Made by a program: the position numbers and the translations under genes | Part shown: piece after piece, positions 1-64,000 of the stretch | Position numbering within the stretch: the stretch's first letter is position 1 | How the letters are laid out: each line of letters begins with the position of its first letter | The notes under the pieces: model-generated | The model's input: only the letters and a program-made list of their open reading frames with translations | What the model was told of the DNA's origin: nothing | Database searches by the model: none | DNA from: Capnocytophaga gingivalis ATCC 33624 | GTDB taxonomy: Bacteria; Bacteroidota; Bacteroidia; Flavobacteriales; Flavobacteriaceae | NCBI RefSeq assembly: GCF_000174755.1 | Contig: NZ_ACLQ01000035.1 | Location: forward strand, 1-64,000 | DNA length: 64,000 nucleotides | Direction of reading: 5' to 3'

Positions 1-20
1 CACTATTCATTTTTCATTCT

Positions 21-956
21 TCACTTAGAATGAGGTAAGAACACTTCCGCCAACATACAGCGAGCACTACCTCCTCCACAGATTTCTATAGTGGAAAGAT
101 CACTATAAAGAATCTGAGTATGTCGTTCTATAGCCTCGATTTGCTGAGGAGTAAGTGACTCGTAAGCTGTTTGGCTCATCACTAAGTAAGAATGTTCTTT
201 GCCTTTTACCTCAAGCATATTACCTGCGTAATAATCAACCTGTTCTCTACTAATGGTAATGATTTCCTTTTTATCTTCTTTTAAATGGTTCAATACATTT
301 TTGCGTTCCTTTTTATCCTCGATAGTATCGAGACAAACAATCGCAAAAGTCCTACCCAAGGCCATCATCACATTGGTATGATAAATAGGTTTTAGCTCCC
401 CATCGGTTTTCTGAAAAGCTCTAAATATGACAGGAGTATATTCAAAATCCTCACAGAATTCAATAAATAATTCCTCAGAGGCTCTGGGGGATAGGGCACA
501 ATAGGCCTTGCGGTGTATCCTATCCAAGACCATGGCGCCTGTTCCTTCCAAGAAAATACCTTCATCCTCAGCTTCTGTATAGTCAAATACATTTTCTATC
601 TCGAAGCCTGCCTCTTCGACTATATCGAGAATATCTTCTCGACGCTCTCTACGTCGGTTTTCAGCAAACATAGGATAGATGGCCACATCTCCATTGTTGT
701 GGAAGCTAATCCAATTATTAGGGAAGATAGAATCAGGCGTATCCTGCTCGTATATATCCTCCACTTGAATGACATGTACTCCCACTTCCTTCAGCTTTTG
801 AACTAACATATCGAACTCCTGTTGCGCTTTCCGGTTGATTTCTTCTTGGGTAATATTTATTCCCTTCTGGAAATAATTATTGACAATCGTCTCCTCATTC
901 GTCCTAAAACGAACAGGGCGTACCATCAATACAGTATCGGTAATTTGTTTTTTCAT
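21..956 (-). CDS. ctlX: Citrulline hydrolase of the amidinotransferase family (CtlX-like)
   Basis: A 311-residue protein of the amidinotransferase/arginine deiminase fold (five-bladed beta/alpha propeller). Members of this subgroup are named citrulline utilization hydrolase CtlX and convert citrulline to ornithine, ammonia and CO2 in the cytoplasm. I see the N-terminal substrate-loop signature FPNNWISFH near residue 80, the catalytic-type His in YHTNVMMAL near residue 193, and the C-terminal nucleophile Cys300 in GGGSARCMLAE. Length fits the family and there is no signal peptide. It is the last of three minus-strand genes, 85 bp after a deoxyhypusine-synthase-like gene, which suggests a joint role in arginine/ornithine/polyamine metabolism (inference). 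Related dimethylarginine hydrolases are the main alternative for the exact substrate. Confidence 0.85.
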   Translation of the reverse strand: MKKQITDTVLMVRPVRFRTNEETIVNNYFQKGINITQEEINRKAQQEFDMLVQKLKEVGVHVIQVEDIYEQDTPDSIFPNNWISFHNNGDVAIYPMFAENRRRERREDILDIVEEAGFEIENVFDYTEAEDEGIFLEGTGAMVLDRIHRKAYCALSPRASEELFIEFCEDFEYTPVIFRAFQKTDGELKPIYHTNVMMALGRTFAIVCLDTIEDKKERKNVLNHLKEDKKEIITISREQVDYYAGNMLEVKGKEHSYLVMSQTAYESLTPQQIEAIERHTQILYSDLSTIEICGGGSARCMLAEVFLPHSK

Positions 957-1002
957 CTCCTAACACATTATTAATGATTAATGTTCAATAATTAGTGATT
1001 AA

Positions 1003-1030
1003 CGAGCAATGATTCTATGTTCATTGCTCG
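1003..1030. repeat. Perfect 10-bp hairpin between two minus-strand genes
   Basis: CGAGCAATGA (1003-1012) and TCATTGCTCG (1021-1030) are exact inverse complements around an 8-nt loop. No T-run follows on either strand, so it is a poor intrinsic terminator. It could be an mRNA-processing or stability hairpin between the deoxyhypusine-synthase-like gene and ctlX. Confidence 0.5.
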
Positions 1031-1041
1031 CTGTTCACTGC

Positions 1042-2016
1042 TTACTGATTAAGTATATAAGCAAATATAAGAGGTGCAACAATAGTTGCGTCGGATTCTA
1101 CGATATATTTAGGAGTATCTATATCGAGTTTACCCCAAGTTATTTTCTCGTTAGGCACAGCTCCAGAGTAAGAACCATAGCTGGTAGTAGAGTCAGAAAT
1201 CTGGCAGAAATAAGACCAGAAAGGCACATCCTCCCATTCTAAGTCTTGATACATCATAGGTACGACACAGATAGGGAAATCTCCTGCGATTCCTCCTCCT
1301 ATCTGGAAAAAGCCCACACCCTTACCTGAAGAATTATTTCTATACCACTCAGTAAGGTATATCATATACTCAATACCAGTCTTGACAGTAGAAGCCTTTA
1401 AGTTGCCTTTGATGACATTAGCGGCAAAGATATTTCCTGTAGTGGAATCTTCCCAACCTGGGCATATAATAGGGATATTTTTCTCTGCTGCAGCAAGTAT
1501 CCAAGAGTTTTTTGGATCTATTTCATAGTATTGTTCCAATACTCCAGAGCGTACCACTTGGTAAAGAAATTCGTGAGGAAAATAGCGTTCGCCCTTTTCC
1601 TCAGCCTTGTGCCATACTTCTTCCAAATGTTTTTGAAGGCGGCGGAAAGCCTCTTCTTCTGGGATACAAGTATCAGTAACTCGATTGTAGTGACTATCCA
1701 AGAGCTCTCTTTCCTGCTCAGGAGTAAGGTCTCTGTAGTGAGGTACACGCTTGTAGTGAGAATGTGCCACAAGATTCATAACATCTTCCTCAAGGTTAGC
1801 CCCTGTACAAGAGATAATATCTATTTTGCCTTGGCGAATCATCTCCGCCAAAGAAATTCCAAGTTCTGCAGTACTCATAGCCCCAGCAAGTGCCACAAGC
1901 ATCTTACCACCTCCTTGTAGGTGGGCTTCATAACCCTTAGCAGCATCTACTAAAGCAGCTGCATTGAAGTGTAGAAAGTTCTTCTCAATGAATTGAGAAA
2001 TAGGTCCTTTATTCAT
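1042..2016 (-). CDS. Deoxyhypusine synthase-like protein
   Basis: A 324-residue cytoplasmic protein of the deoxyhypusine synthase family, which transfers an aminobutyl group from spermidine in an NAD-dependent reaction. The sequence shows the N-terminal helix followed by GKMLVALAGAMSTAELG, SCTGANLEEDVMN (the NAD-binding region) and GGGIAGDFPICVVPM. The lysine of EKITWGKLDID (about residue 296) aligns with the enzyme-intermediate lysine of the AVSWGKI motif in eukaryotic enzymes. Bacteria lack eIF5A, so the true acceptor is unlikely to be that protein. Bacterial relatives are thought to work in polyamine synthesis, for example homospermidine-type reactions. It lies 30 bp downstream of tamL and upstream of ctlX. 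Family confident, substrate unknown. Confidence 0.82.
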   Translation of the reverse strand: MNKGPISQFIEKNFLHFNAAALVDAAKGYEAHLQGGGKMLVALAGAMSTAELGISLAEMIRQGKIDIISCTGANLEEDVMNLVAHSHYKRVPHYRDLTPEQERELLDSHYNRVTDTCIPEEEAFRRLQKHLEEVWHKAEEKGERYFPHEFLYQVVRSGVLEQYYEIDPKNSWILAAAEKNIPIICPGWEDSTTGNIFAANVIKGNLKASTVKTGIEYMIYLTEWYRNNSSGKGVGFFQIGGGIAGDFPICVVPMMYQDLEWEDVPFWSYFCQISDSTTSYGSYSGAVPNEKITWGKLDIDTPKYIVESDATIVAPLIFAYILNQ

Positions 2017-2046
2017 TTTTTAAATATTTATTAAGTTATACATATT

Positions 2047-4620
2047 TTAGAAAGGATAATTTATCCCTATATTAAAAACAAAATTAGAAAGTTTCAGCTC
2101 ATTTGTCCAATGATGTGTCGCATATTTGGAAGGGTCATAGAGCTTCATTCCAAAATCACCACGGATAACAAAATAGTTCAAATCATAACGCAATCCAAAC
2201 CCTGTAGCCAGTGCTACATCTGCAATATCCGAGAAGCTATCGAGCTTATAATCTGTATTTTCTTCATCATCCATCAGGTGCCATACATTTCCAGCATCCA
2301 AGAACAAAGCCCCTTTGAGTGCATTGGCTATGGTAAATCGGTACTCGGCATTGGCAGTAAACTTGAAATTGGCTTCATTGAACTCCAAGGGAGAGCCCGA
2401 AGAACCTGGACCCAGAGAGTACGCTCGCCACCCTCTGTTGTCATTGGAACCTCCTGCAAAGTAGCTTCTGGAAAAAGGAATACTTTTCCCATTGCCATAG
2501 GGCATAGCAAAACCTATAAAGGTGCGAAAAGCAAATACCTCTCCTCCATTCTTCCTTATAGTCAGCGGGATGTGCTTGATATACTCAAGCTCCGCCTTGG
2601 CATATTGTGCATAGGTGACATCCAAGAACTTGCGCTGCCCTTGATCATCCTTAGGAAGCTTACGTACTATACTGAGCAATTGAGGGATATTACCTGCTGT
2701 CTCCACTTTTACTCGAAACTGCTCATAATCAGGCTCGTAATAGTTAAATGTATTGTTAGACATATAGGTAAAACTCGTAGCCATGATAAGATCATTCTTA
2801 GTCATTCGATAATATCTCTGGAAGATATTATACAAATCCTTAGTATCTTGTGGATAGCCCGCATAGCCTCCCTGTTTGGACGCCCAGATCACATAAGCAA
2901 TAGCCCCCTCTCGATCATTGAGATTGCCATCATTGTCCATCACAGCGGCGGGAGCATTGTGCTTTTTAGCCAAGTCATTCAGAGCGTTATACGAAGACCT
3001 GTACAATCGGAAATAGTTTTCAGGATTTTTGTTTCGGACAAATTCCACATCCAAGAGCTCCAATATATTGCGATTCTGTGTATTAGGACTCCAAGTATAG
3101 CGCAGCACTCCGCTTGTCTTCTGCTTATCCAACCCTATATTCTGCTGGGTACTGGTGGTAAACTGCAAGATTGTCTGTGGAGTTTTGGAATAAGGAATCA
3201 GGGATTCTATACTTCCGAAAAACCAAATACGTGGTATCGTAAGGCGCAATCCTCCTCCATATTCGAATATATTAAAGAAAGCTGACGTTCCATCCGGAAA
3301 TTGCTGTGCTCCCAGGGTTACACGAGGAGTTATCTCAAGGGTTTCCGCTCCTCGGAAAACATTCCTTGCGATCAGAGAGGTATTGAATCCTATTCCAAAT
3401 TCCTGTATAGAAGAGCGAGAAAGCTCCAAGTTGGTCTCTATAGAGAAGCGAGAAAGTGGCTCCAAGAATATATCGGCCTCCAGAGTTCTTTCCAAAGAAT
3501 CCTTCTTGGCATAACGATACTGTATATTAGGATACTTAAATGCCCTAAGGTTATTGATCTGTCGGTAAGCATTGTTGCGGTCTATATCGCGATAGAGTGT
3601 ATTGGGACGCAGCGCGATAGCATCATAGAGCGTCTGCTTACGATAGTGCAACTTATTGCGATAGTAGTAGGTAATCCCCTTGTACTCCACAGAATCATAG
3701 ATAGTAGTTTGCAGAGAGGAGTCATAATCTGTATAGAGATATACTTTTTTGATGAGGTGTTTCTTATAAGTTTTTTCAGTAGGAGGATCCGTAGAGCGAT
3801 CGGTATAATTGGCAATGGTGGTTGTTACATTGATCAACGAATCATTATTATAAGCTACAGTATCCCGCGCAATGGTAAAATCAATCGCACTTTGTTGGAA
3901 GTTATAGAACCCATTGTTACGCAAGAGGGTGGTGATACGAGAGCGTTCGTTGGTAAATTTCTCCAAGGAGTAATGGGTATGATTCTTAATCAGTCGTTCA
4001 CCTATATGCTTTTTGTAGAGTGTATCTATCTCAGGAGAGAGGATACGAGTATCCAGAGAATCAATATAGTATCGCATTCCCTTTTCTATAGAGTAGACTA
4101 CAGCTGCCTCTTTTTTCTTTTCCAAGGGGAGGATATCATGCTCCACCTTACTGTTATAGTACCCCACACTGTTATAATAAGCCTTGAGCACTTTGGTGGA
4201 TTTGTTCACCTGAGCGGTATCCAATATAGCTGGAGGCTGTCCCATTCGTTGCAAGAGCCTGTCTTTTCCAGAGACCAAGAAAGATTTTCCCAAGCGCTGA
4301 GTTTGCTTTTTAGAAAGGAATCCATCCAAGAATCGATGCCATCGGGGATGGCGCTCGAGCCATTTTTGATAATTTTCTTCTGACTGATCATCCGCTAAGT
4401 TATAGATCAAAAGCCCTATAGGAATCCCCAACAATCTGGAGTTCGGTTCCTGGCGCAAGTATCCATATACATGGCTGTTCTTAGGCGCTTTTCCGTCCAC
4501 ATTGATATCATTTTTGCGCAAGAGATACGCTCCTTCAGGTACCTTCTTAGTAGGACTACAACCTGAAAGAGAGAACAAACACAGTAATAATAAGGCTTTT
4601 ATAAAAAAATTACACTTCAT
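2047..4620 (-). CDS. tamL: TamL-type outer-membrane assembly lipoprotein (BamA/TamA superfamily)
   Basis: An 857-residue outer-membrane protein with a lipoprotein signal peptide (lipobox LSGC, Cys21) followed by POTRA-like N-terminal repeats and a C-terminal beta-barrel of the BamA/Omp85 superfamily. The last third has alternating amphipathic strands, a motif rich in SRSYFAGGSNDNRGWRAYSLG (the conserved barrel L6 type region) and a terminal Phe (GINYPF). Bacteroidota replace TamA by this lipidated form, which works with TamB in outer-membrane protein assembly. No tamB is in the window. The gene has its own good promoter (4644-4673) and a leader of only about 20 nt. It is probably first in the minus-strand unit with the deoxyhypusine-synthase-like gene and ctlX. 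Confidence 0.85.
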   Translation of the reverse strand: MKCNFFIKALLLLCLFSLSGCSPTKKVPEGAYLLRKNDINVDGKAPKNSHVYGYLRQEPNSRLLGIPIGLLIYNLADDQSEENYQKWLERHPRWHRFLDGFLSKKQTQRLGKSFLVSGKDRLLQRMGQPPAILDTAQVNKSTKVLKAYYNSVGYYNSKVEHDILPLEKKKEAAVVYSIEKGMRYYIDSLDTRILSPEIDTLYKKHIGERLIKNHTHYSLEKFTNERSRITTLLRNNGFYNFQQSAIDFTIARDTVAYNNDSLINVTTTIANYTDRSTDPPTEKTYKKHLIKKVYLYTDYDSSLQTTIYDSVEYKGITYYYRNKLHYRKQTLYDAIALRPNTLYRDIDRNNAYRQINNLRAFKYPNIQYRYAKKDSLERTLEADIFLEPLSRFSIETNLELSRSSIQEFGIGFNTSLIARNVFRGAETLEITPRVTLGAQQFPDGTSAFFNIFEYGGGLRLTIPRIWFFGSIESLIPYSKTPQTILQFTTSTQQNIGLDKQKTSGVLRYTWSPNTQNRNILELLDVEFVRNKNPENYFRLYRSSYNALNDLAKKHNAPAAVMDNDGNLNDREGAIAYVIWASKQGGYAGYPQDTKDLYNIFQRYYRMTKNDLIMATSFTYMSNNTFNYYEPDYEQFRVKVETAGNIPQLLSIVRKLPKDDQGQRKFLDVTYAQYAKAELEYIKHIPLTIRKNGGEVFAFRTFIGFAMPYGNGKSIPFSRSYFAGGSNDNRGWRAYSLGPGSSGSPLEFNEANFKFTANAEYRFTIANALKGALFLDAGNVWHLMDDEENTDYKLDSFSDIADVALATGFGLRYDLNYFVIRGDFGMKLYDPSKYATHHWTNELKLSNFVFNIGINYPF

Positions 4621-4643
4621 CCAGCAACTTAAAAAATTCGGCT

Positions 4644-4673
4644 CAAAATTACAAATTTTATATGGTATATCAA
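4644..4673 (-). promoter_or_regulatory. Promoter of tamL (Bacteroidota type)
   Basis: On the minus strand a TTG (4673-4671) is followed after 19 bp by TAATTTTG (4651-4644), matching TTG-N19-TAnnTTTG. Predicted transcription starts about 20 nt before the tamL ATG. Confidence 0.7.
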
Positions 4674-4833
4674 TAATAAAAAAGCGTTAATTCTCTATTT
4701 TAAAGTAAGAAAGATAATTTTACTTTCTCATTTTCTAAGATGAGTACAATAGTTCTCTCTATCACAGCCATTATTACTTGCTTTTTTTTAAATTATGTTG
4801 TATTTTGTGCAATAAAATTAAACATTAATTTAT

Positions 4834-5376
4834 ATGGAAACAGAAGAAATTCTATTGGACTACATTCATCGTTGGTTTATGATATATAGACCTGAACTAG
4901 ATTTGAGAAAGAACGAAGCTGAAAGAATTTTCAACGAAATTCAGCAGGAACTTAATTTAGATGAAGTAGATAAACAATTTACTCAAGAAATTGATGGAAA
5001 AGTTTATTCTATAGAAGGAGCAAGAGAAGCTAAATACTCTATGATTAGGGAATATCTTGATGAAGTGTATTTTAGTCCTACCAATCAAGTATGTATGGAA
5101 GTGGCTGAAGAAAGAGAATTTTATCATGCCACAGAATATATGAAAGATTTAGGTTTTCTATACTATGAGGAAATGGAAATGTTTATAGAGGTAGTTAAAA
5201 AATCTGAGTGGTATAAAGAATATGAAGATACCAAAGAACTTCTAACTAATGAGGAATTTAGAAATAAAATAAGACAACTTTTCAGAGATAGGAAATGGAA
5301 TAATTTTCTACCAGTACGAGAAGAAGAACCTTTCGACCCGACTATAATAAGTGCCTATCCTCCAAGAAAGGATTGA
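4834..5376 (+). CDS. Hypothetical acidic protein
   Basis: I do not recognise this 180-residue protein. It has no signal peptide or membrane segment, is strongly acidic and helix-prone (many E, D, K and aromatic residues) and ends in a short proline-containing tail. It stands alone between tamL (divergent) and the CobN/HmuS-like gene (convergent). The ATG at 4834 follows an AT-rich stretch. A bidirectional hairpin terminator lies about 40 bp after its stop. The base composition is lower in GC than its neighbours, which would fit an acquired small cytoplasmic protein such as an immunity-type or effector-associated protein, but nothing specific supports that. Confidence 0.7.
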   Translation: METEEILLDYIHRWFMIYRPELDLRKNEAERIFNEIQQELNLDEVDKQFTQEIDGKVYSIEGAREAKYSMIREYLDEVYFSPTNQVCMEVAEEREFYHATEYMKDLGFLYYEEMEMFIEVVKKSEWYKEYEDTKELLTNEEFRNKIRQLFRDRKWNNFLPVREEEPFDPTIISAYPPRKD

Positions 5377-5417
5377 GACACCTCATTTTCATTATAACAA
5401 TCTTTCTGCTGAAAAAC

Positions 5418-5468
5418 AATTCCCTGTAGGTAAGGGCATAGTGTCTTTACCTACAGGGAATTAAAAAA
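5418..5468. terminator. Bidirectional intrinsic terminator between convergent genes
   Basis: A perfect 16-bp stem (5418-5433 with 5447-5462), extendable by two pairs, is followed by an A/T-rich tract on both sides. It sits between the plus-strand hypothetical gene and the minus-strand CobN/HmuS-like gene and can serve both. Confidence 0.85.
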
Positions 5469-5483
5469 TACTGATATTTTCTT

Positions 5484-8400
5484 TTACTTTCTTCTTTTCT
5501 TAACAAAAATCACCAAAGCAATAAGTGCTACTAAGGCAGCAAGTCCTACCCAAAGGATATTGAGAGAGACTTTCTTTTTCTCTTGAGCAGTAGAGGTTTC
5601 TTCCTTTTTCAGAAGCTTACCATCCTTACTATCCTGCAGCTGAGTGGAGGACTCTTTCGCCTGCTTGAGCTGCTTTTGGTAAGCCTCTGCGTTGGCTTGA
5701 GGTGCTTTTTGTGAGATATAGGCTTGGAGCTTCTTATTCTCTGAAGAAAACTCTGATGAGGTTACCCCAAACTCTTTCACCAAATCCGTATGCAGGGTAG
5801 CGAGTTTGCTTATTTGTGCCTGAGAGGCCTTCCACATTCCCTTACGAGTAGCCTCAAGCATCACTGCGGTGACTTCCTCCAAGGCAGTAGCATTCTCTCG
5901 ACGAATAAAGTCGGTTACCCCCAATTGCTGCTTGTCCTCTATATAAGTAAGATACACTTCCTCCCATAGAGCATCATCGATCAGTTCTGGGCGAGTGGCT
6001 TCCCAGCCATGCATATTGGTTACAATTTCCTGTATTTGCCCTGCAGCTGCAGCTTTTCCCTTCATCATCTCCTTAATGTATTTGGGGTTTAGAATTGTTG
6101 AGCGTGCTTCCACCCCTATAGCTTCCTTGAGCTCTTGCATATGCATATTCTTATGATTGCGGTAATCTGCCAAGTAGGCATCAGGATCCTTGCCTGTCAC
6201 CTCCTTGATAGCGGCATTCATTCCTCCCATGAACTCATACACGTGGTCAAGGCTCAGAGCTCCCCAAGTATTGTTCTGTCGGGGCTGGATGAGTACATCC
6301 GCATTCTTGATAGCTGCACGGAACATTCCTTCTTGAAACTGGCTCCAATTGTCTTTGCTACCATAGAAAGCGCCCATGTTATGCATATACACCTGAGCGA
6401 TATCCTTTTGGGTTTCCCATTTATCTCCAGCATTGATCAGTTCCTTAATTCCTGTGTCGTACCTACCTTGCAAGCCTCCAAAAATACGCTGAGTGGCCAT
6501 CTGTCGGGCTTGTTTTGGCGGTACTCCTGCTGCTACCAATTCTTTTTCTATATCCACACTACCAGCACTTACTTCATTAGTATAAGTCTCCTCAGGTAAG
6601 GCGCTGACCATTTCTATCGCCTTGGTAATAAGGAACAAGCGAGAAGCAGCCAAGTCACGGAACTGACCAGAGGTCTGTATCACCACATCGATACGAGGTC
6701 TACCCAACTCATCCGAAGGAATCAGGCGGATATCGCCTACCCTGCCAAAAGTATCCCATACTGGTTCTACTCCCAGCATATACAGTGCCTGTGCTATAGA
6801 AACTCCTTCTGTTTCGACAAATTCCGAACTCCAGAAAGTATAGGCCACCTTCTTAGGAAAATCCCCATGCTTATCCTTGTATTCCTTTAGGACATTCTGT
6901 GCCAAAGTCACTCCTCTGTCCCAAGCCAACTTGGAAGGAGTCGCCTCGGCATTGACTGCATACAGGTTGTGCCCTGTAGGAACTCCCTTAGGATTGGCTA
7001 CGGCATCCCCCCCTGAAGAAGGAGGTGTATAGCCGCCCTTAAGAGCGTTAAAGAAAGCTTTTTCCTCTGCCTGAGGACTATTTTGCAACCCCTCACGATA
7101 GGTAGCCACACTTAGGATTGACTTCTCGATATCCACAATAGCTTGTGCTCTATTGAGCTTGGCTTTCTTAGCGGCTATCTCTGCCAGTTCCTCCGGAGTC
7201 AGGGGTTTGCTTTCCACCTTATTAGCCGGTGCTTTTTTGGTTTTTGTTGGCTTGCCTACGGCATCTGGTTTTTTCCCTTGTCCCTGAGAAGAAGGTGTTG
7301 CTTTTTTCTCCATCTGTTTTTTCAAGAAATAAGGCATCCCACTTTCTGCTTCTTTAGCCAAAAGTTCCTTGGCTTTTTCCAGATCTTTAGGGACAATATG
7401 TGCATAGTTACAAATAAGCTCCGTCGTGACAGGCTTTCCTGAGAGAATCTGTCTGACCAAAGCTTTTGCTGGATTTAGGTATTTCTCAGAGAAGAAAACC
7501 TTTCTTTTAAGCTCTTTCTCAGTCACCTTCCCTTCGAGCTTATCCAGAGCAGCTATACTATAAGCGATGGGATCTGCGGACATCGCCATCACAGTGGAGA
7601 GAATCTTATCAGGAGCATAAGGTATTCCCATGGTGTAGAGCTCCCCATTGATTTTCTCTGTAGCTATCTCTTCGGCAAAGTTGGACAAACGGTCTATCTC
7701 CTCCTCGGTAAATGGTTTGGAAAGAATACTATCCAAACGCAAATCGCGATGTAAGCCCATACCTACGGCTAACTTTTTGATATGCAGAGAAATCGTATTT
7801 TTATCTGCTTCTTGTTTGGATTTCTGATAAGCAAGAATCGCATTCTCTAATTCATTGAAAGTGTTGCGCATGTCACTTTCGGTAAAAGCAGGTGTCAGAT
7901 AAGAGACTAAGGAGCCATACGAACGGCGCTTAGCAGTCATAGCCTCCCCTATATTTCCGATAGTATAATAGTAAAAGTGCGGTACTGTGCCTACCAGAAT
8001 ATCCCCCCAATCGTAATCCGAGAGTGTCACCTGCTTATTAGGCGTAAATTCCAAAGAGCCATGAGTACCAAAGTGGATCAATGCATCCGCCTTTAAGCCA
8101 TGTTGTATCCACAGATATGCCCCTATATAAGCATAAGGAGGAATCTCCTTTACTCCATGCTGCACCTTGAAATCATCCTCAGTACTGATGGCTGCAGGAG
8201 GTTGTGGCAGTATGGTTACATTACCAAAAGTAAGCTGAGCTACCGCCAAGTACTCTTTTCCTCCTTTCTCTGTGGAGAGATAGGTGCCAGGAACTGCTCC
8301 ATTGCGAGTGATTACCTCCTTATAGAGCGAGGTAGGCAAGGCTTGTTTGAGCCAACTATCCAATTCGGCAGCCTCTACCAAAGCTGGATTTCCCTGAGAG

Positions 8401-9695
8401 AGAAAGCGCTCTATCTCCCCTTTAGCTCCTGCCCTATAAGTATTGGCATGATTGACCAATAACGTATTGAACTCCGCGACTGTAGCAGGGAGACCTTCTA
8501 CCCGATACCCCTCCTTTTTGAGCTCTTGTAGAAAATGGTAGAGCGACTCGACCACCTCCAAGCCTTGTGCTACAGGAGGGTTAAGCCCTACCCCTTTGAA
8601 ATATACAATAGCCAATTTCTTATCTTGATTGGCCTGCTTTTTCAGTTGGGTAAAATTGTGTATAATCTTGGCAAACTTAGCTGCACGGTTCTTGATGGCA
8701 TCAAGGTAATAATAGCCATCCTTATTCTTCTGCTGAGCAATGACCACATAAGGATAAAGTGCTCCATCCAACTCAGGCATTACCACTGTTTGTCCTAAGA
8801 AGCCTCCAGCCATTCCCATAGGATCTTTTTCCCAATCTTCCTGCAAACTCAGTACAGAGAGCCCCGTAAAGAAAGGAATATTCTTTTGTTTTATCCAATT
8901 GATAAATGTCTCTGGAGCTCCCATCATCATCTGTCCATGAGGAAAATAAACAATGGCATCAGGATTAATCTCTTCCAAAAACTCAATACGCTTGGACTGA
9001 GCCGTAAAAGGATATACATTCATACCCTCCTGCTCTAAGGCAGAAATCACCCCATTGAGATGTTCCTTATTTCCACCGAAAGGCTCATGTAGTCCTGCTA
9101 CGATTGCTATACGAGGGGCACCTTCCTTATAAAAATTATGCTCTCTAATATATTTTTCATAAGCCTGTCGTGAATCAAAAGAAAGGTCATCATCCAAGTG
9201 AAAATATACATTCTCCTTGCGCTCAATAGCTGGAGCTGGTTCTTGGGCAAACCATTTCTTATCAATATACTTACGTACATAACGAGCCAAGTTCTGGTAG
9301 TTATCCCTATTGGCACTCTCCAAATACTCCGATATACGTTGGCTATCGGTTGCCCCTAAGCTATTGATATCATTGTCAGGATTGGTCACAGCAAAACTGT
9401 GGAAAGGCACCCTCTGAGAGATTTCTTGCAGAAGTTCCCGCTGTTCTTGGGTTATTTTCATTCCCATCCCCCAAATAAGTACAAAGTCATACCCTCTAAG
9501 CCGGTCAAGCTCTTCCAAAGGTACCTCATCGAAGCGGATAAACCTATCCTTGTTGGACAAAATCACATTGGACGATTGATAGCTCAGGAAGTTCACCAAG
9601 GCGATTCGTGTAGGCGCCACATACTTGCGCCAGAGAAAATACCCCCCTCCACAGAGGAACAATGCCAGAAACAGCCATACTATTTTTTTTCTCAT
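5484..9695 (-). CDS. cobN: Membrane-anchored CobN/HmuS-like tetrapyrrole chelatase large subunit
   Basis: A 1403-residue protein of the CobN/ChlH chelatase large-subunit family. An N-terminal hydrophobic segment (about residues 4-22) and a C-terminal transmembrane helix (about 1378-1398) ending in KKRRK predict an envelope protein anchored at both ends, with the bulk outside the cytoplasm. The family signature HFGTHGSLEFTPNK lies near residue 541, followed by the conserved YTIGNIGEAMTAKRRSYG region. A Lys/Pro/Gln-rich insert lies near 790-850. Soluble CobN partners CobS/CobT, but none is encoded here. Membrane-anchored Bacteroidota versions include HmuS of haem-uptake operons, reported to remove iron from haem. 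No hmuY, hmuR or TonB-dependent receptor is nearby, so the substrate is inferred. Family sure; cobaltochelatase versus haem dechelatase is open, the latter more likely from topology. Confidence 0.85.
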   Translation of the reverse strand: MRKKIVWLFLALFLCGGGYFLWRKYVAPTRIALVNFLSYQSSNVILSNKDRFIRFDEVPLEELDRLRGYDFVLIWGMGMKITQEQRELLQEISQRVPFHSFAVTNPDNDINSLGATDSQRISEYLESANRDNYQNLARYVRKYIDKKWFAQEPAPAIERKENVYFHLDDDLSFDSRQAYEKYIREHNFYKEGAPRIAIVAGLHEPFGGNKEHLNGVISALEQEGMNVYPFTAQSKRIEFLEEINPDAIVYFPHGQMMMGAPETFINWIKQKNIPFFTGLSVLSLQEDWEKDPMGMAGGFLGQTVVMPELDGALYPYVVIAQQKNKDGYYYLDAIKNRAAKFAKIIHNFTQLKKQANQDKKLAIVYFKGVGLNPPVAQGLEVVESLYHFLQELKKEGYRVEGLPATVAEFNTLLVNHANTYRAGAKGEIERFLSQGNPALVEAAELDSWLKQALPTSLYKEVITRNGAVPGTYLSTEKGGKEYLAVAQLTFGNVTILPQPPAAISTEDDFKVQHGVKEIPPYAYIGAYLWIQHGLKADALIHFGTHGSLEFTPNKQVTLSDYDWGDILVGTVPHFYYYTIGNIGEAMTAKRRSYGSLVSYLTPAFTESDMRNTFNELENAILAYQKSKQEADKNTISLHIKKLAVGMGLHRDLRLDSILSKPFTEEEIDRLSNFAEEIATEKINGELYTMGIPYAPDKILSTVMAMSADPIAYSIAALDKLEGKVTEKELKRKVFFSEKYLNPAKALVRQILSGKPVTTELICNYAHIVPKDLEKAKELLAKEAESGMPYFLKKQMEKKATPSSQGQGKKPDAVGKPTKTKKAPANKVESKPLTPEELAEIAAKKAKLNRAQAIVDIEKSILSVATYREGLQNSPQAEEKAFFNALKGGYTPPSSGGDAVANPKGVPTGHNLYAVNAEATPSKLAWDRGVTLAQNVLKEYKDKHGDFPKKVAYTFWSSEFVETEGVSIAQALYMLGVEPVWDTFGRVGDIRLIPSDELGRPRIDVVIQTSGQFRDLAASRLFLITKAIEMVSALPEETYTNEVSAGSVDIEKELVAAGVPPKQARQMATQRIFGGLQGRYDTGIKELINAGDKWETQKDIAQVYMHNMGAFYGSKDNWSQFQEGMFRAAIKNADVLIQPRQNNTWGALSLDHVYEFMGGMNAAIKEVTGKDPDAYLADYRNHKNMHMQELKEAIGVEARSTILNPKYIKEMMKGKAAAAGQIQEIVTNMHGWEATRPELIDDALWEEVYLTYIEDKQQLGVTDFIRRENATALEEVTAVMLEATRKGMWKASQAQISKLATLHTDLVKEFGVTSSEFSSENKKLQAYISQKAPQANAEAYQKQLKQAKESSTQLQDSKDGKLLKKEETSTAQEKKKVSLNILWVGLAALVALIALVIFVKKRRK

Positions 9696-9761
9696 AGCAT
9701 ACGTAATTTACTCTTTTTTGTTATTGATATTTAGATTTATTTTATATAATTTGCAATAGCG

Positions 9762-9769
9762 CAAAAATA
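9762..9769 (-). promoter_or_regulatory. Possible -7 box upstream of the CobN/HmuS-like gene
   Basis: The minus strand reads TATTTTTG (9769-9762), fitting TAnnTTTG, about 65 nt before the start codon. I could not find a well-spaced TTG upstream, so this is a weak call. Confidence 0.35.
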
Positions 9770-9866
9770 CGATTTTTTTTGAAACTTCTCACTACGAAAC
9801 GATTTTTTTATTTTCGCAAAGGTAATCAAGTATAACAGAGGAAAGAGAATTGCACTATAAACAAAA

Positions 9867-9926
9867 GCGAATTGCCCATGAGTAAGGAAAAATGCTTCTT
9901 AAATCAGGAGGCAAATTGCAATTCGC
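9867..9926. repeat. Interrupted inverted repeat in an intergenic region
   Basis: GCGAATTGC (9867-9875) is the exact inverse complement of GCAATTCGC (9918-9926), separated by 42 bp, with GCCC-type flanks. It resembles degenerate intergenic palindromes of Bacteroidota rather than a terminator, since no T-run follows. Confidence 0.5.
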
Positions 9927-10252
9927 CCCTACTGTTCTACAATGGTTTTACTCACACACTCGTTCACGCGACTTTCCCCATATCCCCCTATTCTCCACTC
10001 TAAATGTTATCAACATTCATTGTATTTTAATTATAAACATTTACAATTTATTTAACATAAATTCGTATTAAAATCAACTAATTAACAACAGCAGCGTTTT
10101 TGTTGAAAATTATTTCATTATCGTTAATTCCTTATACTAAAAACTCTCTTAAAACAAATACAATACACTTATTTTCAATATATTACAATTGAATATTTTT
10201 ACTATCATTTTTCTTAAAAAACGAACACTTATTATTGTTATTCACCATCCTT

Positions 10253-10286
10253 TTGCCAGAGATTCCCTCAATAGCTTGTAATTTTG
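10253..10286 (+). promoter_or_regulatory. Promoter of the PLP-enzyme/glucosaminidase operon
   Basis: TTG (10253-10255), 23 bp, then TAATTTTG (10279-10286). It lies 25 bp before the GTG start at 10312, giving a short leader. Confidence 0.6.
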
Positions 10287-10311
10287 CACTAACAATTTAG
10301 AGCCCAAAGAA

Positions 10312-11241
10312 GTGATAAACATTCCCCCTATAGAGACTCAAAAGGTTCCTATTGACTATCCTCATGGGATAGAATTATACATAAAGCGAGAGGACAAGAC
10401 CCATATACATGTTTCGGGAAACAAGTATAGAAAGCTTAAATACAATGTCCAAGAAGCGCTATCTAAGGGATACAAACGACTGATAACCTTTGGTGGCGCC
10501 TATTCCAACCATATAGCAGCCACTGCCTATGCAGGGAAAATGATTGGCATAGAGACCATTGGAGTAATTCGTGGTGACGAATTAGCCTCTGCTATAGCGA
10601 CAAACCCCACGCTCCACTTTGCACAAGAGTGTGGTATGCAGTTTCACTTTGTCACTCGTGAGGATTTTCGCTTAAAACATACAGAATCCTTCAAGGAAGC
10701 ACTTTTTGAGCGCTTTGGTGACTATTACTATGTCCCAGAGGGGGGTACCAATCCTCTGGCCATCAAGGGTACCGAGGAAATCCTTACCCCTGAAGATACC
10801 ATATACGATTTTATCACCACCGCCGTGGGTACAGGAGGTACCATAGCTGGGCTTATCAATAGTGCGGCTCCTCACCAAAGAGTACTGGGATTCCCTGCCC
10901 TGTGCGGAAGGTTTTTAGAAGAAGAAATAAAAAAATGGATACACCCCAATGACCATTGGCAACTGATCCATGACTATAACTTAGGCGGATATGCCAAGGT
11001 AAATGATGATTTTATCCGCTTTCTGAATGATTTTTTTAGGCAAACACATATCCCCTTAGACCCTGTATATACAGGAAAGATGATCTATGGGGTTACCTGC
11101 CTGATAGAGAAGGGATTTTTCCCTGATAACAGTAAAATAATGGCTATCCACACTGGTGGATTGCAAGGTATATATGGAATGAACCAAAAACTTAATAAAA
11201 AAAAGAAAGAAATATTGGATTATGAAAAAGAAATTACTTAG
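10312..11241 (+). CDS. PLP-dependent ACC deaminase/D-cysteine desulfhydrase family enzyme
   Basis: A 309-residue fold-type II PLP enzyme. The PLP lysine is Lys38 in SGNKYRKLKYN. FGGAYSNHIAATAYAG is the substrate/phosphate region typical of the 1-aminocyclopropane-1-carboxylate deaminase/D-cysteine desulfhydrase family, and VGTGGTIAGL is the glycine-rich phosphate cup. In bacteria without ethylene precursors these enzymes usually release ammonia, pyruvate and H2S from D-cysteine or related amino acids. The start is GTG; no closer in-frame ATG keeps the lysine motif. Its 3' end overlaps the next gene by 20 bp, so translation is probably coupled. The exact substrate cannot be read from sequence. 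Confidence 0.82.
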   Translation: MINIPPIETQKVPIDYPHGIELYIKREDKTHIHVSGNKYRKLKYNVQEALSKGYKRLITFGGAYSNHIAATAYAGKMIGIETIGVIRGDELASAIATNPTLHFAQECGMQFHFVTREDFRLKHTESFKEALFERFGDYYYVPEGGTNPLAIKGTEEILTPEDTIYDFITTAVGTGGTIAGLINSAAPHQRVLGFPALCGRFLEEEIKKWIHPNDHWQLIHDYNLGGYAKVNDDFIRFLNDFFRQTHIPLDPVYTGKMIYGVTCLIEKGFFPDNSKIMAIHTGGLQGIYGMNQKLNKKKKEILDYEKEIT

Positions 11242-12361
11242 CCTCTTAGCCTTGGTCGCGCTTGTAAGCTCTTGTGGTACTACCCAAAAAACTGTTAGTT
11301 CACACAAGCCTATTGTCTCGCGTGTACCAGAGAAGGTACTCACTGAGAGCAAGCGCAGTGAAACCTATATCAATAAGGAAGTCCCTGAAACTCCTGAGGA
11401 GCTGAAAGCCACCTCGGCGGTGAAGGTAACCCCTGCCCTCATTCGTGAATATATCAACACCTATAAGGATATAGCTATGGTCGAGATGCAGCGCTATGGT
11501 ATCCCTGCCAGTATCACCTTAGCCCAAGCGATCTTGGAGAGTGGCTCTGGACAAGGGCGCTTGGCACGCCATGCTCGCAATCACTTTGGCATCAAGTGCC
11601 ATTATGGTTGGGAAGGAGATACCATCATCCATGATGACGATGCCAAAGGAGAGTGTTTTAGAAAATACGAACATGCTGAAGCCTCTTTCGAAGACCATTC
11701 GCAATTCCTAGTAAACCGCTCTCGCTATGCTTCCCTCTTTGAGTTAAAGGCTGGTGATTACAAGGGCTGGGCTCATGGCCTAAAAAAAGCTGGCTATGCC
11801 ACTGACCCTGGCTATGCGCAAAAGCTCCTTTTGCTTATCAATAAGTACGAGCTACACCAGTATGATACAGAAGTACTTGGGTATGCCTACAAGGAAGAGA
11901 AATCCCTCTCCCCTATTCCCAACACCCCTCCCCTACCTATAGGTGCTAAGAAAGAAATAGCCAAGACAGCACCTGCAAAGACAAACTCAACTGTTGCGAA
12001 GAGTACCACGACTGTAGTACCCACTGGAGAAAAGAGTGTTGCCAAAAGAGAAAATACCCAGAAAAAGGACACTACAGCCCTTACTCAAAAAGTGGATAGC
12101 ACTCAGGTTACACCAAAAGAAAAAGCTATTGTCAGAAAAGATAGTACTGAAGTGAATAATACCTCTGTCACAAAGCCCAATACACAGGCCAAACCTGAGG
12201 AAGTAGCTATGGAACTTATCAAAATGTACATTGTCAAGAAGGGAGATACTCTATATAATATATCCCGCCGATCAGGAGTGAGTGTAGAACAACTCATGAG
12301 CCTGAACAATATGAACAACTCAAATATCAATTTAGGACAAGTCCTCGTGATACGAGAATAA
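11222..12361 (+). CDS. Glucosaminidase/LysM cell-wall hydrolase lipoprotein
   Basis: A 379-residue secreted lipoprotein (lipobox VSSC, Cys18). A mannosyl-glycoprotein endo-beta-N-acetylglucosaminidase (GH73-type) domain spans about residues 65-215, with the catalytic glutamate in AQAILESGSGQG and the typical ARHARNHFGIKCHYGW. A Thr/Lys/Ser-rich linker of roughly 100 residues leads to one C-terminal LysM domain (YIVKKGDTLYNISRRSGVS) that binds peptidoglycan. It should cleave glycan strands during growth or division. It overlaps the preceding PLP-enzyme gene by 20 bp and is followed after 11 bp by an EEP-family gene, so the three probably share one transcript. Confidence 0.88.
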   Translation: MKKKLLSLLALVALVSSCGTTQKTVSSHKPIVSRVPEKVLTESKRSETYINKEVPETPEELKATSAVKVTPALIREYINTYKDIAMVEMQRYGIPASITLAQAILESGSGQGRLARHARNHFGIKCHYGWEGDTIIHDDDAKGECFRKYEHAEASFEDHSQFLVNRSRYASLFELKAGDYKGWAHGLKKAGYATDPGYAQKLLLLINKYELHQYDTEVLGYAYKEEKSLSPIPNTPPLPIGAKKEIAKTAPAKTNSTVAKSTTTVVPTGEKSVAKRENTQKKDTTALTQKVDSTQVTPKEKAIVRKDSTEVNNTSVTKPNTQAKPEEVAMELIKMYIVKKGDTLYNISRRSGVSVEQLMSLNNMNNSNINLGQVLVIRE

Positions 12362-12372
12362 AACACCCCTAC

Positions 12373-13404
12373 ATGAAGCATATATGGAGCGCACTCTCTT
12401 GGGTAGAGAAAATCATTTTCATAATCAATGGAGGGATAGGCGTAATATTACTTTTCGCCTATCTACTCCCCTTTATACCTCCTCGCTACTTTGAGTATGC
12501 CTCCTTGAGTGTTTTCACTCCGATACTAATGCTTCTGAACATTGTTTTTATAGGTATATGGATCGCCCGAGGTAAGTGGATTTTCCTCTTCTCGGGCATC
12601 CTCTTTTGTATAGGACTTCCCTTTATACACCGTTTTGTACAGTTGCCTAAAAACAATGTCACTTCCCCTGAACAACTCAGTGTAATGAGCTTCAATGTAC
12701 GACTGTTCAACCACTACAAATGGAGTTCTGATACGCTGCTAAGGGAAAAAATCCTTACCTTTGTCAAAGAAGAACATCCCAAGATCCTTGCTTTACAAGA
12801 ATTTTACTACAAAGAAAAAGAGAGTTTCCCTTTTTACAAATATAAGAAATTCATCTACAAACACAAAAAAGATAAGATAGGACAAGCCATTCTCAGTGAC
12901 TATCCTATTATAAACAGTGGCTCTTTGGACTTCCCCCATACTGGAAACAATGGAGTCTATGCTGATATTGTAGTCAATGGAGATACCCTAAGACTATATA
13001 GTCTTCACTTTGAATCTTTTCACATAGAAGACACCGACATATCCCAAGAGAACTCCAAGCGAATTTTCCTAAAGCTACCTCGCAGGTTTGCCATTCAGCA
13101 AGCACAGGTAGAGCTTTTCAATGCCCATGCCGACAGCTGCCCCTACCCTATTGTGGTATGTGGAGACTTTAACAACACTGCTTTTTCCTACCTCTACCAG
13201 AAGTTCCAAGATAGGGGCTTAGTGGATAGCTTTGAGGAAGCAGGTAGCGGATTCGGGCGCACCTATGACTTCCCTTATTTTCCTTTCCGTATCGACTATA
13301 TACTGGCTGATCCTTACTTTAAGATTACCTCCCACAAGGTATATACAGGAAGAGATTATTCCGATCACTTCCCTATCAGGGCCACCCTTAAAAAGAGGCA
13401 GTGA
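12373..13404 (+). CDS. Endonuclease/exonuclease/phosphatase family membrane protein
   Basis: A 343-residue protein with three N-terminal hydrophobic segments (about residues 12-32, 43-63 and 68-88) and a catalytic EEP domain after them. The domain shows SVMSFNVRLFN, the metal-binding Glu in LALQEFY, VVCGDFNN (Asp/Asn pair) and the C-terminal SDHFPI. The fold covers nucleases, phosphodiesterases and phosphatases of lipid or sugar phosphates. With the membrane anchor, the domain probably faces the periplasm and acts on an envelope phosphate ester or extracellular nucleic acid. The gene lies 11 bp after the glucosaminidase gene. The specific substrate is unknown. Confidence 0.8.
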   Translation: MKHIWSALSWVEKIIFIINGGIGVILLFAYLLPFIPPRYFEYASLSVFTPILMLLNIVFIGIWIARGKWIFLFSGILFCIGLPFIHRFVQLPKNNVTSPEQLSVMSFNVRLFNHYKWSSDTLLREKILTFVKEEHPKILALQEFYYKEKESFPFYKYKKFIYKHKKDKIGQAILSDYPIINSGSLDFPHTGNNGVYADIVVNGDTLRLYSLHFESFHIEDTDISQENSKRIFLKLPRRFAIQQAQVELFNAHADSCPYPIVVCGDFNNTAFSYLYQKFQDRGLVDSFEEAGSGFGRTYDFPYFPFRIDYILADPYFKITSHKVYTGRDYSDHFPIRATLKKRQ

Positions 13405-13568
13405 ACTGTGAACAGAAAGCAGGGAACAGCCTTCTGTAAATAGGAGATGGCTCTTAGTAGTCGTAGAATGAAGACTCTTTACTTTTCACTCTTCACTACA
13501 TACCCAAACTCATTTGCTTGGCTACACTTTTTAGGGATGGCCCACGAATGAAAATTAACAATTAGCCC

Positions 13569-13600
13569 TTGACAATTAACAATTAAAATTCGTACTTTTG
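13569..13600 (+). promoter_or_regulatory. Promoter of lgt
   Basis: TTG (13569-13571), 21 bp, TACTTTTG (13593-13600). The box lies 22 bp before the lgt ATG at 13622. It overlaps an in-frame TTG codon at 13598, which therefore cannot be the translation start. Confidence 0.75.
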
Positions 13601-13621
13601 TGCCTTATAAAAATAATTCAC

Positions 13622-14536
13622 ATGGACTGGAATCCCAATCAGGTACTATTTGACCTGCATTTCATACAGATACGCTACTATAGTCTGATGTTTGTAATAG
13701 CCTTTTCCTTAGGCTTTTACATCATGAAAAAGATTTTTATAGCTGAACATAAATCCTTGGATAAGCTTGATGCTTTAGTCATTTATGTAGCCATTGCGAC
13801 CCTCTTAGGAGCTCGCTTAGGACATGTTTTTTTCTATGATTGGGACTATTTTAAGGAACATCCATTAGAAATCATCCTTCCTTTCCGCTTCTCTCCCTCC
13901 TTCGAGATTACAGGTTTTTCAGGCTTGGCCAGTCATGGTGCTGCGGTAGGGATTATCCTTGCAATGGTCCTATACATTCGTAAATATCCTGAGTTCAAAC
14001 TATCTTGGATACTTGACCGCATTGTCATACCTATCACCATAGGAGGTATGTTTGTTCGTTTTGGCAACTTTATGAACTCTGAAATTGTAGGAAAAGTGGT
14101 GGATAAGAGCTTTCCTTTAGGTGTAAAATTTCTACAATCAGGAGACTTTCCTATTAACCAAGCCATGCAGCTCACAGGAGAGAATACCCCACAGAAAGCC
14201 TTTGCTATGATAGCCCACAACCCTCAGTTTGTCGAGATCTATAACCAGATACCCTACCGTCATCCTGTACAGTTATATGAGGCTATCTGCTACTTCTTCC
14301 TTTTTTGGCTACTTTACTATCTCTACTGGAAAACCAACAAGAAAAACCAACCTTACTTTATCTTTGGAGTATTCCTCATTGCGCTTTGGACAATACGTTT
14401 CTTTACAGAATATGTCAAGGACAGCCAAGGAGGTATAGAAAATACCTTAGGCATCTTCTCCACAGGACAGTGGCTGAGTATCCCCTTTATCCTCGCTGGA
14501 GTATTCTTGCTGTTTTTTAAGAAAAGAAATGTGTAA
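13622..14536 (+). CDS. lgt: Prolipoprotein diacylglyceryl transferase
   Basis: A 304-residue inner-membrane enzyme with about seven transmembrane helices. It transfers diacylglycerol from phosphatidylglycerol to the lipobox cysteine of prolipoproteins, the first step of lipoprotein maturation. Family signatures seen are GARLGHVFFYDWDYF, GLASHGAAVGI, the Lgt signature GGMFVRFGNFMNSEIVG and HPVQLYEA. I chose the ATG at 13622 (MDWNPNQ) because the longer frame would begin at a TTG lying inside the promoter -7 box. It opens a rightward run of envelope genes, with a GT87-type gene 14 bp downstream. The number of lipoproteins in the window makes this an essential partner. Confidence 0.93.
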   Translation: MDWNPNQVLFDLHFIQIRYYSLMFVIAFSLGFYIMKKIFIAEHKSLDKLDALVIYVAIATLLGARLGHVFFYDWDYFKEHPLEIILPFRFSPSFEITGFSGLASHGAAVGIILAMVLYIRKYPEFKLSWILDRIVIPITIGGMFVRFGNFMNSEIVGKVVDKSFPLGVKFLQSGDFPINQAMQLTGENTPQKAFAMIAHNPQFVEIYNQIPYRHPVQLYEAICYFFLFWLLYYLYWKTNKKNQPYFIFGVFLIALWTIRFFTEYVKDSQGGIENTLGIFSTGQWLSIPFILAGVFLLFFKKRNV

Positions 14537-14550
14537 CCTACTCGTCACAA

Positions 14551-15720
14551 ATGCTAAAGAAGCTATTCTATAACGAACGTTTTGCAGCTATCCTTTGGGC
14601 GGGATTGGCGCTGGCTACTATCCTCCAAAATGTAGTGATTCGGGGTAAGTACAACAATTACCTTATCTTCGAGGGTGTTTTTAATCACACCCTCAAGCAG
14701 CTTCCCCTCTTTATTCCCTATCCAGAAGAATATGGGGATATGAATCATTATGGGGTATTCTTTAGTGCAATTATAGCCCCTTTTGCTCTTTTGCCCTCCT
14801 CTTTGGGTTGTGCTTTATGGATATTGGTCAATGTAGCCTTCCTTTATTGGGCTATTCGTCAATTGCCTCTGTCCAAGGGAGCTATTATAGGAATATTACT
14901 GATAGCTGCCCATGATATGTATACAGCAGCGGCTATGCAACAGTTCAACATCAGTGTCATCGCCCTTTTGGTAGTGGCTTTCGTTTTTGTAGAAAAAGGG
15001 GAAAGTCACTGGGCAACCCTTTTTATTGTGATAGGTGCCTTGACCAAACTCTATGGAATTGTCGGTTTGGCCTTCTTTTTCTTTGCCAAGGACAAAGGAC
15101 GCTTTGTATGGTCAGGTCTATTATGGGCTGCCTTGCTCTTTTGCTTGCCTATGCTATATTCCTCCCCTGAATATGTGCTTTCCCAATATCATGATTGGTA
15201 CATTTCCCTTTCCCAGAAGAATGGAGAAAATATGGACGCTTCACATTATAACTTACAAAACCTCTCCTTTTTAGGGTTTTTACAACGTACAAGACTATTC
15301 AACAACAACCTAATTGTAATTGCCATAGCCTTAGTCCTTTTTGCTCTTCCCTATCTGCGTATAGGACAATACAAACACTTACGCTTTAGGCTCATGTTCT
15401 TAGCCTCAGTGAGTATGTTCTTATGTCTGTTCAGTACAGGAACTGAAAATAGCACCTATATCATAGCTTATGTAGGTATTGGCATTTGGTTTATGGCTTC
15501 TCCCAACGAAAATAAAGCCCTAAAAATCACGCTGTTAATTTTAGCTTTCTTGGCCTCACTTTCCCCTACAGACCTATTCAAGCCGCTGAAGGAACCCTAT
15601 ATTATCCGCTATTCCCTTAGGGCTGTCCCAGTAGTCCTGATATGGCTGACCCTTATTGGGGAAATGTGTCGCTTGGATTATGGAAAACAAGAGACTAACC
15701 TTAAAGAAATTGCCTCATGA
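14551..15720 (+). CDS. GT87/DUF2029-type polytopic mannosyltransferase-like protein
   Basis: A 389-residue membrane protein with about nine to ten hydrophobic helices and the layout of DUF2029/GT87 GT-C glycosyltransferases, which use polyprenyl-phosphate sugars on the periplasmic side. The region around residues 45-75 (YPEEYGDMNHYGVFF) resembles the first extracytoplasmic loop with its acidic catalytic-type residues, and GALTKLYG matches the family's conserved Thr-Lys pair. It begins 14 bp after lgt, and its stop overlaps the start of the next gene, a polyprenyl-phosphate-type GT2 (ATGA). That enzyme would make the lipid-linked donor this one uses. The sugar is unknown. Confidence 0.75.
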   Translation: MLKKLFYNERFAAILWAGLALATILQNVVIRGKYNNYLIFEGVFNHTLKQLPLFIPYPEEYGDMNHYGVFFSAIIAPFALLPSSLGCALWILVNVAFLYWAIRQLPLSKGAIIGILLIAAHDMYTAAAMQQFNISVIALLVVAFVFVEKGESHWATLFIVIGALTKLYGIVGLAFFFFAKDKGRFVWSGLLWAALLFCLPMLYSSPEYVLSQYHDWYISLSQKNGENMDASHYNLQNLSFLGFLQRTRLFNNNLIVIAIALVLFALPYLRIGQYKHLRFRLMFLASVSMFLCLFSTGTENSTYIIAYVGIGIWFMASPNENKALKITLLILAFLASLSPTDLFKPLKEPYIIRYSLRAVPVVLIWLTLIGEMCRLDYGKQETNLKEIAS

Positions 15721-16643
15721 AAAAGATAGATATCGTCGTACCCTGCTATAATGAGAGTGAGAATATCCGTCCACTATATGAGGCCATTAAGGAAGTTTTC
15801 GCTAAAGAGCTACCTGAATATGACTTCAATTTATTATTGGTAAATGATGGTAGTGTGGATAGCTCCCTTCTTACACTTGAACAATTGGCCAAGGAAGACG
15901 AGCGAGTAAAATACCTTTCTTTCTCTCGTAATTTCGGTCACCAATTAGCTGTGAAAGCAGGCTTAGATCATGCCTTTTCCCCAGCGGTCATCTCCATGGA
16001 TGCCGACCTACAACACCCACCAGCTCTAATCCCTACACTCATTCATAAATGGGAAGAAGGGGCTCAAGTAGTAGCTACCCTCCGCACCTATCCTCCAGAA
16101 ATTTCTAAGAAAAAACGCAAGAGTTCCCAACAGTTCTACAAGCTGCTCAACCTACTTTCTGATATTGAAATCAAAGAAGGTTCGGCCGACTTTAGACTAC
16201 TGGATCAGGCAGTAGTAGAGGTCATTCGCCAGATGAAAGAGAATGAACCCTTTCTACGCGGTATGGTACCTTGGGTAGGTTTCAACCAAGTATATGTACC
16301 CTATACCGCTCAAGCACGCCATTCGGGAGAGACCAAATATACGATCAAAAAAATGTTCCAACTTGCTCTAAGTGGAGTTACCTCTTTCAGTGTAAAACCT
16401 CTCTACTTTGCAGTATTCTTAGGCTTTTTCTTTTCCTTGCTCTCGGTACTGTACATCCCTTATGTGATCTACTCCTTCCTCAATGGCTCGGAAATATCAG
16501 GATGGGCTTCCCTTATCATGACTATTGTCTTTTTTGGAGGTTTACAGTTGATTATCTTAGGCATCATCGGGGTATATATCGGAAAAATATTCACCCAAAC
16601 CAAGGAAAGACCTGCCTATATCATTCAGGAAGCTCATTTGTAA
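15717..16643 (+). CDS. GT2 family polyprenyl-phosphate glycosyltransferase (GtrB/DPM1-like)
   Basis: A 308-residue protein with an N-terminal GT-A domain (IDIVVPCYNESENI, LLVNDGSVDSS, the DxD-type MDADLQHPP near residues 94-102) and two C-terminal transmembrane helices (about 230-250 and 265-290). This is the layout of GtrB, ArnC and bacterial dolichol-phosphate-mannose-synthase-like enzymes, which load a sugar onto undecaprenyl phosphate at the cytoplasmic face. Its start overlaps the stop of the GT87-type gene by 4 bp, so the pair is probably a donor-maker and donor-user team. RHSGETKYTIKKM is the conserved loop before the first helix. Confidence 0.87.
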   Translation: MKKIDIVVPCYNESENIRPLYEAIKEVFAKELPEYDFNLLLVNDGSVDSSLLTLEQLAKEDERVKYLSFSRNFGHQLAVKAGLDHAFSPAVISMDADLQHPPALIPTLIHKWEEGAQVVATLRTYPPEISKKKRKSSQQFYKLLNLLSDIEIKEGSADFRLLDQAVVEVIRQMKENEPFLRGMVPWVGFNQVYVPYTAQARHSGETKYTIKKMFQLALSGVTSFSVKPLYFAVFLGFFFSLLSVLYIPYVIYSFLNGSEISGWASLIMTIVFFGGLQLIILGIIGVYIGKIFTQTKERPAYIIQEAHL

Positions 16644-16666
16644 CCTTTTGAAAAACAAGCTAACCT

Positions 16667-17440
16667 ATGATTTATTTAAGTTTTGACATAGAAGAGTTCG
16701 ATATGCCTAAGGAATACGGCTTTGATATTCCTTTTGAGCGACAGATGTCCATCTCTCGAGAGGGGCTTACTGCTATTTTGGACTTACTCCAAAAGCACGA
16801 GGCCAAGGCTACCTTTTTCTCTACTGTCGTTTTTGCTCAAAATGCCTCTGACCTTATCCAGCGGCTTTTGAGCGAAGGCCACGAATTGGCTTCACATACC
16901 TATTACCACTCCGACTTTGCCATAGAGCACCTGCGTTCTTCTAAGGAGGCCTTGGAATCTCAGTTTGGCGTAAGCATTGAGGGACTCCGTATGCCACGTA
17001 TGCTGGAGGTCTCTGCCACTGATGTCAAGGAAGCAGGCTATCTATACAATTCGTCTATTAACCCCACCTTCCTCCCAGGAAGATATAATAAGTTACATGT
17101 CCCCAGATACATGTTTCGTGAAGAAGATCTCTGGCAGATACCTGCAGGAGTAAGTCCTTGGCGTATTCCCCTCTTTTGGCTCTCTTTCCATAACTTCCCC
17201 TTGTGGTACTATAAGCACCTTTTGAGCCGTACTGTAGGGAGTTTAGGCTATGCCGCCCTTTACTTCCACCCATGGGAGTTTACCGACCTACACCAAAAAG
17301 AGTTCAACTTTCCCTTCTACGTGATGCGCAACACAGGAGATGCTATGATCGCACGTTTTGATAAACTACTTAGCTTTGCTAAAAAGAAAAATTGGAAAGT
17401 AGAGAGATATAAAAAATTAATAGAGAAAACTGATGATTAA
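16667..17440 (+). CDS. Polysaccharide deacetylase (NodB-like, CE4)
   Basis: A 257-residue cytoplasmic or peripheral enzyme with the NodB homology fold. Motif 1 is SFDIEEF with the metal/catalytic aspartate near residue 6, motif 2 is the zinc ligand pair in HELASHTYYHSD, and a later motif is FHPWEF. These enzymes remove N-acetyl groups from polysaccharides or lipid-linked sugars. The gene overlaps the following EptA-like gene by 8 bp. In this setting a likely substrate is an undecaprenyl-linked or lipid-A-linked aminosugar, because deacetylation and phosphoethanolamine addition both lower surface negative charge. That role is inference. Confidence 0.85.
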   Translation: MIYLSFDIEEFDMPKEYGFDIPFERQMSISREGLTAILDLLQKHEAKATFFSTVVFAQNASDLIQRLLSEGHELASHTYYHSDFAIEHLRSSKEALESQFGVSIEGLRMPRMLEVSATDVKEAGYLYNSSINPTFLPGRYNKLHVPRYMFREEDLWQIPAGVSPWRIPLFWLSFHNFPLWYYKHLLSRTVGSLGYAALYFHPWEFTDLHQKEFNFPFYVMRNTGDAMIARFDKLLSFAKKKNWKVERYKKLIEKTDD

Positions 17441-18986
17441 ACTAAAAACATACCTCTTTGAAATCCTACTTTTATGCTTTACAATAGGTATTCCTTACAC
17501 CTTAGATGCCTCTGAGACTGTAGGAGGAATGATTGCCTCTTTCTTGATTCTTATCGTACTAAGATATATAAATTATTGGTTATTTGCTATCTTTTTTTCT
17601 TTTATAGCCCTTACTTGTGCCCTTTTACTTCCTGCAACTATTTGGTTTGGTTACCCCACTATTACCATGATTAGTGCCTTTCTTGAAACAAATTTTCAAG
17701 AAGCCAAGGAATTCACCCAATCACTACCTCTCTATGCCTATATGCTTTCAATAGCTGTATTATTTTTTGCAGGATATATACTTTATTTAGGGAAAAAGAA
17801 AAGGTATATCTATAACAAAAAATCTATCCTCATTAATACACTAATAGCTGTAGTAGCTATTGTACTAACTATCGAGCGCCCTATTAGAAAAATGAACGAA
17901 AAACAAGGATTCGAGTTTCGGCATTCACATACACTTATCTTTTCTTTTTACGATTCTCTTTACAAGGATATTACAGCCTATTATGAGCTTCATAAAAATA
18001 TTGGAATAAATGTAGATCTCCCTCCTTCTTGGAAAATAAATGCTGTTACCCCTCGTTATCAAGACTATGTATTAGTCATAGGAGAAAGTGTACGCCGTGA
18101 TTATATGTCTCTCTATGGATTCCCTGTGGAAAATTCAAAATTCCTAAAAACGGTAAAAGGCACTGTCTTAGAGGGATTTACCGCTGCAGGTGCTAATACT
18201 ACGGCCTCTCTACTACGAACCTTTATCCAAATGAAAGGTACTGATTTTATATATGAAAATAATATCATCAGTTTAGCCAAACAGGCTGGTTTTGAAACCT
18301 TTTGGCTTTCTAATCAAGGCCTTGTTAGTGAATGGGATACTCCTATAGCTAAATTAGCTTCTTTGGCTGACCATAGAAAATTTATGAAATTAGGTCATTA
18401 TGAATCAAAACCTATATATGATAGTGCCTTATTACCTATTTTCAAAGAATATTTAGCTCTTCCTGCTACTCATAATCGATTATTCGTACTCCACCTAATA
18501 GGCTCCCACCCTCTTTTCGAAAATAGATTGGAAACTCCTCTCCATTACGACTATTACAATGCTAATCTATCCTCCTATATACAAAGTATTGAACAAACAG
18601 ATATATTCTTAGAACAAATCTATAAGACTCTACAAGAACAGGCACATTCCTTTTCTCTTATCTATTTCTCTGATCATGGTTTAGAAACAAAGGATAGAAA
18701 TTCCCCTAATGTTTCTTTCGCTCATGGTGTTTCTAAAGCTAACTTTTGTGTTCCTTTTGTAAGGATCAATAGTGATGATTCTCTGCACAACGAAGTACAT
18801 ATCAGCAAGTCTGGTTATCATTTTATCGATGGTTTTGCCCAATGGCTCGGCATCAAAGAAAAAGGGTTAGATAAAACCTATAATTTCTTTTCTCCTCCTA
18901 TGGATTCTTTAAAAGTATTTACAGGTGAATATCTCCCTTTTAACTCTTTACCAGAGGATACAGTCATACTTAACAACAAAAAATAA
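17433..18986 (+). CDS. eptA: EptA-like phosphoethanolamine transferase
   Basis: A 517-residue inner-membrane sulfatase-fold enzyme. Four or five N-terminal helices (residues 1-155) precede a periplasmic catalytic domain starting near residue 205. It shows YVLVIGESVRRDYMSLYG (metal-binding Glu), AGANTTASLLRTF with the nucleophile threonine, and IYFSDHGLE (metal-binding Asp-His). EptA-type enzymes transfer phosphoethanolamine from phosphatidylethanolamine to lipid A or core phosphates and give resistance to cationic peptides. Capnocytophaga lipid A is known to carry phosphoethanolamine. It overlaps the deacetylase gene by 8 bp. From here to about 25.9 kb the sequence is clearly more AT-rich. 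Confidence 0.86.
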   Translation: MIKLKTYLFEILLLCFTIGIPYTLDASETVGGMIASFLILIVLRYINYWLFAIFFSFIALTCALLLPATIWFGYPTITMISAFLETNFQEAKEFTQSLPLYAYMLSIAVLFFAGYILYLGKKKRYIYNKKSILINTLIAVVAIVLTIERPIRKMNEKQGFEFRHSHTLIFSFYDSLYKDITAYYELHKNIGINVDLPPSWKINAVTPRYQDYVLVIGESVRRDYMSLYGFPVENSKFLKTVKGTVLEGFTAAGANTTASLLRTFIQMKGTDFIYENNIISLAKQAGFETFWLSNQGLVSEWDTPIAKLASLADHRKFMKLGHYESKPIYDSALLPIFKEYLALPATHNRLFVLHLIGSHPLFENRLETPLHYDYYNANLSSYIQSIEQTDIFLEQIYKTLQEQAHSFSLIYFSDHGLETKDRNSPNVSFAHGVSKANFCVPFVRINSDDSLHNEVHISKSGYHFIDGFAQWLGIKEKGLDKTYNFFSPPMDSLKVFTGEYLPFNSLPEDTVILNNKK

Positions 18987-19004
18987 ATTAATCACTAAGC
19001 AATT

Positions 19005-20372
19005 ATGAATATTATCTCCAAAAACATCAACAAATATTGGCTTTCAGCACTTCCTTTAATTATCATCTTAGCTACCTTTCTATTAGCCTATTGGCAACCT
19101 TTGCTATGGGAAAAAGATGGATTTAAAATGATTTTCTTTAAAGTAGGTTTTTATTTTTGTGGCATAATCTCTGCCTTATGGATGTTTCAGCACCATACAC
19201 TTCTTTTCAGAAAAGGAGAATATCTACGTTCTCTTATTATATGTGTAGGAGCAACAACCGTTTTCCTATGGACATACAAACATAAGATTACTTTCCGTAT
19301 GGATATCTTATTATTATTACTTTGTTTCATTTATGGTATAATCCATAGAAAATGGATAAAACCAGATGGGACCATCATAAGTTTTTTTCTATTAGCTATT
19401 TTTCGTTTTTTAGCTGTTTTTTGGAATAAAGATCAAACTTTCGCATGGGAAAACATGAATGAAGACATGTTGTATCTTTTATTAATACTACCTATAATAT
19501 GTCTTGGATTTAGAACAAGAGAACAAGAAAGCTTTGCTTTTATAACTCTTTGTTTCAAGATTTTTTTATTTTTGCTCACATTAAATATTACAGCCTATAT
19601 CCTCATAAGTAAAAATTGGAATATTCCTTTTTTTAGCTTTTTCACTCTAAACAAAGGATATATGTCTTATTATGAAGTACTAAAATGGTCTGCCTTTCAC
19701 CATCCTAGTTTTATAGCTTGGGTAATATTACTTATATGGGGATTAGGAGCTTTTGTTTGGAAAAAAAATAAAAAGCTTATTTCCTCTATGGAATTCTTTT
19801 TATATGGAGTTCTTTTATTATGCTTTGCCTTTATTGTGCAAGCTCGCGTAGTTATTGTAGCATTTCCTTTAACTATTCTTCTATTAATATGGTTTTCTAT
19901 TGCTAATAAATGGGGATACCATAAAAGAATTTTTATAGAAATGGGAATACTACTGATAGGCTTACTAAGTATTTTCTTTTTAGTAAAGAAAACAACGTAT
20001 TTTTCTGATCCAATAAGGGAACAACTATTAAATAAGGCCTTTGATAATATACATAAACACCCTATATTAGGTAGTGGCTATGGTGCACAAAAAATAATAG
20101 CAAAAGAAATGGGGTATTATCACATCCATAATGATTTTTTAGCCTTTATTATTGATTTTGGAATAATAGGTTTTTTATTATTTCTCTTCTGGATTATCTC
20201 TACTTATTATAAATCAATTAGTACAAAAGATAATAGGATTATATACACTCTTGTTATATTTCTTCTATTAATGAATACGGATGTCCTACTTAATTTTCAT
20301 CAAGGAATTTACATATTATTCCCTTTTCTTATTTTTATTATTTTTAAGGATAACAAATCAAGTATTACATAA
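19005..20372 (+). CDS. O-antigen ligase/polymerase family membrane protein
   Basis: A 455-residue polytopic protein (about ten to eleven helices) with a large periplasmic loop near residues 340-375. That loop contains NIHKHPILGSGYG and the histidine-containing HIHNDFLAFIIDFG, the pattern of WaaL/Wzy_C proteins. Such proteins join the undecaprenyl-linked O-polysaccharide to the lipid A core, or polymerise its units. SYYEVLKWSAFHHPSFIAW matches the second conserved region. It follows the EptA-like gene by 18 bp, and its 3' end overlaps the convergent glycosyltransferase gene by 15 bp. Ligase versus polymerase cannot be decided from sequence alone. Confidence 0.8.
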   Translation: MNIISKNINKYWLSALPLIIILATFLLAYWQPLLWEKDGFKMIFFKVGFYFCGIISALWMFQHHTLLFRKGEYLRSLIICVGATTVFLWTYKHKITFRMDILLLLLCFIYGIIHRKWIKPDGTIISFFLLAIFRFLAVFWNKDQTFAWENMNEDMLYLLLILPIICLGFRTREQESFAFITLCFKIFLFLLTLNITAYILISKNWNIPFFSFFTLNKGYMSYYEVLKWSAFHHPSFIAWVILLIWGLGAFVWKKNKKLISSMEFFLYGVLLLCFAFIVQARVVIVAFPLTILLLIWFSIANKWGYHKRIFIEMGILLIGLLSIFFLVKKTTYFSDPIREQLLNKAFDNIHKHPILGSGYGAQKIIAKEMGYYHIHNDFLAFIIDFGIIGFLLFLFWIISTYYKSISTKDNRIIYTLVIFLLLMNTDVLLNFHQGIYILFPFLIFIIFKDNKSSIT

Positions 20373-21401
20373 TATTTGATTCCATATTTTTACTATACTC
20401 TCTTCTTCTTTTTCAATAGAATAGTTTGACAGAATAAACTGTGATGCTCTTTTGCCTTTTTCTAAAAAGGCAAAAGAGTCTTTTTCATAGAGAACAATCT
20501 TTTCTTCTATTTCTTTTACATATTCTATAATATTCCCTGCCTCTATAATAGTACTGAATTCAGGCTTAAAATACTCTTTTCCTCCTTGCCCATGATACCC
20601 TATTACATAACATCCGCAGGCCAAAGCCTCTGCAGCAGGTAGACCAAAGCCTTCATTCCGATTAAAACTTAGAAAAAATATACTTTTTTTCATTATCTCA
20701 CTTACTTCCTTTTCTGTTTTATTGTCTATTGATACAAAATCCCAATTTTGCACCCTACCCCTTTGCTTCAGAATATGAATTACTTGAATTATATCTTCTT
20801 CCATTTTTCTAGGCATAAAACATATTTGTTTGCTTTTTTCAGCTGAATAATTAAAAATAGTATTATCTATTCCTAAAATCATTCTATATATATTTAACCC
20901 TTTAAAAGTATAACTCAAATATGAAAAAGCATCTTCTGAAGCTACAATAGTTGCTAGTGTTTTTCTATCATTATAGGGTGTTATTGGATAATCCTTATCG
21001 ATAGAAAAACCACTGAATGTCATATAACATCCTTGGTTAAAAATTACTTTAGGAGTGTCCGGAAAAACATCTTTTATATATATCCCATAAATTTCAGGAA
21101 ATACTAAAATAACAGTATCATCTATTTTCTCACTTTTTCTCTGTAAATAGTAAAGTTTTAATTTCCTTTTTATATTTATTTTTTTACCCCCAAAAAAATA
21201 TCGCAATCTTTTGAATAGATATGAGCTATATTTAATCGGTATATTGTAAGAAGTAAGCCATATATTACTCTGCTTTTTTTTCTCTAATAACACATAGGCA
21301 GAAATACCATTTCTATTTAAAATTTCTACTTGTTTATATATTTGTTTCACTCCTCCTGTTATATGTGTAGTATTAGGGCATACAAAATATATCTTTTTCA
21401 T
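20358..21401 (-). CDS. GT4-type glycosyltransferase (GT-B fold)
   Basis: A 347-residue cytoplasmic glycosyltransferase. The start KKIYFVCPNTTHITGGVKQ is a GT-B N-terminal strand and loop, and FNRNEGFGLPAAEALACGC (about residues 250-270) holds the Glu-x7-Glu nucleotide-sugar motif of GT4 enzymes. It is the last gene of the leftward six-gene operon, and its end overlaps the convergent O-antigen ligase-like gene by 15 bp, so no terminator fits between them. It probably adds a sugar to the O-antigen or core. Donor and acceptor are unknown. Confidence 0.82.
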   Translation of the reverse strand: MKKIYFVCPNTTHITGGVKQIYKQVEILNRNGISAYVLLEKKKQSNIWLTSYNIPIKYSSYLFKRLRYFFGGKKINIKRKLKLYYLQRKSEKIDDTVILVFPEIYGIYIKDVFPDTPKVIFNQGCYMTFSGFSIDKDYPITPYNDRKTLATIVASEDAFSYLSYTFKGLNIYRMILGIDNTIFNYSAEKSKQICFMPRKMEEDIIQVIHILKQRGRVQNWDFVSIDNKTEKEVSEIMKKSIFFLSFNRNEGFGLPAAEALACGCYVIGYHGQGGKEYFKPEFSTIIEAGNIIEYVKEIEEKIVLYEKDSFAFLEKGKRASQFILSNYSIEKEEESIVKIWNQILCNT

Positions 21402-21423
21402 ACATAAAATTTAATAGTGTTTT

Positions 21424-22461
21424 TCACTTACACAAACAATCATATATCCAAGAACTGAAAGAATACTTTTCTACCAATTCAGGAGGTAATTTTTGATAAT
21501 CTGAATGCAAAAAAGTTTCTAAGTTCTCTAAATTATCTTTATGTAGAATAAAAATATTATTAGGGTTGTAAAAATCATATTCCTTTACTGAAAAATTGTC
21601 TGTAATAATCTTTTTCTCATACTTTAGAGCCTCAAAGAAACGGAAAGAAAGGCCATTGTGTCCCAACTTGAAGTCCAAAAGAATTTTAGACCTCTGTACT
21701 TTCTTTAAGTAATCTATAAAATTTATTTTCTCAGAAGTAATTTTTATATTTTTATTCGATAAAAAAGGTCTCTTATCCTTATAAACTAATTCAATATCTG
21801 TAGGAATATTATATTTATCTAATAATTTTTCTACAAATATAACATTTTTTATTCTATCTTCAAAATAACTTCCTACATAAAGAGCCTTTTTCTCTATGTT
21901 GTCTACTGTGGTTATATTCTCTATATTCTCAAAAAAGAAATTATGACTTAATTTTATATTAGGGTATATTTCTTTATATTTCTGGTAATCTTTAGGATCA
22001 AAAACATAAAATGTATCAAACTGACCAATATTATCAAAAACCTCCATATCAGGATATTGCTCTAATCCATTCCAATGATAAGCAATATTTTTCTTTCCTA
22101 TACGCAAAAGTTTCCCTATCTGATTATCAGTGACAAGATCTGGTTGCACAAAAAGCATATAGTCAATACTTTTAGATTCAATATTGGTTGTCTTATCAAG
22201 AAAATATTCAATATTAAATTGTTTTATCAGTTTATTCTTATACTGTTTGTCACCTAAAAATAGTTTTCTAAAGAAATTAATCACTCTATCCTTCGATCTT
22301 TTATAGTAGAATACAGGAGGAACTATTAGGATTAGCTCCATCCCCAATGCCTTAATATCTGCTGCGAACAGCTCATATATATTAAAATAATTTGGCATAC
22401 ACAGAAGGATAGTTTTCCCTTTTAGTTTGGAAATATCTTTATATTTATTTGTGTTGTCCAT
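21424..22461 (-). CDS. Putative LPS-core-type glycosyltransferase
   Basis: A 345-residue, very lysine- and asparagine-rich protein. I do not recognise a precise family. The pattern suggests a GT-B enzyme: an N-terminal KTILLCMPNYFN strand, a central KALYVGSYFEDRIKN strand-loop, and a C-terminal HNGLSFRFFEALKYEKKIITDN, which resembles the donor-site region of CgeB/RfaS-like proteins. There is no signal peptide or membrane helix. It sits 22 bp upstream of the GT4 gene and 14 bp downstream of the fucosyltransferase-like gene, inside a glycosyltransferase operon, so a role in O-antigen or core assembly is the best guess. Confidence 0.6.
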   Translation of the reverse strand: MDNTNKYKDISKLKGKTILLCMPNYFNIYELFAADIKALGMELILIVPPVFYYKRSKDRVINFFRKLFLGDKQYKNKLIKQFNIEYFLDKTTNIESKSIDYMLFVQPDLVTDNQIGKLLRIGKKNIAYHWNGLEQYPDMEVFDNIGQFDTFYVFDPKDYQKYKEIYPNIKLSHNFFFENIENITTVDNIEKKALYVGSYFEDRIKNVIFVEKLLDKYNIPTDIELVYKDKRPFLSNKNIKITSEKINFIDYLKKVQRSKILLDFKLGHNGLSFRFFEALKYEKKIITDNFSVKEYDFYNPNNIFILHKDNLENLETFLHSDYQKLPPELVEKYSFSSWIYDCLCK

Positions 22462-22475
22462 ATACTTTGCTAAAG

Positions 22476-23345
22476 TTATATTTGTACCCAGTAAGGAGGA
22501 TATGGTGATTTTTCAGGCATCGGTATTTTCCAAGGTTCCTTGGGAACGATAATATTTGCTCGCTCTTTATATTTGGAAAGATAAGCTCCCCACCAAGAGA
22601 AGGTACTATTTCCAATCACATAGTTCTTAAATTGGGTAAGTAAGTATAAATCTTGGAGTACTGTATTTCCTTTAACTAAAACTACTTCATATTGTTTGGA
22701 CAGAGTTGTAATAATATCTTCTATTCCTTCAAAATCATCAGAAAGAATATACACCTTTTCCAGATTAATTCCTTGAGAGAGCTTAGCCAATCCCTCCAAA
22801 TAATGAGGGGTTTCAATAATATGAAATAGAGCCCTGTTTTTTTCCTTTAGAAAATCTCCTCTGCGAATATGGAGTACTACATCATTTTCAGTGATGGAAA
22901 ATTGTCTTGTATTTCCAGCTAATTCTTCTATAATTTTGTAAAGTCTCTCTATAAATTCGGGGGTTTGATAAAGATAAGACTGATACCACCCCATATGAAG
23001 ATATATCTTAGATTCATATTGAGTCGCTGGCTCTTGGAAAACAGCAAATTGTCCTTCTTTTTCTACTTGTAATGCTATATAATTTTTAAAAAAAGATTTT
23101 TTAGCCATCTTTTTAGCCATTGAAAAAAAGAAATAGCTTAACCCACTGATAGGAAAACCTAATTTTTCAGTAATTTGAGAATAAACATTGCGCTTTTTCT
23201 TGTCCTTTGTATCCTTTTTCTGACGATCTGCACTATACATACATAAAGGCCCTACTCCTTTTTCTTTTAAATAAAAAGCATAAGCCAATATGTAAAGTTG
23301 ATTCCCCAGTCCACCTTGCTGGTATATATAATGTTTTTGTTTCAT
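22476..23345 (-). CDS. GT11 family alpha-1,2-fucosyltransferase-like protein
   Basis: A 289-residue cytoplasmic enzyme with the GT11 motifs: YQQGGLGNQLYILAYAFYLK at the N-terminus, VVLHIRRGDF near residue 160 (GDP-fucose binding HxRRxD type) and NSTFSWWGAYLS near 245. GT11 proteins transfer L-fucose, or occasionally another sugar, in alpha-1,2 linkage onto galactose of surface glycans. Its presence predicts fucosylated LPS, perhaps mimicking host blood-group structures (inference). Its start overlaps the end of the upstream GT2 gene by 4 bp. No GDP-fucose synthesis gene is in the window. Confidence 0.88.
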   Translation of the reverse strand: MKQKHYIYQQGGLGNQLYILAYAFYLKEKGVGPLCMYSADRQKKDTKDKKKRNVYSQITEKLGFPISGLSYFFFSMAKKMAKKSFFKNYIALQVEKEGQFAVFQEPATQYESKIYLHMGWYQSYLYQTPEFIERLYKIIEELAGNTRQFSITENDVVLHIRRGDFLKEKNRALFHIIETPHYLEGLAKLSQGINLEKVYILSDDFEGIEDIITTLSKQYEVVLVKGNTVLQDLYLLTQFKNYVIGNSTFSWWGAYLSKYKERANIIVPKEPWKIPMPEKSPYPPYWVQI

Positions 23346-24307
23346 CTCTTTTTAAATTGTATATAAGTATTATATAAAAAAGGAAGTTTTAAAAAAGAGA
23401 AAATCTTCCATCTGTATTTGAAAGGGATTTTTTTGTATTCATTTGAATAAAAGGAAGTTAATCTTTCTTTCATCGCTTGTTCTATAGATTTTTCTACCTC
23501 TTTAGAGAAAAGGTAAAAACGTTTAATAGCGAAAAGACTTTGCTTGGCTGTCTTTTCAACAATTCTATTCCAATTAGGAAATTTTTCTTTGTATTGGCAA
23601 GCAAAATCATACATTTCCATCACTCCCAAAAAGAAATGAAAAAATTTCTCTCCACCTTTTTTATTAGAAAGACTATTAGGGTACTGAATATAATTGTATA
23701 AACAGTTATTAATCATCACCACTTTTGTTGCCTTATCAAAAAGAAAAAACATAGATGCATAGTCTTCAAATATTCTTCCCATTGGAAAAGAAAAATTCTC
23801 TAATAATTCCTTTTTGAATAGTTTCCCCCAAGCATAACTTTTTAGTTGTCCATCTTCCAATAGTAAAGCTAAAGCCTCTATATGAGAGAATAGTTGTATT
23901 TTCTTATCTTTCTCTTGTGGAATTTCTTTTCCTTTAGTATCTATAAGTGTATACTGACAGACACTTATATCAGCATTGTTATCTATTAGTGCTTTATAAA
24001 GTTCCTCACAATAGGTTGGGGTTACATAATCATCACTATCTACAAAACATACAAAATCCCCTTCAAAATGTTTCAGACCTAAATTCCTAGCTCCTGAAAG
24101 TCCTTTATTTTCTTGATAAAAAACCTTTATTTGTGGATATTGCTCATACTGAGAAAGAATCTCTGCTGTTCTATCTTGACTCCCATCATTAACCACTAAT
24201 ATCTCTATTGGAGCATAGGTTTGATCCAATAAAGAATCTAGACAACGTGCCAAATAAGTCTCTCCATTATACACAGGAACAATAATAGATATAAGTGGAT
24301 TATTCAT
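23342..24307 (-). CDS. GT2 family glycosyltransferase
   Basis: A 321-residue GT-A enzyme. SIIVPVYNGETYLARCLDSL and VNDGSQDRTAE form the nucleotide-binding part, and CFVDSDDYVTP near residue 92 is the DxD metal motif. The C-terminal 90 residues are basic and hydrophobic, fitting membrane association seen in capsule and LPS GT2 enzymes. It overlaps both neighbours (8 bp upstream, 4 bp downstream), a sign of tight translational coupling. Donor sugar unknown. Confidence 0.87.
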   Translation of the reverse strand: MNNPLISIIVPVYNGETYLARCLDSLLDQTYAPIEILVVNDGSQDRTAEILSQYEQYPQIKVFYQENKGLSGARNLGLKHFEGDFVCFVDSDDYVTPTYCEELYKALIDNNADISVCQYTLIDTKGKEIPQEKDKKIQLFSHIEALALLLEDGQLKSYAWGKLFKKELLENFSFPMGRIFEDYASMFFLFDKATKVVMINNCLYNYIQYPNSLSNKKGGEKFFHFFLGVMEMYDFACQYKEKFPNWNRIVEKTAKQSLFAIKRFYLFSKEVEKSIEQAMKERLTSFYSNEYKKIPFKYRWKIFSFLKLPFLYNTYIQFKKR

Positions 24308-25118
24308 AGATTTTTACTTGCTCAATTAAATTATTTATCTGTTCCATTCCATTTGTACAACGGATATTTTTATTTTTCTTCAGCTCTTCTACCATCCGCA
24401 AGTGAGCCTCTGTAGGCTGCTTGGGATAGGTATTATGCTCCAAATGGAATTGTATAGCACCGAACTTTAATTTTCTTTGTTTGCAACCAAAATGAACCAA
24501 TCGTTGAGCAAACTCCCAATCTTCAGGCCCCCAACCTTGAATATCCATATTATAACCATTGATGGCAAGAGCATCTGCTTTCCAATAAGCCATATTTCCA
24601 CCTCCTACTCCATCTCCTGTTGCTTTTTCTTTAGGAGAAAACAACTGATTATAGAGAGGTATTCTAATACCGTGTTCTCGCATGGTTGTCCCCTGAAGAA
24701 AAATAGAAACCTTGAGACTCTTTTCCTTAAGTAACCTATCTGTTTCCTTCTGGCTAAGACATACTCGACGTCCTTTAGCTATACACTTTTCCTTAGCAAA
24801 ATTAATATGATCTGCTATGAAATGTCTACCCAGTATTAAATCTCCATCTACTTGAATAATATAATTTCCTTTAGCCACCAAAAAAGCTCGATTGAGAATC
24901 ACTGTTCTACGAAATCCCTTATCTTCATGCCAAATATGTATCACAGGAATAGGAAATTTTGTTCGATAAGTATCTATCAGTTCTTTTGTATCGGCAGTTG
25001 ATCCATCATCAGCAATCAAGACTTCATCAGGTAAATGTGTCTGTCTCAGTACGCTCATCAGGCATAGTTCTAAAGCATCTGGTCGGTTATAGGTAGTAAT
25101 GAGTAAAGTTGTTTTCAT
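24300..25118 (-). CDS. GT2 glycosyltransferase with galactosyltransferase-type C-domain
   Basis: A 272-residue GT-A enzyme. LLITTYNRPDALELCL, LIADDGSTADT and QVDGDLIL (metal motif near residue 95) form the donor half. GGGNMAYWKADALAINGYN followed by GWGPEDWEFAQRL is the acceptor-half signature of the beta-1,4-galactosyltransferase-like (glyco_transf_7C) group, in which the ED pair is catalytic. It probably adds a hexose or N-acetylhexosamine to LPS. It overlaps the next gene by 8 bp and the previous gene by 4 bp. Confidence 0.87.
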   Translation of the reverse strand: MKTTLLITTYNRPDALELCLMSVLRQTHLPDEVLIADDGSTADTKELIDTYRTKFPIPVIHIWHEDKGFRRTVILNRAFLVAKGNYIIQVDGDLILGRHFIADHINFAKEKCIAKGRRVCLSQKETDRLLKEKSLKVSIFLQGTTMREHGIRIPLYNQLFSPKEKATGDGVGGGNMAYWKADALAINGYNMDIQGWGPEDWEFAQRLVHFGCKQRKLKFGAIQFHLEHNTYPKQPTEAHLRMVEELKKNKNIRCTNGMEQINNLIEQVKIYE

Positions 25119-25864
25119 CGGTGTAATTGCTGATATTCATATATTTTTGCCAAACAAGAGAATTTGTATTGAGCTTTGAGTACAGCAAAGATAAATCCTC
25201 TCTTGCCATCTAAGCAACCCTTCTTGATAAAATAGTACTTTATAAACCAGAAGAAAGGAGAAAAGAGCAGTTTGCCCCAACCTATGCGCTTGCCTTTGCG
25301 GCGTTCCACCTCTTGAGTACTATAATTATTATTCTTACTGAGAATGGTTGTTACAGAATCATTAGCCAAGTGCTCTGAAGCTAAGTCTGTTCTATGGCGT
25401 GGTATCTTGATAACCTGCCCTTGTACCTTTACTGTTGAGTGAATTTCTTTAGGCCAATCGGCTCCTTCTTTCTTAAAAAAACGCAACTTGAAATCAGGAT
25501 AAGCCGAACGCATATACTGATCTATAAAATAATTTTTAAAAGGAATATACACCCCTCCTATGGTAGGATTTTCTGTAATTTGGTAAAGGTATTCTCGGAG
25601 CTTGGTAGGAATGGTCTCATCAGCATCTATTACCAATACCCATGGATATTGTGCCTGAGCAATAGCAAAATTCCTTGCAGGCTCTACATAGGGATAACGC
25701 TCACAATAGACAATTTTGCACCCATATTGTTCTGCTATAGCAATGGTTCGATCACTGCTGCGCATATCACAAATAACAACTTCATCAAAATCCTTCACTG
25801 TTTCTAAAACAGTAGCCAAATGTTTTTCTGCATTGTAGGTATTGATAATAACAGATATTTTCAT
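25115..25864 (-). CDS. GT2 glycosyltransferase, WaaE/KdtX-like
   Basis: A 249-residue GT-A enzyme of the LPS-core beta-glycosyltransferase type: MKISVIINTYNAEKHL, DEVVICDMRSSDRT, and LVIDADETIPTKL near residue 90 as the metal motif. An in-frame ATG six codons upstream (25882) is possible but would leave only about 9 nt of leader from the predicted promoter, and family members begin at the first beta-strand, so I chose 25864. First gene of the leftward glycosyltransferase operon; it overlaps the next gene by 4 bp. The basic, hydrophobic C-terminal part (about residues 190-240) may bind membrane. Confidence 0.83.
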   Translation of the reverse strand: MKISVIINTYNAEKHLATVLETVKDFDEVVICDMRSSDRTIAIAEQYGCKIVYCERYPYVEPARNFAIAQAQYPWVLVIDADETIPTKLREYLYQITENPTIGGVYIPFKNYFIDQYMRSAYPDFKLRFFKKEGADWPKEIHSTVKVQGQVIKIPRHRTDLASEHLANDSVTTILSKNNNYSTQEVERRKGKRIGWGKLLFSPFFWFIKYYFIKKGCLDGKRGFIFAVLKAQYKFSCLAKIYEYQQLHR

Positions 25865-25895
25865 AGAAAAGAGCCCTTGCATGATTTCTAAAGTG

Positions 25896-25925
25896 CAAAT
25901 TTACTACTTTTTATTAAACGAACAA
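25896..25925 (-). promoter_or_regulatory. Promoter of the leftward glycosyltransferase operon
   Basis: On the minus strand TTG (25925-25923), 19 bp, TAAATTTG (25903-25896). It lies in the short divergent region facing the fabD promoter and should drive all six glycosyltransferase genes down to 20358. Confidence 0.75.
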
Positions 25926-25959
25926 ATTTATTTTTATGAAATTTTACACCGGCTGTCGC

Positions 25960-25990
25960 TTGTCCATCTCATGAAAAAAACTTATCTTTG
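25960..25990 (+). promoter_or_regulatory. Promoter of fabD
   Basis: TTG (25960-25962), 20 bp, TATCTTTG (25983-25990), 29 bp before the fabD ATG. Confidence 0.75.
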
Positions 25991-26019
25991 CCCCGAGATA
26001 CACAAACTCAAGATACAAC

Positions 26020-26898
26020 ATGAAAAAAGCTTATATCTTCCCTGGACAAGGTTCCCAGTTTGTGGGAATGGGAAAGGACTTATATGAGAGCAGTCCCCTT
26101 GCCAAATCACTCTTTGATGAAGCTAACCATATCTTAGGTTTTGCTATCACTGACATCATGTTTGCTGGTGATGAAGAGGCACTTAAGCAAACGCGTGTTA
26201 CCCAGCCAGCTATCTTCCTCCACTCTGTGATCCAGCGACAAGTCTTGGGTGAAGCCTTCACCCCTGATATGGTTGCAGGACACTCCTTGGGAGAATTCTC
26301 TGCCTTAGTAGCCAGTGGAGTACTAACCTTCGAACAGGGTCTGCGCTTGGTGGCCAAGCGTGCCGAGGCCATGCAAAAGGCCTGCGAACTAGAACGTGGT
26401 ACTATGGCCGCTATCTTAGGCCTAGACGATGCTGTGGTTGAACAGGTATGCAAGGATACCGAGGGGGTAGTAACTCCAGCCAACTATAACTGCCCAGGGC
26501 AACTGGTTATCTCTGGTGCCTATGAGGCGGTAGAGCAAGCCTGCGAAACACTCAAGGCCGCAGGAGCCAAGCGTGCACTGATCCTCCCCGTTGGGGGCGC
26601 TTTCCACTCAGCATTGATGAAACCTGCTGAGGAGGAACTGGCCAAGGCTATCGGAGAAATCACTTTTCAAAAACCGCTTTGTCCTATCTATCAGAATGTG
26701 ACTACCACTGCCATGACCGATCCTGAGACTATCAAGAAAAATCTTATCGCTCAGCTAACTGCTCCTGTCAAATGGACACAAAGTGTACAACAGATGATTC
26801 AGGACGGCGCTACTACTTTCGTTGAACTTGCTCCTGGAAAAGTACTTCAAGGGTTAATTAAGAAAATCAACAAAGAAGTAGAGGCTATCTCAGCTTAA
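26020..26898 (+). CDS. fabD: Malonyl-CoA:ACP transacylase
   Basis: A 292-residue cytoplasmic enzyme that moves malonyl from CoA to acyl carrier protein to start fatty-acid elongation. The nucleophile is Ser89 in GHSLGEFSALVASG. The N-terminal FPGQGSQFVGMGKDLY forms the oxyanion region, QPAIFLHS precedes the active site, and VGGAFHSALM contains the catalytic histidine. Length is normal. It has its own promoter, diverging from the glycosyltransferase operon, and is followed by a promoter and a terminator-like hairpin before queH. Confidence 0.95.
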   Translation: MKKAYIFPGQGSQFVGMGKDLYESSPLAKSLFDEANHILGFAITDIMFAGDEEALKQTRVTQPAIFLHSVIQRQVLGEAFTPDMVAGHSLGEFSALVASGVLTFEQGLRLVAKRAEAMQKACELERGTMAAILGLDDAVVEQVCKDTEGVVTPANYNCPGQLVISGAYEAVEQACETLKAAGAKRALILPVGGAFHSALMKPAEEELAKAIGEITFQKPLCPIYQNVTTTAMTDPETIKKNLIAQLTAPVKWTQSVQQMIQDGATTFVELAPGKVLQGLIKKINKEVEAISA

Positions 26899-26918
26899 AA
26901 GAAAATGTAAGAAAGCTA

Positions 26919-26948
26919 TTGTCGTTCTCGAAAATAATCGTAACTTTG
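26919..26948 (+). promoter_or_regulatory. Promoter in the fabD-queH gap
   Basis: TTG (26919-26921), 19 bp, TAACTTTG (26941-26948). A start near 26953 would give about 80 nt of RNA before the hairpin terminator at 27000-27032, so it either makes a small RNA or drives queH by read-through. Confidence 0.65.
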
Positions 26949-26999
26949 CCTCGCTTTAGGTAAAGCATTTAGAATAGTTGCTCATAATATGAAGATTAG

Positions 27000-27032
27000 A
27001 AAAGGCTTTCATCCTGCATGAAAGTCTTTTTT
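27000..27032 (+). terminator. Intrinsic terminator or attenuator upstream of queH
   Basis: A stem of up to 13 pairs (27000-27012 with 27018-27030, one G-T) closes a 5-nt loop and runs into TTTTTT. It can end the fabD transcript, but it also lies downstream of the promoter at 26919-26948 and 34 bp before the queH start. Confidence 0.75.
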
Positions 27033-27065
27033 AGATTAAAAACCCTTATCATATAGAAATTTCCT

Positions 27066-27734
27066 ATGGAATTGATCCGTGAAAAATTAGTTTTACCCAA
27101 TGGAGGCAAGAAGCTTCTCTTGCACTCTTGTTGTGCTCCCTGTTCTGGGGAAGTAATGGAAGCTATCAGTGCCTCAGGTATTGAGTATACCATTTTCTTC
27201 TATAATCCCAACATCCACCCTAAAAAAGAATACGAAATCCGTAAGAATGAGAATATCCGATTTGCTGAAAAACTCGGTATCCCAATTGTAGATGCAGATT
27301 ATGATGTGGACAATTGGTATGAGAGAGCTAAAGGGATGGAATACGAGCCTGAGCGTGGCAAGCGTTGTACTATGTGCTTTGATATGCGTTTTGAGCGCAC
27401 CGCTCTCTATGCATACGAACATGGTTTTGATACTATTACCAGTTCCTTAGGCATTTCTCGCTGGAAAAATTTTGACCAAATCAATGACAGTGGGTTACGT
27501 GCCGTTGCCCCTTACGAAGGGCTAACTTACTGGACACACAATTGGCGAAAAAAAGGAGGTTCTGCCCGTATGTTGGAAATCAGCAAGCGTGAGCACTTCT
27601 ATATGCAGGAATATTGTGGCTGTGCCTATTCACTGCGTGACACAAACCAATGGCGTCTGGCCAATGGGAGAGAACGTATCCAAATAGGAGTAAAATTCTA
27701 TGGAGTAGACGATAATGATAATGATAAACAATAA
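27066..27734 (+). CDS. queH: Epoxyqueuosine reductase QueH (DUF208)
   Basis: A 222-residue cytoplasmic iron-sulfur protein that reduces epoxyqueuosine to queuosine in tRNA, the non-homologous replacement of QueG. It shows the family cysteines: HSCCAPC (Cys22, Cys23, Cys26), RCTMCFDMR near residue 100 and YCGCAYS near 190, plus [16 protein letters not shown]. These hold the Fe-S cluster and a mononuclear iron. It lies 5 bp upstream of a polyprenyl synthase gene, so both are probably on one message. The upstream promoter-terminator arrangement suggests attenuation or a small RNA. Confidence 0.92.
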
Positions 27735-27739
27735 GAGTT

Positions 27740-28711
27740 ATGCAACTAATTACTGATTATCAAAATGAGTTTGTCGCCTTTATGCAAGAGCACTTGAAGG
27801 AGCGAGACCCAAAAAATTTGTATGATCCTATCCATTATATCCTCAATGTAGGAGGGAAGCGCCTACGCCCCACCCTGACGATGCTCAGTGCAGATATTTT
27901 TGGAACAGATTACCACAAAGCACTCTATGCTGCCCTTGCGGTGGAGATTTTTCACAACTTCTCCTTGGTGCATGACGATATTATGGATGCAGCACCTCTT
28001 AGGCGTGGACATCCTACAGTACATACTAAGTGGAATCTCAATACAGGAATCCTCTCTGGTGATACTATGCTTATTCTTGCCTATCAGTATTTTGAGCAGT
28101 ATGAGCCAAATATTTTTCAAGAATTAGCCAAAATCTTCAGCAAAACCGCTATTGAAGTATGCGAAGGACAACAGTATGATGTAGATTTCGAGCAACAAGC
28201 ACAGGTCTCCACTGACCAATATCTCAAAATGATTGCTTACAAAACAGCTGTCCTTGTGGGGGCTGCACTCCAGATGGGAGCAATCATTGCTCAGACCACA
28301 GAAGAAAATAAGCAAAAAATATATGATTTTGGGCTTGCCTTGGGCATTGCTTACCAATTACAAGACGATTATTTGGATACCTTTGGCGATGCTTCCTTTG
28401 GTAAGAAAATAGGAGGAGATATCCTCCAAAACAAAAAGACACTCCTCTATCTCAAGGCTTTAGAGAAAGGTACACCAGAACAAAAACAAGAATTGCTAAC
28501 ACTCTATTCCACTGAACCTAAGAGTGAGGAGGAGAAAATCACTCGTGTAACTGAGCTTTTTATAGCTACTGAAAGTCATACCTTCCTTAGAGCACAAGTA
28601 GAGACTTACACGCTAAAGGCATTCGCTATCTTAGATACCCTTGATATTCCTGAGGAGAAAAAGAATATTCTAAAAGAATTCGGTGGTAGTCTTATGAATA
28701 GAACAATTTAA
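27740..28711 (+). CDS. Trans-polyprenyl diphosphate synthase
   Basis: A 323-residue all-helical isoprenoid synthase. The first aspartate-rich motif is DDIMDAAPLRRG (from Asp79) and the second is DDYLDTFGD near residues 208-216, with GGKRLRPTL at 38-46 binding isopentenyl diphosphate. It condenses isopentenyl diphosphate with allylic diphosphates to farnesyl, geranylgeranyl or longer chains, feeding menaquinone or carrier-lipid synthesis. The residues before the first motif (AVEIFHNFSLVHDD) point to a short-chain product, but chain length is not certain. It starts 5 bp after queH. Confidence 0.9.
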   Translation: MQLITDYQNEFVAFMQEHLKERDPKNLYDPIHYILNVGGKRLRPTLTMLSADIFGTDYHKALYAALAVEIFHNFSLVHDDIMDAAPLRRGHPTVHTKWNLNTGILSGDTMLILAYQYFEQYEPNIFQELAKIFSKTAIEVCEGQQYDVDFEQQAQVSTDQYLKMIAYKTAVLVGAALQMGAIIAQTTEENKQKIYDFGLALGIAYQLQDDYLDTFGDASFGKKIGGDILQNKKTLLYLKALEKGTPEQKQELLTLYSTEPKSEEEKITRVTELFIATESHTFLRAQVETYTLKAFAILDTLDIPEEKKNILKEFGGSLMNRTI

Positions 28712-28745
28712 TGGGTAATTATCAATTGTTAATGGGTAAAAATAT

Positions 28746-29396
28746 ATGAAAGTATTTGACGAACTTAGAAAAGCTGGAATTGATAGCCATGACATAGAAC
28801 AATTAGAAAAATTCTATGGGGAAGAACGTTTTATCCGTGGAAGAGATGGTTTTATAGCTGTTGAAGATGAGGATTTCGAGGGAATGCAGGATTTCTTTGA
28901 TGATTATACGCTCTTTAATGATTTGAAAGTAATTCTTACCGATGAAAATTCTAATTATTGGTGTGTATTTGTAGGAGGGGCTCGTAAGGGAATGGTTTGT
29001 CATCTTGACCATGAAGAACAAGACCAACAACAACCTCGCTTTAAGAGCATTAGCCGTCTGCTTGAGGTTATTGAGCAGCATGAGGAGGCTTATGACTTCG
29101 ATGAACTAAGAGAACTTCCTGAAAATGTATTTGACTTTCCTTCTAAGACCTTAGAAGACTTTCAGGGAAGAAAGCAGATTATAGAACAGCTCTACCAAGA
29201 GATTGACAGCCTTGACACAGAAGATGAGAGTTATGATCAAAACCGTTCTTCACGTATCTACTCTATTATAGTCCTTTCTATTGCCTCGGAGGTAGAGACT
29301 CATATAAAACCTTTCCTTGACGATGAAGACGACTATGTAAGAGAGTTTGCCGAAACGGCTATGAAGTTCTGGAGAGGGAAAATAGTGACTTTTTAA
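28746..29396 (+). CDS. Hypothetical acidic protein, SUKH/SMI1-KNR4-like
   Basis: A 216-residue, highly acidic cytoplasmic protein. The first 120 residues have the alternating pattern of SUKH (SMI1/KNR4) folds: an N-terminal helix, then strands LKVILTDENSNYWCVFVGG and GMVCHLDHEE, and a helix SISRLLEVIEQHEE. The last 70 residues look like a HEAT-type helical pair (DDEDDYVREFAETAMKFW). SUKH proteins are often immunity proteins of contact-dependent toxins. It is followed by two secreted YD-repeat-like proteins, which makes the context suggestive but not proof. The preceding spacer holds the AT-rich filler common in this genome. Confidence 0.55.
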   Translation: MKVFDELRKAGIDSHDIEQLEKFYGEERFIRGRDGFIAVEDEDFEGMQDFFDDYTLFNDLKVILTDENSNYWCVFVGGARKGMVCHLDHEEQDQQQPRFKSISRLLEVIEQHEEAYDFDELRELPENVFDFPSKTLEDFQGRKQIIEQLYQEIDSLDTEDESYDQNRSSRIYSIIVLSIASEVETHIKPFLDDEDDYVREFAETAMKFWRGKIVTF

Positions 29397-29417
29397 TTTT
29401 ACTATTTTAGATACTTT

Positions 29418-30380
29418 ATGGAATGGGTTACTTATCATAGGTTATTGATTATCCCTTCAGGGGTTAGGGGAATTATTTGCCTCTTTTTCCTTTTTGGTTT
29501 TTGTGTAAGAGCCCAAGAGGCAGATTCCTATGAAGAGTTTGAATCCCTCAAAGGAAAGGTTCTCTCGGTGGAAGAGAATTGCTATACCTCCTTGGAACAT
29601 TACCGCAATCGTACGTATGAGACAGCATACAAAACCCTGGAGGTAGTAAAGCGCCGTATTACTTTTGATGAAAAAGGAAGAAAACAAACCTATGAGGAAT
29701 ATGATACGCCTACTCATTGTATAGTGAAGACCTCTTTTCTATATGATAAGTTAGATAGACCTACTGGTTATACAAAAATTTACGATACAGAAGAGCTTCC
29801 TTACAAAGAACGAGATCATTGTTGGTCTGTCATATATCAGTATGATCCAATGGACAATGACCCAAAGGCAAGAAAAACCTCTGCGCTAACCTATCAAGGG
29901 AATCTGCTTAAGGAATATCGTACTTATAGCTATGATTCTTTAGGACAACTGACAGAAGAGAAGATTTCCTCTATACAACAAAATCAAGGGAAAATATATG
30001 CTTCTACCACACATCTTACTTTTACTTATGACAAAGAAGGGAAAGTTACCTCCCTCAAGTGGGCAGCAATTCCTTCAGGCGATGTGCAATACCATGATGT
30101 TTTTGTCTATGATACTCAGGGAAAGATAAGTAAAAAAGAACATTGGTGGGACAATACTTCTTTTATAAAGTATTCGTATGAGTACAACGAGAAGGGGGAT
30201 ATCGCTATAGAACAGAAAAAAGAAGGGGATGTTTTAGAAACTCCCAAAGTAAAATGTAATAATTCTTATCACTATACCTATACCTATGACACCTTTGGCA
30301 ACTGGACTCAAAGAATATCGACCGCCGATGATGAGGTATTCCTTGTTACTGAAAGAATTATCAAATACAAAGAACCATGA
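29418..30380 (+). CDS. Secreted YD/RHS-repeat-like protein
   Basis: A 320-residue protein with an unusually long N-terminus ending in a signal peptide (hydrophobic stretch at about residues 18-32, cleavage near VRAQ). The rest is a series of short beta-hairpin repeats of the YD/RHS kind, such as FLYDKLDRPTGYTKIYD, YSYDSLGQLTEEK, FTYDKEGKVTSLK, FVYDTQGKISKKE and YTYDTFGNWTQR. These repeats build a small beta-sheet shell; no toxin domain follows, so it is not a full Rhs toxin. No other in-frame ATG gives a shorter signal peptide. The next gene encodes a similar protein, so the two are probably paralogues. Confidence 0.7.
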   Translation: MEWVTYHRLLIIPSGVRGIICLFFLFGFCVRAQEADSYEEFESLKGKVLSVEENCYTSLEHYRNRTYETAYKTLEVVKRRITFDEKGRKQTYEEYDTPTHCIVKTSFLYDKLDRPTGYTKIYDTEELPYKERDHCWSVIYQYDPMDNDPKARKTSALTYQGNLLKEYRTYSYDSLGQLTEEKISSIQQNQGKIYASTTHLTFTYDKEGKVTSLKWAAIPSGDVQYHDVFVYDTQGKISKKEHWWDNTSFIKYSYEYNEKGDIAIEQKKEGDVLETPKVKCNNSYHYTYTYDTFGNWTQRISTADDEVFLVTERIIKYKEP

Positions 30381-30513
30381 AACAGTCCCTCTTCGGAGGT
30401 AGTAAGATTTTCGAAGGGTAGGAGGAAGTGAACAAGGAATAGAAATTGTCCTTAACAACTATTCTCTTTAAAGAGAAAGAATAACTAGTATTTGCAACTA
30501 AAACCAATATTTG

Positions 30514-31326
30514 ATGAGAAAATACCTACTTCTATTAGTATCACTTTACTCATTATTTTGCTGGGGACAAAGAAAAACCCATTTGCAAGAAATGAAACTT
30601 AATGGCGAGGTGAAATACCTAAAAGTTTATGAATACAACGATAAGGAATTGAATTTTGTAAAGGAATATTTCTTTAACCGTCAAGGAAACATTGAGAGAA
30701 ATAATAATTATCAGAAAGGCCAGTTAAACAGTGAGTTCATCTATCATTATGATGATCAAGGAAGGTTTTCTTTCTATGAAATGAATTTCTATGGAGACTA
30801 TGCCAAAGAAGGAAAGATTGTTTTTTCCTATAATAGAAAAAGAGATGCCATCCAAGAAGAGTATTACGAAAATGATAAACTCATACAATATACACAAAAT
30901 AAGTATGACAACAAGCATCATATCATTCTTTCCACAATTTATAGAGAGGAAAAAGAACTTTCTCATACAGAATTTGTTTACAATGACATAGACCAATTGG
31001 TAGAGGTGAGTAATTTTAATAATAAAAATGAGTTACAAAGCACCCTTAAAAACTACTATGATTCCTTGGGAAATCTTTCCAAAAGTGATACTTACAATGC
31101 TAAGGGAGACAAAACTACTTCTCGAGAAATGGAATATGATGCATATAATAATGTGATCAAGGATAAGATTATTCTCGAGAGCAAGCACTCTTTAGAGTAC
31201 AATTACCGATACAAATATGATTCTCACCAGAACTATATTATGAAAGAAGACTCTAATACAAAAGTAAAAAAAGGAAATTTTGAGAGTGTATATCTGAAAG
31301 AAGAACGACAGATAGAGTATTATTAA
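30514..31326 (+). CDS. Secreted YD/RHS-repeat-like protein, second copy
   Basis: A 270-residue secreted protein. The ATG at 30514 (MRKYLLLLVSLYSLFCWGQ) gives a clean signal peptide; the TTG directly before it is not needed. Repeats of the YD type follow, such as YHYDDQGRFSFYEM, YNDIDQLVEVSNF, YYDSLGNLSKSD and MEYDAYNNVIKD. Like its upstream neighbour it lacks a toxin or catalytic domain and ends in a basic tail. Function unknown; related flavobacterial proteins are annotated only as hypothetical or RHS-repeat proteins. Probably exported to the periplasm or outer-membrane surface. Confidence 0.7.
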   Translation: MRKYLLLLVSLYSLFCWGQRKTHLQEMKLNGEVKYLKVYEYNDKELNFVKEYFFNRQGNIERNNNYQKGQLNSEFIYHYDDQGRFSFYEMNFYGDYAKEGKIVFSYNRKRDAIQEEYYENDKLIQYTQNKYDNKHHIILSTIYREEKELSHTEFVYNDIDQLVEVSNFNNKNELQSTLKNYYDSLGNLSKSDTYNAKGDKTTSREMEYDAYNNVIKDKIILESKHSLEYNYRYKYDSHQNYIMKEDSNTKVKKGNFESVYLKEERQIEYY

Positions 31327-31372
31327 GGATTAACCTTCAGTTACTAACGACAAAACCTAACAACAAACAACT

Positions 31373-32122
31373 ATGGATTACGTATATACAACCACAACTG
31401 ACAGTATCGCTACTGTAGAATTTGCCTCCGAACAAGCCAATGCACTCTCTATGGAATTACTGCAGCGCTTGGCCAAGGAGCTGGACACCCTCTCTGCTGA
31501 CAAGGAAATAAAAGTAGTTATCCTCCGCAGTAAGGGCGAAAAAGCCTTCTGTGCAGGTGCTTTTTTTGACGAACTTGTGCAGGTAGATTCCTTAGAAAGT
31601 GGGCAACGTTTCTTCAGTGGATTTGCCCATGTACTCTGTGCAATTCGTCGTTGCCAAAAACCTGTCATAGGCAGGGCTCATGGCAAGGCTGTTGGTGGAG
31701 GGGTAGGCATACTGGCTGCCTGTGATTATGTATTTGCCACAGAAGCAGCTTCTATTCGCTTACCTGAACTGAGTATTGGAATAGGCCCCTTTGTCATCGC
31801 TCCTGCTATTGAACGAAAAATGGGGGTAGGTGCCCTTGCAGAACTCTCCTTGGCCCCTGACCTGTGGAAAAATGCATATTGGGCAGAGCGTAAGGGGCTC
31901 TATGCCTGTGTTTTCGAAAATATAGCAGACATGGACAAGGAAATTGGTTATTTTTCCCAGAGGCTTGCTTCTTATCCTACGGAATCCTTAGTAGCAATCA
32001 AGCAAATTCTATGGAAGGATACCCCCTCTTGGGAGCCTCTTCTCTTTGAAAATGCAGAAATTACAGGGAGATTAGCCTTATCCCCTTATACTAAAGAAAA
32101 ATTGAAACCTAAGAACAAATGA
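31373..32122 (+). CDS. Enoyl-CoA hydratase/isomerase family protein
   Basis: A 249-residue crotonase-fold enzyme. KAFCAGAFFDEL forms the first oxyanion-hole strand, and GKAVGGGVGILAACDYVFA the second with the conserved glycines. LPELSIGIGPFVIAP is the substrate pocket. Crotonases hydrate enoyl-CoA or isomerise double bonds, and relatives act in leucine or fatty-acid breakdown. The usual first catalytic glutamate position (after the AACD segment) is not clearly kept, but LPE in LPELSIG matches the second one, so the chemistry is uncertain. Its stop overlaps the start of a 55-residue membrane protein (ATGA). Confidence 0.83.
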   Translation: MDYVYTTTTDSIATVEFASEQANALSMELLQRLAKELDTLSADKEIKVVILRSKGEKAFCAGAFFDELVQVDSLESGQRFFSGFAHVLCAIRRCQKPVIGRAHGKAVGGGVGILAACDYVFATEAASIRLPELSIGIGPFVIAPAIERKMGVGALAELSLAPDLWKNAYWAERKGLYACVFENIADMDKEIGYFSQRLASYPTESLVAIKQILWKDTPSWEPLLFENAEITGRLALSPYTKEKLKPKNK

Positions 32123-32286
32123 TCTCACTACAACAGAACATCGCCGAGATACAAGAAAAAATAGCCAATGCCCCCGACAACAGCTATGCCATAGGGGTAC
32201 TCATAGGGAGTCTTTTACCCTTTGTGGTATTAGTTATTTTAGGGTATCTCTTATATTCCTATTATAAAAATAAAAAACAGTCATAG
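32119..32286 (+). CDS. Small single-pass membrane protein (55 residues)
   Basis: A short frame with ATG at 32119 and TAG ending at 32286, starting in an ATGA overlap with the stop of the enoyl-CoA hydratase gene and ending 4 bp before alr. The protein begins with an amphipathic helix (MISLQQNIAEIQEKIAN), has one transmembrane segment (about residues 25-46, GVLIGSLLPFVVLVILGYLL) and a basic tail (YYKNKKQS), so the C-terminus should be cytoplasmic. The perfect fit between two coupled genes is the main evidence that it is real. Function unknown; nothing in it resembles a toxin beyond its size. Confidence 0.7.
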   Translation: MISLQQNIAEIQEKIANAPDNSYAIGVLIGSLLPFVVLVILGYLLYSYYKNKKQS

Positions 32287-32290
32287 AAAA

Positions 32291-33400
32291 ATGTCAGTGC
32301 AAGAAACTACTTTGGAGATTCACTTGGACAATCTCCAGCACAATGTACGTCAACTCAAAAAACATCTCAAGGAAGGCACTCGCTTTTTAGCCGTAGTCAA
32401 AGCCAACTCTTACGGAAATAGCTCCGTTGCGGTAGCACAGTATTTGGAGAAAAAGGACTTAGCGGATGAATTTGCCGTGGCCTTCACCAGTGAAGGAATA
32501 GAACTTCGCAAGGCTGGAGTTACTCGTCCTATTCTTATTTTCCACCCTCAATTGGTGGATTTTGAAGACATCGTTCGTTATAACTTGGAACCTACCCTCT
32601 ATTCCAAAAGGCTCATCACCCATTTTATAGACTTTGCCAAGGAAAAACAGCTAAACCAGTATCCCTTCCACCTCAAGTGTAATTCAGGAATGAATCGTTT
32701 GGGTTTTTCAGTAGAAGAAATTGATGAGGCTTGTGAGCTACTCAAGGGACATGAGGAACTCAAAGTAAGAACTGCCTTTTCTCACTTATTAGCATCCGAA
32801 GACCTTCAGGCACGCCCTTTTATGGAAAAACAGATAGCTCTCTTTAAGGCTTTCCAGAAGAAATTGGAGAACCACTTCTCACACAAGATCATCTATCACA
32901 ACTGTAATACCTCTGGTATACTCAACTACCCTGAAGCACATTTCGATATGGTACGCAGCGGGATAGGAATGTATGGATTTGCCAATGACCCTCGGCTACA
33001 GAAGGATTTCAAACCCATAACAACTCTCAAGAGCATCATCTCCCAGATACATACTATCCAGAAGGGAGATTATGTAGGATACAATTTTGGATTTCAAGCA
33101 CAGAAACCTATGGAAATAGCCACCATTTCAGTGGGACATGCCGATGGGCTTAACCGTATCTATGGTAAGGAGGTAGGATTTGTTTTTATCAAAGACAAAA
33201 AATGTCCTATCGTAGGAAATGTATGTATGGACATGATCATGGTGGATATTACAGGATTGGGCTGTGAGGAAGGAGAAGAAGTTGTCATTTTTGATGAGCG
33301 ACACACCTCAGAGACCTTAGCTGAAACCGCAAAAACTATCTCCTATGAACTAATTACCTCCCTTTCGCGAAGGATAAAAAGAGTATTCATAGAAGATTAA
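32291..33400 (+). CDS. alr: Alanine racemase
   Basis: A 369-residue PLP enzyme that interconverts L- and D-alanine for peptidoglycan. The PLP lysine is Lys37 in FLAVVKANSYGNSS. The second catalytic residue should be the tyrosine in GDYVGYNFGF near residue 260. VCMDMIMVDIT near 313 is a family signature, and VRSGIGMYG is the glycine-rich phosphate site. The NSS after the lysine motif replaces the usual GHG and is a mild variation. It is the last gene of the run that starts at the enoyl-CoA hydratase homologue, with a strong terminator 25 bp after its stop. Confidence 0.93.
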   Translation: MSVQETTLEIHLDNLQHNVRQLKKHLKEGTRFLAVVKANSYGNSSVAVAQYLEKKDLADEFAVAFTSEGIELRKAGVTRPILIFHPQLVDFEDIVRYNLEPTLYSKRLITHFIDFAKEKQLNQYPFHLKCNSGMNRLGFSVEEIDEACELLKGHEELKVRTAFSHLLASEDLQARPFMEKQIALFKAFQKKLENHFSHKIIYHNCNTSGILNYPEAHFDMVRSGIGMYGFANDPRLQKDFKPITTLKSIISQIHTIQKGDYVGYNFGFQAQKPMEIATISVGHADGLNRIYGKEVGFVFIKDKKCPIVGNVCMDMIMVDITGLGCEEGEEVVIFDERHTSETLAETAKTISYELITSLSRRIKRVFIED

Positions 33401-33424
33401 TCTATTTATCTTAAAAATTTCTAA

Positions 33425-33467
33425 GGAAACTTTCTTAAAATACTCTTTAAGAAAGTTTTCTTTTTTT
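33425..33467 (+). terminator. Intrinsic terminator after alr
   Basis: A 15-pair stem (33425-33439 with 33446-33460, one mismatch/wobble) around a 6-nt loop, followed by seven T residues. It ends the alr transcript. Confidence 0.85.
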
Positions 33468-33513
33468 CTTGTTTTTTTTAAGAAAAAAATTAGGTTAATT
33501 CCTCCTTTATTCT

Positions 33514-33521
33514 TAACTTTG
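33514..33521 (+). promoter_or_regulatory. -7 box of the collagen-like lipoprotein gene
   Basis: TAACTTTG matches TAnnTTTG. The expected TTG about 20 bp upstream is replaced by TAG, so the -33 element is weak. It overlaps a possible GTG start at 33521, supporting the downstream ATG at 33569. Confidence 0.5.
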
Positions 33522-33568
33522 TGGTGATCTTACAAACAATGGAATCATTTCAGCTAAAAACTAATGCT

Positions 33569-34933
33569 ATGAAAAGATACATCATTTTAACTATCTTATT
33601 GATAAGCAGTTTTACTATTACCAACTGTCAGAAAGAAACTGTGGTGGAACGTACCGAAGTACAAAAAGGCAACCTTATCCACTCAGGAACTGGAGCTCCC
33701 GATGCCTCCTTAGGTAGTATTGGAGATTACTATTTAGACCTTTCTACCTCCAACCTCTATGGAGCAAAGACAGCACAAGGCTGGGGAAACCCTATTTCCC
33801 TAAGAGGATTACAAGGAGAGAAGGGGGAGAAAGGGGACAAGGGAGATAAAGGAAATAAAGGAGACCAAGGCAACAAAGGAGACCAAGGTGAACGAGGCGA
33901 GCAAGGAGTCAAAGGGGATAAAGGGGAAAAGGGAGACAGAGGACTCAAAGGTGAACGAGGCAAACAAGGATTCAAGGGAGAGCAAGGACCTAAGGGTGAA
34001 GATGGAAAGCAAGGACCCAAGGGTGAAGATGGAAAGCAAGGACCCAAGGGTGAAGATGGAAAACAAGGACCTAAGGGTGAAGACGGAAAGCAAGGACCCA
34101 AGGGTGAAGATGGAAAGCAAGGGCCTAAGGGTGAAGACGGGAAGCAAGGGCCTAAGGGTGAAGACGGAAAACCTGGTTCTAATGGAAAAGATGGACAAGC
34201 AGGAATCCCTGATAAAGGTGTAGGTCGTCTATTCTCGGGAACAGGAGCCCCAAAAAAAGAAATAGGTCAAGATGGAGATTTTTATATTGATATACTCCAT
34301 AAAAGACTTTATGGACCTAAAGAAGGAGGAAACTGGAGAGATAACTTTATCAGTTTAATCCCTCCTGAGATACGCAGCTCCGATTATGAAATTGGAAATG
34401 ATGAAGAAACAGGAGAGCAGTCCCTAACAAAATGGTTCTTAAAAACTATCAGGAAATTAGATATGAATAGTGTAGAGGAGTTGAGAAATGTGAGAGGCAT
34501 TGGACATGGAGCATTTAAAGATTGTAACAAACTCGAATCGATTATAATAGGCGAGAATGTAAAAATTATTGGACTTAGAGTCTTTAATGGAATGATGGGG
34601 CTAAAAGAAGTCATCCTTAATAAAAATTTGGAAAAAATTGGAAGATATTCTTTTGCAGGTGCTGGTATTTCAAGTATTATTATTCCAAAAAATGTTGCTG
34701 AAATTAATTATGCAGCTTTCTATGGATGTCAAAACTTAAAAACTATTATCATGGAATCTCAGAATCCTCCTATTTTGATCAAAGATAATACAGAACCTGA
34801 TGCATTCAAAGATACTCCCCAGACAAAAATCATCTATGTTCCTGACAATAGTGTAGATACCTATATAAATGATTCTCAATGGAGTAAATATGAGAGATAT
34901 ATAAAACCTATTTCTGAAAAACCTAAAGACTAA
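33569..34933 (+). CDS. Collagen-like lipoprotein with BspA-type leucine-rich repeats
   Basis: A 454-residue lipoprotein (signal peptide from MKRYIILTILL, lipobox TNC, Cys20). A short module GTGAPDASLGSIGDYYLD (about residues 38-55) precedes about 50 Gly-X-Y triplets (about 74-210), rich in charged triplets GEKGDK and then seven copies of GPKGEDGKQ. A second copy of the module (GTGAPKKEIGQDGDFYID, about 226-243) follows, then leucine-rich repeats of the BspA/LRR_5 kind (about 300-440). Collagen triplets without proline hydroxylation can still form trimers. I expect a surface stalk that presents the LRR domain, likely for adhesion. Starts further upstream fall in the promoter box. The sequence after Cys (QKET) only partly resembles a surface-lipoprotein signal. 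Confidence 0.82.
   Translation: MKRYIILTILLISSFTITNCQKETVVERTEVQKGNLIHSGTGAPDASLGSIGDYYLDLSTSNLYGAKTAQGWGNPISLRGLQGEKGEKGDKGDKGNKGDQGNKGDQGERGEQGVKGDKGEKGDRGLKGERGKQGFKGEQGPKGEDGKQGPKGEDGKQGPKGEDGKQGPKGEDGKQGPKGEDGKQGPKGEDGKQGPKGEDGKPGSNGKDGQAGIPDKGVGRLFSGTGAPKKEIGQDGDFYIDILHKRLYGPKEGGNWRDNFISLIPPEIRSSDYEIGNDEETGEQSLTKWFLKTIRKLDMNSVEELRNVRGIGHGAFKDCNKLESIIIGENVKIIGLRVFNGMMGLKEVILNKNLEKIGRYSFAGAGISSIIIPKNVAEINYAAFYGCQNLKTIIMESQNPPILIKDNTEPDAFKDTPQTKIIYVPDNSVDTYINDSQWSKYERYIKPISEKPKD
33986..34174 (+). repeat. 27-bp in-frame tandem repeat coding for collagen-like units
   Basis: Seven consecutive 27-bp units encode GPKGEDGKQ (the last ends in P). The units differ only by synonymous changes such as CCT/CCC and GAT/GAC, so copy number is likely to vary by slippage without shifting frame. 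Confidence 0.85.
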
Positions 34934-35106
34934 TAGGGGTATATTCATTTATACAATTTCTCGATATGAGTAGCACAAGCTACAAACTTGCACCAACATA
35001 GGGCACAAGAATTGTATCACTATATGAATATTAAGCAGATGCAATTTATCGCATCTCTACCATACGATTAATCAAAAGAGAATCGTCTGATGGATGTCTT
35101 TCTATA

Positions 35107-36357
35107 TTACTCAAACTTTATAGCCTTAATGGGAGATATTCTGCTTACTATATAAGAGGGAACCAGTAACATGAGTAAGCAAGTGATAAGAATTCCTATA
35201 TTAAGTGCTATGATATAGCCCATATGTAAGTAGATAGGAACTTCAGTTACATAATACACGGTAGGATCCAGTTTCAGAGGAGCAAAATAATACTGTATAC
35301 AGAGCAAACTAAGCCCTATAAGATTTCCCCAGAAAAGCCCTAAGCCTATCAGGTAAGCTGCATTGTAAAGAAATATCTTACGGATATTCCAGTTGGTCGC
35401 TCCCAATGCTTTCAGCGTACCTATCATAGGTGTTCGCTCTAGGATCAGCACAAGGATGGCAGTAATCATATTCACCCCGCCTACAATCACCATTATAGCA
35501 ATGATGATGAAGATATTGAGATCAAAAGTATGAAACCACTCAAAAATAGTTGGATACTTCTGAGCAATCGTCTGTGAATCATAGGTAGTAGGAATATGAT
35601 TATAGACATATTCCCCTACAGAATCCATCTGATCAAAGTCCTTGATAAAAACCTCAAAAAGCCCTACTTGCTGGGGTGTCCACTTATTTATTTTTTGTAG
35701 TTGGCGAATATCCACAAGAATATAAGTAGCATCAAATTGCTGAAAACCAGAAGCATATATTCCTGCTATAGTAAAATTGCGTTGATTCGGTATCCCTTCA
35801 CTCTCTTCTCTAAGGAAGAGAGTATTACAAGTGTCCCCTACGGAGAGTTCTAATCGGTTTGCCAAATATTCCGATATAAGCACCTCATTGCTAAGAGTAT
35901 CAGAACTGAAATCAGGGAATTTTCCTGCTTTGAGGTAAGCCTTCATATACTGAGCATCAAAGTCCTTCCCTACTCCCTTAGCTATAATCCCCTCAAAAGT
36001 TTTTTCAGTACGGATAATTCCCCCCTTGGTGATAACCCCTTGTAGGTGTAGTACCTTTTTCCCTTCTCGGTTGAAGAACTGAGGGTCTGTATAGAAATCC
36101 TCCTGATTCGAAATAGGCACAATAGAGACTTCCGAGCGATTGGTATCGTAATTGAATATCTGGATATGCCCATTGAGAGAGGCTATTTTCTGTCGGATAC
36201 GTTCCTGTAAGCCCCTCCCTGTTGCAATAGCAATAAGAATCATCACCACCCCAAGTGCAATAGCACTGATGGCGATTTTGATAATTGGAGAAGAAATACT
36301 ACTTTTGCCCCCTGAATTATGAACCAAACGACGGGCTATAAAAAATTCAATATTCAA
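35107..36357 (-). CDS. ABC transporter permease, LolC/LolE-like
   Basis: A 416-residue FtsX-like permease with four transmembrane helices: one near residues 28-50, then a large periplasmic domain (about 55-270), then three helices in the last 140 residues. FIARRLVHNSGGKSSISSP and the following IKIAISAIALGVVMI match lipoprotein-releasing LolC/E subunits, and GTLKALGATNWNIRKIFLY is the coupling region. It should detach mature lipoproteins from the inner membrane together with a LolD ATPase, which is not in the window. The gene diverges from namZ; the namZ promoter lies inside its 5' coding part. A 173-bp spacer separates it from the collagen-like gene. Confidence 0.85.
   Translation of the reverse strand: MNIEFFIARRLVHNSGGKSSISSPIIKIAISAIALGVVMILIAIATGRGLQERIRQKIASLNGHIQIFNYDTNRSEVSIVPISNQEDFYTDPQFFNREGKKVLHLQGVITKGGIIRTEKTFEGIIAKGVGKDFDAQYMKAYLKAGKFPDFSSDTLSNEVLISEYLANRLELSVGDTCNTLFLREESEGIPNQRNFTIAGIYASGFQQFDATYILVDIRQLQKINKWTPQQVGLFEVFIKDFDQMDSVGEYVYNHIPTTYDSQTIAQKYPTIFEWFHTFDLNIFIIIAIMVIVGGVNMITAILVLILERTPMIGTLKALGATNWNIRKIFLYNAAYLIGLGLFWGNLIGLSLLCIQYYFAPLKLDPTVYYVTEVPIYLHMGYIIALNIGILITCLLMLLVPSYIVSRISPIKAIKFE
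36278..36307 (+). promoter_or_regulatory. Promoter of namZ inside the divergent permease gene
   Basis: TTG (36278-36280), 19 bp, TACTTTTG (36300-36307) on the plus strand, within the first 80 bp of the minus-strand permease frame. It gives a leader of about 65 nt to the namZ ATG at 36379. Confidence 0.65.
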
Positions 36358-36378
36358 AATAAAAAATGCAATTTTAGA

Positions 36379-37596
36379 ATGAGCAAAATTACACTTTTTT
36401 TATTACTTATAGGTGTTTTTGGACAACTTTCTGCACAAAATATTTCTATTAAGAAATATGAGTATGTAGGAACTGGTGCCAACCAATCCTATCAGTACCT
36501 TCCTATGCTTGCAGGCAAGCGTATAGGAGTAGTTACCAATCATACAGGGATTATTCAAAAAATTGCCCATGAAAAGGACAGCACCATCACAGTACAGAAC
36601 GAACATTTGGTGGATTTTCTTCTTGCCAAGAAGATAAACATCTCCAAGGTTTTTGCTCCTGAGCATGGTTTTCGGGGTACAGCTGATGCTGGAGAAGTAA
36701 TCAAGGATGGAGTAGATCCCAAGACTAAACTCCCCATTATCTCCCTATATGGGAAGAATAAGAAACCTACAGCAGAACAGCTTAAAGGAATAGAGGTCAT
36801 GCTCTTTGACCTACAGGATGTAGGGGTGCGCTTCTACACGTATATCTCGACCCTACACTATGTGATGGAAGCCTGTGCTGAGAACTATATTCCCTTGGTA
36901 ATCCTTGACCGTCCGAATCCTAACGGTCACTATATAGATGGGCCTGTACTAGAATCTTCTTATAAAAGCTTTATAGGTATGCACCCCGTCCCTGTGGTCT
37001 ATGGAATGACCATTGCCGAATACGCCCAGATGATCAACGGAGAGAAATGGCTTAAGAACGGTATCCAGTGTACCCTGAAGATAGTGCCCCTTAAGAGCTA
37101 TGACCGCAAGGCTATCTATCCCCTACCTGTAGCTCCCTCTCCTAATCTCCCCAATATGACTGCGGTAAACCTATACCCAAGCCTATGTTTCTTCGAGGGG
37201 ACTAACATCAGTATGGGGCGTGGTACCCAATGGCAATTCCAAATATATGGCTCTCCCTATTTGGAAAAAACAGCCTTTACCTTCACCCCTAAGCCCAATG
37301 CTGGGGATAAGAATCCTAAATACAATGGAAAAGTATGCTATGGAGAAGATCTAAGCCATACTCCTACACTATCCACACTGAACCTTTCTTGGCTAATAAA
37401 GACCTACGAACAGACTTCTGCTGTGAAGGTTAACTTTTTTTCGTCTTCCTTTGATAAGCTGGCAGGTAACAAAACCCTCAAAGAGCAGCTCCTCCAGCAC
37501 AAGAGTGAAAAAGAGATCAAAGCAAGCTGGCAAGATGCTTTAGAAAAATTCAAAAAGACACGAAAAAAATATCTTTTGTATCCCTCTGATTTTTAA
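36379..37596 (+). CDS. namZ: Exo-beta-N-acetylmuramidase NamZ family protein (DUF1343, GH171)
   Basis: A 405-residue secreted protein. The ATG at 36379 gives a standard signal peptide (MSKITLFLLLIGVFGQLSAQ); a longer frame from 36319 would put 20 polar residues in front of it and overlap the divergent permease gene. The DUF1343 domain fills the rest: FAPEHGFRGTADAGE, LFDLQDVGVRFYTYISTL, LDRPNPNGHYIDGP and SMGRGTQWQFQIYG. NamZ removes terminal N-acetylmuramic acid from peptidoglycan fragments, including in the related oral Bacteroidota species Tannerella forsythia. A salvage role in the periplasm or outside is likely. No murQ or amgK gene is in the window. Confidence 0.87.
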   Translation: MSKITLFLLLIGVFGQLSAQNISIKKYEYVGTGANQSYQYLPMLAGKRIGVVTNHTGIIQKIAHEKDSTITVQNEHLVDFLLAKKINISKVFAPEHGFRGTADAGEVIKDGVDPKTKLPIISLYGKNKKPTAEQLKGIEVMLFDLQDVGVRFYTYISTLHYVMEACAENYIPLVILDRPNPNGHYIDGPVLESSYKSFIGMHPVPVVYGMTIAEYAQMINGEKWLKNGIQCTLKIVPLKSYDRKAIYPLPVAPSPNLPNMTAVNLYPSLCFFEGTNISMGRGTQWQFQIYGSPYLEKTAFTFTPKPNAGDKNPKYNGKVCYGEDLSHTPTLSTLNLSWLIKTYEQTSAVKVNFFSSSFDKLAGNKTLKEQLLQHKSEKEIKASWQDALEKFKKTRKKYLLYPSDF

Positions 37597-37692
37597 ACTA
37601 TAAAGAGTTTTCCCTTTATTTTTAAGAGGGTTAAAAATAAAAATTGTGGAGAAAATTATACAAAAAATATGCGCTATGTAAATTATATTTTT

Positions 37693-37760
37693 TATTTTTG
37701 TGCCATGAAAAGAGGGTATATTTACTCAAAAAACACCTATCAATAGAGTAAATACCTATC
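37693..37760 (+). promoter_or_regulatory. Promoter box and structured leader of the lpx operon
   Basis: TATTTTTG (37693-37700) fits TAnnTTTG, though no well-spaced TTG is seen. Just after it a 13-codon frame (37705-37746, MKRGYIYSKNTYQ) lies within a hairpin in which ATTTACTC (37720-37727) pairs perfectly with GAGTAAAT (37746-37753), and GGT/ACC extend the stem. The stop codon of the small frame lies at the start of the right arm. This may be a leader peptide or only a structured 5' end. Confidence 0.45.
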
Positions 37761-37780
37761 TTACAAGAACTTAAGTTTCT

Positions 37781-38812
37781 ATGTTACATAAAGTTACCGC
37801 AAGTCAGATTGCACAAGTCCTCAATGGAACTGTCACTGGAGACCCTGAAGTAGAGGTTTACAAACTCTCCAAGATTGAAGAAGGGTGTCCTGGGACTATT
37901 ACCTTTTTATCCAATCCTAAGTACAAGCACTTTATCTATACGACAGAGGCTTCTGTGGTGATTGTAAAGGATGACTTCCATCCAGAACAACCTATCAAAT
38001 CTACATTGATTAGGGTAGCTGATCCTTATTTGGCATTTACACAACTATTAGAGTACTATAATCAAATGCGTATAGCTACCAAAGTAGGCATAGAAGAACC
38101 CGTGTTTATCAATTCTTCTTCTACTTTAGGAGAGAATGTGTATATAGGTGCTTTTACTTCTATTGGGGCACATTGTAAGATAGGCAACAATGTAAAGATA
38201 TATTCCAACACCAACATAGGAGACAATGTCACAATAGGAGACAACACTATTATCTTCAGTGCAGTAACCCTCTGTGCGGACTCTGTAATAGGTGCCAATT
38301 GCATTCTCCACTCAGGGGTAGTCATTGGAGCGGATGGCTTTGGCTTTGCCCCTCAAGAAGATGGTTCCTACAAGAAAATCCCTCAGATAGGCAATGTAGT
38401 GATTGAGGATGAGGTAGAGATTGGAGCCAATACCACTATAGACCGTGCCACTATGGGCTCTACCATTATCCGAAAAGGGGTAAAAATAGACAACTTAGTG
38501 CAAATAGCTCACAATGTGGAAATAGGAGCTCATACGGTTATTGCCTCTCAAGCAGGGGTAGCAGGTTCTAGTAAGATTGGCGCACATTGTAGCATAGGTG
38601 GACAGGTCGGCATTGCAGGGCACTTCACTATAGGTAATAATGTAAAAATACAAGCCCAATCAGGAATTGGTAGAGATGTTAAGGACAATGAAGTAATTCA
38701 GGGTTCACCTGCCTTTACTTATATGGATTACAACAAATCCTATGTAGTATTCAGAAAACTTCCTGAATTGTTCAAGAAAATCGGTGAATTAGAAAAAAAG
38801 ATTGATTCTTAA
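37781..38812 (+). CDS. lpxD: UDP-3-O-acylglucosamine N-acyltransferase LpxD
   Basis: A 343-residue cytoplasmic acyltransferase that adds the second hydroxyacyl chain to UDP-acylglucosamine in lipid A synthesis, using acyl-ACP. The N-terminal uridine-binding domain (residues 1-100, ITFLSNPKY) precedes a left-handed beta-helix of hexapeptide repeats (about 105-310). The catalytic histidine is in [15 protein letters not shown] near residue 247, and GADGFGFAP is an LpxD signature. The C-terminal helix ends the trimer. First gene of the lpx operon; an unknown small gene follows after 6 bp. Confidence 0.94.
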
Positions 38813-38818
38813 CCTATT

Positions 38819-39220
38819 ATGAATATTGAGCTATTGAAGGAATCTTTGAACCTACTCAATGATTTTCCAGAACATATATATTATATCAATTCAGGAGCAG
38901 AGTATCTAAGTATTTACAAACGTTGCCTGAAGGATATAGAGCAGATTGCTCAAGAAAGAGGCTCCGCTTATATAAAAGGCAAACTAAAAGAATATCCTAC
39001 TCTTACAAGTAAAGAGGTTGATGAATATATTAGACTAAAAAGTGATGATAAAAGCCTGCTTTCCTTATTTTTTGAACGTATCTATATAGAAAACATTATT
39101 TGCTTATTTAGAACAGGAAGTTTTCCCCATAGTATAAAGAAGAAAATTTGTAAAGTAGCCAATATAAATCAGGAAATATTTAGAGTTATTGAAAAACCCA
39201 TTTTAGAAACAATACTTTAA
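38819..39220 (+). CDS. Hypothetical protein inside the lpx operon
   Basis: I do not recognise this 133-residue protein. It is mainly helical and has no signal peptide or transmembrane segment. It contains a basic stretch near residues 104-115 (PHSIKKKICKVANIN). It starts 6 bp after lpxD and ends 38 bp before lpxC-fabZ, so it should be co-transcribed with lipid A genes, where most Bacteroidota have no extra gene. Its codon use is more AT-rich than lpxD and lpxC. It may be a recent insertion or a small regulator. Confidence 0.65.
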   Translation: MNIELLKESLNLLNDFPEHIYYINSGAEYLSIYKRCLKDIEQIAQERGSAYIKGKLKEYPTLTSKEVDEYIRLKSDDKSLLSLFFERIYIENIICLFRTGSFPHSIKKKICKVANINQEIFRVIEKPILETIL

Positions 39221-39258
39221 TAGATATTAGAAAATTACGTAATTAAAAAATATATCTT

Positions 39259-40656
39259 GTGAAACAATATACATTAGCTGCCCCAGTTACCTTACAAGGA
39301 AAAGGGCTCCATACAGGAAAGAATGTAACCCTCACCCTAAAACCTGCCAATGAAAATACAGGGTTTGTATTTGTACGAGTAGACTTGGAGGGCAACCCAG
39401 TCATAGAAGCAGAAGCTTCCTATGTGACCAGTACCGAAAGAGGTACTGTCTTGGAGAAAAAAGGAGTAAAAATACAGACCTGTGAGCATATTCTTGCTGC
39501 ATTGGTAGGTATGAACTTGGACAATGTCATCATGGAATTGGACGCACCTGAGCCTCCTATCATGGATGGTTCTGCTAAATATTTCGTAGAAGCCATTGAA
39601 AAAGTAGGGATTGTAGCCCAAGAAGCTGAGCGCCATGAGTATATTGTACACGAGGTAATTTCTTATAAGAATGAGGAGACAGGTTCTGAGATCACCCTTA
39701 TCCCTGCCGATGAGTACCAAGTAACCACCATGGTGGACTTTGGCACTAAAATACTCGGCACCCAAAATGCCTATATGCACTCGCTTTCTGAGTTCAAGGA
39801 TGATATAGCCAATGCTCGCACTTTCAGCTTTTTACACGAACTTGAAGTACTTTTGGACAAGGGACTTATCAAAGGAGGTGATCTGAACAATGCTATTATC
39901 TATGTAGATAAAGAGCCTTCCAAGGAGACTATGGAGAAGCTTAAAAAAGTATTCAATCGTGACAATGTTACAGTAAAGCCTAATGGTGTATTGGACAATA
40001 TAGACCTCCATTATTCTAATGAAGCAGCTCGACACAAGCTCTTGGATGTAGTAGGTGATTTAGCTCTCGTAGGAGTGCGTATTCGTGGAAAAGTAATCAC
40101 TAACAAACCTGGACACTTTACCAATACTCAGTTTGCTAAAAAACTCTCCAAAATTATAGCCAATGAGCGTAAAAACGATATACCTAAAGTAGATATCAAC
40201 CAAGCACCACTAATTGATACTGTGGGAATTATGAAACTTCTTCCCCATCGTCCGCCTATGCTCTTGGTAGATAAGGTATTCGAACTTTCTGATAAGCATG
40301 TCATTGCCACCAAGAGTGTTACCATGAATGAACCTTTCTTTGTGGGACATTTCCCTGGAGCACCCGTTATGCCTGGAGTCCTACAGATAGAAGCTATGGC
40401 TCAGGCTGGAGGGGTACTGATCCTTAGTACAGTTCCCGATCCAGAGAACTACCTAACTTATTTTATGAAGATTGACAATGTCAAATTCAAAAACCCAGTA
40501 CTCCCCGGAGATACCCTTATCTTCAAGTTAGAGCTACTCACTCCTATCCGTCGAGGTATCTGCCATATGCAGGGGTATGCCTACGCCAATGGTAAACTCG
40601 TAACCGAGGGAGAACTTATGGCTAAAATAGTAAAAAGAGACGATAATCAAGAGTAA
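39259..40656 (+). CDS. lpxC: Bifunctional LpxC deacetylase/FabZ dehydratase
   Basis: A 465-residue fusion found in Bacteroidota. Residues 1-310 are LpxC, the zinc UDP-3-O-acyl-N-acetylglucosamine deacetylase that commits to lipid A: TCEHILAALVGMNLDN (zinc histidine), ELDAPEPPIMDGSAKYF, and LHYSNEAARHKLLDVVGDLAL with the His and Asp ligands. Residues about 318-465 are FabZ, the 3-hydroxyacyl-ACP dehydratase: LLPHRPPMLLVDKV and FFVGHFPGAPVMPGVLQIEA with catalytic His and Glu. The start is GTG at 39259. Fusion links the enzymes that compete for 3-hydroxyacyl chains. lpxA starts 1 bp after the stop. Confidence 0.94.
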   Translation: MKQYTLAAPVTLQGKGLHTGKNVTLTLKPANENTGFVFVRVDLEGNPVIEAEASYVTSTERGTVLEKKGVKIQTCEHILAALVGMNLDNVIMELDAPEPPIMDGSAKYFVEAIEKVGIVAQEAERHEYIVHEVISYKNEETGSEITLIPADEYQVTTMVDFGTKILGTQNAYMHSLSEFKDDIANARTFSFLHELEVLLDKGLIKGGDLNNAIIYVDKEPSKETMEKLKKVFNRDNVTVKPNGVLDNIDLHYSNEAARHKLLDVVGDLALVGVRIRGKVITNKPGHFTNTQFAKKLSKIIANERKNDIPKVDINQAPLIDTVGIMKLLPHRPPMLLVDKVFELSDKHVIATKSVTMNEPFFVGHFPGAPVMPGVLQIEAMAQAGGVLILSTVPDPENYLTYFMKIDNVKFKNPVLPGDTLIFKLELLTPIRRGICHMQGYAYANGKLVTEGELMAKIVKRDDNQE

Positions 40657-40657
40657 T

Positions 40658-41461
40658 ATGATGTATCCCTTAGTCAATATACACCCTGAAGCTAAAATCG
40701 CTCAGAATGTGGTAGTAGAACCTTTCTCTACTATTTGCAGAAATGTAGAGATTGGAGAAGGCACTTGGATAGGTCCTAATGTAACCATTATGGAAGGGGC
40801 TCGTATCGGGAAAAACTGTAAAATATTCCCAGGAGCAGTTATCTCAGCCATTCCCCAAGATCTTAAGTACAAAGGAGAAGAAACTACTACCCATATAGGG
40901 GACAACACTACCATCCGCGAATGCGTTACTATCAACAAAGGAACGGTGGATCGCATGCGTACTGTGGTGGGAAATAACTGCCTGATTATGGCTTACTCCC
41001 ATATCGCTCACGATTGTATCGTGGGGGACAATTGTATTTTCTCCAATGGCACCACCTTAGCCGGACATGTAACTGTGGGGGATTGTGCTGTAATGGCTGG
41101 AATGACAGCTGTCTATCAGTTCTGCTCTATTGGGAGCTATGCTTTTGTTACAGGGGGTTCCTTAGTAGGAAAAGATGTGCCTCCTTATGTCAAGGCCGCT
41201 CGTAATCCTCTCTCCTATGTAGGGGTGAACTCTATTGGCCTACATCGTAGAGGATTCTCTACCGAGAAAATTCGTGAAATACAAAATATCTATCGTATCC
41301 TTTTCCAAAAGAAACTCAGTACTTCCCACGCCTTAGAATATATAGAGGCTGAAATGGAGGCTACTGTAGAGAGAGACGAGATCCTACAATTCGTTCGTCG
41401 CTCCCAACACGGTATTATGAAAGGATATGCAGGTATCCTTCCAGATGAAGGAAATGTATAA
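40658..41461 (+). CDS. lpxA: UDP-N-acetylglucosamine acyltransferase LpxA
   Basis: A 267-residue cytoplasmic acyltransferase for the first step of lipid A synthesis. A left-handed beta-helix of hexapeptide repeats fills residues 1-190, with the catalytic histidine in YSHIAHDCIVGDNCIFSNG, and GVNSIGLHRRGFS leads into the C-terminal helical domain (about 190-267). Two ATG codons lie in tandem at 40658 and 40661; either could be used. It is the last gene of the lpxD-unknown-lpxC/fabZ-lpxA unit, and a terminator follows 25 bp downstream. Confidence 0.94.
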   Translation: MMYPLVNIHPEAKIAQNVVVEPFSTICRNVEIGEGTWIGPNVTIMEGARIGKNCKIFPGAVISAIPQDLKYKGEETTTHIGDNTTIRECVTINKGTVDRMRTVVGNNCLIMAYSHIAHDCIVGDNCIFSNGTTLAGHVTVGDCAVMAGMTAVYQFCSIGSYAFVTGGSLVGKDVPPYVKAARNPLSYVGVNSIGLHRRGFSTEKIREIQNIYRILFQKKLSTSHALEYIEAEMEATVERDEILQFVRRSQHGIMKGYAGILPDEGNV

Positions 41462-41485
41462 AGTGCTATTTTCTTCTTAGCTTAT

Positions 41486-41521
41486 AAAAAAGAGATGCAA
41501 ATCATTGTATCTCTTTTTATT
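41486..41521. terminator. Intrinsic terminator after lpxA
   Basis: The arms 41487-41500 (AAAAGAGATGCAA core) and 41505-41518 pair over about 14 bp with one wobble and a 4-nt loop, with A and T tracts as lower stem and tail. Confidence 0.8.
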
Positions 41522-41536
41522 TTTCTATAATAGTTG

Positions 41537-41544
41537 TATCTTTG
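41537..41544 (+). promoter_or_regulatory. -7 box upstream of the M3 peptidase gene
   Basis: TATCTTTG matches TAnnTTTG, 28 bp before the start codon at 41572. The nearest TTG upstream is spaced too far (29 bp), so only the -7 element is supported. Confidence 0.5.
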
Positions 41545-41571
41545 CCCTTTCATCATTAAAATACGTATAAT

Positions 41572-43587
41572 ATGTTTCAAACTCCTTATAACGCGGCGCC
41601 CTTTTCGCGCTTTACTCCTACCGACTATCTACCAGCTATTGAAAAAGCTATCGCCGAAAGCCTCGCTCAAATCGATAGTATTACCCAAAATCCTGAACCA
41701 GCTAGTTTTAAGAATACAATAGAAGCCTTGGCTTACACAGGCTTAGAACTCGACCGACTTACGGCTATGTTCTTCAACCTCAACAGTGCCGAGACTAACG
41801 ACACCCTGCAAGCCGAAGCGCAACGCATCTCGCCCCTACTTACTGACTACGGCAATGATATCCGCCTGAATGAAGCCCTCTTCAAGCGAGTAAAAACAGT
41901 ATATGACCAGCGCGAAAACCTATCACTCACTGCAGAACAACAGACACTCCTTGAAAAAACTTACAAAAGTTTTACTCGCAATGGGGCTAACTTATCACTC
42001 AACGATAAGGAGAGTTTGCGCAAGATTGATAAAGAATTGGCTACACTTAAGCTGAAATTCTCCGAGAATGTACTCGCTGAAACCCAGCATTACCAATGGG
42101 TAATTACCGATAAGGAACAACTGAGTGGGCTACCCGATTTTGTCCTTGAGATACTCGCCCAAGAAGCCCAAAAGCGCCATACCCAAGGCTGGGTTATTAC
42201 GCTGGATATGCCCGTGTATACTGCTGTGATGAAATATGCCGATAACCGTGACCTACGCCAAAAACTCTTCACCGATTATCACAGTCGTTGTGCGGGAGAG
42301 AGTGCCTTTAGCAATGAGGCCAATGTCTTGCGTATCGCCGAGCTACGCCAAGCCCGTGCTACCCTCTTGGGCTATCCTTCTTATGCAGCGTTTGCCTTGG
42401 AGGAGCGTATGGCAGAAACACCCGAAAAGGTGATGAACTTCCTGAGTGAACTGTTAAGCAAAGCCAAACCGCAAGCCCTTAAGGAGTTAGAACAACTCAA
42501 AACCTTCTCGGGGCTTGCCGACTTCCAGCAGTGGGATTTCGCCTACTATGCCGAAAAACTCAAACAAGAATGTTACCAGATTGATGACTCCCTGCTCAAG
42601 CCTTATCTATCCTTAGACAAGGCAGTAGAAGGTATGTTTGCCGTTGCCCACAAGCTCTACGGCTTGTGCTTCTCCCTTACCGAGGAGGTAGAAAAATACC
42701 ACCCTGAAGTACAAACCTACAAGGTAACCGATGAGGATGGCAATTATCTCGCCCTTTTCTACACCGATTTTTTCCCTCGTGCAGGCAAGCGCAATGGAGC
42801 GTGGATGACCTCCTACAAAGAGCAGTATACAGATAAGCAGGGCAACGATTCCCGCCCTCATATCTCTATAGTGTGCAACTTCACCCGCCCAACGGATACC
42901 GCTCCTTCTTTGCTGACATTCAACGAGCTAACGACTCTCTTTCACGAGTTTGGGCACGCCCTTCACGGGATGCTCTCCAAGGTTACTTACCCCTCGCTCA
43001 GTGGTACCAATGTAGCCCGAGACTTTGTGGAACTCCCCAGTCAGTTGATGGAAAATTGGTGTTATGAAGAAGAAACTTTGCGCCTTTTCGCCACACATTA
43101 TGAGACGGGCGCCCCTCTGCCTATAGAATGGGTACAAAAGATAAAAGAAGCCAGCGCCTTTATGGAGGGTATCCTAAGTGTGCGCCAGCTCAATTTTGGA
43201 TTCTTAGATATGGCGTGGCATACCTATCCTCATCTGGAACGCCTCGAGAGTGTGGATTTGTTCGAGCAAGAAGCTACCAAAGTAACCCAGCTCTATCCCC
43301 CTATTGATGTGATGTGTATTTCTCCTGCTTTCTCTCATATTTTCAGCGGAGGCTATGCCGCAGGGTATTACAGCTACAAATGGTCGGAAGTATTGGACGC
43401 CGATGCTTTTGAAGCCTTTAAGGAAGTAGGTATTTTCAATGCTGAAGTAGCGACTCGTTTCCGCAAGGAGGTTCTCGAAAAGGGCAGTAGCGAAAAGGAA
43501 AGCCTGCTATACAAGCGCTTCCGTGGTCAAGACCCTACCCCCGATGCCCTTATCCGAAGAGCTTTTGGAGAAGTGAAAGGCGAATAG
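41572..43587 (+). CDS. dcp: M3 family metallopeptidase (Dcp/oligopeptidase A-like)
   Basis: A 671-residue zinc peptidase. The zinc site is HEFGH at residues 458-462, with the third ligand glutamate expected about 26 residues later, in the segment DFVELPSQLMENWC. HIFSGGYAAGYYSYKWSEVL near residue 590 is the conserved substrate loop with the tyrosines that bind the peptide. There is no signal peptide, so it should act in the cytoplasm on short peptides, as Dcp (releases C-terminal dipeptides) or oligopeptidase A. Length matches Dcp. Codons use visibly more G and C endings than the lpx genes. It stands alone between terminator and repeat region. Confidence 0.9.
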   Translation: MFQTPYNAAPFSRFTPTDYLPAIEKAIAESLAQIDSITQNPEPASFKNTIEALAYTGLELDRLTAMFFNLNSAETNDTLQAEAQRISPLLTDYGNDIRLNEALFKRVKTVYDQRENLSLTAEQQTLLEKTYKSFTRNGANLSLNDKESLRKIDKELATLKLKFSENVLAETQHYQWVITDKEQLSGLPDFVLEILAQEAQKRHTQGWVITLDMPVYTAVMKYADNRDLRQKLFTDYHSRCAGESAFSNEANVLRIAELRQARATLLGYPSYAAFALEERMAETPEKVMNFLSELLSKAKPQALKELEQLKTFSGLADFQQWDFAYYAEKLKQECYQIDDSLLKPYLSLDKAVEGMFAVAHKLYGLCFSLTEEVEKYHPEVQTYKVTDEDGNYLALFYTDFFPRAGKRNGAWMTSYKEQYTDKQGNDSRPHISIVCNFTRPTDTAPSLLTFNELTTLFHEFGHALHGMLSKVTYPSLSGTNVARDFVELPSQLMENWCYEEETLRLFATHYETGAPLPIEWVQKIKEASAFMEGILSVRQLNFGFLDMAWHTYPHLERLESVDLFEQEATKVTQLYPPIDVMCISPAFSHIFSGGYAAGYYSYKWSEVLDADAFEAFKEVGIFNAEVATRFRKEVLEKGSSEKESLLYKRFRGQDPTPDALIRRAFGEVKGE

Positions 43588-44114
43588 TGAGAGATGAAAA
43601 GGATTTTTTCTATTAATGAGCTTCTTGTAACCAATACCGGCAAAGCATTTAGAGCCGATAGATAGTAAAAAAAGCAAAAAAACGAATTAATTACATTTAT
43701 ATCTTAATTTTTTTATTACCTTTGCCCAAAGAGAAAAATAATTTATAATGGAAACCTCCCCCCTCACATACTCCGCTCTCGCGGACTTCCCTCAAAGTGG
43801 GAGAATAATTAACCTCCCCCTGCCCCCTCAGAGAGGGGGATTGCAGGACGCAAAGAGGGGGGATTGTAGGGCGCAAACAGGGATTTTGTTCTTATAAAAG
43901 TATCTTTGTAGTGCGTGATTCCCCCTCAGGGAGGGGGTTAGGGGGAGGTTCTCACAAAGAATCGATAATAATAACCGCCACCTATAAGAGAAATAATTTA
44001 TTAAAAGACCTCCCCCCTCACATACTCCGCTCTCGCGGACTTCCCTCGAAGAGGGGGATTGTAGGGGATAAATAAATAACTTAGTAACACTTAATTTTCA
44101 AAATAAAAAAACTT
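43588..44114 (+). other. 527-bp intergenic region with promoter box and G/C-rich repeat elements
   Basis: TACCTTTG (43717-43724) fits the -7 consensus. Downstream are C- and G-rich palindromic segments: a 40-bp perfect direct repeat (43754-43793 and 44008-44047), runs such as CCCCCTCAGAGAGGGGG near 43822-43838, and an inverted partner near 43921-43950. Frames of 23 codons (43601) and 49 codons (43749) occur but consist largely of repeat sequence and are not supported. Confidence 0.6.
43754..44047. repeat. Composite direct and inverted intergenic repeat (MITE/REP-like)
   Basis: The 40-bp segment at 43754-43793 recurs exactly at 44008-44047. The flank before it (GAGAAA..TAATTTAT) also recurs, so a unit of about 60 bp is repeated with an offset of 254 bp. 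Between the copies, one C-rich segment (from about 43812, ACCTCCCCCTGCCCCCTC) is the approximate inverse complement of a later G-rich one (GAGGGGGTTAGGGGGAGGTT, ending near 43950). No transposase is encoded. It lies between the promoter box and the lipoprotein gene. Confidence 0.75.
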
Positions 44115-44891
44115 ATGAAAAAACTCATTTTTTTGGCACTTGTTGCCACAGCATTATTCGTTTCCTCTTGCGGGAAAGACGACGACAACGGCGGAGGTAG
44201 CACTTCGCTTAACGGAGATTGGTATTTCCATACTGTCTATAGTAATGACAATAACAAAGGATTGCGATGGATAACCCTTGATAATTGCTCTCAACAATCT
44301 TATTGGTCTATTTCCGATAAAAAAATAAACTACGAACGGCACCATTTAGAAGGTTCAGACTGCAAATACACTCCTACATATTACAATTACACGATTAATA
44401 ATGGGGTTATAAATGCGATTGTAGCCGAGGACTCTCCTAATCATAGAATAGGTTCTACATTTTCTATCAAATATGAAATGAAAGGGAAAGAACTGATTTT
44501 TAGGTTTAAATCAGGAGCTTATGATATAATAAGTGTCCTTCATAAAAAAGGAGAAGACTATAGTTATCTCGACCCTTTTGTGGGACGTTGGCAAATGACC
44601 AAATATGTAGTGGGACAACAAGAATTTATAGTACAAGATGGCAAATGTTTGTACGGAAGTATAGTAGCCAGCTCTTTGGGAGCTACCCTATACCTTAATT
44701 ATCCAGAGAATGGGCAATGTAATAAAACGATAAACAGCTACGAGTGGGTAAAGGAAGGGGGCAAGTACTACAATGTGAGCAACCCTGCGAAAAAAACACT
44801 TTGGGACATCAATTTCTCCAACAATAACCGCTATATGACCTTTGCTATAGATAACGGACGCACAGTAATGCACTTTACCAAAGAAAAATAA
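44115..44891 (+). CDS. Surface-exposed lipoprotein, lipocalin-like
   Basis: A 258-residue lipoprotein (signal peptide MKKLIFLALVATALFVSSC, Cys19). The residues after Cys, GKDDD, match the K-(D/E)2 lipoprotein export signal described in Capnocytophaga, which sends lipoproteins to the cell surface. The body has two similar beta-rich halves, each starting with a G-x-W strand (LNGDWYFHTVY near residue 35 and FVGRWQMTKYVV near 157), the layout of lipocalin-like Bacteroidota lipoproteins. Each half carries spaced cysteines that may form disulfides. Ligand unknown. It is followed by a terminator and then the paralogue array. Confidence 0.75.
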   Translation: MKKLIFLALVATALFVSSCGKDDDNGGGSTSLNGDWYFHTVYSNDNNKGLRWITLDNCSQQSYWSISDKKINYERHHLEGSDCKYTPTYYNYTINNGVINAIVAEDSPNHRIGSTFSIKYEMKGKELIFRFKSGAYDIISVLHKKGEDYSYLDPFVGRWQMTKYVVGQQEFIVQDGKCLYGSIVASSLGATLYLNYPENGQCNKTINSYEWVKEGGKYYNVSNPAKKTLWDINFSNNNRYMTFAIDNGRTVMHFTKEK

Positions 44892-44903
44892 CCCGCCTTG
44901 TTA

Positions 44904-44934
44904 AACTCCCCTTGCCAAAGGGGAGTTTGTTTTA
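44904..44934 (+). terminator. Intrinsic terminator after the lipocalin-like gene
   Basis: AAACTCCCCTT (44904-44914) pairs with AAGGGGAGTTT (44919-44929) around a 4-nt loop, with T residues after it. It separates the lipoprotein from the paralogue array. Confidence 0.8.
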
Positions 44935-44971
44935 AGGAATAAATGAATAAATAGGCTTTTAATTTATCTCT

Positions 44972-47659
44972 ATGAAAGAAAACTTACTTTCCGCCATTAA
45001 GGCACACGATTTTACCGCGATACGCAATATTTGCTTTGGTCTTTCTGAGGAAGAAAGACAGGAGCTAAAGAGTTATTTTGCCCGAAAGAATTTTAACTTT
45101 ATCTTTCGGGAAATCCTCGAAAAAGAAAAAAGATACCATTTCTCTAATAAGGAATTAGCCATTATCTCATACACTATTATGTGTGTGTGCAATACCTTAG
45201 AGGAGGTAAGAAAAATAGAACTTTTCCAGAATATAGAACCTTATGTAAAGGGGAATTACTACTATTTTCTATCTTCTTTAGAAGACGAAGTTTTATTAGA
45301 TTTCGTTCAAACTCCACAAGGGGCTTATATGATAGAAGGTATCCAGCTGATGTATAAAGATAATCCTCTGGAGATGTCTTTTCAAATACTTTGGTCGGTA
45401 TACAAGGCTGGGTATATTCCTCTTAATGAGGGTGTTTTTATACAAAAAATGTATGACCTCAATTGGTTTAAGGCAGACGAGCATCTTACTAAATACCTGT
45501 TGAAACACCCAGAAACAGTTGTTCTTTTCCCTTCTGTACCAGCGTATATCCAAGATACTATATTTACTACAGAAGAATGGAAAAAAATATATCATACCCT
45601 AAACAAAAAAGGATATTTGACTAACAAAAATGCGATTCTCCACTCTTTTATCGAAGCCCTACTGAACCCTTGGAAGAAGACTGTGTTGGATATGTATTGC
45701 CGTTGGATAGAAACCTTTGAACCCTCCCACCAAGAGCTTTTATCTAACCAACACACCCTTTTTGCCCTGCTCAGTAGCGACAAGACATCGGTGGTGAACT
45801 TTGTGATGAAACTCATCAAAGAGATAGCCAGCGAAAAAGACTTTGACTTCCAAGCCTTCGCCGATAACTTTTCTTTGTGTTTCACTACCCAAAAAATCGC
45901 CAAATCTCAATTGGTAGGTTTGGATATTTTGGAGAAGCACTATAAGAAGCAAGCCCCTACCAATCCCGACTATCGCGAGCAATTAGCGGTACTCTTTACC
46001 GTCCCTGATGCCCAACTTCAAGAGAAAGTCGCCAACCTCCTAACCACCTATTTCAGTGGAGAGGGCTTAGCAGAAGTCGTAGCACCCTATCAGGATTACC
46101 TAAAAGGCAAAGCTCAAGACCTCCTTGCAACTCTAAGTCCATCAGAAAATTCTGAGAATTCCGAGAACTCCCAAATTGCCTGTGCGGCTCGCACCTCTCA
46201 AACTGCCTGTGTGGCTCACACCCCCAAGATTGCCTATGCCGCTCGCACTCCTCGCACTTGGGACGATCTGCTCTTCCTCATTGGCGATTGCATTCGTGAG
46301 CGCTCTCCCCTTGTCTTAGATCTTTTCTTTGAGGGCTTGAACCAGTTGCAAGCACAAATCCCTGCAGATTACCCAGAGCAGGTAAAACCCTATCTCAAAC
46401 AGTTACTCTCTAACGAAAGGGCTGTTACATCACTATTCTATCAGTTTTTAGACTCGTGGTGTAGCCAAAGCCCTATCCCTCTTGTTTATAATACCAATAA
46501 GGAATGGAATGAATTACAAGAACTCTATAACGAAAAGAAATACTCACAAGCCGAGAAGTTCAACAAACTAAGAGAAATACACGTAAGTGCTAATAAAGCG
46601 AAGAAGATCTTCCCTTTTTTCTTCAATAAGATAGCGTGTGCTCTACAAAAGCTCAAAGAGAAAGACACGTTGCCATTTATCAGCACCCCCACTCATGCTC
46701 CGTTTTATATAGAACCGCTTACCTTTTTAGAGCGCGTTATTCAATATGAAAAAGCAGGTAAAACCCCTATGCAGGAAGATGTCATCATAGGGCTCAACCG
46801 CCTACTCCCCACCGAGATTACAGAAGCACAAAAGCAATTAGCTCTTTCCCTTACAGGCGATTATACTCCTGCCTTGCAATATTACTTTGAGGTAAATAAA
46901 CAAATAGCTGTAACCGATGCTACACGAGTACTCTGGGGGCAAGTCTTACGTCTGAAAGATATTGATGGGGTATTCCCTGAATTGGAAATCCCACAGAAAT
47001 CCAATTTACAGGGCTTGGTGCGTCCGTTTTATCTGAAATACGAAGTAGAACTTACCAAAATCAACGGTGTAGAACGAAATAAAATCATTTTGGAAGACAA
47101 TTGGGATAAAAAACATAGTACTTATTCGTACTATAATGAACTCGGAGCCAATTATTACAATGTATCGCCGATGGGCAAGGTAATAGATGAGGACATTGAC
47201 TATGAGCTCAGTCTAAACCCTCGCTATATAGATGGCTGGCTGTGCAAATACCTACTCACTTATACCCAAGGGATGGATAGCGAAAGCCTCTCTGAAGCCA
47301 CTCGCGTGATGAGTTTGCTTTTACAATACAACTTGCCTATCTATCACGGCGGTTGGCTAATGGTCGCTACTTGTCTTTTAGCCGAGAGAAAACCCTTGCG
47401 CGATCTGGCTGCCGAGTATATCCTTCTAAGCCTGCAAAGAGAGAAAACACTCTCCTACCTTGCCGAAGCCATCGGAACGCTCTTAGCTCATAAGTACGCC
47501 CCTATCGCCCGCTTTGTAGAGTTTTTGGATCTTCCTACCCGCGACCCTAAAGTAAAGGGCTTCCAAAAAGCGGTAGTAGAAGCCTATTTGCCTTTGGCTG
47601 AAAAACAAGAAAAGAAACCTACCAACCATAAGAAGTTAGCTAGTTTTTTGATTAACTAA
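44972..47659 (+). CDS. Large helical DUF6493-like protein, array copy 1
   Basis: An 895-residue cytoplasmic protein, first of six tandem paralogues. Layout: N-terminal helical part (1-240), a constant block (about 255-385, LFALLSSDKTSVVNFVM to REQLAVLFTVPD), a linker (about 389-428) with three 9-residue repeats (ACAARTSQT and variants), then a core with LLFLIGDCIRERSP, STPTHAPFYIE (about 570), LNRLLP, VLWGQVLRLK, LSLNPRYIDGWLCKY, YHGGWLMV and FVEFLDLPTRDPKVK, ending NHKKLASFLIN. I assign DUF6493 from memory of the STPTH motif and general layout. No catalytic residues are evident. The first 47 nt are identical to copy 6, residues 470-570 resemble copy 3, and the C-terminal half resembles copy 6, so the gene is a mosaic. 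Function unknown; HEAT-like scaffold is a guess. Confidence 0.72.
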   Translation: MKENLLSAIKAHDFTAIRNICFGLSEEERQELKSYFARKNFNFIFREILEKEKRYHFSNKELAIISYTIMCVCNTLEEVRKIELFQNIEPYVKGNYYYFLSSLEDEVLLDFVQTPQGAYMIEGIQLMYKDNPLEMSFQILWSVYKAGYIPLNEGVFIQKMYDLNWFKADEHLTKYLLKHPETVVLFPSVPAYIQDTIFTTEEWKKIYHTLNKKGYLTNKNAILHSFIEALLNPWKKTVLDMYCRWIETFEPSHQELLSNQHTLFALLSSDKTSVVNFVMKLIKEIASEKDFDFQAFADNFSLCFTTQKIAKSQLVGLDILEKHYKKQAPTNPDYREQLAVLFTVPDAQLQEKVANLLTTYFSGEGLAEVVAPYQDYLKGKAQDLLATLSPSENSENSENSQIACAARTSQTACVAHTPKIAYAARTPRTWDDLLFLIGDCIRERSPLVLDLFFEGLNQLQAQIPADYPEQVKPYLKQLLSNERAVTSLFYQFLDSWCSQSPIPLVYNTNKEWNELQELYNEKKYSQAEKFNKLREIHVSANKAKKIFPFFFNKIACALQKLKEKDTLPFISTPTHAPFYIEPLTFLERVIQYEKAGKTPMQEDVIIGLNRLLPTEITEAQKQLALSLTGDYTPALQYYFEVNKQIAVTDATRVLWGQVLRLKDIDGVFPELEIPQKSNLQGLVRPFYLKYEVELTKINGVERNKIILEDNWDKKHSTYSYYNELGANYYNVSPMGKVIDEDIDYELSLNPRYIDGWLCKYLLTYTQGMDSESLSEATRVMSLLLQYNLPIYHGGWLMVATCLLAERKPLRDLAAEYILLSLQREKTLSYLAEAIGTLLAHKYAPIARFVEFLDLPTRDPKVKGFQKAVVEAYLPLAEKQEKKPTNHKKLASFLIN
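46182..46248 (+). repeat. Three 27-bp linker repeats with palindromic cores in array copy 1
   Basis: Repeat cores at 46182-46194 (GTGCG-GCT-CGCAC), 46209-46221 (GTGTG-GCT-CACAC) and 46236-46248 (degenerate) are spaced exactly 27 bp. The first two are perfect 5-bp inverted repeats, and one base pair has changed on both sides. Matching cores occur in copy 2 (48891-48903), copy 3 (51675-51687 imperfect, 51693-51705), copy 4 (54325-54337 imperfect) and copy 6 (59602-59614, 59629-59641 degenerate). Copy 5 has none. Confidence 0.8.
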
Positions 47660-47683
47660 TAATTATAATAGTAAAAGTACCTT

Positions 47684-50320
47684 ATGAACAAAGAACTTAT
47701 CTCAGCCCTTAAAAATGAAAATTGGGTAGAAATCCGCCGTATTGCCTTTGCCCTTCCCGAGCAGAAAAAAACACAAATCAAAAAGCAAACTCACAACAAA
47801 GATTGGGAAAATATATTCGAGGAAAAGCATCTTAGTTACAAAATCGAGTATGTCATCACCTATCTGATGATGTGTGTATGCCATAGCGTAGAAGAACTGC
47901 TAAGTGTAGAAAAACAGCTGGATTTCACTTCTGTAAAGAGCTATCATACACGTATTAAGTATCCTCTTTTCTTTTTGAATTCCCAACACACCCAAGCCTT
48001 TATGGATTTTATCCACACCCCCGAAGGGGCGTATATGATAGCGGGTGCCCAACAGGTTTTTGAGCAATCCCCACGTAGTTTTTCTATCGAAATACTCTTA
48101 GCCCTTTACACAGAGGGGATTATCCCTTTTAATGAAGAGATTTTTGTCAAAAACTTATATGATATTGAGTATTACCGTACACAAGAAACTGAAGTAGCTG
48201 AGGTACTTCTCCAGTATCCTGAGCTGGCAACACGGGTGATTCCTCATACGGCTAAGTATATAGATTATGTTATTAGTAGTAGTTTGGAATGGCAAAAAGT
48301 CTTTACCCTGCTTTGTAAGAAAAACTATTTCCCTGATAAGAGCTTCATAACCAGCTTTATAGAAATATTACTCAACCCTTGGAAAAAGAATGTATTGGAT
48401 ATGTACTGCCGATGGATTGAGGGATTAGTACCTACTGAAGAAGAGTTGCTACCAAGTCAGCATACGCTTTTTGCTTTGCTAACTTTGGACAAATCATCGC
48501 TTATCAACTTTGCAATGAAGCGTATTGCTCAAATAAGCACTCATCCCGATTTTGATTTCCAATCCTTTGCCGATAATTTTGCACTTTGCTTTACTGTCCA
48601 AAAAATCGCTAAATCCCAACTCATAGGGGTAGAGATTTTAGAAAAATACTACCAAAAGCAAGCCCCTACCAATCCCGACTACCGCGAACAATTAGCGGTA
48701 CTCTTCACTGTACCCGATGTGAAGCTCCAAGAGAAAGTCGCTAGCCTCCTCACCTCCTACTTTAACCAAGAAGGTCTTCCCAAAGTCATCGCTCCTTACC
48801 GCGATTACCTAAAAGGCAAAGCCCAAGACCTCCTTGCAACCCTAAGTCCATCAGAAAATTCTGAAAATTCTGAGAACTCCCCAACTGCCTGTGCGGCTCG
48901 CACCCTAACCCCTATCACCTATCCTCTAAAACCTGAAGACCTCCTCTTCCTCCTCGGCGACTGCCTACGCGAGCCTGCTGCTCATACAATAGATGTCTTC
49001 TTGGAGGGACTTATTACTATACAAGATAACTTCTCTGCCGATTGGGCAAAGTCTCTTTCACCTTATATCAAACAACTCACCAAGCGAGTAGATAAGGAGG
49101 AAATCCCTACCGATGCCATTCTCTTGGGAGTCTTACGTGCGCTGATAGACCGCCGTCCTTTAGCACTTGACCCTAAGTGTAGCTATACGTGGGAAGAACT
49201 CTGTAAAAAGCGCAAAAAGCTCTCCGAAAAAGAGTTTGAAGCCTATACGCAGGATTATTACTTAGGCAATGCCCGCCAAGTCCTGCCGTTTCTTTTTCGC
49301 AAGGGGCAAATGGTCATTGACGCTATCCTCCAGCACTGCCACTTGCCTTTGCTCTCTACCCCCACGCATCTGCCTTTCTATATAGAAGCAGAGGTATTGG
49401 TGGATAAGCTCTTGCAATATGAAGCGCAAGGCGTACAACCTGATATTGACGACCTGATTGTAGCTTGCAACCGCTTGCTTTTCAGAGAAGTTTCGGCAAC
49501 AGCCAAAGAAAAAGCCAAACAACTCAAAGGTAACTATGCGCTTGCTATCCAGTATTATTTAGGTTTAACTGATAAGATACAACTAACCGAAGAGCTTCTC
49601 CCTCTTTGGGCGCAAATTACTCGTATCAAACACCCCGATAGAGCGTTTCCAGAATTTGAAAACACTTCGGCTAAGGATATTCTGGGGGTAGTAAAACCTT
49701 ACCTAATTGGCTATGGCTGGCAGGAAAATAAGTCTCATAAGAGTTTTGTATTTGAGCACCACACCGAGTGGGTAGGGGTAAGTTATACAGATCTAAAGAA
49801 TGCCTTCCCATATCGCTATTACAATGCTAATGGTGGAAGTTCGCCCATCAGTACTATTTTTGAATATAAGCTAAGCCTCAACCCTCACTACCCCGATGCG
49901 ATGCTGTGTGACTATATCAGCACTTGGGTTACGGGTAACGAAGTGCGCGAAATTCGCAATATGTCAGTGCCTTTGGAAGTGCTTTTGCGTTATGATATTA
50001 GGGTACGCCATAGCGGTTGGCTCTATATAGGTACGGCTTTGCTGTTTGAAAAACGTCCCTCACGTGATTTGGCGTATGAATATATCTGTCAGGCAATTAC
50101 TCGTGGGGAAGACTTAACTTACTTGAAAACTTACCTTGCCCAAGTACTCGCTTGGGATTTTCTCCCTATCCCTCGCTTTATAGAGTTTTTGGACAGACCC
50201 ACCCACGATGCGAAGCTAAAAGCCTTTGGGAAAGAAGTAATACAGCTCTATTTAAAAGAAGTGGAAAAGCAGAATAAGCTGCCAAGAAACCATAAGAAAT
50301 TAGCACAACTGACTAATTAA
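47684..50320 (+). CDS. Large helical DUF6493-like protein, array copy 2
   Basis: An 878-residue paralogue, 24 bp after copy 1. The N-terminal 240 residues differ from copy 1 but keep the same spacing of motifs (a PEGAYMIAGAQQVF segment matches PQGAYMIEGIQLMY of copy 1). The constant block (LTLDKSSLINFAM to REQLAVLFTVPD) ends near residue 350. The linker near 386-410 holds one CAART repeat. The core has LLFLLGDCLREPAA, STPTHLPFYIE (about 557), VVACNRLL-type sequence (IVACNRLLF), SLNPHYPDAMLCDY and VRHSGWLYIGTALLFE, and ends PRNHKKLAQLTN. Its C-terminal half is closest to copy 3. A segment around 49950-50010 appears to be the donor of an insertion in copy 3. Confidence 0.72.
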   Translation: MNKELISALKNENWVEIRRIAFALPEQKKTQIKKQTHNKDWENIFEEKHLSYKIEYVITYLMMCVCHSVEELLSVEKQLDFTSVKSYHTRIKYPLFFLNSQHTQAFMDFIHTPEGAYMIAGAQQVFEQSPRSFSIEILLALYTEGIIPFNEEIFVKNLYDIEYYRTQETEVAEVLLQYPELATRVIPHTAKYIDYVISSSLEWQKVFTLLCKKNYFPDKSFITSFIEILLNPWKKNVLDMYCRWIEGLVPTEEELLPSQHTLFALLTLDKSSLINFAMKRIAQISTHPDFDFQSFADNFALCFTVQKIAKSQLIGVEILEKYYQKQAPTNPDYREQLAVLFTVPDVKLQEKVASLLTSYFNQEGLPKVIAPYRDYLKGKAQDLLATLSPSENSENSENSPTACAARTLTPITYPLKPEDLLFLLGDCLREPAAHTIDVFLEGLITIQDNFSADWAKSLSPYIKQLTKRVDKEEIPTDAILLGVLRALIDRRPLALDPKCSYTWEELCKKRKKLSEKEFEAYTQDYYLGNARQVLPFLFRKGQMVIDAILQHCHLPLLSTPTHLPFYIEAEVLVDKLLQYEAQGVQPDIDDLIVACNRLLFREVSATAKEKAKQLKGNYALAIQYYLGLTDKIQLTEELLPLWAQITRIKHPDRAFPEFENTSAKDILGVVKPYLIGYGWQENKSHKSFVFEHHTEWVGVSYTDLKNAFPYRYYNANGGSSPISTIFEYKLSLNPHYPDAMLCDYISTWVTGNEVREIRNMSVPLEVLLRYDIRVRHSGWLYIGTALLFEKRPSRDLAYEYICQAITRGEDLTYLKTYLAQVLAWDFLPIPRFIEFLDRPTHDAKLKAFGKEVIQLYLKEVEKQNKLPRNHKKLAQLTN

Positions 50321-50356
50321 TCAATTGATTTGTTTGATAATAAAATGAAATGAAAA

Positions 50357-53272
50357 ATGAAAAAAGAACTCATCACCGCCATTGCCGAGGGAAATTTTTC
50401 GGCTATTTTAAGCATTACAAGCCAACTCACCGATAGTGAGCGTTATAGCACCATCGCTGCTATCAAGGATTTAAACCCCTATTCAGAAACAGATTTCCCA
50501 CAAAAGAACGTGGATAAAAAGGATACTTATCGCCATAAAGATAGTGTTTTTCAAGCGCTTAACTACGCCCTTATCACTATGGTACGTGAAGAAAGCGATA
50601 TTGCCAAAGTGATGATTAATAAAGAAAATTATTATGGTGAAATTTATCAAGTAACTCCTTATGTTATCTTGGGTTCTTACTATTTTGAACCTGTAATCAA
50701 GTACTTTACAAAGTTTCCGCCAGATTACTATATCAAAGAAGTGCTCAAAGAACGCTACAACAAAGAAATTAACGGACTTTCTTTTGGATTCCAATGGTAT
50801 TTCTATAAAAAAGGATGGATTCCCTTTGAAGAAGAACGTTTTGTAAAAAACCTTCTTGAGGTCTCTATGTTCAACCGCTATGTAACCGCCGATGTAAACT
50901 TCCTCTTGCAAAACCCCGAAGCTATTGAAAAGGTACTCCTACAACTCTACCGTATTGAGACCAAAGTGCTTGACCTTTCGAAGTGGAAGAGTGACAACAC
51001 CCTACGTAAGACCAACGACTTGGGTTCGGCTAAGGTAACTACCTATTGGGATGAGGTATTTGAATTATTGGTGCATTATGGCTACCAAATTCCTCGTAGT
51101 TTTGTAGGGCAGCTTTTAGAATCATTGCTCAACCAATGGAAGAAACCCCACCTCGATTGGCATTGCCGTTTGCTCAAATGGCTTGCCCCTACCCAAGAGG
51201 AACTTTTGGCTCATCAACAAACGCTCTTTGCCGTTTTAGGCACTGGAGTAGGCAGTGTAGTGAAGACCGTTATGGAATACATCGTCTCTATTGCTAATGC
51301 GCAAAAGTTTGATTTTGAAGGCTTCCGCGTGCAATTCCCGCTCGCCTTTACCGTAGAGAAGCAACCTAAAGCACTCCTTCAAGGAGTAGAGATTTTGGCA
51401 AAGGAATTCAAAAAACATACTCCTACCGATGTCAGCTATCGTGAACAATTGGCAGTACTCTTCACTCAGCCCGATATAAAACTACAAGAAGCTGTAGCTG
51501 AACTACTCATCACCTATTTCAACCAAGAAGGTCTCCCCGAAGTCATCGCACCTTACCGCAATTACCTAAAAGGCAAAGCTCAAGACCTCCTTGCAACTCT
51601 AAGTCCATCGGAATCATCCGCCCCGTCCGACTTGTCCGACAGGTCAGCCTCGTCCGAGAACTCCCAAACTGCCTGTGCGGCTCGCTCTGCCTGTGCGGCT
51701 CGCACCCTAACCCCTATCATCTATCCCCTAACCCCTAATGAAACCCTCTTCCTCATTGGTGATTGTATCCGCGAAAAAGCAGCCGCTACTATTGATGTTT
51801 TCTTTGATGCGCTGGTACGCTTGCAAGACCAAATCCCTGCAGATTATGCTGAGCAGGTAAAACCCTACCTCAAGCAGCTTCTCGCCCGTGAGTGGTTTGT
51901 GGGAACGATGCCTCTACTATACTTATTTTTAGACTCTTGGAGCAACCAAAGCTCTACACCCCTTGTATATGATACCGACAAGGAATGGAAAGAAATTCAA
52001 AAACTATACAAAGAAGATAAATATACACAAGCCGATAAACTCGACAAACCAAGAGTGATGCACATAGCAGCCAATCAAGCACAACAGACTTTCCCTTATC
52101 TCTTTAATAAGATAGCACGCACACTCCAAAAGCTCAAAGAGAAAGACACCTTGCCTTTCCTTTCTACCCCTACACACGAACCTTTCTATATAGAGGCAGA
52201 AGTGTTGGTGGATAAACTCTTGCAATACGAAGCCCAAGGCAAATCCCCCGACCTCGACGACCTAATTGTCGCCTGCAACCGCTTGCTGTTTAAGGAGGTT
52301 TCGGCAGCAGCCAAAGAAAAAGCCCAACAACTCAAAGGCGACTACGCTCCTGCTATTCAGTATTACTTAGGTCTTACTGATAAAATACAATTAAACGAAG
52401 CGCTTCTAACGCTATGGACGCAAATCACCCGCCTAAAACACCCCGATGAGGAGTTCAAAGTATTTGAAACTACTCAGGCAAAGAATATCCTTAGCGTGGT
52501 AAAACCTTTCTATATCCGTTATGGTTGGGAGAAAAGAACTTATGCCAATGGTGAAGTAGGCGAAGAGTTCACCTATCACTGCAATCATTATTACAAATAC
52601 GGCAAAGATAAAAGCCGTCCTACCCTTTACAACTATTACAATGCCAATGAAGGGAAATGCATTTCGGCTCAAGAGGCAGAATATAAACTAAGCCTCAATC
52701 CCCACTATCCTGATGCGATATTATGTGCTCACATAGCGCTCTGGGCAACAATGAATGAGGCTGACCAAGTGCGCGATATGTCTTTGCCTTTGGAAGCCGT
52801 ATTGCGCTACGACCTGCGTGTGCGCCATAGCGGTTGGCTGTATATAGGCGCGTGTTTGCTCTTTGAAAGACGCCCCTCACGCGATTGTTGGAACCGAAAG
52901 GGTTTGAATTCGCAATATGTCAGTGCCTTTGGAAGTGCTTTGCGTTATGATATTAGGGTGCGCCATAGCGGTTGGCTGTATATAGGCGCGTGTTTGCTCT
53001 TTGAAAAACGCCCCTCACGCGATTTGGCGTATGAGTATATTTGTCAGGCAATTGCTCGTGGGGAAGACCTGAGCTACCTAAAGACCTATCTCGCTGAAGT
53101 ACTCGCATGGGACTACCTGCCCATACCGCGCTTTATAGAATTCCTTGACCGCCCTAATCCACCAGCCGTAAAAGCCTTTGGCAAAGAAGTAGTACAGCTC
53201 TATTTAGAAGAAGTGAAGAAGCAGGACAAGTTGCCAAGAAACCATAAAAAGTTAGCGCAATTGGTTGATTAA
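50357..53272 (+). CDS. Large helical DUF6493-like protein, array copy 3, with internal duplication
   Basis: A 971-residue paralogue and the longest member. The N-terminal part (to about 290) is the most divergent, and the constant block is also diverged (VLGTGVGSVVKTVM) but regains REQLAVLFTQPD. The linker (about 414-455) has an extra Ser/Asp-rich stretch (SAPSDLSDRSASSENS) and two CAAR repeats 18 bp apart. The core holds LFLIGDCIREKAA, STPTHEPFYIE, IVACNRLLF and SLNPHYPDAILC. The VRHSGWLYIGACLLFE block occurs twice (about residues 822 and 868) because of a 138-bp in-frame insertion at about 52887-53024. It ends PRNHKKLAQLVD. Residues before STPTH resemble copy 1. Confidence 0.72.
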   Translation: MKKELITAIAEGNFSAILSITSQLTDSERYSTIAAIKDLNPYSETDFPQKNVDKKDTYRHKDSVFQALNYALITMVREESDIAKVMINKENYYGEIYQVTPYVILGSYYFEPVIKYFTKFPPDYYIKEVLKERYNKEINGLSFGFQWYFYKKGWIPFEEERFVKNLLEVSMFNRYVTADVNFLLQNPEAIEKVLLQLYRIETKVLDLSKWKSDNTLRKTNDLGSAKVTTYWDEVFELLVHYGYQIPRSFVGQLLESLLNQWKKPHLDWHCRLLKWLAPTQEELLAHQQTLFAVLGTGVGSVVKTVMEYIVSIANAQKFDFEGFRVQFPLAFTVEKQPKALLQGVEILAKEFKKHTPTDVSYREQLAVLFTQPDIKLQEAVAELLITYFNQEGLPEVIAPYRNYLKGKAQDLLATLSPSESSAPSDLSDRSASSENSQTACAARSACAARTLTPIIYPLTPNETLFLIGDCIREKAAATIDVFFDALVRLQDQIPADYAEQVKPYLKQLLAREWFVGTMPLLYLFLDSWSNQSSTPLVYDTDKEWKEIQKLYKEDKYTQADKLDKPRVMHIAANQAQQTFPYLFNKIARTLQKLKEKDTLPFLSTPTHEPFYIEAEVLVDKLLQYEAQGKSPDLDDLIVACNRLLFKEVSAAAKEKAQQLKGDYAPAIQYYLGLTDKIQLNEALLTLWTQITRLKHPDEEFKVFETTQAKNILSVVKPFYIRYGWEKRTYANGEVGEEFTYHCNHYYKYGKDKSRPTLYNYYNANEGKCISAQEAEYKLSLNPHYPDAILCAHIALWATMNEADQVRDMSLPLEAVLRYDLRVRHSGWLYIGACLLFERRPSRDCWNRKGLNSQYVSAFGSALRYDIRVRHSGWLYIGACLLFEKRPSRDLAYEYICQAIARGEDLSYLKTYLAEVLAWDYLPIPRFIEFLDRPNPPAVKAFGKEVVQLYLEEVKKQDKLPRNHKKLAQLVD
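52821..53024 (+). repeat. 138-bp offset in-frame duplication in array copy 3
   Basis: Bases 52821-52886 recur at 52959-53024 with a single visible A/G difference. The 72 bp between (52887-52958) contain about 20 bp of unrelated filler followed by a stretch matching copy 2 (near 49951-50010), but with one T missing from a TTTT run. Confidence 0.85.
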
Positions 53273-53336
53273 TCCTTCTATTAATGGTTATCACTTCTCT
53301 TTATATCTTATTCATTATAACTGATAGAACTATTTT

Positions 53337-55787
53337 ATGGCAAAGAAAAACACAAGAACCCTCAAATTCGAGGCATTAGACAAAGAACTACAAAACTTAT
53401 TATATAGCCGTGATATTTCTGAGCTGATTTCAGTACTCAAAGAGGGAAAAAATCCGCTTTTCTTAGAACAACTCACTCAGTTAGATGTGAAGAGTTGTAA
53501 ACATTTAGGTTTCCTTGTACTATGGTCACTATATGAAAATGATTTTATCCCATTTGAGGAAGATTTTTTGATAGAAAAGCTATGTGATGCTTTATTTCTA
53601 ATGAGCAAACACAAAGAAATAGAGTCCTTTATCCTTAAAAGACCCCGTATTGCTAAAGAAATAGGAGAGAAACTACCTTTCTATTTCCTTGAAAAAAGAC
53701 ATATTTATGTTACAGAATATGAGAAATTACTTGATTTCGGGGCAAAAGGATTTTTCAAAGGTACCCAAGTAGTACCTAACTTCTTGGAAGCCTTACTCAG
53801 TCCTATGAAGACCTATACAGCCAATACCTATTGCTGTATTATTGAGAGCTGCAAACCCACAACAGAAGAACTCCTTCCTTCTCAGCAGACCCTTTTTGCC
53901 CTGCTCAGTAGCGATAAGACCTCGGTAATCAACTTTGTGATGAAACTCATCAAGCAAATAGCCGACGAAAAAGCCTTTGATATCCAAGCCTTTGCCGACA
54001 ATTTTGCGCTTTGTTTTGCTACCCCAAAAATAGCTAAATCACAGCTCATAGGTTTGGATATCTTAGAAAAGTACTACAAAAAGCAAGCTCCTACTAATCC
54101 CGACTACCGCAAGCAATTGGCGGTACTCTTCACTGTCCCCGACGTGAAGCTCCAAGAAAAAGTTGCCAACCTCCTCACCACCTATTTTAACCACAAAGGT
54201 CTCCCCGAGGTCATCGCCCCTTACAGCGATCACCTAAAATGCAAAGCCCAAGACCTCCTTGCAACCCTAAGTCCATCGGAAAATTCAGAAAATTCTGAGA
54301 ACTCCCACAGCTCCCAAAATGCCTATGCGGCTTGCACCTCCCAACCCCAAAAAACAGCCCGTACCCTGACACCTATTTCCTGTCCCCTAACCCCTGAAAA
54401 ACTCCTGTTCCTCCTTGGCGACTGCCTCCGTGAGCGTACAGCTGCGACTATCGACCTTTTCTTCGAGGGACTGGTACAGCTACAAGACCAATTGCCAGAA
54501 AACTTTAAGGAGCAACTCGCCCCTTATATTGCGCAAGTCAATGGGATGTATTATACCAATGTACAGTTGGCTGCCCTGCAACTGCTCCTTGCGGGCTGGG
54601 TGGAGAACAGACCTTTGGAGTCTCCTGAGGACTGGAAAAAAATGAATACCCAAGTAAGACGCCTCAATACCAACGAAGAAGAACCTTTCAAGCAAGCGTG
54701 TGTGCTCCACAACGTTTGGTATTTGCGTGATGAGATTCCTTACCTACTCTATAAGGTAAAGGCAACCCTTGACAAACTCAAAACAGGTAGCAAACTGCCT
54801 TTCCTCTCCACCCCTACACACGCGCCTTTCTATATAGATGCTGAGACCCTTGCCGACCGACTGCTCGCTTATCAAACAGCAGGCAAAGAAGTAGATTTGG
54901 ATGACTTGGTAGTGGCTTGCAACCGATTGTTATTGAGTACCATTACCCCTAAAGCACATGAAAAAGTACGCTCACTTTCAGGACAATACGCGTCTGCCTT
55001 GGGCTACCTCTTCGGACTTTCCGATGTGGTAACCCCTACAGAGGAGCTCCTACCATTATGGACGCAAATCACCCGCCTAAAACACCCTGACAAAGTGTTT
55101 ACTGAATTTGAAGTTACCGCTGCCAAGGACTATCTTTCGGCTGTAAAACCTTTCTTCCTAAGTTACGAAATTGACTCTGAACTCAAATGGTTTTATTTGG
55201 AAAAGAAGTATATTAATAGTCCGTATAACGACTATCAACGTGGGACTTTTGAAAAAGAAGAAGATCGTTTACCTTATAACTATTACAACGCTGGGGCTTT
55301 TCAGATATTTGATGTAGATACCTTACGTTATACAATTTCCTTAAACCCTCAATATGTAGATGTGCTCTTAGGTAAATACACCCCACCTTGGGTAGGAGTA
55401 AGTGATGCTGAAACTTATCGCAACTTGCAGGTGCCCCTCCAACTACTCTTGGAATACGATCTGCCCGTGCATCACAGTGGGTGGATTTTTGTAGGAATGG
55501 CTTTGCTTCACGACAAAAAGGAAACCCGTGACCTCGCAGCAGAGTATATCCTCCGCGCCATTAGTCGTGACGAAGACCTCAGTTATTTGCAACACTTTAT
55601 AGCCGATATCCTCGCCCAAAAACTCACCCCTATCAATCGCTTTGTAGAGTTCTTGGATATGCCCACCCGCGACCCTAAGATAAAGGCTTTCCAAAAAGCA
55701 GTAGTAGAAGCTTATTTGCCTTTGGCTGAAAAGCAAGAAAAGAAACCTACGAATCATAAAAAATTAGCCAATTGGCTAATTAGCTAA
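53337..55787 (+). CDS. Large helical DUF6493-like protein, array copy 4, short N-terminus
   Basis: An 816-residue paralogue, 64 bp after copy 3. The N-terminal region before the constant block is about 75 residues shorter than in copies 1, 2 and 6 and starts with a lysine-rich MAKKNTRTLKFEALDKEL that none of the others has. The constant block (LFALLSSDKTSVINFVM to KQLAVLFTVPD) begins near residue 190. The linker (about 310-350) contains a degenerate repeat (NAYAACTSQPQKTARTLTP). The core has LLFLLGDCLRERTA, STPTHAPFYID, VVACNRLLL, SLNPQYVDVLLGKY and VHHSGWIFVGMALLHD, and the end (FVEFLDMPTRDPKIKAFQK to NHKKLANWLIS) matches copies 1 and 5. Confidence 0.72.
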   Translation: MAKKNTRTLKFEALDKELQNLLYSRDISELISVLKEGKNPLFLEQLTQLDVKSCKHLGFLVLWSLYENDFIPFEEDFLIEKLCDALFLMSKHKEIESFILKRPRIAKEIGEKLPFYFLEKRHIYVTEYEKLLDFGAKGFFKGTQVVPNFLEALLSPMKTYTANTYCCIIESCKPTTEELLPSQQTLFALLSSDKTSVINFVMKLIKQIADEKAFDIQAFADNFALCFATPKIAKSQLIGLDILEKYYKKQAPTNPDYRKQLAVLFTVPDVKLQEKVANLLTTYFNHKGLPEVIAPYSDHLKCKAQDLLATLSPSENSENSENSHSSQNAYAACTSQPQKTARTLTPISCPLTPEKLLFLLGDCLRERTAATIDLFFEGLVQLQDQLPENFKEQLAPYIAQVNGMYYTNVQLAALQLLLAGWVENRPLESPEDWKKMNTQVRRLNTNEEEPFKQACVLHNVWYLRDEIPYLLYKVKATLDKLKTGSKLPFLSTPTHAPFYIDAETLADRLLAYQTAGKEVDLDDLVVACNRLLLSTITPKAHEKVRSLSGQYASALGYLFGLSDVVTPTEELLPLWTQITRLKHPDKVFTEFEVTAAKDYLSAVKPFFLSYEIDSELKWFYLEKKYINSPYNDYQRGTFEKEEDRLPYNYYNAGAFQIFDVDTLRYTISLNPQYVDVLLGKYTPPWVGVSDAETYRNLQVPLQLLLEYDLPVHHSGWIFVGMALLHDKKETRDLAAEYILRAISRDEDLSYLQHFIADILAQKLTPINRFVEFLDMPTRDPKIKAFQKAVVEAYLPLAEKQEKKPTNHKKLANWLIS

Positions 55788-55811
55788 TTTACTAATTAAC
55801 AAATTGCCCTT

Positions 55812-58394
55812 ATGTTTGAACACTTAAAAAAACTGATTACTACCCACGATTTAGATACTCTCTTTTCCTTCTGCAGTAACTTAGCAGATAACGAGCGCCT
55901 TGCCCTTTTAGAGGAATTCCAACAGTCTAAATGGGGACTAAAAGAATCTTTTGGGGATAAAGGTATGTTTGAATTGCAACCGCCTAACAATTCCGATTAC
56001 GAGTTTATTATAGCACTATTTCTCCTTACCCGAAGTGTGGAAGAATACCAAGCGCTCAGCATTCACGAAATATGTGGTTATTATGTAGCAAGTTCCCGCT
56101 TTTTTAGCGACTCAAAAGCGCTACACATTCTCCCCAAAATCCTCCGAGAGGAAAAATATCGCTTTATCTTAGACTTTTACCGTGCACTAAAGCCCTATGA
56201 AAAAGAGTTCATCTCTTTTGAAACCTATTGGGCGCTCTACAAGGCGGGAGAAATTCCTTTTGACGAGGCACTTTTTACCAAAAATATCACTGCAACCTAT
56301 CTCTATGATGATAAAAAAGTCCGTTATACCGATTTAGTACTACATGACCAAGAGTTCCACGACAAGATTTTTAGGCGTTTGCACCTTTATGAAAACCAAA
56401 TGTTCCACGATGCCAAACCGTGGGAGGACTTCTTTGTACATCTGCAAAGACAAGGCTATGTGTTCGATAGAAAGTACATCCCCGAACTTTTGGAGAGCCT
56501 GCTCAACCCTTGGAAAAAACCTCACCTCAATTGGCATTGCCGTTGGATTGAGTTCTTAGAGCCTACTACAGAGGAACTCCTCGCCTGCCAGCAAACCCTC
56601 TTTGCCTTGCTCAGTACAGGCAACACTAACCTTATCAACTTTGCCCTCAAGCATATACAGCGAATTACTAATGAAAAAGACTTTGACTTTCAATCTTTTG
56701 CCAATAACTTTACGCTTTGTTTTGCTACCCAAAAAATAGCCAAATCCCAACTCATAGGTTTACATATTTTAGAAAAGTACTATAAAAAGCAAGCCCCTAC
56801 CAATCCCGACTATCGCGAGCAATTAGCGGTACTTTTTACTGTGCCCGATGCCAAACTCCAAGAGAAGGCTGCAAGCTTATTAAAGACTTATTTTGGAGGA
56901 GAAGGATTAGTAGAAGTAGTAGTACCCTATCAGGATTACCTAAAAGGTAAAGCCCTAGAGCTTTTTTCTACCCTAAGTCCTACGCCTATTCAGAACGATA
57001 ATCTTTCCTGTCAACTTACCGATTGTTCTCCTTCGGAAAAATCTGTGAGAGTAGGCTATGTGACGGAACTTGAAACACCCACCACCCCCGAAGCTCTATT
57101 ATTCTTATTGGGCGACTGTCTCCGCGAGCGTACGCCCCAGACTATCGACCTTTTCTTTGAGGGCTTTAACCAATTGCAAGATGACTTCCCTACTGACTTT
57201 AAGGAGCAGTTAGCACCCTATCTTAAGCAGTTAGAAAGACACTGGAACGGCATTGCCTCAGTGCCTATCTTGCGTTGGTTTTTACAGCGTTGGACGGGTG
57301 ATAAAAAGAAGCTAATTGAGGAAGATGAAACATTTTTCCTCACCACCCTCCCCTATCTATATCATAAAGCCCAGCACCTGTTGAAGAATCGCAAGAAGAA
57401 AAACAGACTCCCTTTCCTTTCCACCCCTACACACGCCCCGTTCTATATAGAGGTAGAGGTACTGATGGATAGACTCTTACAATACGAGAGACAAGGCGAA
57501 AATCCCGACCTCCACGACTTGGTAGTGGCTTGCAACCGACTGCTCTTTAAAGATATTTCGGCAGTAGCCAAAGAAAAAGCCCAACAACTCAAGGGTGCCT
57601 ACGCTCCTACCATTCAGTACTATATAGGGCTTACGGATAAGGTGCAACCTACCGAGGAACTTTTGCCCCTTTGGACGCAAATCACTCGTATCAAGTACCC
57701 CGATGGTGAGTTCGTAGAGTTTGGTAACACTTCCGCTAAGGATATACCGTGTGTGGTCAAGCCTTTTGAAACTGGATTTGGGGTACTCACCCGCAAGCAA
57801 AGTACAGTTACTTTCCATTACTTGAGCATTCACGACAATTGGAACAACAATTTTGATGCACGTAAGAAACCTACGGAATACCCTGTATTGTATTACAATG
57901 CGGGCAACAGTCGCAAAGGCTGGAGCACGGATATATTGTACCAATGCAGTCTAAACCCACACTATCCAGAGGCGCAAATCCTCCGTTATATAGCCTCTTA
58001 CGCCAAGGGCAATGAGTCGTATGATATAGAGTATATGCAAACGTCTATGCAAGTGTTGCTTGAGAACCATTTGCCTATCTATCACAGTGGTTGGCTGTTT
58101 GTAGCCGCCGCCTTGCTCTTTGAGAAAAAGCCCACCCGCGATATGGCAGCCGCTTATATCTTAGAATGCTTGGAAAGTGGTACAAATCTCAACCTCTTAG
58201 CGCAATATATCGGCAAGCTATTAGCCGAACAATACGCCCCCATAGCCCGCTTTGTGGAGTTTTTGGATATCCCTACCCGCGACCCTAAAATAAAGGCTTT
58301 CCAAAAAAGCGTAGTAGAAGCCTATTTGCCTTTGGCTGAAAAACTTGATAAGAAACCTACAAACCATAAGAAATTAGCAACTTTTATTAATTAG
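55812..58394 (+). CDS. Large helical DUF6493-like protein, array copy 5
   Basis: An 860-residue paralogue, 24 bp after copy 4. N-terminal part unique (MFEHLKKLITTHDLDTLFSF), constant block present (LFALLSTGNTNLINFAL to REQLAVLFTVPD). The linker (about 388-425) lacks the CAART minisatellite; instead it reads SPTPIQNDNLSCQLTDCSPS. The core has LLFLLGDCLRERTPQTIDLFFEG, STPTHAPFYIE, VVACNRLLFKDIS and TQITRIKYPDGEFVEF, closest to copies 2 and 3, whereas YHSGWLFVAAALLFE and FVEFLDIPTRDPKIKAFQKS resemble copies 1, 4 and 6. It shows the mixed ancestry most clearly. Ends NHKKLATFIN. Function unknown. Confidence 0.72.
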   Translation: MFEHLKKLITTHDLDTLFSFCSNLADNERLALLEEFQQSKWGLKESFGDKGMFELQPPNNSDYEFIIALFLLTRSVEEYQALSIHEICGYYVASSRFFSDSKALHILPKILREEKYRFILDFYRALKPYEKEFISFETYWALYKAGEIPFDEALFTKNITATYLYDDKKVRYTDLVLHDQEFHDKIFRRLHLYENQMFHDAKPWEDFFVHLQRQGYVFDRKYIPELLESLLNPWKKPHLNWHCRWIEFLEPTTEELLACQQTLFALLSTGNTNLINFALKHIQRITNEKDFDFQSFANNFTLCFATQKIAKSQLIGLHILEKYYKKQAPTNPDYREQLAVLFTVPDAKLQEKAASLLKTYFGGEGLVEVVVPYQDYLKGKALELFSTLSPTPIQNDNLSCQLTDCSPSEKSVRVGYVTELETPTTPEALLFLLGDCLRERTPQTIDLFFEGFNQLQDDFPTDFKEQLAPYLKQLERHWNGIASVPILRWFLQRWTGDKKKLIEEDETFFLTTLPYLYHKAQHLLKNRKKKNRLPFLSTPTHAPFYIEVEVLMDRLLQYERQGENPDLHDLVVACNRLLFKDISAVAKEKAQQLKGAYAPTIQYYIGLTDKVQPTEELLPLWTQITRIKYPDGEFVEFGNTSAKDIPCVVKPFETGFGVLTRKQSTVTFHYLSIHDNWNNNFDARKKPTEYPVLYYNAGNSRKGWSTDILYQCSLNPHYPEAQILRYIASYAKGNESYDIEYMQTSMQVLLENHLPIYHSGWLFVAAALLFEKKPTRDMAAAYILECLESGTNLNLLAQYIGKLLAEQYAPIARFVEFLDIPTRDPKIKAFQKSVVEAYLPLAEKLDKKPTNHKKLATFIN

Positions 58395-58406
58395 TCACTT
58401 TTCGCT

Positions 58407-60962
58407 ATGAAAGAAAACTTACTTTCCGCCATTAAGGCACACGATTTTACCGCCATTCGCAATATTTGCTTTGCGCTTTCAGAGGAAGAACGCAATGACC
58501 TTATACATACCTTGCAAACAGCCCGCTGGGAACAACTATATCACAACACCGATAAGCGTGCACCACGATTACAAAGCCTTGATATAGTATGCTTTTCTTA
58601 TATATTTTTATGTGTATCCCGCAGTAGTGAGTCCCTCAAGAAAGCCGTAAAAGGATGTTATAGCTCTGATAAAGATATTGTAGCTGAGTTCTTGCAGTTT
58701 TATTTTCCGCACCTATTGGATTTGCTCACAACCCAAGAAGGGCAATACCTCATCACCACACTACAGTCTCTAAGAAAAAATCACTTTCTACAAGATACTA
58801 CCTTTCAGAACCTTTGGACTTTGTACCAAAAGGGATTCATTGCCTTTGATGAAGACCTATTTATAGAAAAATTCTTCTTTTGGAACAATAAGCATATCAC
58901 CGATGAACCTTTTGTCGATTTTCTATTGGAAAACAAGCAAATCAGCGAAAAGATTTTTGCCATAGTCCCCCAACATATCACCCAAGAGGTACCCTATCCT
59001 TCTGAGGCTTGGAAAGAGTTGTACAGTATTCTGCAAGCTAAAGGATATTTCGCAGACCGTAGTATCGTTGGCAGTCATATAGAGGCACTCCTAAATCCTT
59101 ACAAAAAGAATATCCTTGACTTCTTTTGCCGTATTATTGAAACATTCGAGCCTACCCGTCAAGAGCTTTTATCTCATCAAAGCACCCTTTTTGCCCTGCT
59201 CAGTAGCGACAAAACATCGGTGGTGAACTTTGTGATGAAGCTCATCAAAGAGATAGCCAGCGAAAAAGGATTTGACTTCCAATCTTTTGCCGACAACTTT
59301 GCCCTGTGTTTTGCTACCCAAAAGATAGCCAAATCACAACTCATAGGTTTGGATATTTTAGCAAAGCATTACAAAAAACAACCTCCTACCCATATAGAAT
59401 CCCGCGAACAATTAGCGGTACTCTTCACCGTCCCCGACGTAAAACTCCAAGAAAAAGTTGCCAGCTTGCTAACCACTTATTTTGGAGGAGAGGGATTAGC
59501 AGAGGTAGTAGCACCGTATCAGGATTACCTAAAAGGGAAGGCACAAGAGCTTCTCCAATCCTTACCCTCACCCAACTCATCAGAAACCTCTGAAACTGCC
59601 TGTGCGGCTCGCACCCCAAAAATTGCTCCTGCCGCTCGCACTCCTCATACTTGGGACGACCTGCTCTTCCTTATTGGCGACTGTATCCGTGAGCGTTCGC
59701 CTCTTGCTTTAGACCTTTTCTTTGAGGGCTTGAACCAGTTACAAGCGCAAATTCCTGCTGACTTCTCTCGGCAAATAAGTCCGTACCAAAAGCAGTTGGG
59801 CGAACAGCCTTTTGAATTTACCACCTACCGAAAGTGTATGCGCTGGGTGATTGATGTTTGGGAGGGCAAAGCCTCACTCTCCGATGATATTTTTGGCGGG
59901 AAGCTCTATAATCCTACGCCATTCCTCCGAGAGAAAACCAAGCGACTGCTCCTAAAGCTCAAGCAAGGCAACTCATTGCCCTTTGTCAGCACCCCCACTC
60001 ACGCTCCGTTTTATATAGACCCGCTTACCTTTTTAGAACGTATCGCACAATATGAAAAAACTGAAAAATCCCCGATGTTAGAAGATGTTGTCGTGGGGCT
60101 CAACCGCTTGCTTCCTACGGAAGTTACCGAAGAACAAAAGCAATTGGCTCGTTCCCTTACGGGCAACTATGCTCCTGCCTTGCAATATTACTTTGAGGTA
60201 AACAAACAAATAGCTGTAACCGATGCTACACGAGTACTCTGGGGGCAAGTTTTACGCCTGAAAGACCTCGATGGAGTATTCCCTGAATTGGAAATCCCAC
60301 AGAAAACCAACTTACAGGGCTTGGCGCATCCGTTTTATCTGAAATATGAAGTAAAACCTACCAAAATTAAGGGTGTAGAACTGAATAAAATCATTTTGGA
60401 GGACAATTGGGATAAAAAATATAGTGCTTATTCTCTCTACAATGACCTCGGAGCCAATTATTACAATGTATCACCAATGAGCAGGGCAACAGATGAGGAT
60501 ATCGACTATGGGCTCAGTCTAAACCCCCGCTATATAGATGGATGGCTGTGCAAGTACTTGCTTACCTACGCCCAAGGTGTGGAAGGGGAATCCCTCACCG
60601 AAGCTACCCGTGTGATGAGTCTGCTCCTTGAGCACCACTTGCCTATCTATCACGGTGGTTGGCTGATGGTTGCTACTTGTCTTTTAGCCGAAAGAAAACC
60701 CTTGCGCGATCTTGCTACCGAGTATATCCTTTTAGCACTCCAAAGAGGGGAAACGCTTACCTACCTTGCCGAAGCCATCGGGACGCTTTTAGCGCATAAA
60801 TACGCCCCTATCGCTCGCTTTGTAGAGTTTTTGGATCTCCCCACCCGCGACCCCAAAGTAAAAGCTTTCCAAAAAAGTGTGGTAGAAGCCTATTTGCCTT
60901 TAGCTGAAAAATTAGAGAAGAAACCTACGAATCACAAAAAGTTAGCTGCTTTTAGCGATTAG
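58407..60962 (+). CDS. Large helical DUF6493-like protein, array copy 6
   Basis: An 851-residue paralogue, 12 bp after copy 5. It begins with the same MKENLLSAIKAHDFTAIRNI as copy 1, then diverges from about residue 30 to 240. The constant block is again almost identical to copy 1. The linker (about 384-420) carries one perfect and one degenerate repeat. From GDCIRERSPLALDLFFEGLN to the end it follows copy 1 very closely (LEIPQK.NLQGL, NYYNVSPM, SLNPRYIDGWLCKYLLTY), except for a different stretch at about 460-530. It ends NHKKLAAFSD. The stop is followed by a 35-bp gap and the promoter of the SWIM gene. Confidence 0.72.
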   Translation: MKENLLSAIKAHDFTAIRNICFALSEEERNDLIHTLQTARWEQLYHNTDKRAPRLQSLDIVCFSYIFLCVSRSSESLKKAVKGCYSSDKDIVAEFLQFYFPHLLDLLTTQEGQYLITTLQSLRKNHFLQDTTFQNLWTLYQKGFIAFDEDLFIEKFFFWNNKHITDEPFVDFLLENKQISEKIFAIVPQHITQEVPYPSEAWKELYSILQAKGYFADRSIVGSHIEALLNPYKKNILDFFCRIIETFEPTRQELLSHQSTLFALLSSDKTSVVNFVMKLIKEIASEKGFDFQSFADNFALCFATQKIAKSQLIGLDILAKHYKKQPPTHIESREQLAVLFTVPDVKLQEKVASLLTTYFGGEGLAEVVAPYQDYLKGKAQELLQSLPSPNSSETSETACAARTPKIAPAARTPHTWDDLLFLIGDCIRERSPLALDLFFEGLNQLQAQIPADFSRQISPYQKQLGEQPFEFTTYRKCMRWVIDVWEGKASLSDDIFGGKLYNPTPFLREKTKRLLLKLKQGNSLPFVSTPTHAPFYIDPLTFLERIAQYEKTEKSPMLEDVVVGLNRLLPTEVTEEQKQLARSLTGNYAPALQYYFEVNKQIAVTDATRVLWGQVLRLKDLDGVFPELEIPQKTNLQGLAHPFYLKYEVKPTKIKGVELNKIILEDNWDKKYSAYSLYNDLGANYYNVSPMSRATDEDIDYGLSLNPRYIDGWLCKYLLTYAQGVEGESLTEATRVMSLLLEHHLPIYHGGWLMVATCLLAERKPLRDLATEYILLALQRGETLTYLAEAIGTLLAHKYAPIARFVEFLDLPTRDPKVKAFQKSVVEAYLPLAEKLEKKPTNHKKLAAFSD

Positions 60963-60994
60963 GTATTACTTGTTAGCTCCCAGAGCTCCCATAT

Positions 60995-61024
60995 TTGCTA
61001 ATCAACAAATTATCCTTATCTTTG
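60995..61024 (+). promoter_or_regulatory. Promoter of the SWIM zinc-finger gene
   Basis: TTG (60995-60997), 19 bp, TATCTTTG (61017-61024): a near-ideal Bacteroidota promoter, 21 bp before the ATG at 61046. The TTG that could be read as a start codon is in fact the -33 element. Confidence 0.8.
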
Positions 61025-61045
61025 CCTAATAAATTGATAAATAAA

Positions 61046-62401
61046 ATGAACGACTTTGAATATGCTTATCCGTTCGCCTCGGTGATAGAAGAGGCGAATG
61101 CTCACGAGAAGAATTTTATCTTTTCGCACTGTTCAGAACTCAAAGAAGACAATGCAGTGCCTTGTTTCTTTTGGGGAAATATCACCCAACCTTTTGTGGT
61201 GGCTAAGTGTCTTGCTACACTGGCGAAGACCGTAGCCTCTCAGTTTGCTATCGCCCCTGGAGTGCTTGCAAAATTGCGTGACCCCATTATCTCGGTAGGA
61301 AATGGTGAATTGCTTTTTGAGGGGTTCTCGTCCTGTAATAGCGTTTATGCCCGTGTAGGCTTGCGCAACGATGTGTTGGACGGCGATTTCTTGCAGAGCG
61401 GTTGTACCAATATCGATTTCAACGATGTAACCGTGCGCGCTTTCAATGCGGTAACCGCTTCCGAGAAAATGATACTTGGGATAGGCCAAAAGCAAACACA
61501 TTTCATCACTGAAAAGCACAAATCTGTAGAGAAAAAAGTAACGCTCCCCAACCGCTGGATCAAAGGATTGGGCAACGTACAGGTATATCTTTCTGAAATG
61601 GATTTGGCATATCGCCTCAATAAAGCCGAAGCCATTCAGCTCTTCCGTTCTCTGCCCAAACAAGCTGTAAAAAACGATTATTACTTGGTAAAACGTGGCG
61701 TAGGTTACACTTTTGCACCTACCGCTACAGCAGGGGCTATCAAAATAGGAGGAGTACACCGTCTCAACCTCTTACAAGGCTTACTTCTGCTTGCCGATAG
61801 TCTTTACGTATATCGCAGTAGCAGTGAGCAATCAGTTGCTTTTGTGTTGCATTTCAAAGGAGTAGAAATGCTTTTCTTGCTGTCAGACAATGTATATCGA
61901 GGTTTTTCGGGTGAAGGAAAATACTTGGAGAATATGATTGAAGAAGTACCTATGGAATGGCTTGTGGGGATTAACAATTTCTTCAAGACCAACGAAGTAT
62001 TTTCGCCTACGATGGTGGCTATTGAGAATGATGTGAATATGGGTACAATGGCGACCCTACAAGCATCGCTCTCGAGTATAGGACTATTAGGATACAACCT
62101 AACAGACAGCAATTATTTCTACCGCCGTTTGCCATTCAAACCCCAGCGATTGATAAGTCTGAACCCGCGATTGCAAAATGCCAAAAAACTCACTGAAAAT
62201 AATGAAGTACAAATCGTAGAGCAACGCGGTGATTATGTAAAAGCCAATGTAAAAGGAACAGGGGGAGTGACCCATACTGTTATTCTTGATGGCGAGAAGG
62301 CACAATGTACTTGCAATTGGTACACCAATCACCAAACAAATCGAGGATTATGCAAACATATCTTAGCGACTAAGATGATAAGTCAGCAGTTAGATAACTA
62401 A
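61046..62401 (+). CDS. SWIM zinc-finger protein
   Basis: A 451-residue cytoplasmic protein (start MNDFEYAYPFA) whose C-terminal region holds a SWIM motif: CTCNWYTNHQTNRGLCKH near residue 425, with the CxC...CxH zinc ligands. The rest is mixed alpha/beta with no known fold I can name. SWIM domains bind nucleic acid or protein. In many bacteria (for example E. coli YehQ, by memory) SWIM proteins sit with MoxR-type AAA+ and vWA genes, sometimes with DUF6493-like partners. Here it follows six such partners but no AAA+ or vWA gene is seen. I rejected the upstream TTG start because it is the promoter -33 element. Its 3' end overlaps the convergent plsC gene by 4 bp. Confidence 0.85.
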   Translation: MNDFEYAYPFASVIEEANAHEKNFIFSHCSELKEDNAVPCFFWGNITQPFVVAKCLATLAKTVASQFAIAPGVLAKLRDPIISVGNGELLFEGFSSCNSVYARVGLRNDVLDGDFLQSGCTNIDFNDVTVRAFNAVTASEKMILGIGQKQTHFITEKHKSVEKKVTLPNRWIKGLGNVQVYLSEMDLAYRLNKAEAIQLFRSLPKQAVKNDYYLVKRGVGYTFAPTATAGAIKIGGVHRLNLLQGLLLLADSLYVYRSSSEQSVAFVLHFKGVEMLFLLSDNVYRGFSGEGKYLENMIEEVPMEWLVGINNFFKTNEVFSPTMVAIENDVNMGTMATLQASLSSIGLLGYNLTDSNYFYRRLPFKPQRLISLNPRLQNAKKLTENNEVQIVEQRGDYVKANVKGTGGVTHTVILDGEKAQCTCNWYTNHQTNRGLCKHILATKMISQQLDN

Positions 62402-63129
62402 CCCATTAGACGCTGTAGAATAAGGGAGCGTACTTCTTCGCGTAGGGTATCTTTGTCTTGAAGAGTTTTGCCATGTGTATAGACAGGAGGTAATACATCT
62501 ACCCTCATCACGCCCATACTGCCAGAGAAGAAGCGGAAAGGAAATCGCTTTTTGGTATCATAGAAAACCATAGGCACGATGGGTATTTGGCACTCAATAG
62601 CGATACGAAAGGCTCCGTCTTTGAAGCTGTCAAGGACTATTGATTCATCATCAGGAACACCTCCTTCGGGGAAGATGCAGATACTAAGCCCTTCCCCGAT
62701 CCGTTCCATTGCTTGGGTATAGACTTCCCTCCTACTCTGAGGGCTTTTCCTATCTACCATGATGGCCACTCGCTTGTAGAAATAGCCAAAGAGAGGTAGT
62801 TTGGAGAGTTCCTTCTTCCCTACAAATACAAAGGGGTTCTTGCTACAATAGAGCATGAGCATAATATCCATCATACTATAATGATTGGCTACCAGCATAT
62901 AACTATGATGGTCGTTTGGCACTGTATATTCACGTTTTATTTTAGGGAGAAAGCCCATCGCATATAGTATAGGCGTAGCCCATAGGTATCGCATTACCCA
63001 ATAGAGAGAGCGATACCATTTTTTATGAGTGGTAAGCAGAAGCAATACTGGCAATAAAAGCACTATAAGAGTACCTACCAATATATAAAACCAAGTTCTC
63101 CAAAGTAACCAGAAGAGGTATTTAGGCAT
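62398..63129 (-). CDS. plsC: 1-acyl-sn-glycerol-3-phosphate acyltransferase (PlsC-like)
   Basis: A 243-residue membrane enzyme that acylates lysophosphatidic acid to phosphatidic acid in phospholipid synthesis. The N-terminal hydrophobic region (about residues 5-40) anchors it; NHYSMMDIMLM is the HX4D catalytic motif, and FPEGG is the phosphate-binding motif. I use the ATG at 63129 (MPKYLFWLL). A GTG at 63162, directly after the upstream stop, would add 11 residues and is possible, since it would couple translation. It is downstream of the MFS-type gene and overlaps the convergent SWIM gene by 4 bp. Confidence 0.88.
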   Translation of the reverse strand: MPKYLFWLLWRTWFYILVGTLIVLLLPVLLLLTTHKKWYRSLYWVMRYLWATPILYAMGFLPKIKREYTVPNDHHSYMLVANHYSMMDIMLMLYCSKNPFVFVGKKELSKLPLFGYFYKRVAIMVDRKSPQSRREVYTQAMERIGEGLSICIFPEGGVPDDESIVLDSFKDGAFRIAIECQIPIVPMVFYDTKKRFPFRFFSGSMGVMRVDVLPPVYTHGKTLQDKDTLREEVRSLILQRLMG

Positions 63130-63162
63130 TAGGGAGTAGCTATTAGATATTGAAGGAATCAC

Positions 63163-64000
63163 TTAATGAGCAGATTTTTTCAAGTAGCGATTAAAAAGAA
63201 AAATAGAAAAGGCCGTCAGTACCCCTAATCCGAAGATGATATACCAAAACTTATTAGGATGATAAGTATTCCATAACAGATCTGAAAGTTCTGTAGCAGA
63301 AAGATGCAATTTTTCTTGAGCTAACTCAAAGTATTGCTTCTTATTCAAGCTTTCTGGCAAGGTAATAGCACGTTTCTCCAATTCCATTTTTAGCAAAGAA
63401 TGCTTATCCGACCACTTATCATATAAGTCCCCTGAGAAAAAACCTGTGAGATAACTCCCCACGGCCATAGGTAAGAAGTAAGTCCCTTGGTAGAGAGCCT
63501 CTTTCCCTTTAGGAGTGATTTTAGCAATAAAAGCTGAAATAGTAGGACCGACTGCTATTTCCCCTATCGCAAAAATAGCCGTTCCCAATACAGTGAAGAT
63601 AACTTCCTTGAACATGAAAGTAAGAGTAACTCCTATGGTCATAACTATAGTCCCTCGAATCATAGCAGAAACCTGATCCATTTTCATCACAAAATAGGAA
63701 ATTACCATCTGAGTTAGGATAATCATCACACAATCTATATTGCCAAACCACTCGGCTTTTATCTGTCCATGTTCAGTAAAAGTACTTCCAAAGAAAGGAA
63801 TATTACGATTGATCCAGTCACTTTGCTGAGAAGAATCCACCCAATCTTCTATAAAATTGGGTAAAGTGTAAAACAATTGATTAAAAACTGTCCAAAAACC
63901 AACCATAAGAAGTAATAATATGGTTAGTTTTTTATCCTTAAGAGCACCTACTATGTTTTGTACAGATCCTTTTATCTCAGTTAGTAAGGGTATATTATAC
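63163..64000 (-). CDS. MFS/POT-like transporter, partial (5' end beyond the window)
   Basis: The frame continues without stop from 63163 to the right window edge, reading KDKKLTILLLL directly upstream of the first in-window ATG (63906), a transmembrane helix that clearly continues. At least 278 codons are present. Hydrophobic segments fit the C-terminal half of a major facilitator, and the helices around FWTVFNQLFYTLPNFIEDW and FAIGEIAVGPTISAFIAKI resemble peptide/proton symporters (POT family). A long cytoplasmic or periplasmic loop (about 60 residues, DLYDKWSDKHSLLKMELEK) lies before the last helix. Substrate unknown. It ends in a TAA just before the possible GTG start of plsC. Confidence 0.75.
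   Translation of the reverse strand, partial: YNIPLLTEIKGSVQNIVGALKDKKLTILLLLMVGFWTVFNQLFYTLPNFIEDWVDSSQQSDWINRNIPFFGSTFTEHGQIKAEWFGNIDCVMIILTQMVISYFVMKMDQVSAMIRGTIVMTIGVTLTFMFKEVIFTVLGTAIFAIGEIAVGPTISAFIAKITPKGKEALYQGTYFLPMAVGSYLTGFFSGDLYDKWSDKHSLLKMELEKRAITLPESLNKKQYFELAQEKLHLSATELSDLLWNTYHPNKFWYIIFGLGVLTAFSIFLFNRYLKKSAH

Follow-up and report, generated by a model that had tools for sequence, protein, structure and literature searches.

Why would a genome keep six paralogous genes in tandem, built to one layout yet patched together from different segments, in front of a single gene for a SWIM protein? The question is posed by a locus of Capnocytophaga gingivalis ATCC 33624 lying within the 64,000-nucleotide stretch of DNA analyzed here (the window). 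An earlier note, made from the sequence alone, had described six copies of 816-971 residues plus a SWIM protein, and suggested a diversifying recognition or scaffold system, perhaps acting in conflict.

Array architecture and solenoid fold

Every coordinate and size of this layout checks out. Six intact tandem genes are followed by the SWIM gene, all on the + strand with intergenic gaps of 12-64 nt: C1 (44972..47659, 895 aa), C2 (47684..50320, 878 aa), C3 (50357..53272, 971 aa), C4 (53337..55787, 816 aa, with a shortened N-terminus), C5 (55812..58394, 860 aa) and C6 (58407..60962, 851 aa). The Pfam families PF20103, PF25148 and PF25149 (DUF6493-DUF7824-DUF7825) are found in 6/6 copies, above curated cut-offs. 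All six also contain a counterpart of a constant block, block K (residues 236-385 of C6, 59112..59561, + strand), which is most divergent in C3. Behind block K of C1 lies a linker of SEN.../TACAART-like repeats (46142..46201, + strand); similar tracts occur in C2, C3, C4 and C6 and are absent from C5, and the repeat length varies between orthologues. The last gene of the array (60995..62401) encodes a protein of 468 aa from a TTG start, with the first ATG at 61046, in which PF04434 (SWIM) was detected.

The structural model of C6 (pLDDT 88.7) is a solenoid made of alpha helices throughout, except for a single beta hairpin formed by residues 647-664, and ARM/HEAT proteins lead the list of its structural matches (Z up to 11.2). 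The solenoid likeness is generic: Foldseek returned no match to the model at E ≤ 1e-3, and at the sequence level DUF6493 has one weak match among solved structures, an engineered protein (E 1.6e-4). On the model, the DUF6493 proteins are predicted to be ARM/HEAT-like solenoids. Among the papers searched, none names DUF6493.

The copies are mosaics of exchanged segments

The mixed relationships described in the earlier note were borne out. C1 and C6 begin alike, their identity running from the start codon for exactly 47 nt, and they share their C-terminal part (86% nucleotide identity in segment M2 and 87% in V3, against 33-56% between C1 and C2-C5). C5 joins a C2/C3-like core (74-75%) to a C1/C4/C6-like end (83-86% vs 55-62%). 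Block K is alike in C1, C2, C4, C5 and C6 (68-80%), with C3 standing apart (59-62%), and the N-terminal part is divergent among the copies (37-52%). As for the stretch said to be common to C1 and C3 at 470-570, residues 431-575 of C1 are 60-69% identical to C3 in nucleotides and C3 is the closest window copy from ~481, while C6 is closer at 431-480 (75%).

Formal tests agree. Across one genome per species of the genus, with 28/30 copies analyzed (G04_c3 and G14_c3 left out), the PHI statistic was 1.399, compared with 1.577 ± 0.004 in 1000 permutations (p = 0.001). Rather than following one consistent tree, the outcome that the earlier note had named as speaking against its proposal, the segments have conflicting histories: trees of four segments, built from the same 28 copies, reject one another, with AU p ≤ 0.0022 for every segment-tree swap. 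Mosaicism is therefore well supported. Two copies from related genomes are natural half-swaps. G13_c4x is C1-like in its 5' part (328/382 informative sites) and C4-like in its 3' part (599/636), with the switch at aa 387-424, and G10_c5x passes from C4-like (416/464) to C5-like (443/495) at its own aa 377-386; both switches lie within the linker that trails block K or immediately beyond it. In addition, C3 carries a 138-bp in-frame extra unit (52802..52986, + strand) that is missing from the C3 orthologues in G018, G010 and G013. Since window positions 52907-52986 are 96% identical to C2 (~49951-50031) and 83% identical to C3's own unit, the extra unit looks like a C2-derived insertion.

C2 retains 82-87% amino-acid identity with its orthologues in G018, G010 and G013, and dN is lower than dS in 99/102 orthologous segment comparisons (a saturated dS being taken as the larger value). 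Synonymous divergence differs along a single gene, with dS of 0.00 for the N-terminal segment of C1 against its G018 orthologue and 0.49 for block K. The variable segments are versions that diverged long ago and that, compared between orthologues, mostly show purifying selection; they are reshuffled and not hypermutating. Hypermutation by a diversity-generating retroelement (DGR) is unsupported, because no reverse transcriptase was found in the genome and conservation from one orthologue to another is seen for most variable segments. The diversification proposed earlier, with a constant middle and divergent ends, is supported and takes the form of segment exchange.

These data also bear on whether the array consists of decaying or tolerated duplicates without function. 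Such decay can be seen in the genus: G007 has three DUF6493 matches, two with stops and the third a shortened 650-aa frame, G012 retains a C3 fragment, and the inserted unit of C3 itself could be read in the same way. The six frames of the window are intact, however, and the excess of dS over dN just described argues against decay, which is very improbable as an account of this locus.

The SWIM protein is a predicted sliding clamp

The structure-prediction search of the SWIM protein that the earlier note had proposed went beyond its reading from sequence. In a prediction drawn from 33 sequences, residues 42-286 (61163..61897, + strand) form a PCNA-like two-domain part. Sliding clamps make up 50/50 of the top Foldseek matches (E 8.6e-10 for the best; 451 in all reach E ≤ 1e-3) and 50/50 of the VIA-align matches listed for this part, and alignment to Sulfolobus PCNA (2ix2) gives a Z of 18.8 over 216 aligned residues of a 245-residue chain (rmsd 3.1). 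Identity to PCNA is near 10%, and a profile of the 33 sequences has no match among PDB chains at E ≤ 1. The clamp fold is a well-supported prediction, and the protein as a whole would consist of an entire PCNA-like sliding clamp, with both domains, plus a zinc finger at the C-terminus.

Conserved basic residues lie on 3/4 of the inner clamp helices: K56 (33/33), R172 (32/33), K175 (33/33), H240 (31/33), R241 (33/33) and position 243, basic in 29/33 but N in the window protein. No basic residue is conserved on the inner helix aB1, and helix aB2 has an acidic residue at position 246 in 24/33. The zinc-finger ligands, CxC...CxH (62306..62359, + strand), are C423 and C425 (33/33) and C438 and H440 (32/33). 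Between the two parts, residues ~305-361 can be read as a winged helix from their order of secondary-structure elements, an arrangement of winged helix and SWIM for which the name WHSWIM presumably stands. For SWIM domains together with sliding clamps, the literature as far as available yielded one DNA-repair review, whose available passages deal with each separately.

A two-gene module without a MoxR partner

Genomic neighborhood analysis shows that the association of the two gene types is widespread. Among the best 80 of 469 SWIM relatives, 76/80 loci hold 1-3 DUF6493 genes, at a median gap of 3 nt, within 200 nt in 74 and on the same strand in 76/76. Among 20 genomes of the genus, SWIM and DUF6493 occur together in 9, DUF6493 alone (with interrupted or shortened frames) in 1 and neither in 10 (Fisher p 1.2e-4). 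The variable copy number suggested for the family was confirmed, with 1-6 DUF6493 matches per genome in the 10/20 genomes that have any. The pair is also present on plasmids of Asticcacaulis, Diaphorobacter and Streptomyces; an integrase gene lies beside the Diaphorobacter plasmid pair. In Chryseobacterium it sits within a shared gene neighborhood, which suggests long vertical residence. The flanking genes of the array are themselves broadly retained, an M3 peptidase gene matching in 20/20 genomes (only 42% in G015) and an acyltransferase gene in 19/20 (none in G012, a weak match in G015). These two genes are not neighbors in G008, G009 and G019, where the system is absent, so no clean empty site was found. 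Our preferred reading, held with the same even confidence as the mechanism below, is that the array represents an expansion of this two-gene module.

The earlier note had named MoxR and vWA genes as members of SWIM/DUF6493 sets. This did not hold for MoxR: by phmmer with two queries from the genome itself, 0/1270 neighborhood ORFs at the best 80 of 469 SWIM loci are MoxR-like, which rules MoxR out as a standing partner, and none was found by Pfam among ten window proteins scanned. To have no MoxR gene nearby is normal for the SWIM-DUF6493 two-gene family. A MoxR-vWA type chaperone system would then need its ATPase encoded elsewhere. AAA_5 does have 17 matches in the genome, and the two best lie on other contigs in ORFs of 331 and 347 aa, the size of a MoxR protein. 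Yet among the 26 commonest ORF clusters at the best 80 of 469 loci, no third cluster recurs in more than 2 loci outside Chryseobacterium. The word SWIM is absent from the main text of the paper on MoxR-vWA ternary systems (PMC7159879), and PMC10910872 and PMC4858521, in the portions available, mention SWIM, MoxR and vWA without describing them as one set. Already disfavored, this explanation retains scarcely any credibility.

RNA-repair neighbors and defense

A defense-island analysis covered 111/175 flanking genes of 50 non-Chryseobacterium loci with PADLOC and Pfam. PADLOC returned scattered families (28 models, of which the 25 listed match 1-2 genes each), and the Pfam scan gave an RNA-repair lead. 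Rnl2, cREC, RlaP, Pnkp or Hen1, Pfam-confirmed, lie within 10 kb in 20/80 loci (best 80 of 469; a raw count); 14/20 of these are Chryseobacterium, and 60/80 have none of the five core genes in that range. The neighbors are of three unrelated kinds, Rnl2/cREC, RlaP and Pnkp-Hen1. RlaP is 43 nt (L127) and 68 nt (L087) from the SWIM-DUF6493 block, and Pnkp is 319 nt away in L090 and, in opposite orientation, 61 nt away in L081. Mucilaginibacter loci, considered as holders of Hen1 and Pnkp, were ruled out on reading the sequences.

In the window and the fetched loci of the genus, phmmer found no RNA-repair relative apart from matches in L045, L052 and L178. The first two are weak matches to the Hen1 query (E about 2e-8), taken for Hen1's methyltransferase part, and the third, from a genome that lacks the system, is to the Pnkp query (E 3e-14). 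RlaP occurs in 2/20 genus genomes, G005 without the system and G014 with it; it does not track the array and is not supported as a partner within the genus.

The SWIM protein and its relatives match the PADLOC model SWIM_XIII (PDLC02972), the window protein at E 3.6e-55 over most of its length. Because PMC11953036, a paper using PADLOC, lists 'retron type XIII' in its available text, we infer that XIII denotes this type; the accessible literature on retrons with SWIM or type XIII held nothing else relevant. The locus might then be an anti-phage module, a relative of retron type XIII without reverse transcriptase, in which the clamp-SWIM protein would sense or grip foreign nucleic acid and the solenoids would be diversified sensors or effectors. 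Besides the SWIM_XIII match, the adjacent accession WGR_XIII (a 973-position model), the patchy presence, the plasmid carriage and the integrase near one plasmid pair are consistent with this proposal. Against it, reverse transcriptase PF00078 has no match in the whole genome (E ≤ 0.001), which rejects a retron at the array locus; WGR_XIII was not found as a linked partner, its only match covering 100 positions of a 245-aa ORF on another contig; 0/6 copies match a PADLOC solenoid model at E ≤ 0.1; the flanking defense families are scattered; and the pair was found in neither phage records nor viral contigs. An anti-phage module of this kind is possible but doubtful. The broader conflict system of the earlier note is plausible, given the SWIM_XIII match and the RNA-repair genes near some relatives.

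Alternatively, the pair could serve DNA repair or replication of the cell as a stable accessory: a specialized clamp with HEAT-type scaffolds diversified for different partners, and no role in conflict. The PCNA fold, the shared Chryseobacterium neighborhood and purifying selection on most orthologous segments would fit this account, but the system is missing from 10/20 genus genomes, copy number varies, segments are exchanged between species, and RNA-repair neighbors occur in 20/80 loci (best 80 of 469). We regard this account as improbable.

Proposed mechanism

The reading that we prefer, at even odds, places a clamp at the hub of a response to nucleic-acid, probably RNA, damage and makes the solenoids its exchangeable adaptors; the array would be the expanded, segment-shuffled form of this arrangement. 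The SWIM protein, PCNA-like in its first two thirds, would oligomerize into a ring enclosing nucleic acid. Each solenoid would act as an adaptor whose constant parts, namely block K, the SxPTHxP positions and the C-terminal end, hold it to the clamp; here one clamp gene is served by six paralogues. Residues 1-235, the stretch behind the linker and the beta-hairpin region exist in old divergent versions, brought into new combinations by homologous recombination through shared blocks, within genomes and between species, and these variable segments may choose the damaged target or partner. The task would most likely be a nucleic-acid damage response in inter-bacterial or phage conflict, with RNA repair as the best single guess.

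A bolder version, tentative and below even odds, puts the PCNA-like clamp-SWIM protein at the center of a response to RNA damage or nucleic-acid conflict. Specificity would lie with exchangeable solenoid adaptors, which in this genus would form an array rebuilt by segment swapping and so provide one clamp with combinatorially renewed recognizers. No description of such a diversified nucleic-acid damage or conflict system was found. If true, it would extend the PCNA-type clamp fold in bacteria beyond the replication clamp and join sliding-clamp biology to RNA repair and conflict. Three Pfam families without an assigned function, and the PADLOC SWIM_XIII family, would also gain one that can be tested, and the recombined solenoids would be a natural library for finding what variable faces recognize.

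Comparison with known systems

MoxR-vWA (VMAP) ternary systems (Kaur et al. 2020, PMC7159879), as far as their published text was available, share the theme of diversified parts with a constant partner, whereas the array has no MoxR neighbor and no named VMAP, and belongs to other Pfam families. The retron XIII set differs in that the genome has no reverse transcriptase match and the partner is DUF6493, without a WGR_XIII match, but the SWIM protein is homologous to SWIM_XIII over most of its length. Unlike bacterial RNA-repair operons (Pnkp-Hen1, Rnl2/cREC, RlaP), this window is without an RNA-repair relative by the phmmer queries used, while the pair lies near such genes in 20/80 loci (best 80 of 469), twice within 70 nt of RlaP. 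Compared with Sulfolobus PCNA (2ix2), the SWIM protein has ~10% identity, carries a C-terminal SWIM zinc-finger extension and is encoded with DUF6493 in bacteria; it shares the predicted two-domain fold and the conserved basic residues on 3/4 inner helices.

Layout and distribution of the array

Six DUF6493 open reading frames (C1 to C6, window 44972-60962) followed by a SWIM gene (60995-62401) had been proposed from the sequence alone, and all seven are indeed present at these positions, the six copies intact, on the forward strand and spaced by only 12-64 nt. Every copy contains the Pfam domains DUF6493, DUF7824 and DUF7825, and no additional gene lies between copies. A search of the organism's own genome at E ≤ 0.001 returns six DUF6493 matches, which are C1 to C6, and a single SWIM match. 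Elsewhere in the genus, a RhuM-family gene (PF13310) stands between DUF6493 copies in G015 (L048, 15356-16348) and G012 (L043, 8685-9674). An M3 peptidase gene near the array (window 41572-43587) also adjoins DUF6493 copies in genomes G012, G018 and G010 and has other 3' neighbours in other genomes of the genus; its flank is likely an insertion site for the array.

Copy number is not fixed, in keeping with the diversifying system suggested by the earlier note: DUF6493 occurs in 10 of 20 genus genomes (the window's included), with 1-6 matches each. SWIM matches occur in 9 of the 20, and the two families co-occur (Fisher p = 1.2e-4). The sole genome with DUF6493 and no SWIM match is G007 (L057, L058), where two of the three DUF6493 matches contain internal stops and the third has a shortened frame, an apparent joint loss of the module. 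The SWIM and DUF6493 genes lie ∼1 Mb apart in G011, and the array is divided between two places in G010 and G018. Outside the genus, DUF6493 is sparse in the genomes sampled: a family sample (n = 299) adds three, and a phylum sample (n = 395) has 11, counting the window's own genome.

A predicted clamp-solenoid module

The main results are a two-gene module that pairs a putative clamp with a putative solenoid, and the PCNA fold predicted for the former. Among the SWIM loci examined (the best 80 of 469 SWIM relatives in genome contigs), DUF6493 is present at 76 (one copy at 48, two at 27, three at 1) and absent from 4. The nearest DUF6493 gene lies on the strand of the SWIM gene in 76/76 cases, with a median gap of 3 nt and a gap of ≤200 nt in 74. 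Of the 26 most frequent ORF clusters at these best 80 loci, those of SWIM and DUF6493 are the only ones to recur at more than two loci once Chryseobacterium is set aside. The earlier note counts MoxR among the members of SWIM/DUF6493 sets, but phmmer searches with two queries identified no MoxR-like ORF among the 1270 neighbourhood ORFs of the same loci; MoxR company is therefore not typical of the family. The pair is plasmid-borne in Asticcacaulis, Diaphorobacter and Streptomyces, the Diaphorobacter plasmid encoding two DUF6493 genes with an adjoining integrase gene. Two Streptomyces plasmid loci (L170, L172) encode clamp/SWIM relatives with no annotated DUF6493 alongside, and all three Myroides loci among the best 80 of 469 (L128, L137, L138) have SWIM with no DUF6493 within 10 kb. 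Literature searches, which reached their sources in part, returned no published description of the pair.

The AlphaFold model of the SWIM protein (33 sequences, mean pLDDT 79.5) has hits to 451 PDB chains at E ≤ 1e-3, and sliding clamps take all of the top 50 places. In a second structural comparison, using residues 42-286, the 50 matches listed are again all clamps, with Z scores of 17.4-18.8, far above the middling values that the method cautions against, and PCNA and beta clamps are among the named entries matched in a viral structure library. The four helices that surround the central hole of PCNA are well established; across the 33 sequences, conserved basic residues, among them K56, R172, K175 and R241, are located on three of the four matching helices. 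The fourth has no conserved basic residue, and one aB2 position is acidic in 24/33 sequences. The zinc-finger ligands are kept in at least 32/33. The sequence profile of the SWIM protein reached no solved clamp, and the relationship therefore rests on the predicted fold, which is that of a PCNA-like sliding clamp.

The model of C6 (62 sequences, mean pLDDT 88.7) is helical with short exceptions; the longest of these, a hairpin (647-664), falls inside a variable segment. ARM/HEAT proteins rank first among its structural matches; their highest Z is 11.2, a value that unrelated helical repeats can also reach, and Foldseek returned no match at E 1e-3. DUF6493 is modeled as a solenoid of unspecified kin. 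The nearly invariant residues of the family include the S, P, T, H and P of an SxPTHxP stretch.

Mosaic structure of the copies

The mosaic array is real. The alignment comprised 30 copies, the six window copies and 24 found in eight related genus genomes, and recombination was tested on 28, two distant single copies being left out. The mixing of segments read earlier from the sequence is borne out: the trees of the four segments compared (N, K, M and C) reject one another in 12/12 comparisons (AU p 1.3e-58 to 0.0022), with lnL differences of 126-1409, and PHI gives p = 0.001, the smallest value possible with 1000 permutations. Three segments are variable, namely the N-terminal part, the post-linker segment (465-525) and the hairpin region (641-700), where window copies share 31-61% nucleotide identity, except for C1/C6 in the hairpin region (87%). 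In these segments window copies are 80-100% identical to their orthologues in other species in 35/51 comparisons; the remaining 16 give 41-78%, and 11 of these involve the distant G015. In the constant block K (236-385), by comparison, window paralogues reach 80% and orthologues 67-94%, the ranges overlapping, and over the last 40 residues paralogues reach 86%, again overlapping the orthologues. The clearest single mosaic case comes from comparing C1 with its orthologue in G018: dS is 0.00 over the N-terminal 220 columns, 0.49 in block K, 0.28 in M2 and 0.39 at the C-end.

Two copies from other genomes are half-swaps. G13_c4x, from G013, is C1-like at its 5' end and C4-like at its 3' end, switching at aa 387-424 inside the linker, the repeat tract 3' of block K; G10_c5x, from G010, passes from C4-like to C5-like at aa 377-386, directly after its own linker. 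In the window the linker (e.g., 46142-46201, forward strand) is built of repeats resembling SEN and TACAART and varies in length among orthologues; it may serve as a recombination or slippage tract. C3 has an extra in-frame unit of 138 bp in its C-terminal region (52802-52986, forward strand), absent from orthologues in three genomes. Over 81 nt this unit matches C2 at 96% identity, against 83% for C3's own unit, and it is apparently a scar of recombination within the array. With saturated dS taken as the higher value, dN is lower than dS in 99/102 comparisons of orthologous segments; the other three are C1/G18 N (both 0.00), the C3/G13 hairpin region (0.08 vs 0.07) and the C4/G18 C-end (0.01 vs 0.00). 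Diversity therefore comes mainly from rejoined old segments, not fast point change.

RNA-repair neighbours and possible function

Among the 175 flanking genes of non-Chryseobacterium loci, 111 were scanned, with Pfam-family matches to RlaP (five), PNKP_ligase (two) and Hen1_L (two). Pfam matches confirm Hen1 and Pnkp next to the SWIM-DUF6493 pair, encoded on its own strand at L090 of Pontibacter virosus and on the other strand at L081 of Sabulibacter. They also confirm RlaP alongside the pair at L127 of Polaribacter and at L087 of a Bacteroidetes MAG. Of the 30 Chryseobacterium loci, 23 are preceded on the same strand by one or more of four genes, namely cREC, Rnl2, a metallophosphoesterase and RNase T; in L151 and L155 all four and an MBL gene form a row, followed by DUF6493 and SWIM. 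Under a stricter cut-off, a core RNA-repair gene (Rnl2, cREC, RlaP, Pnkp or Hen1) lies within 10 kb at 20 of the best 80 of 469 loci (Chryseobacterium 14/30, others 6/50), in four of them <320 nt from the SWIM-DUF6493 block; the other 60 have none within that distance. The neighbours represent three unrelated repair chemistries, an association that descent from a single ancestral neighbourhood would hardly account for. Besides the 60 loci with no such gene, two results speak against a link: phmmer queries found no RNA-repair relative in the window, and the occurrence of RlaP within the genus does not follow that of the module. The module probably functions in a nucleic-acid damage or conflict response, with RNA repair as the best single guess.

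PADLOC names the SWIM protein family SWIM_XIII and a neighbouring model WGR_XIII. Together with the term 'retron type XIII', which appears in a paper employing PADLOC (PMC11953036), these names suggest that the clamp-SWIM family may also be active in a retron system.
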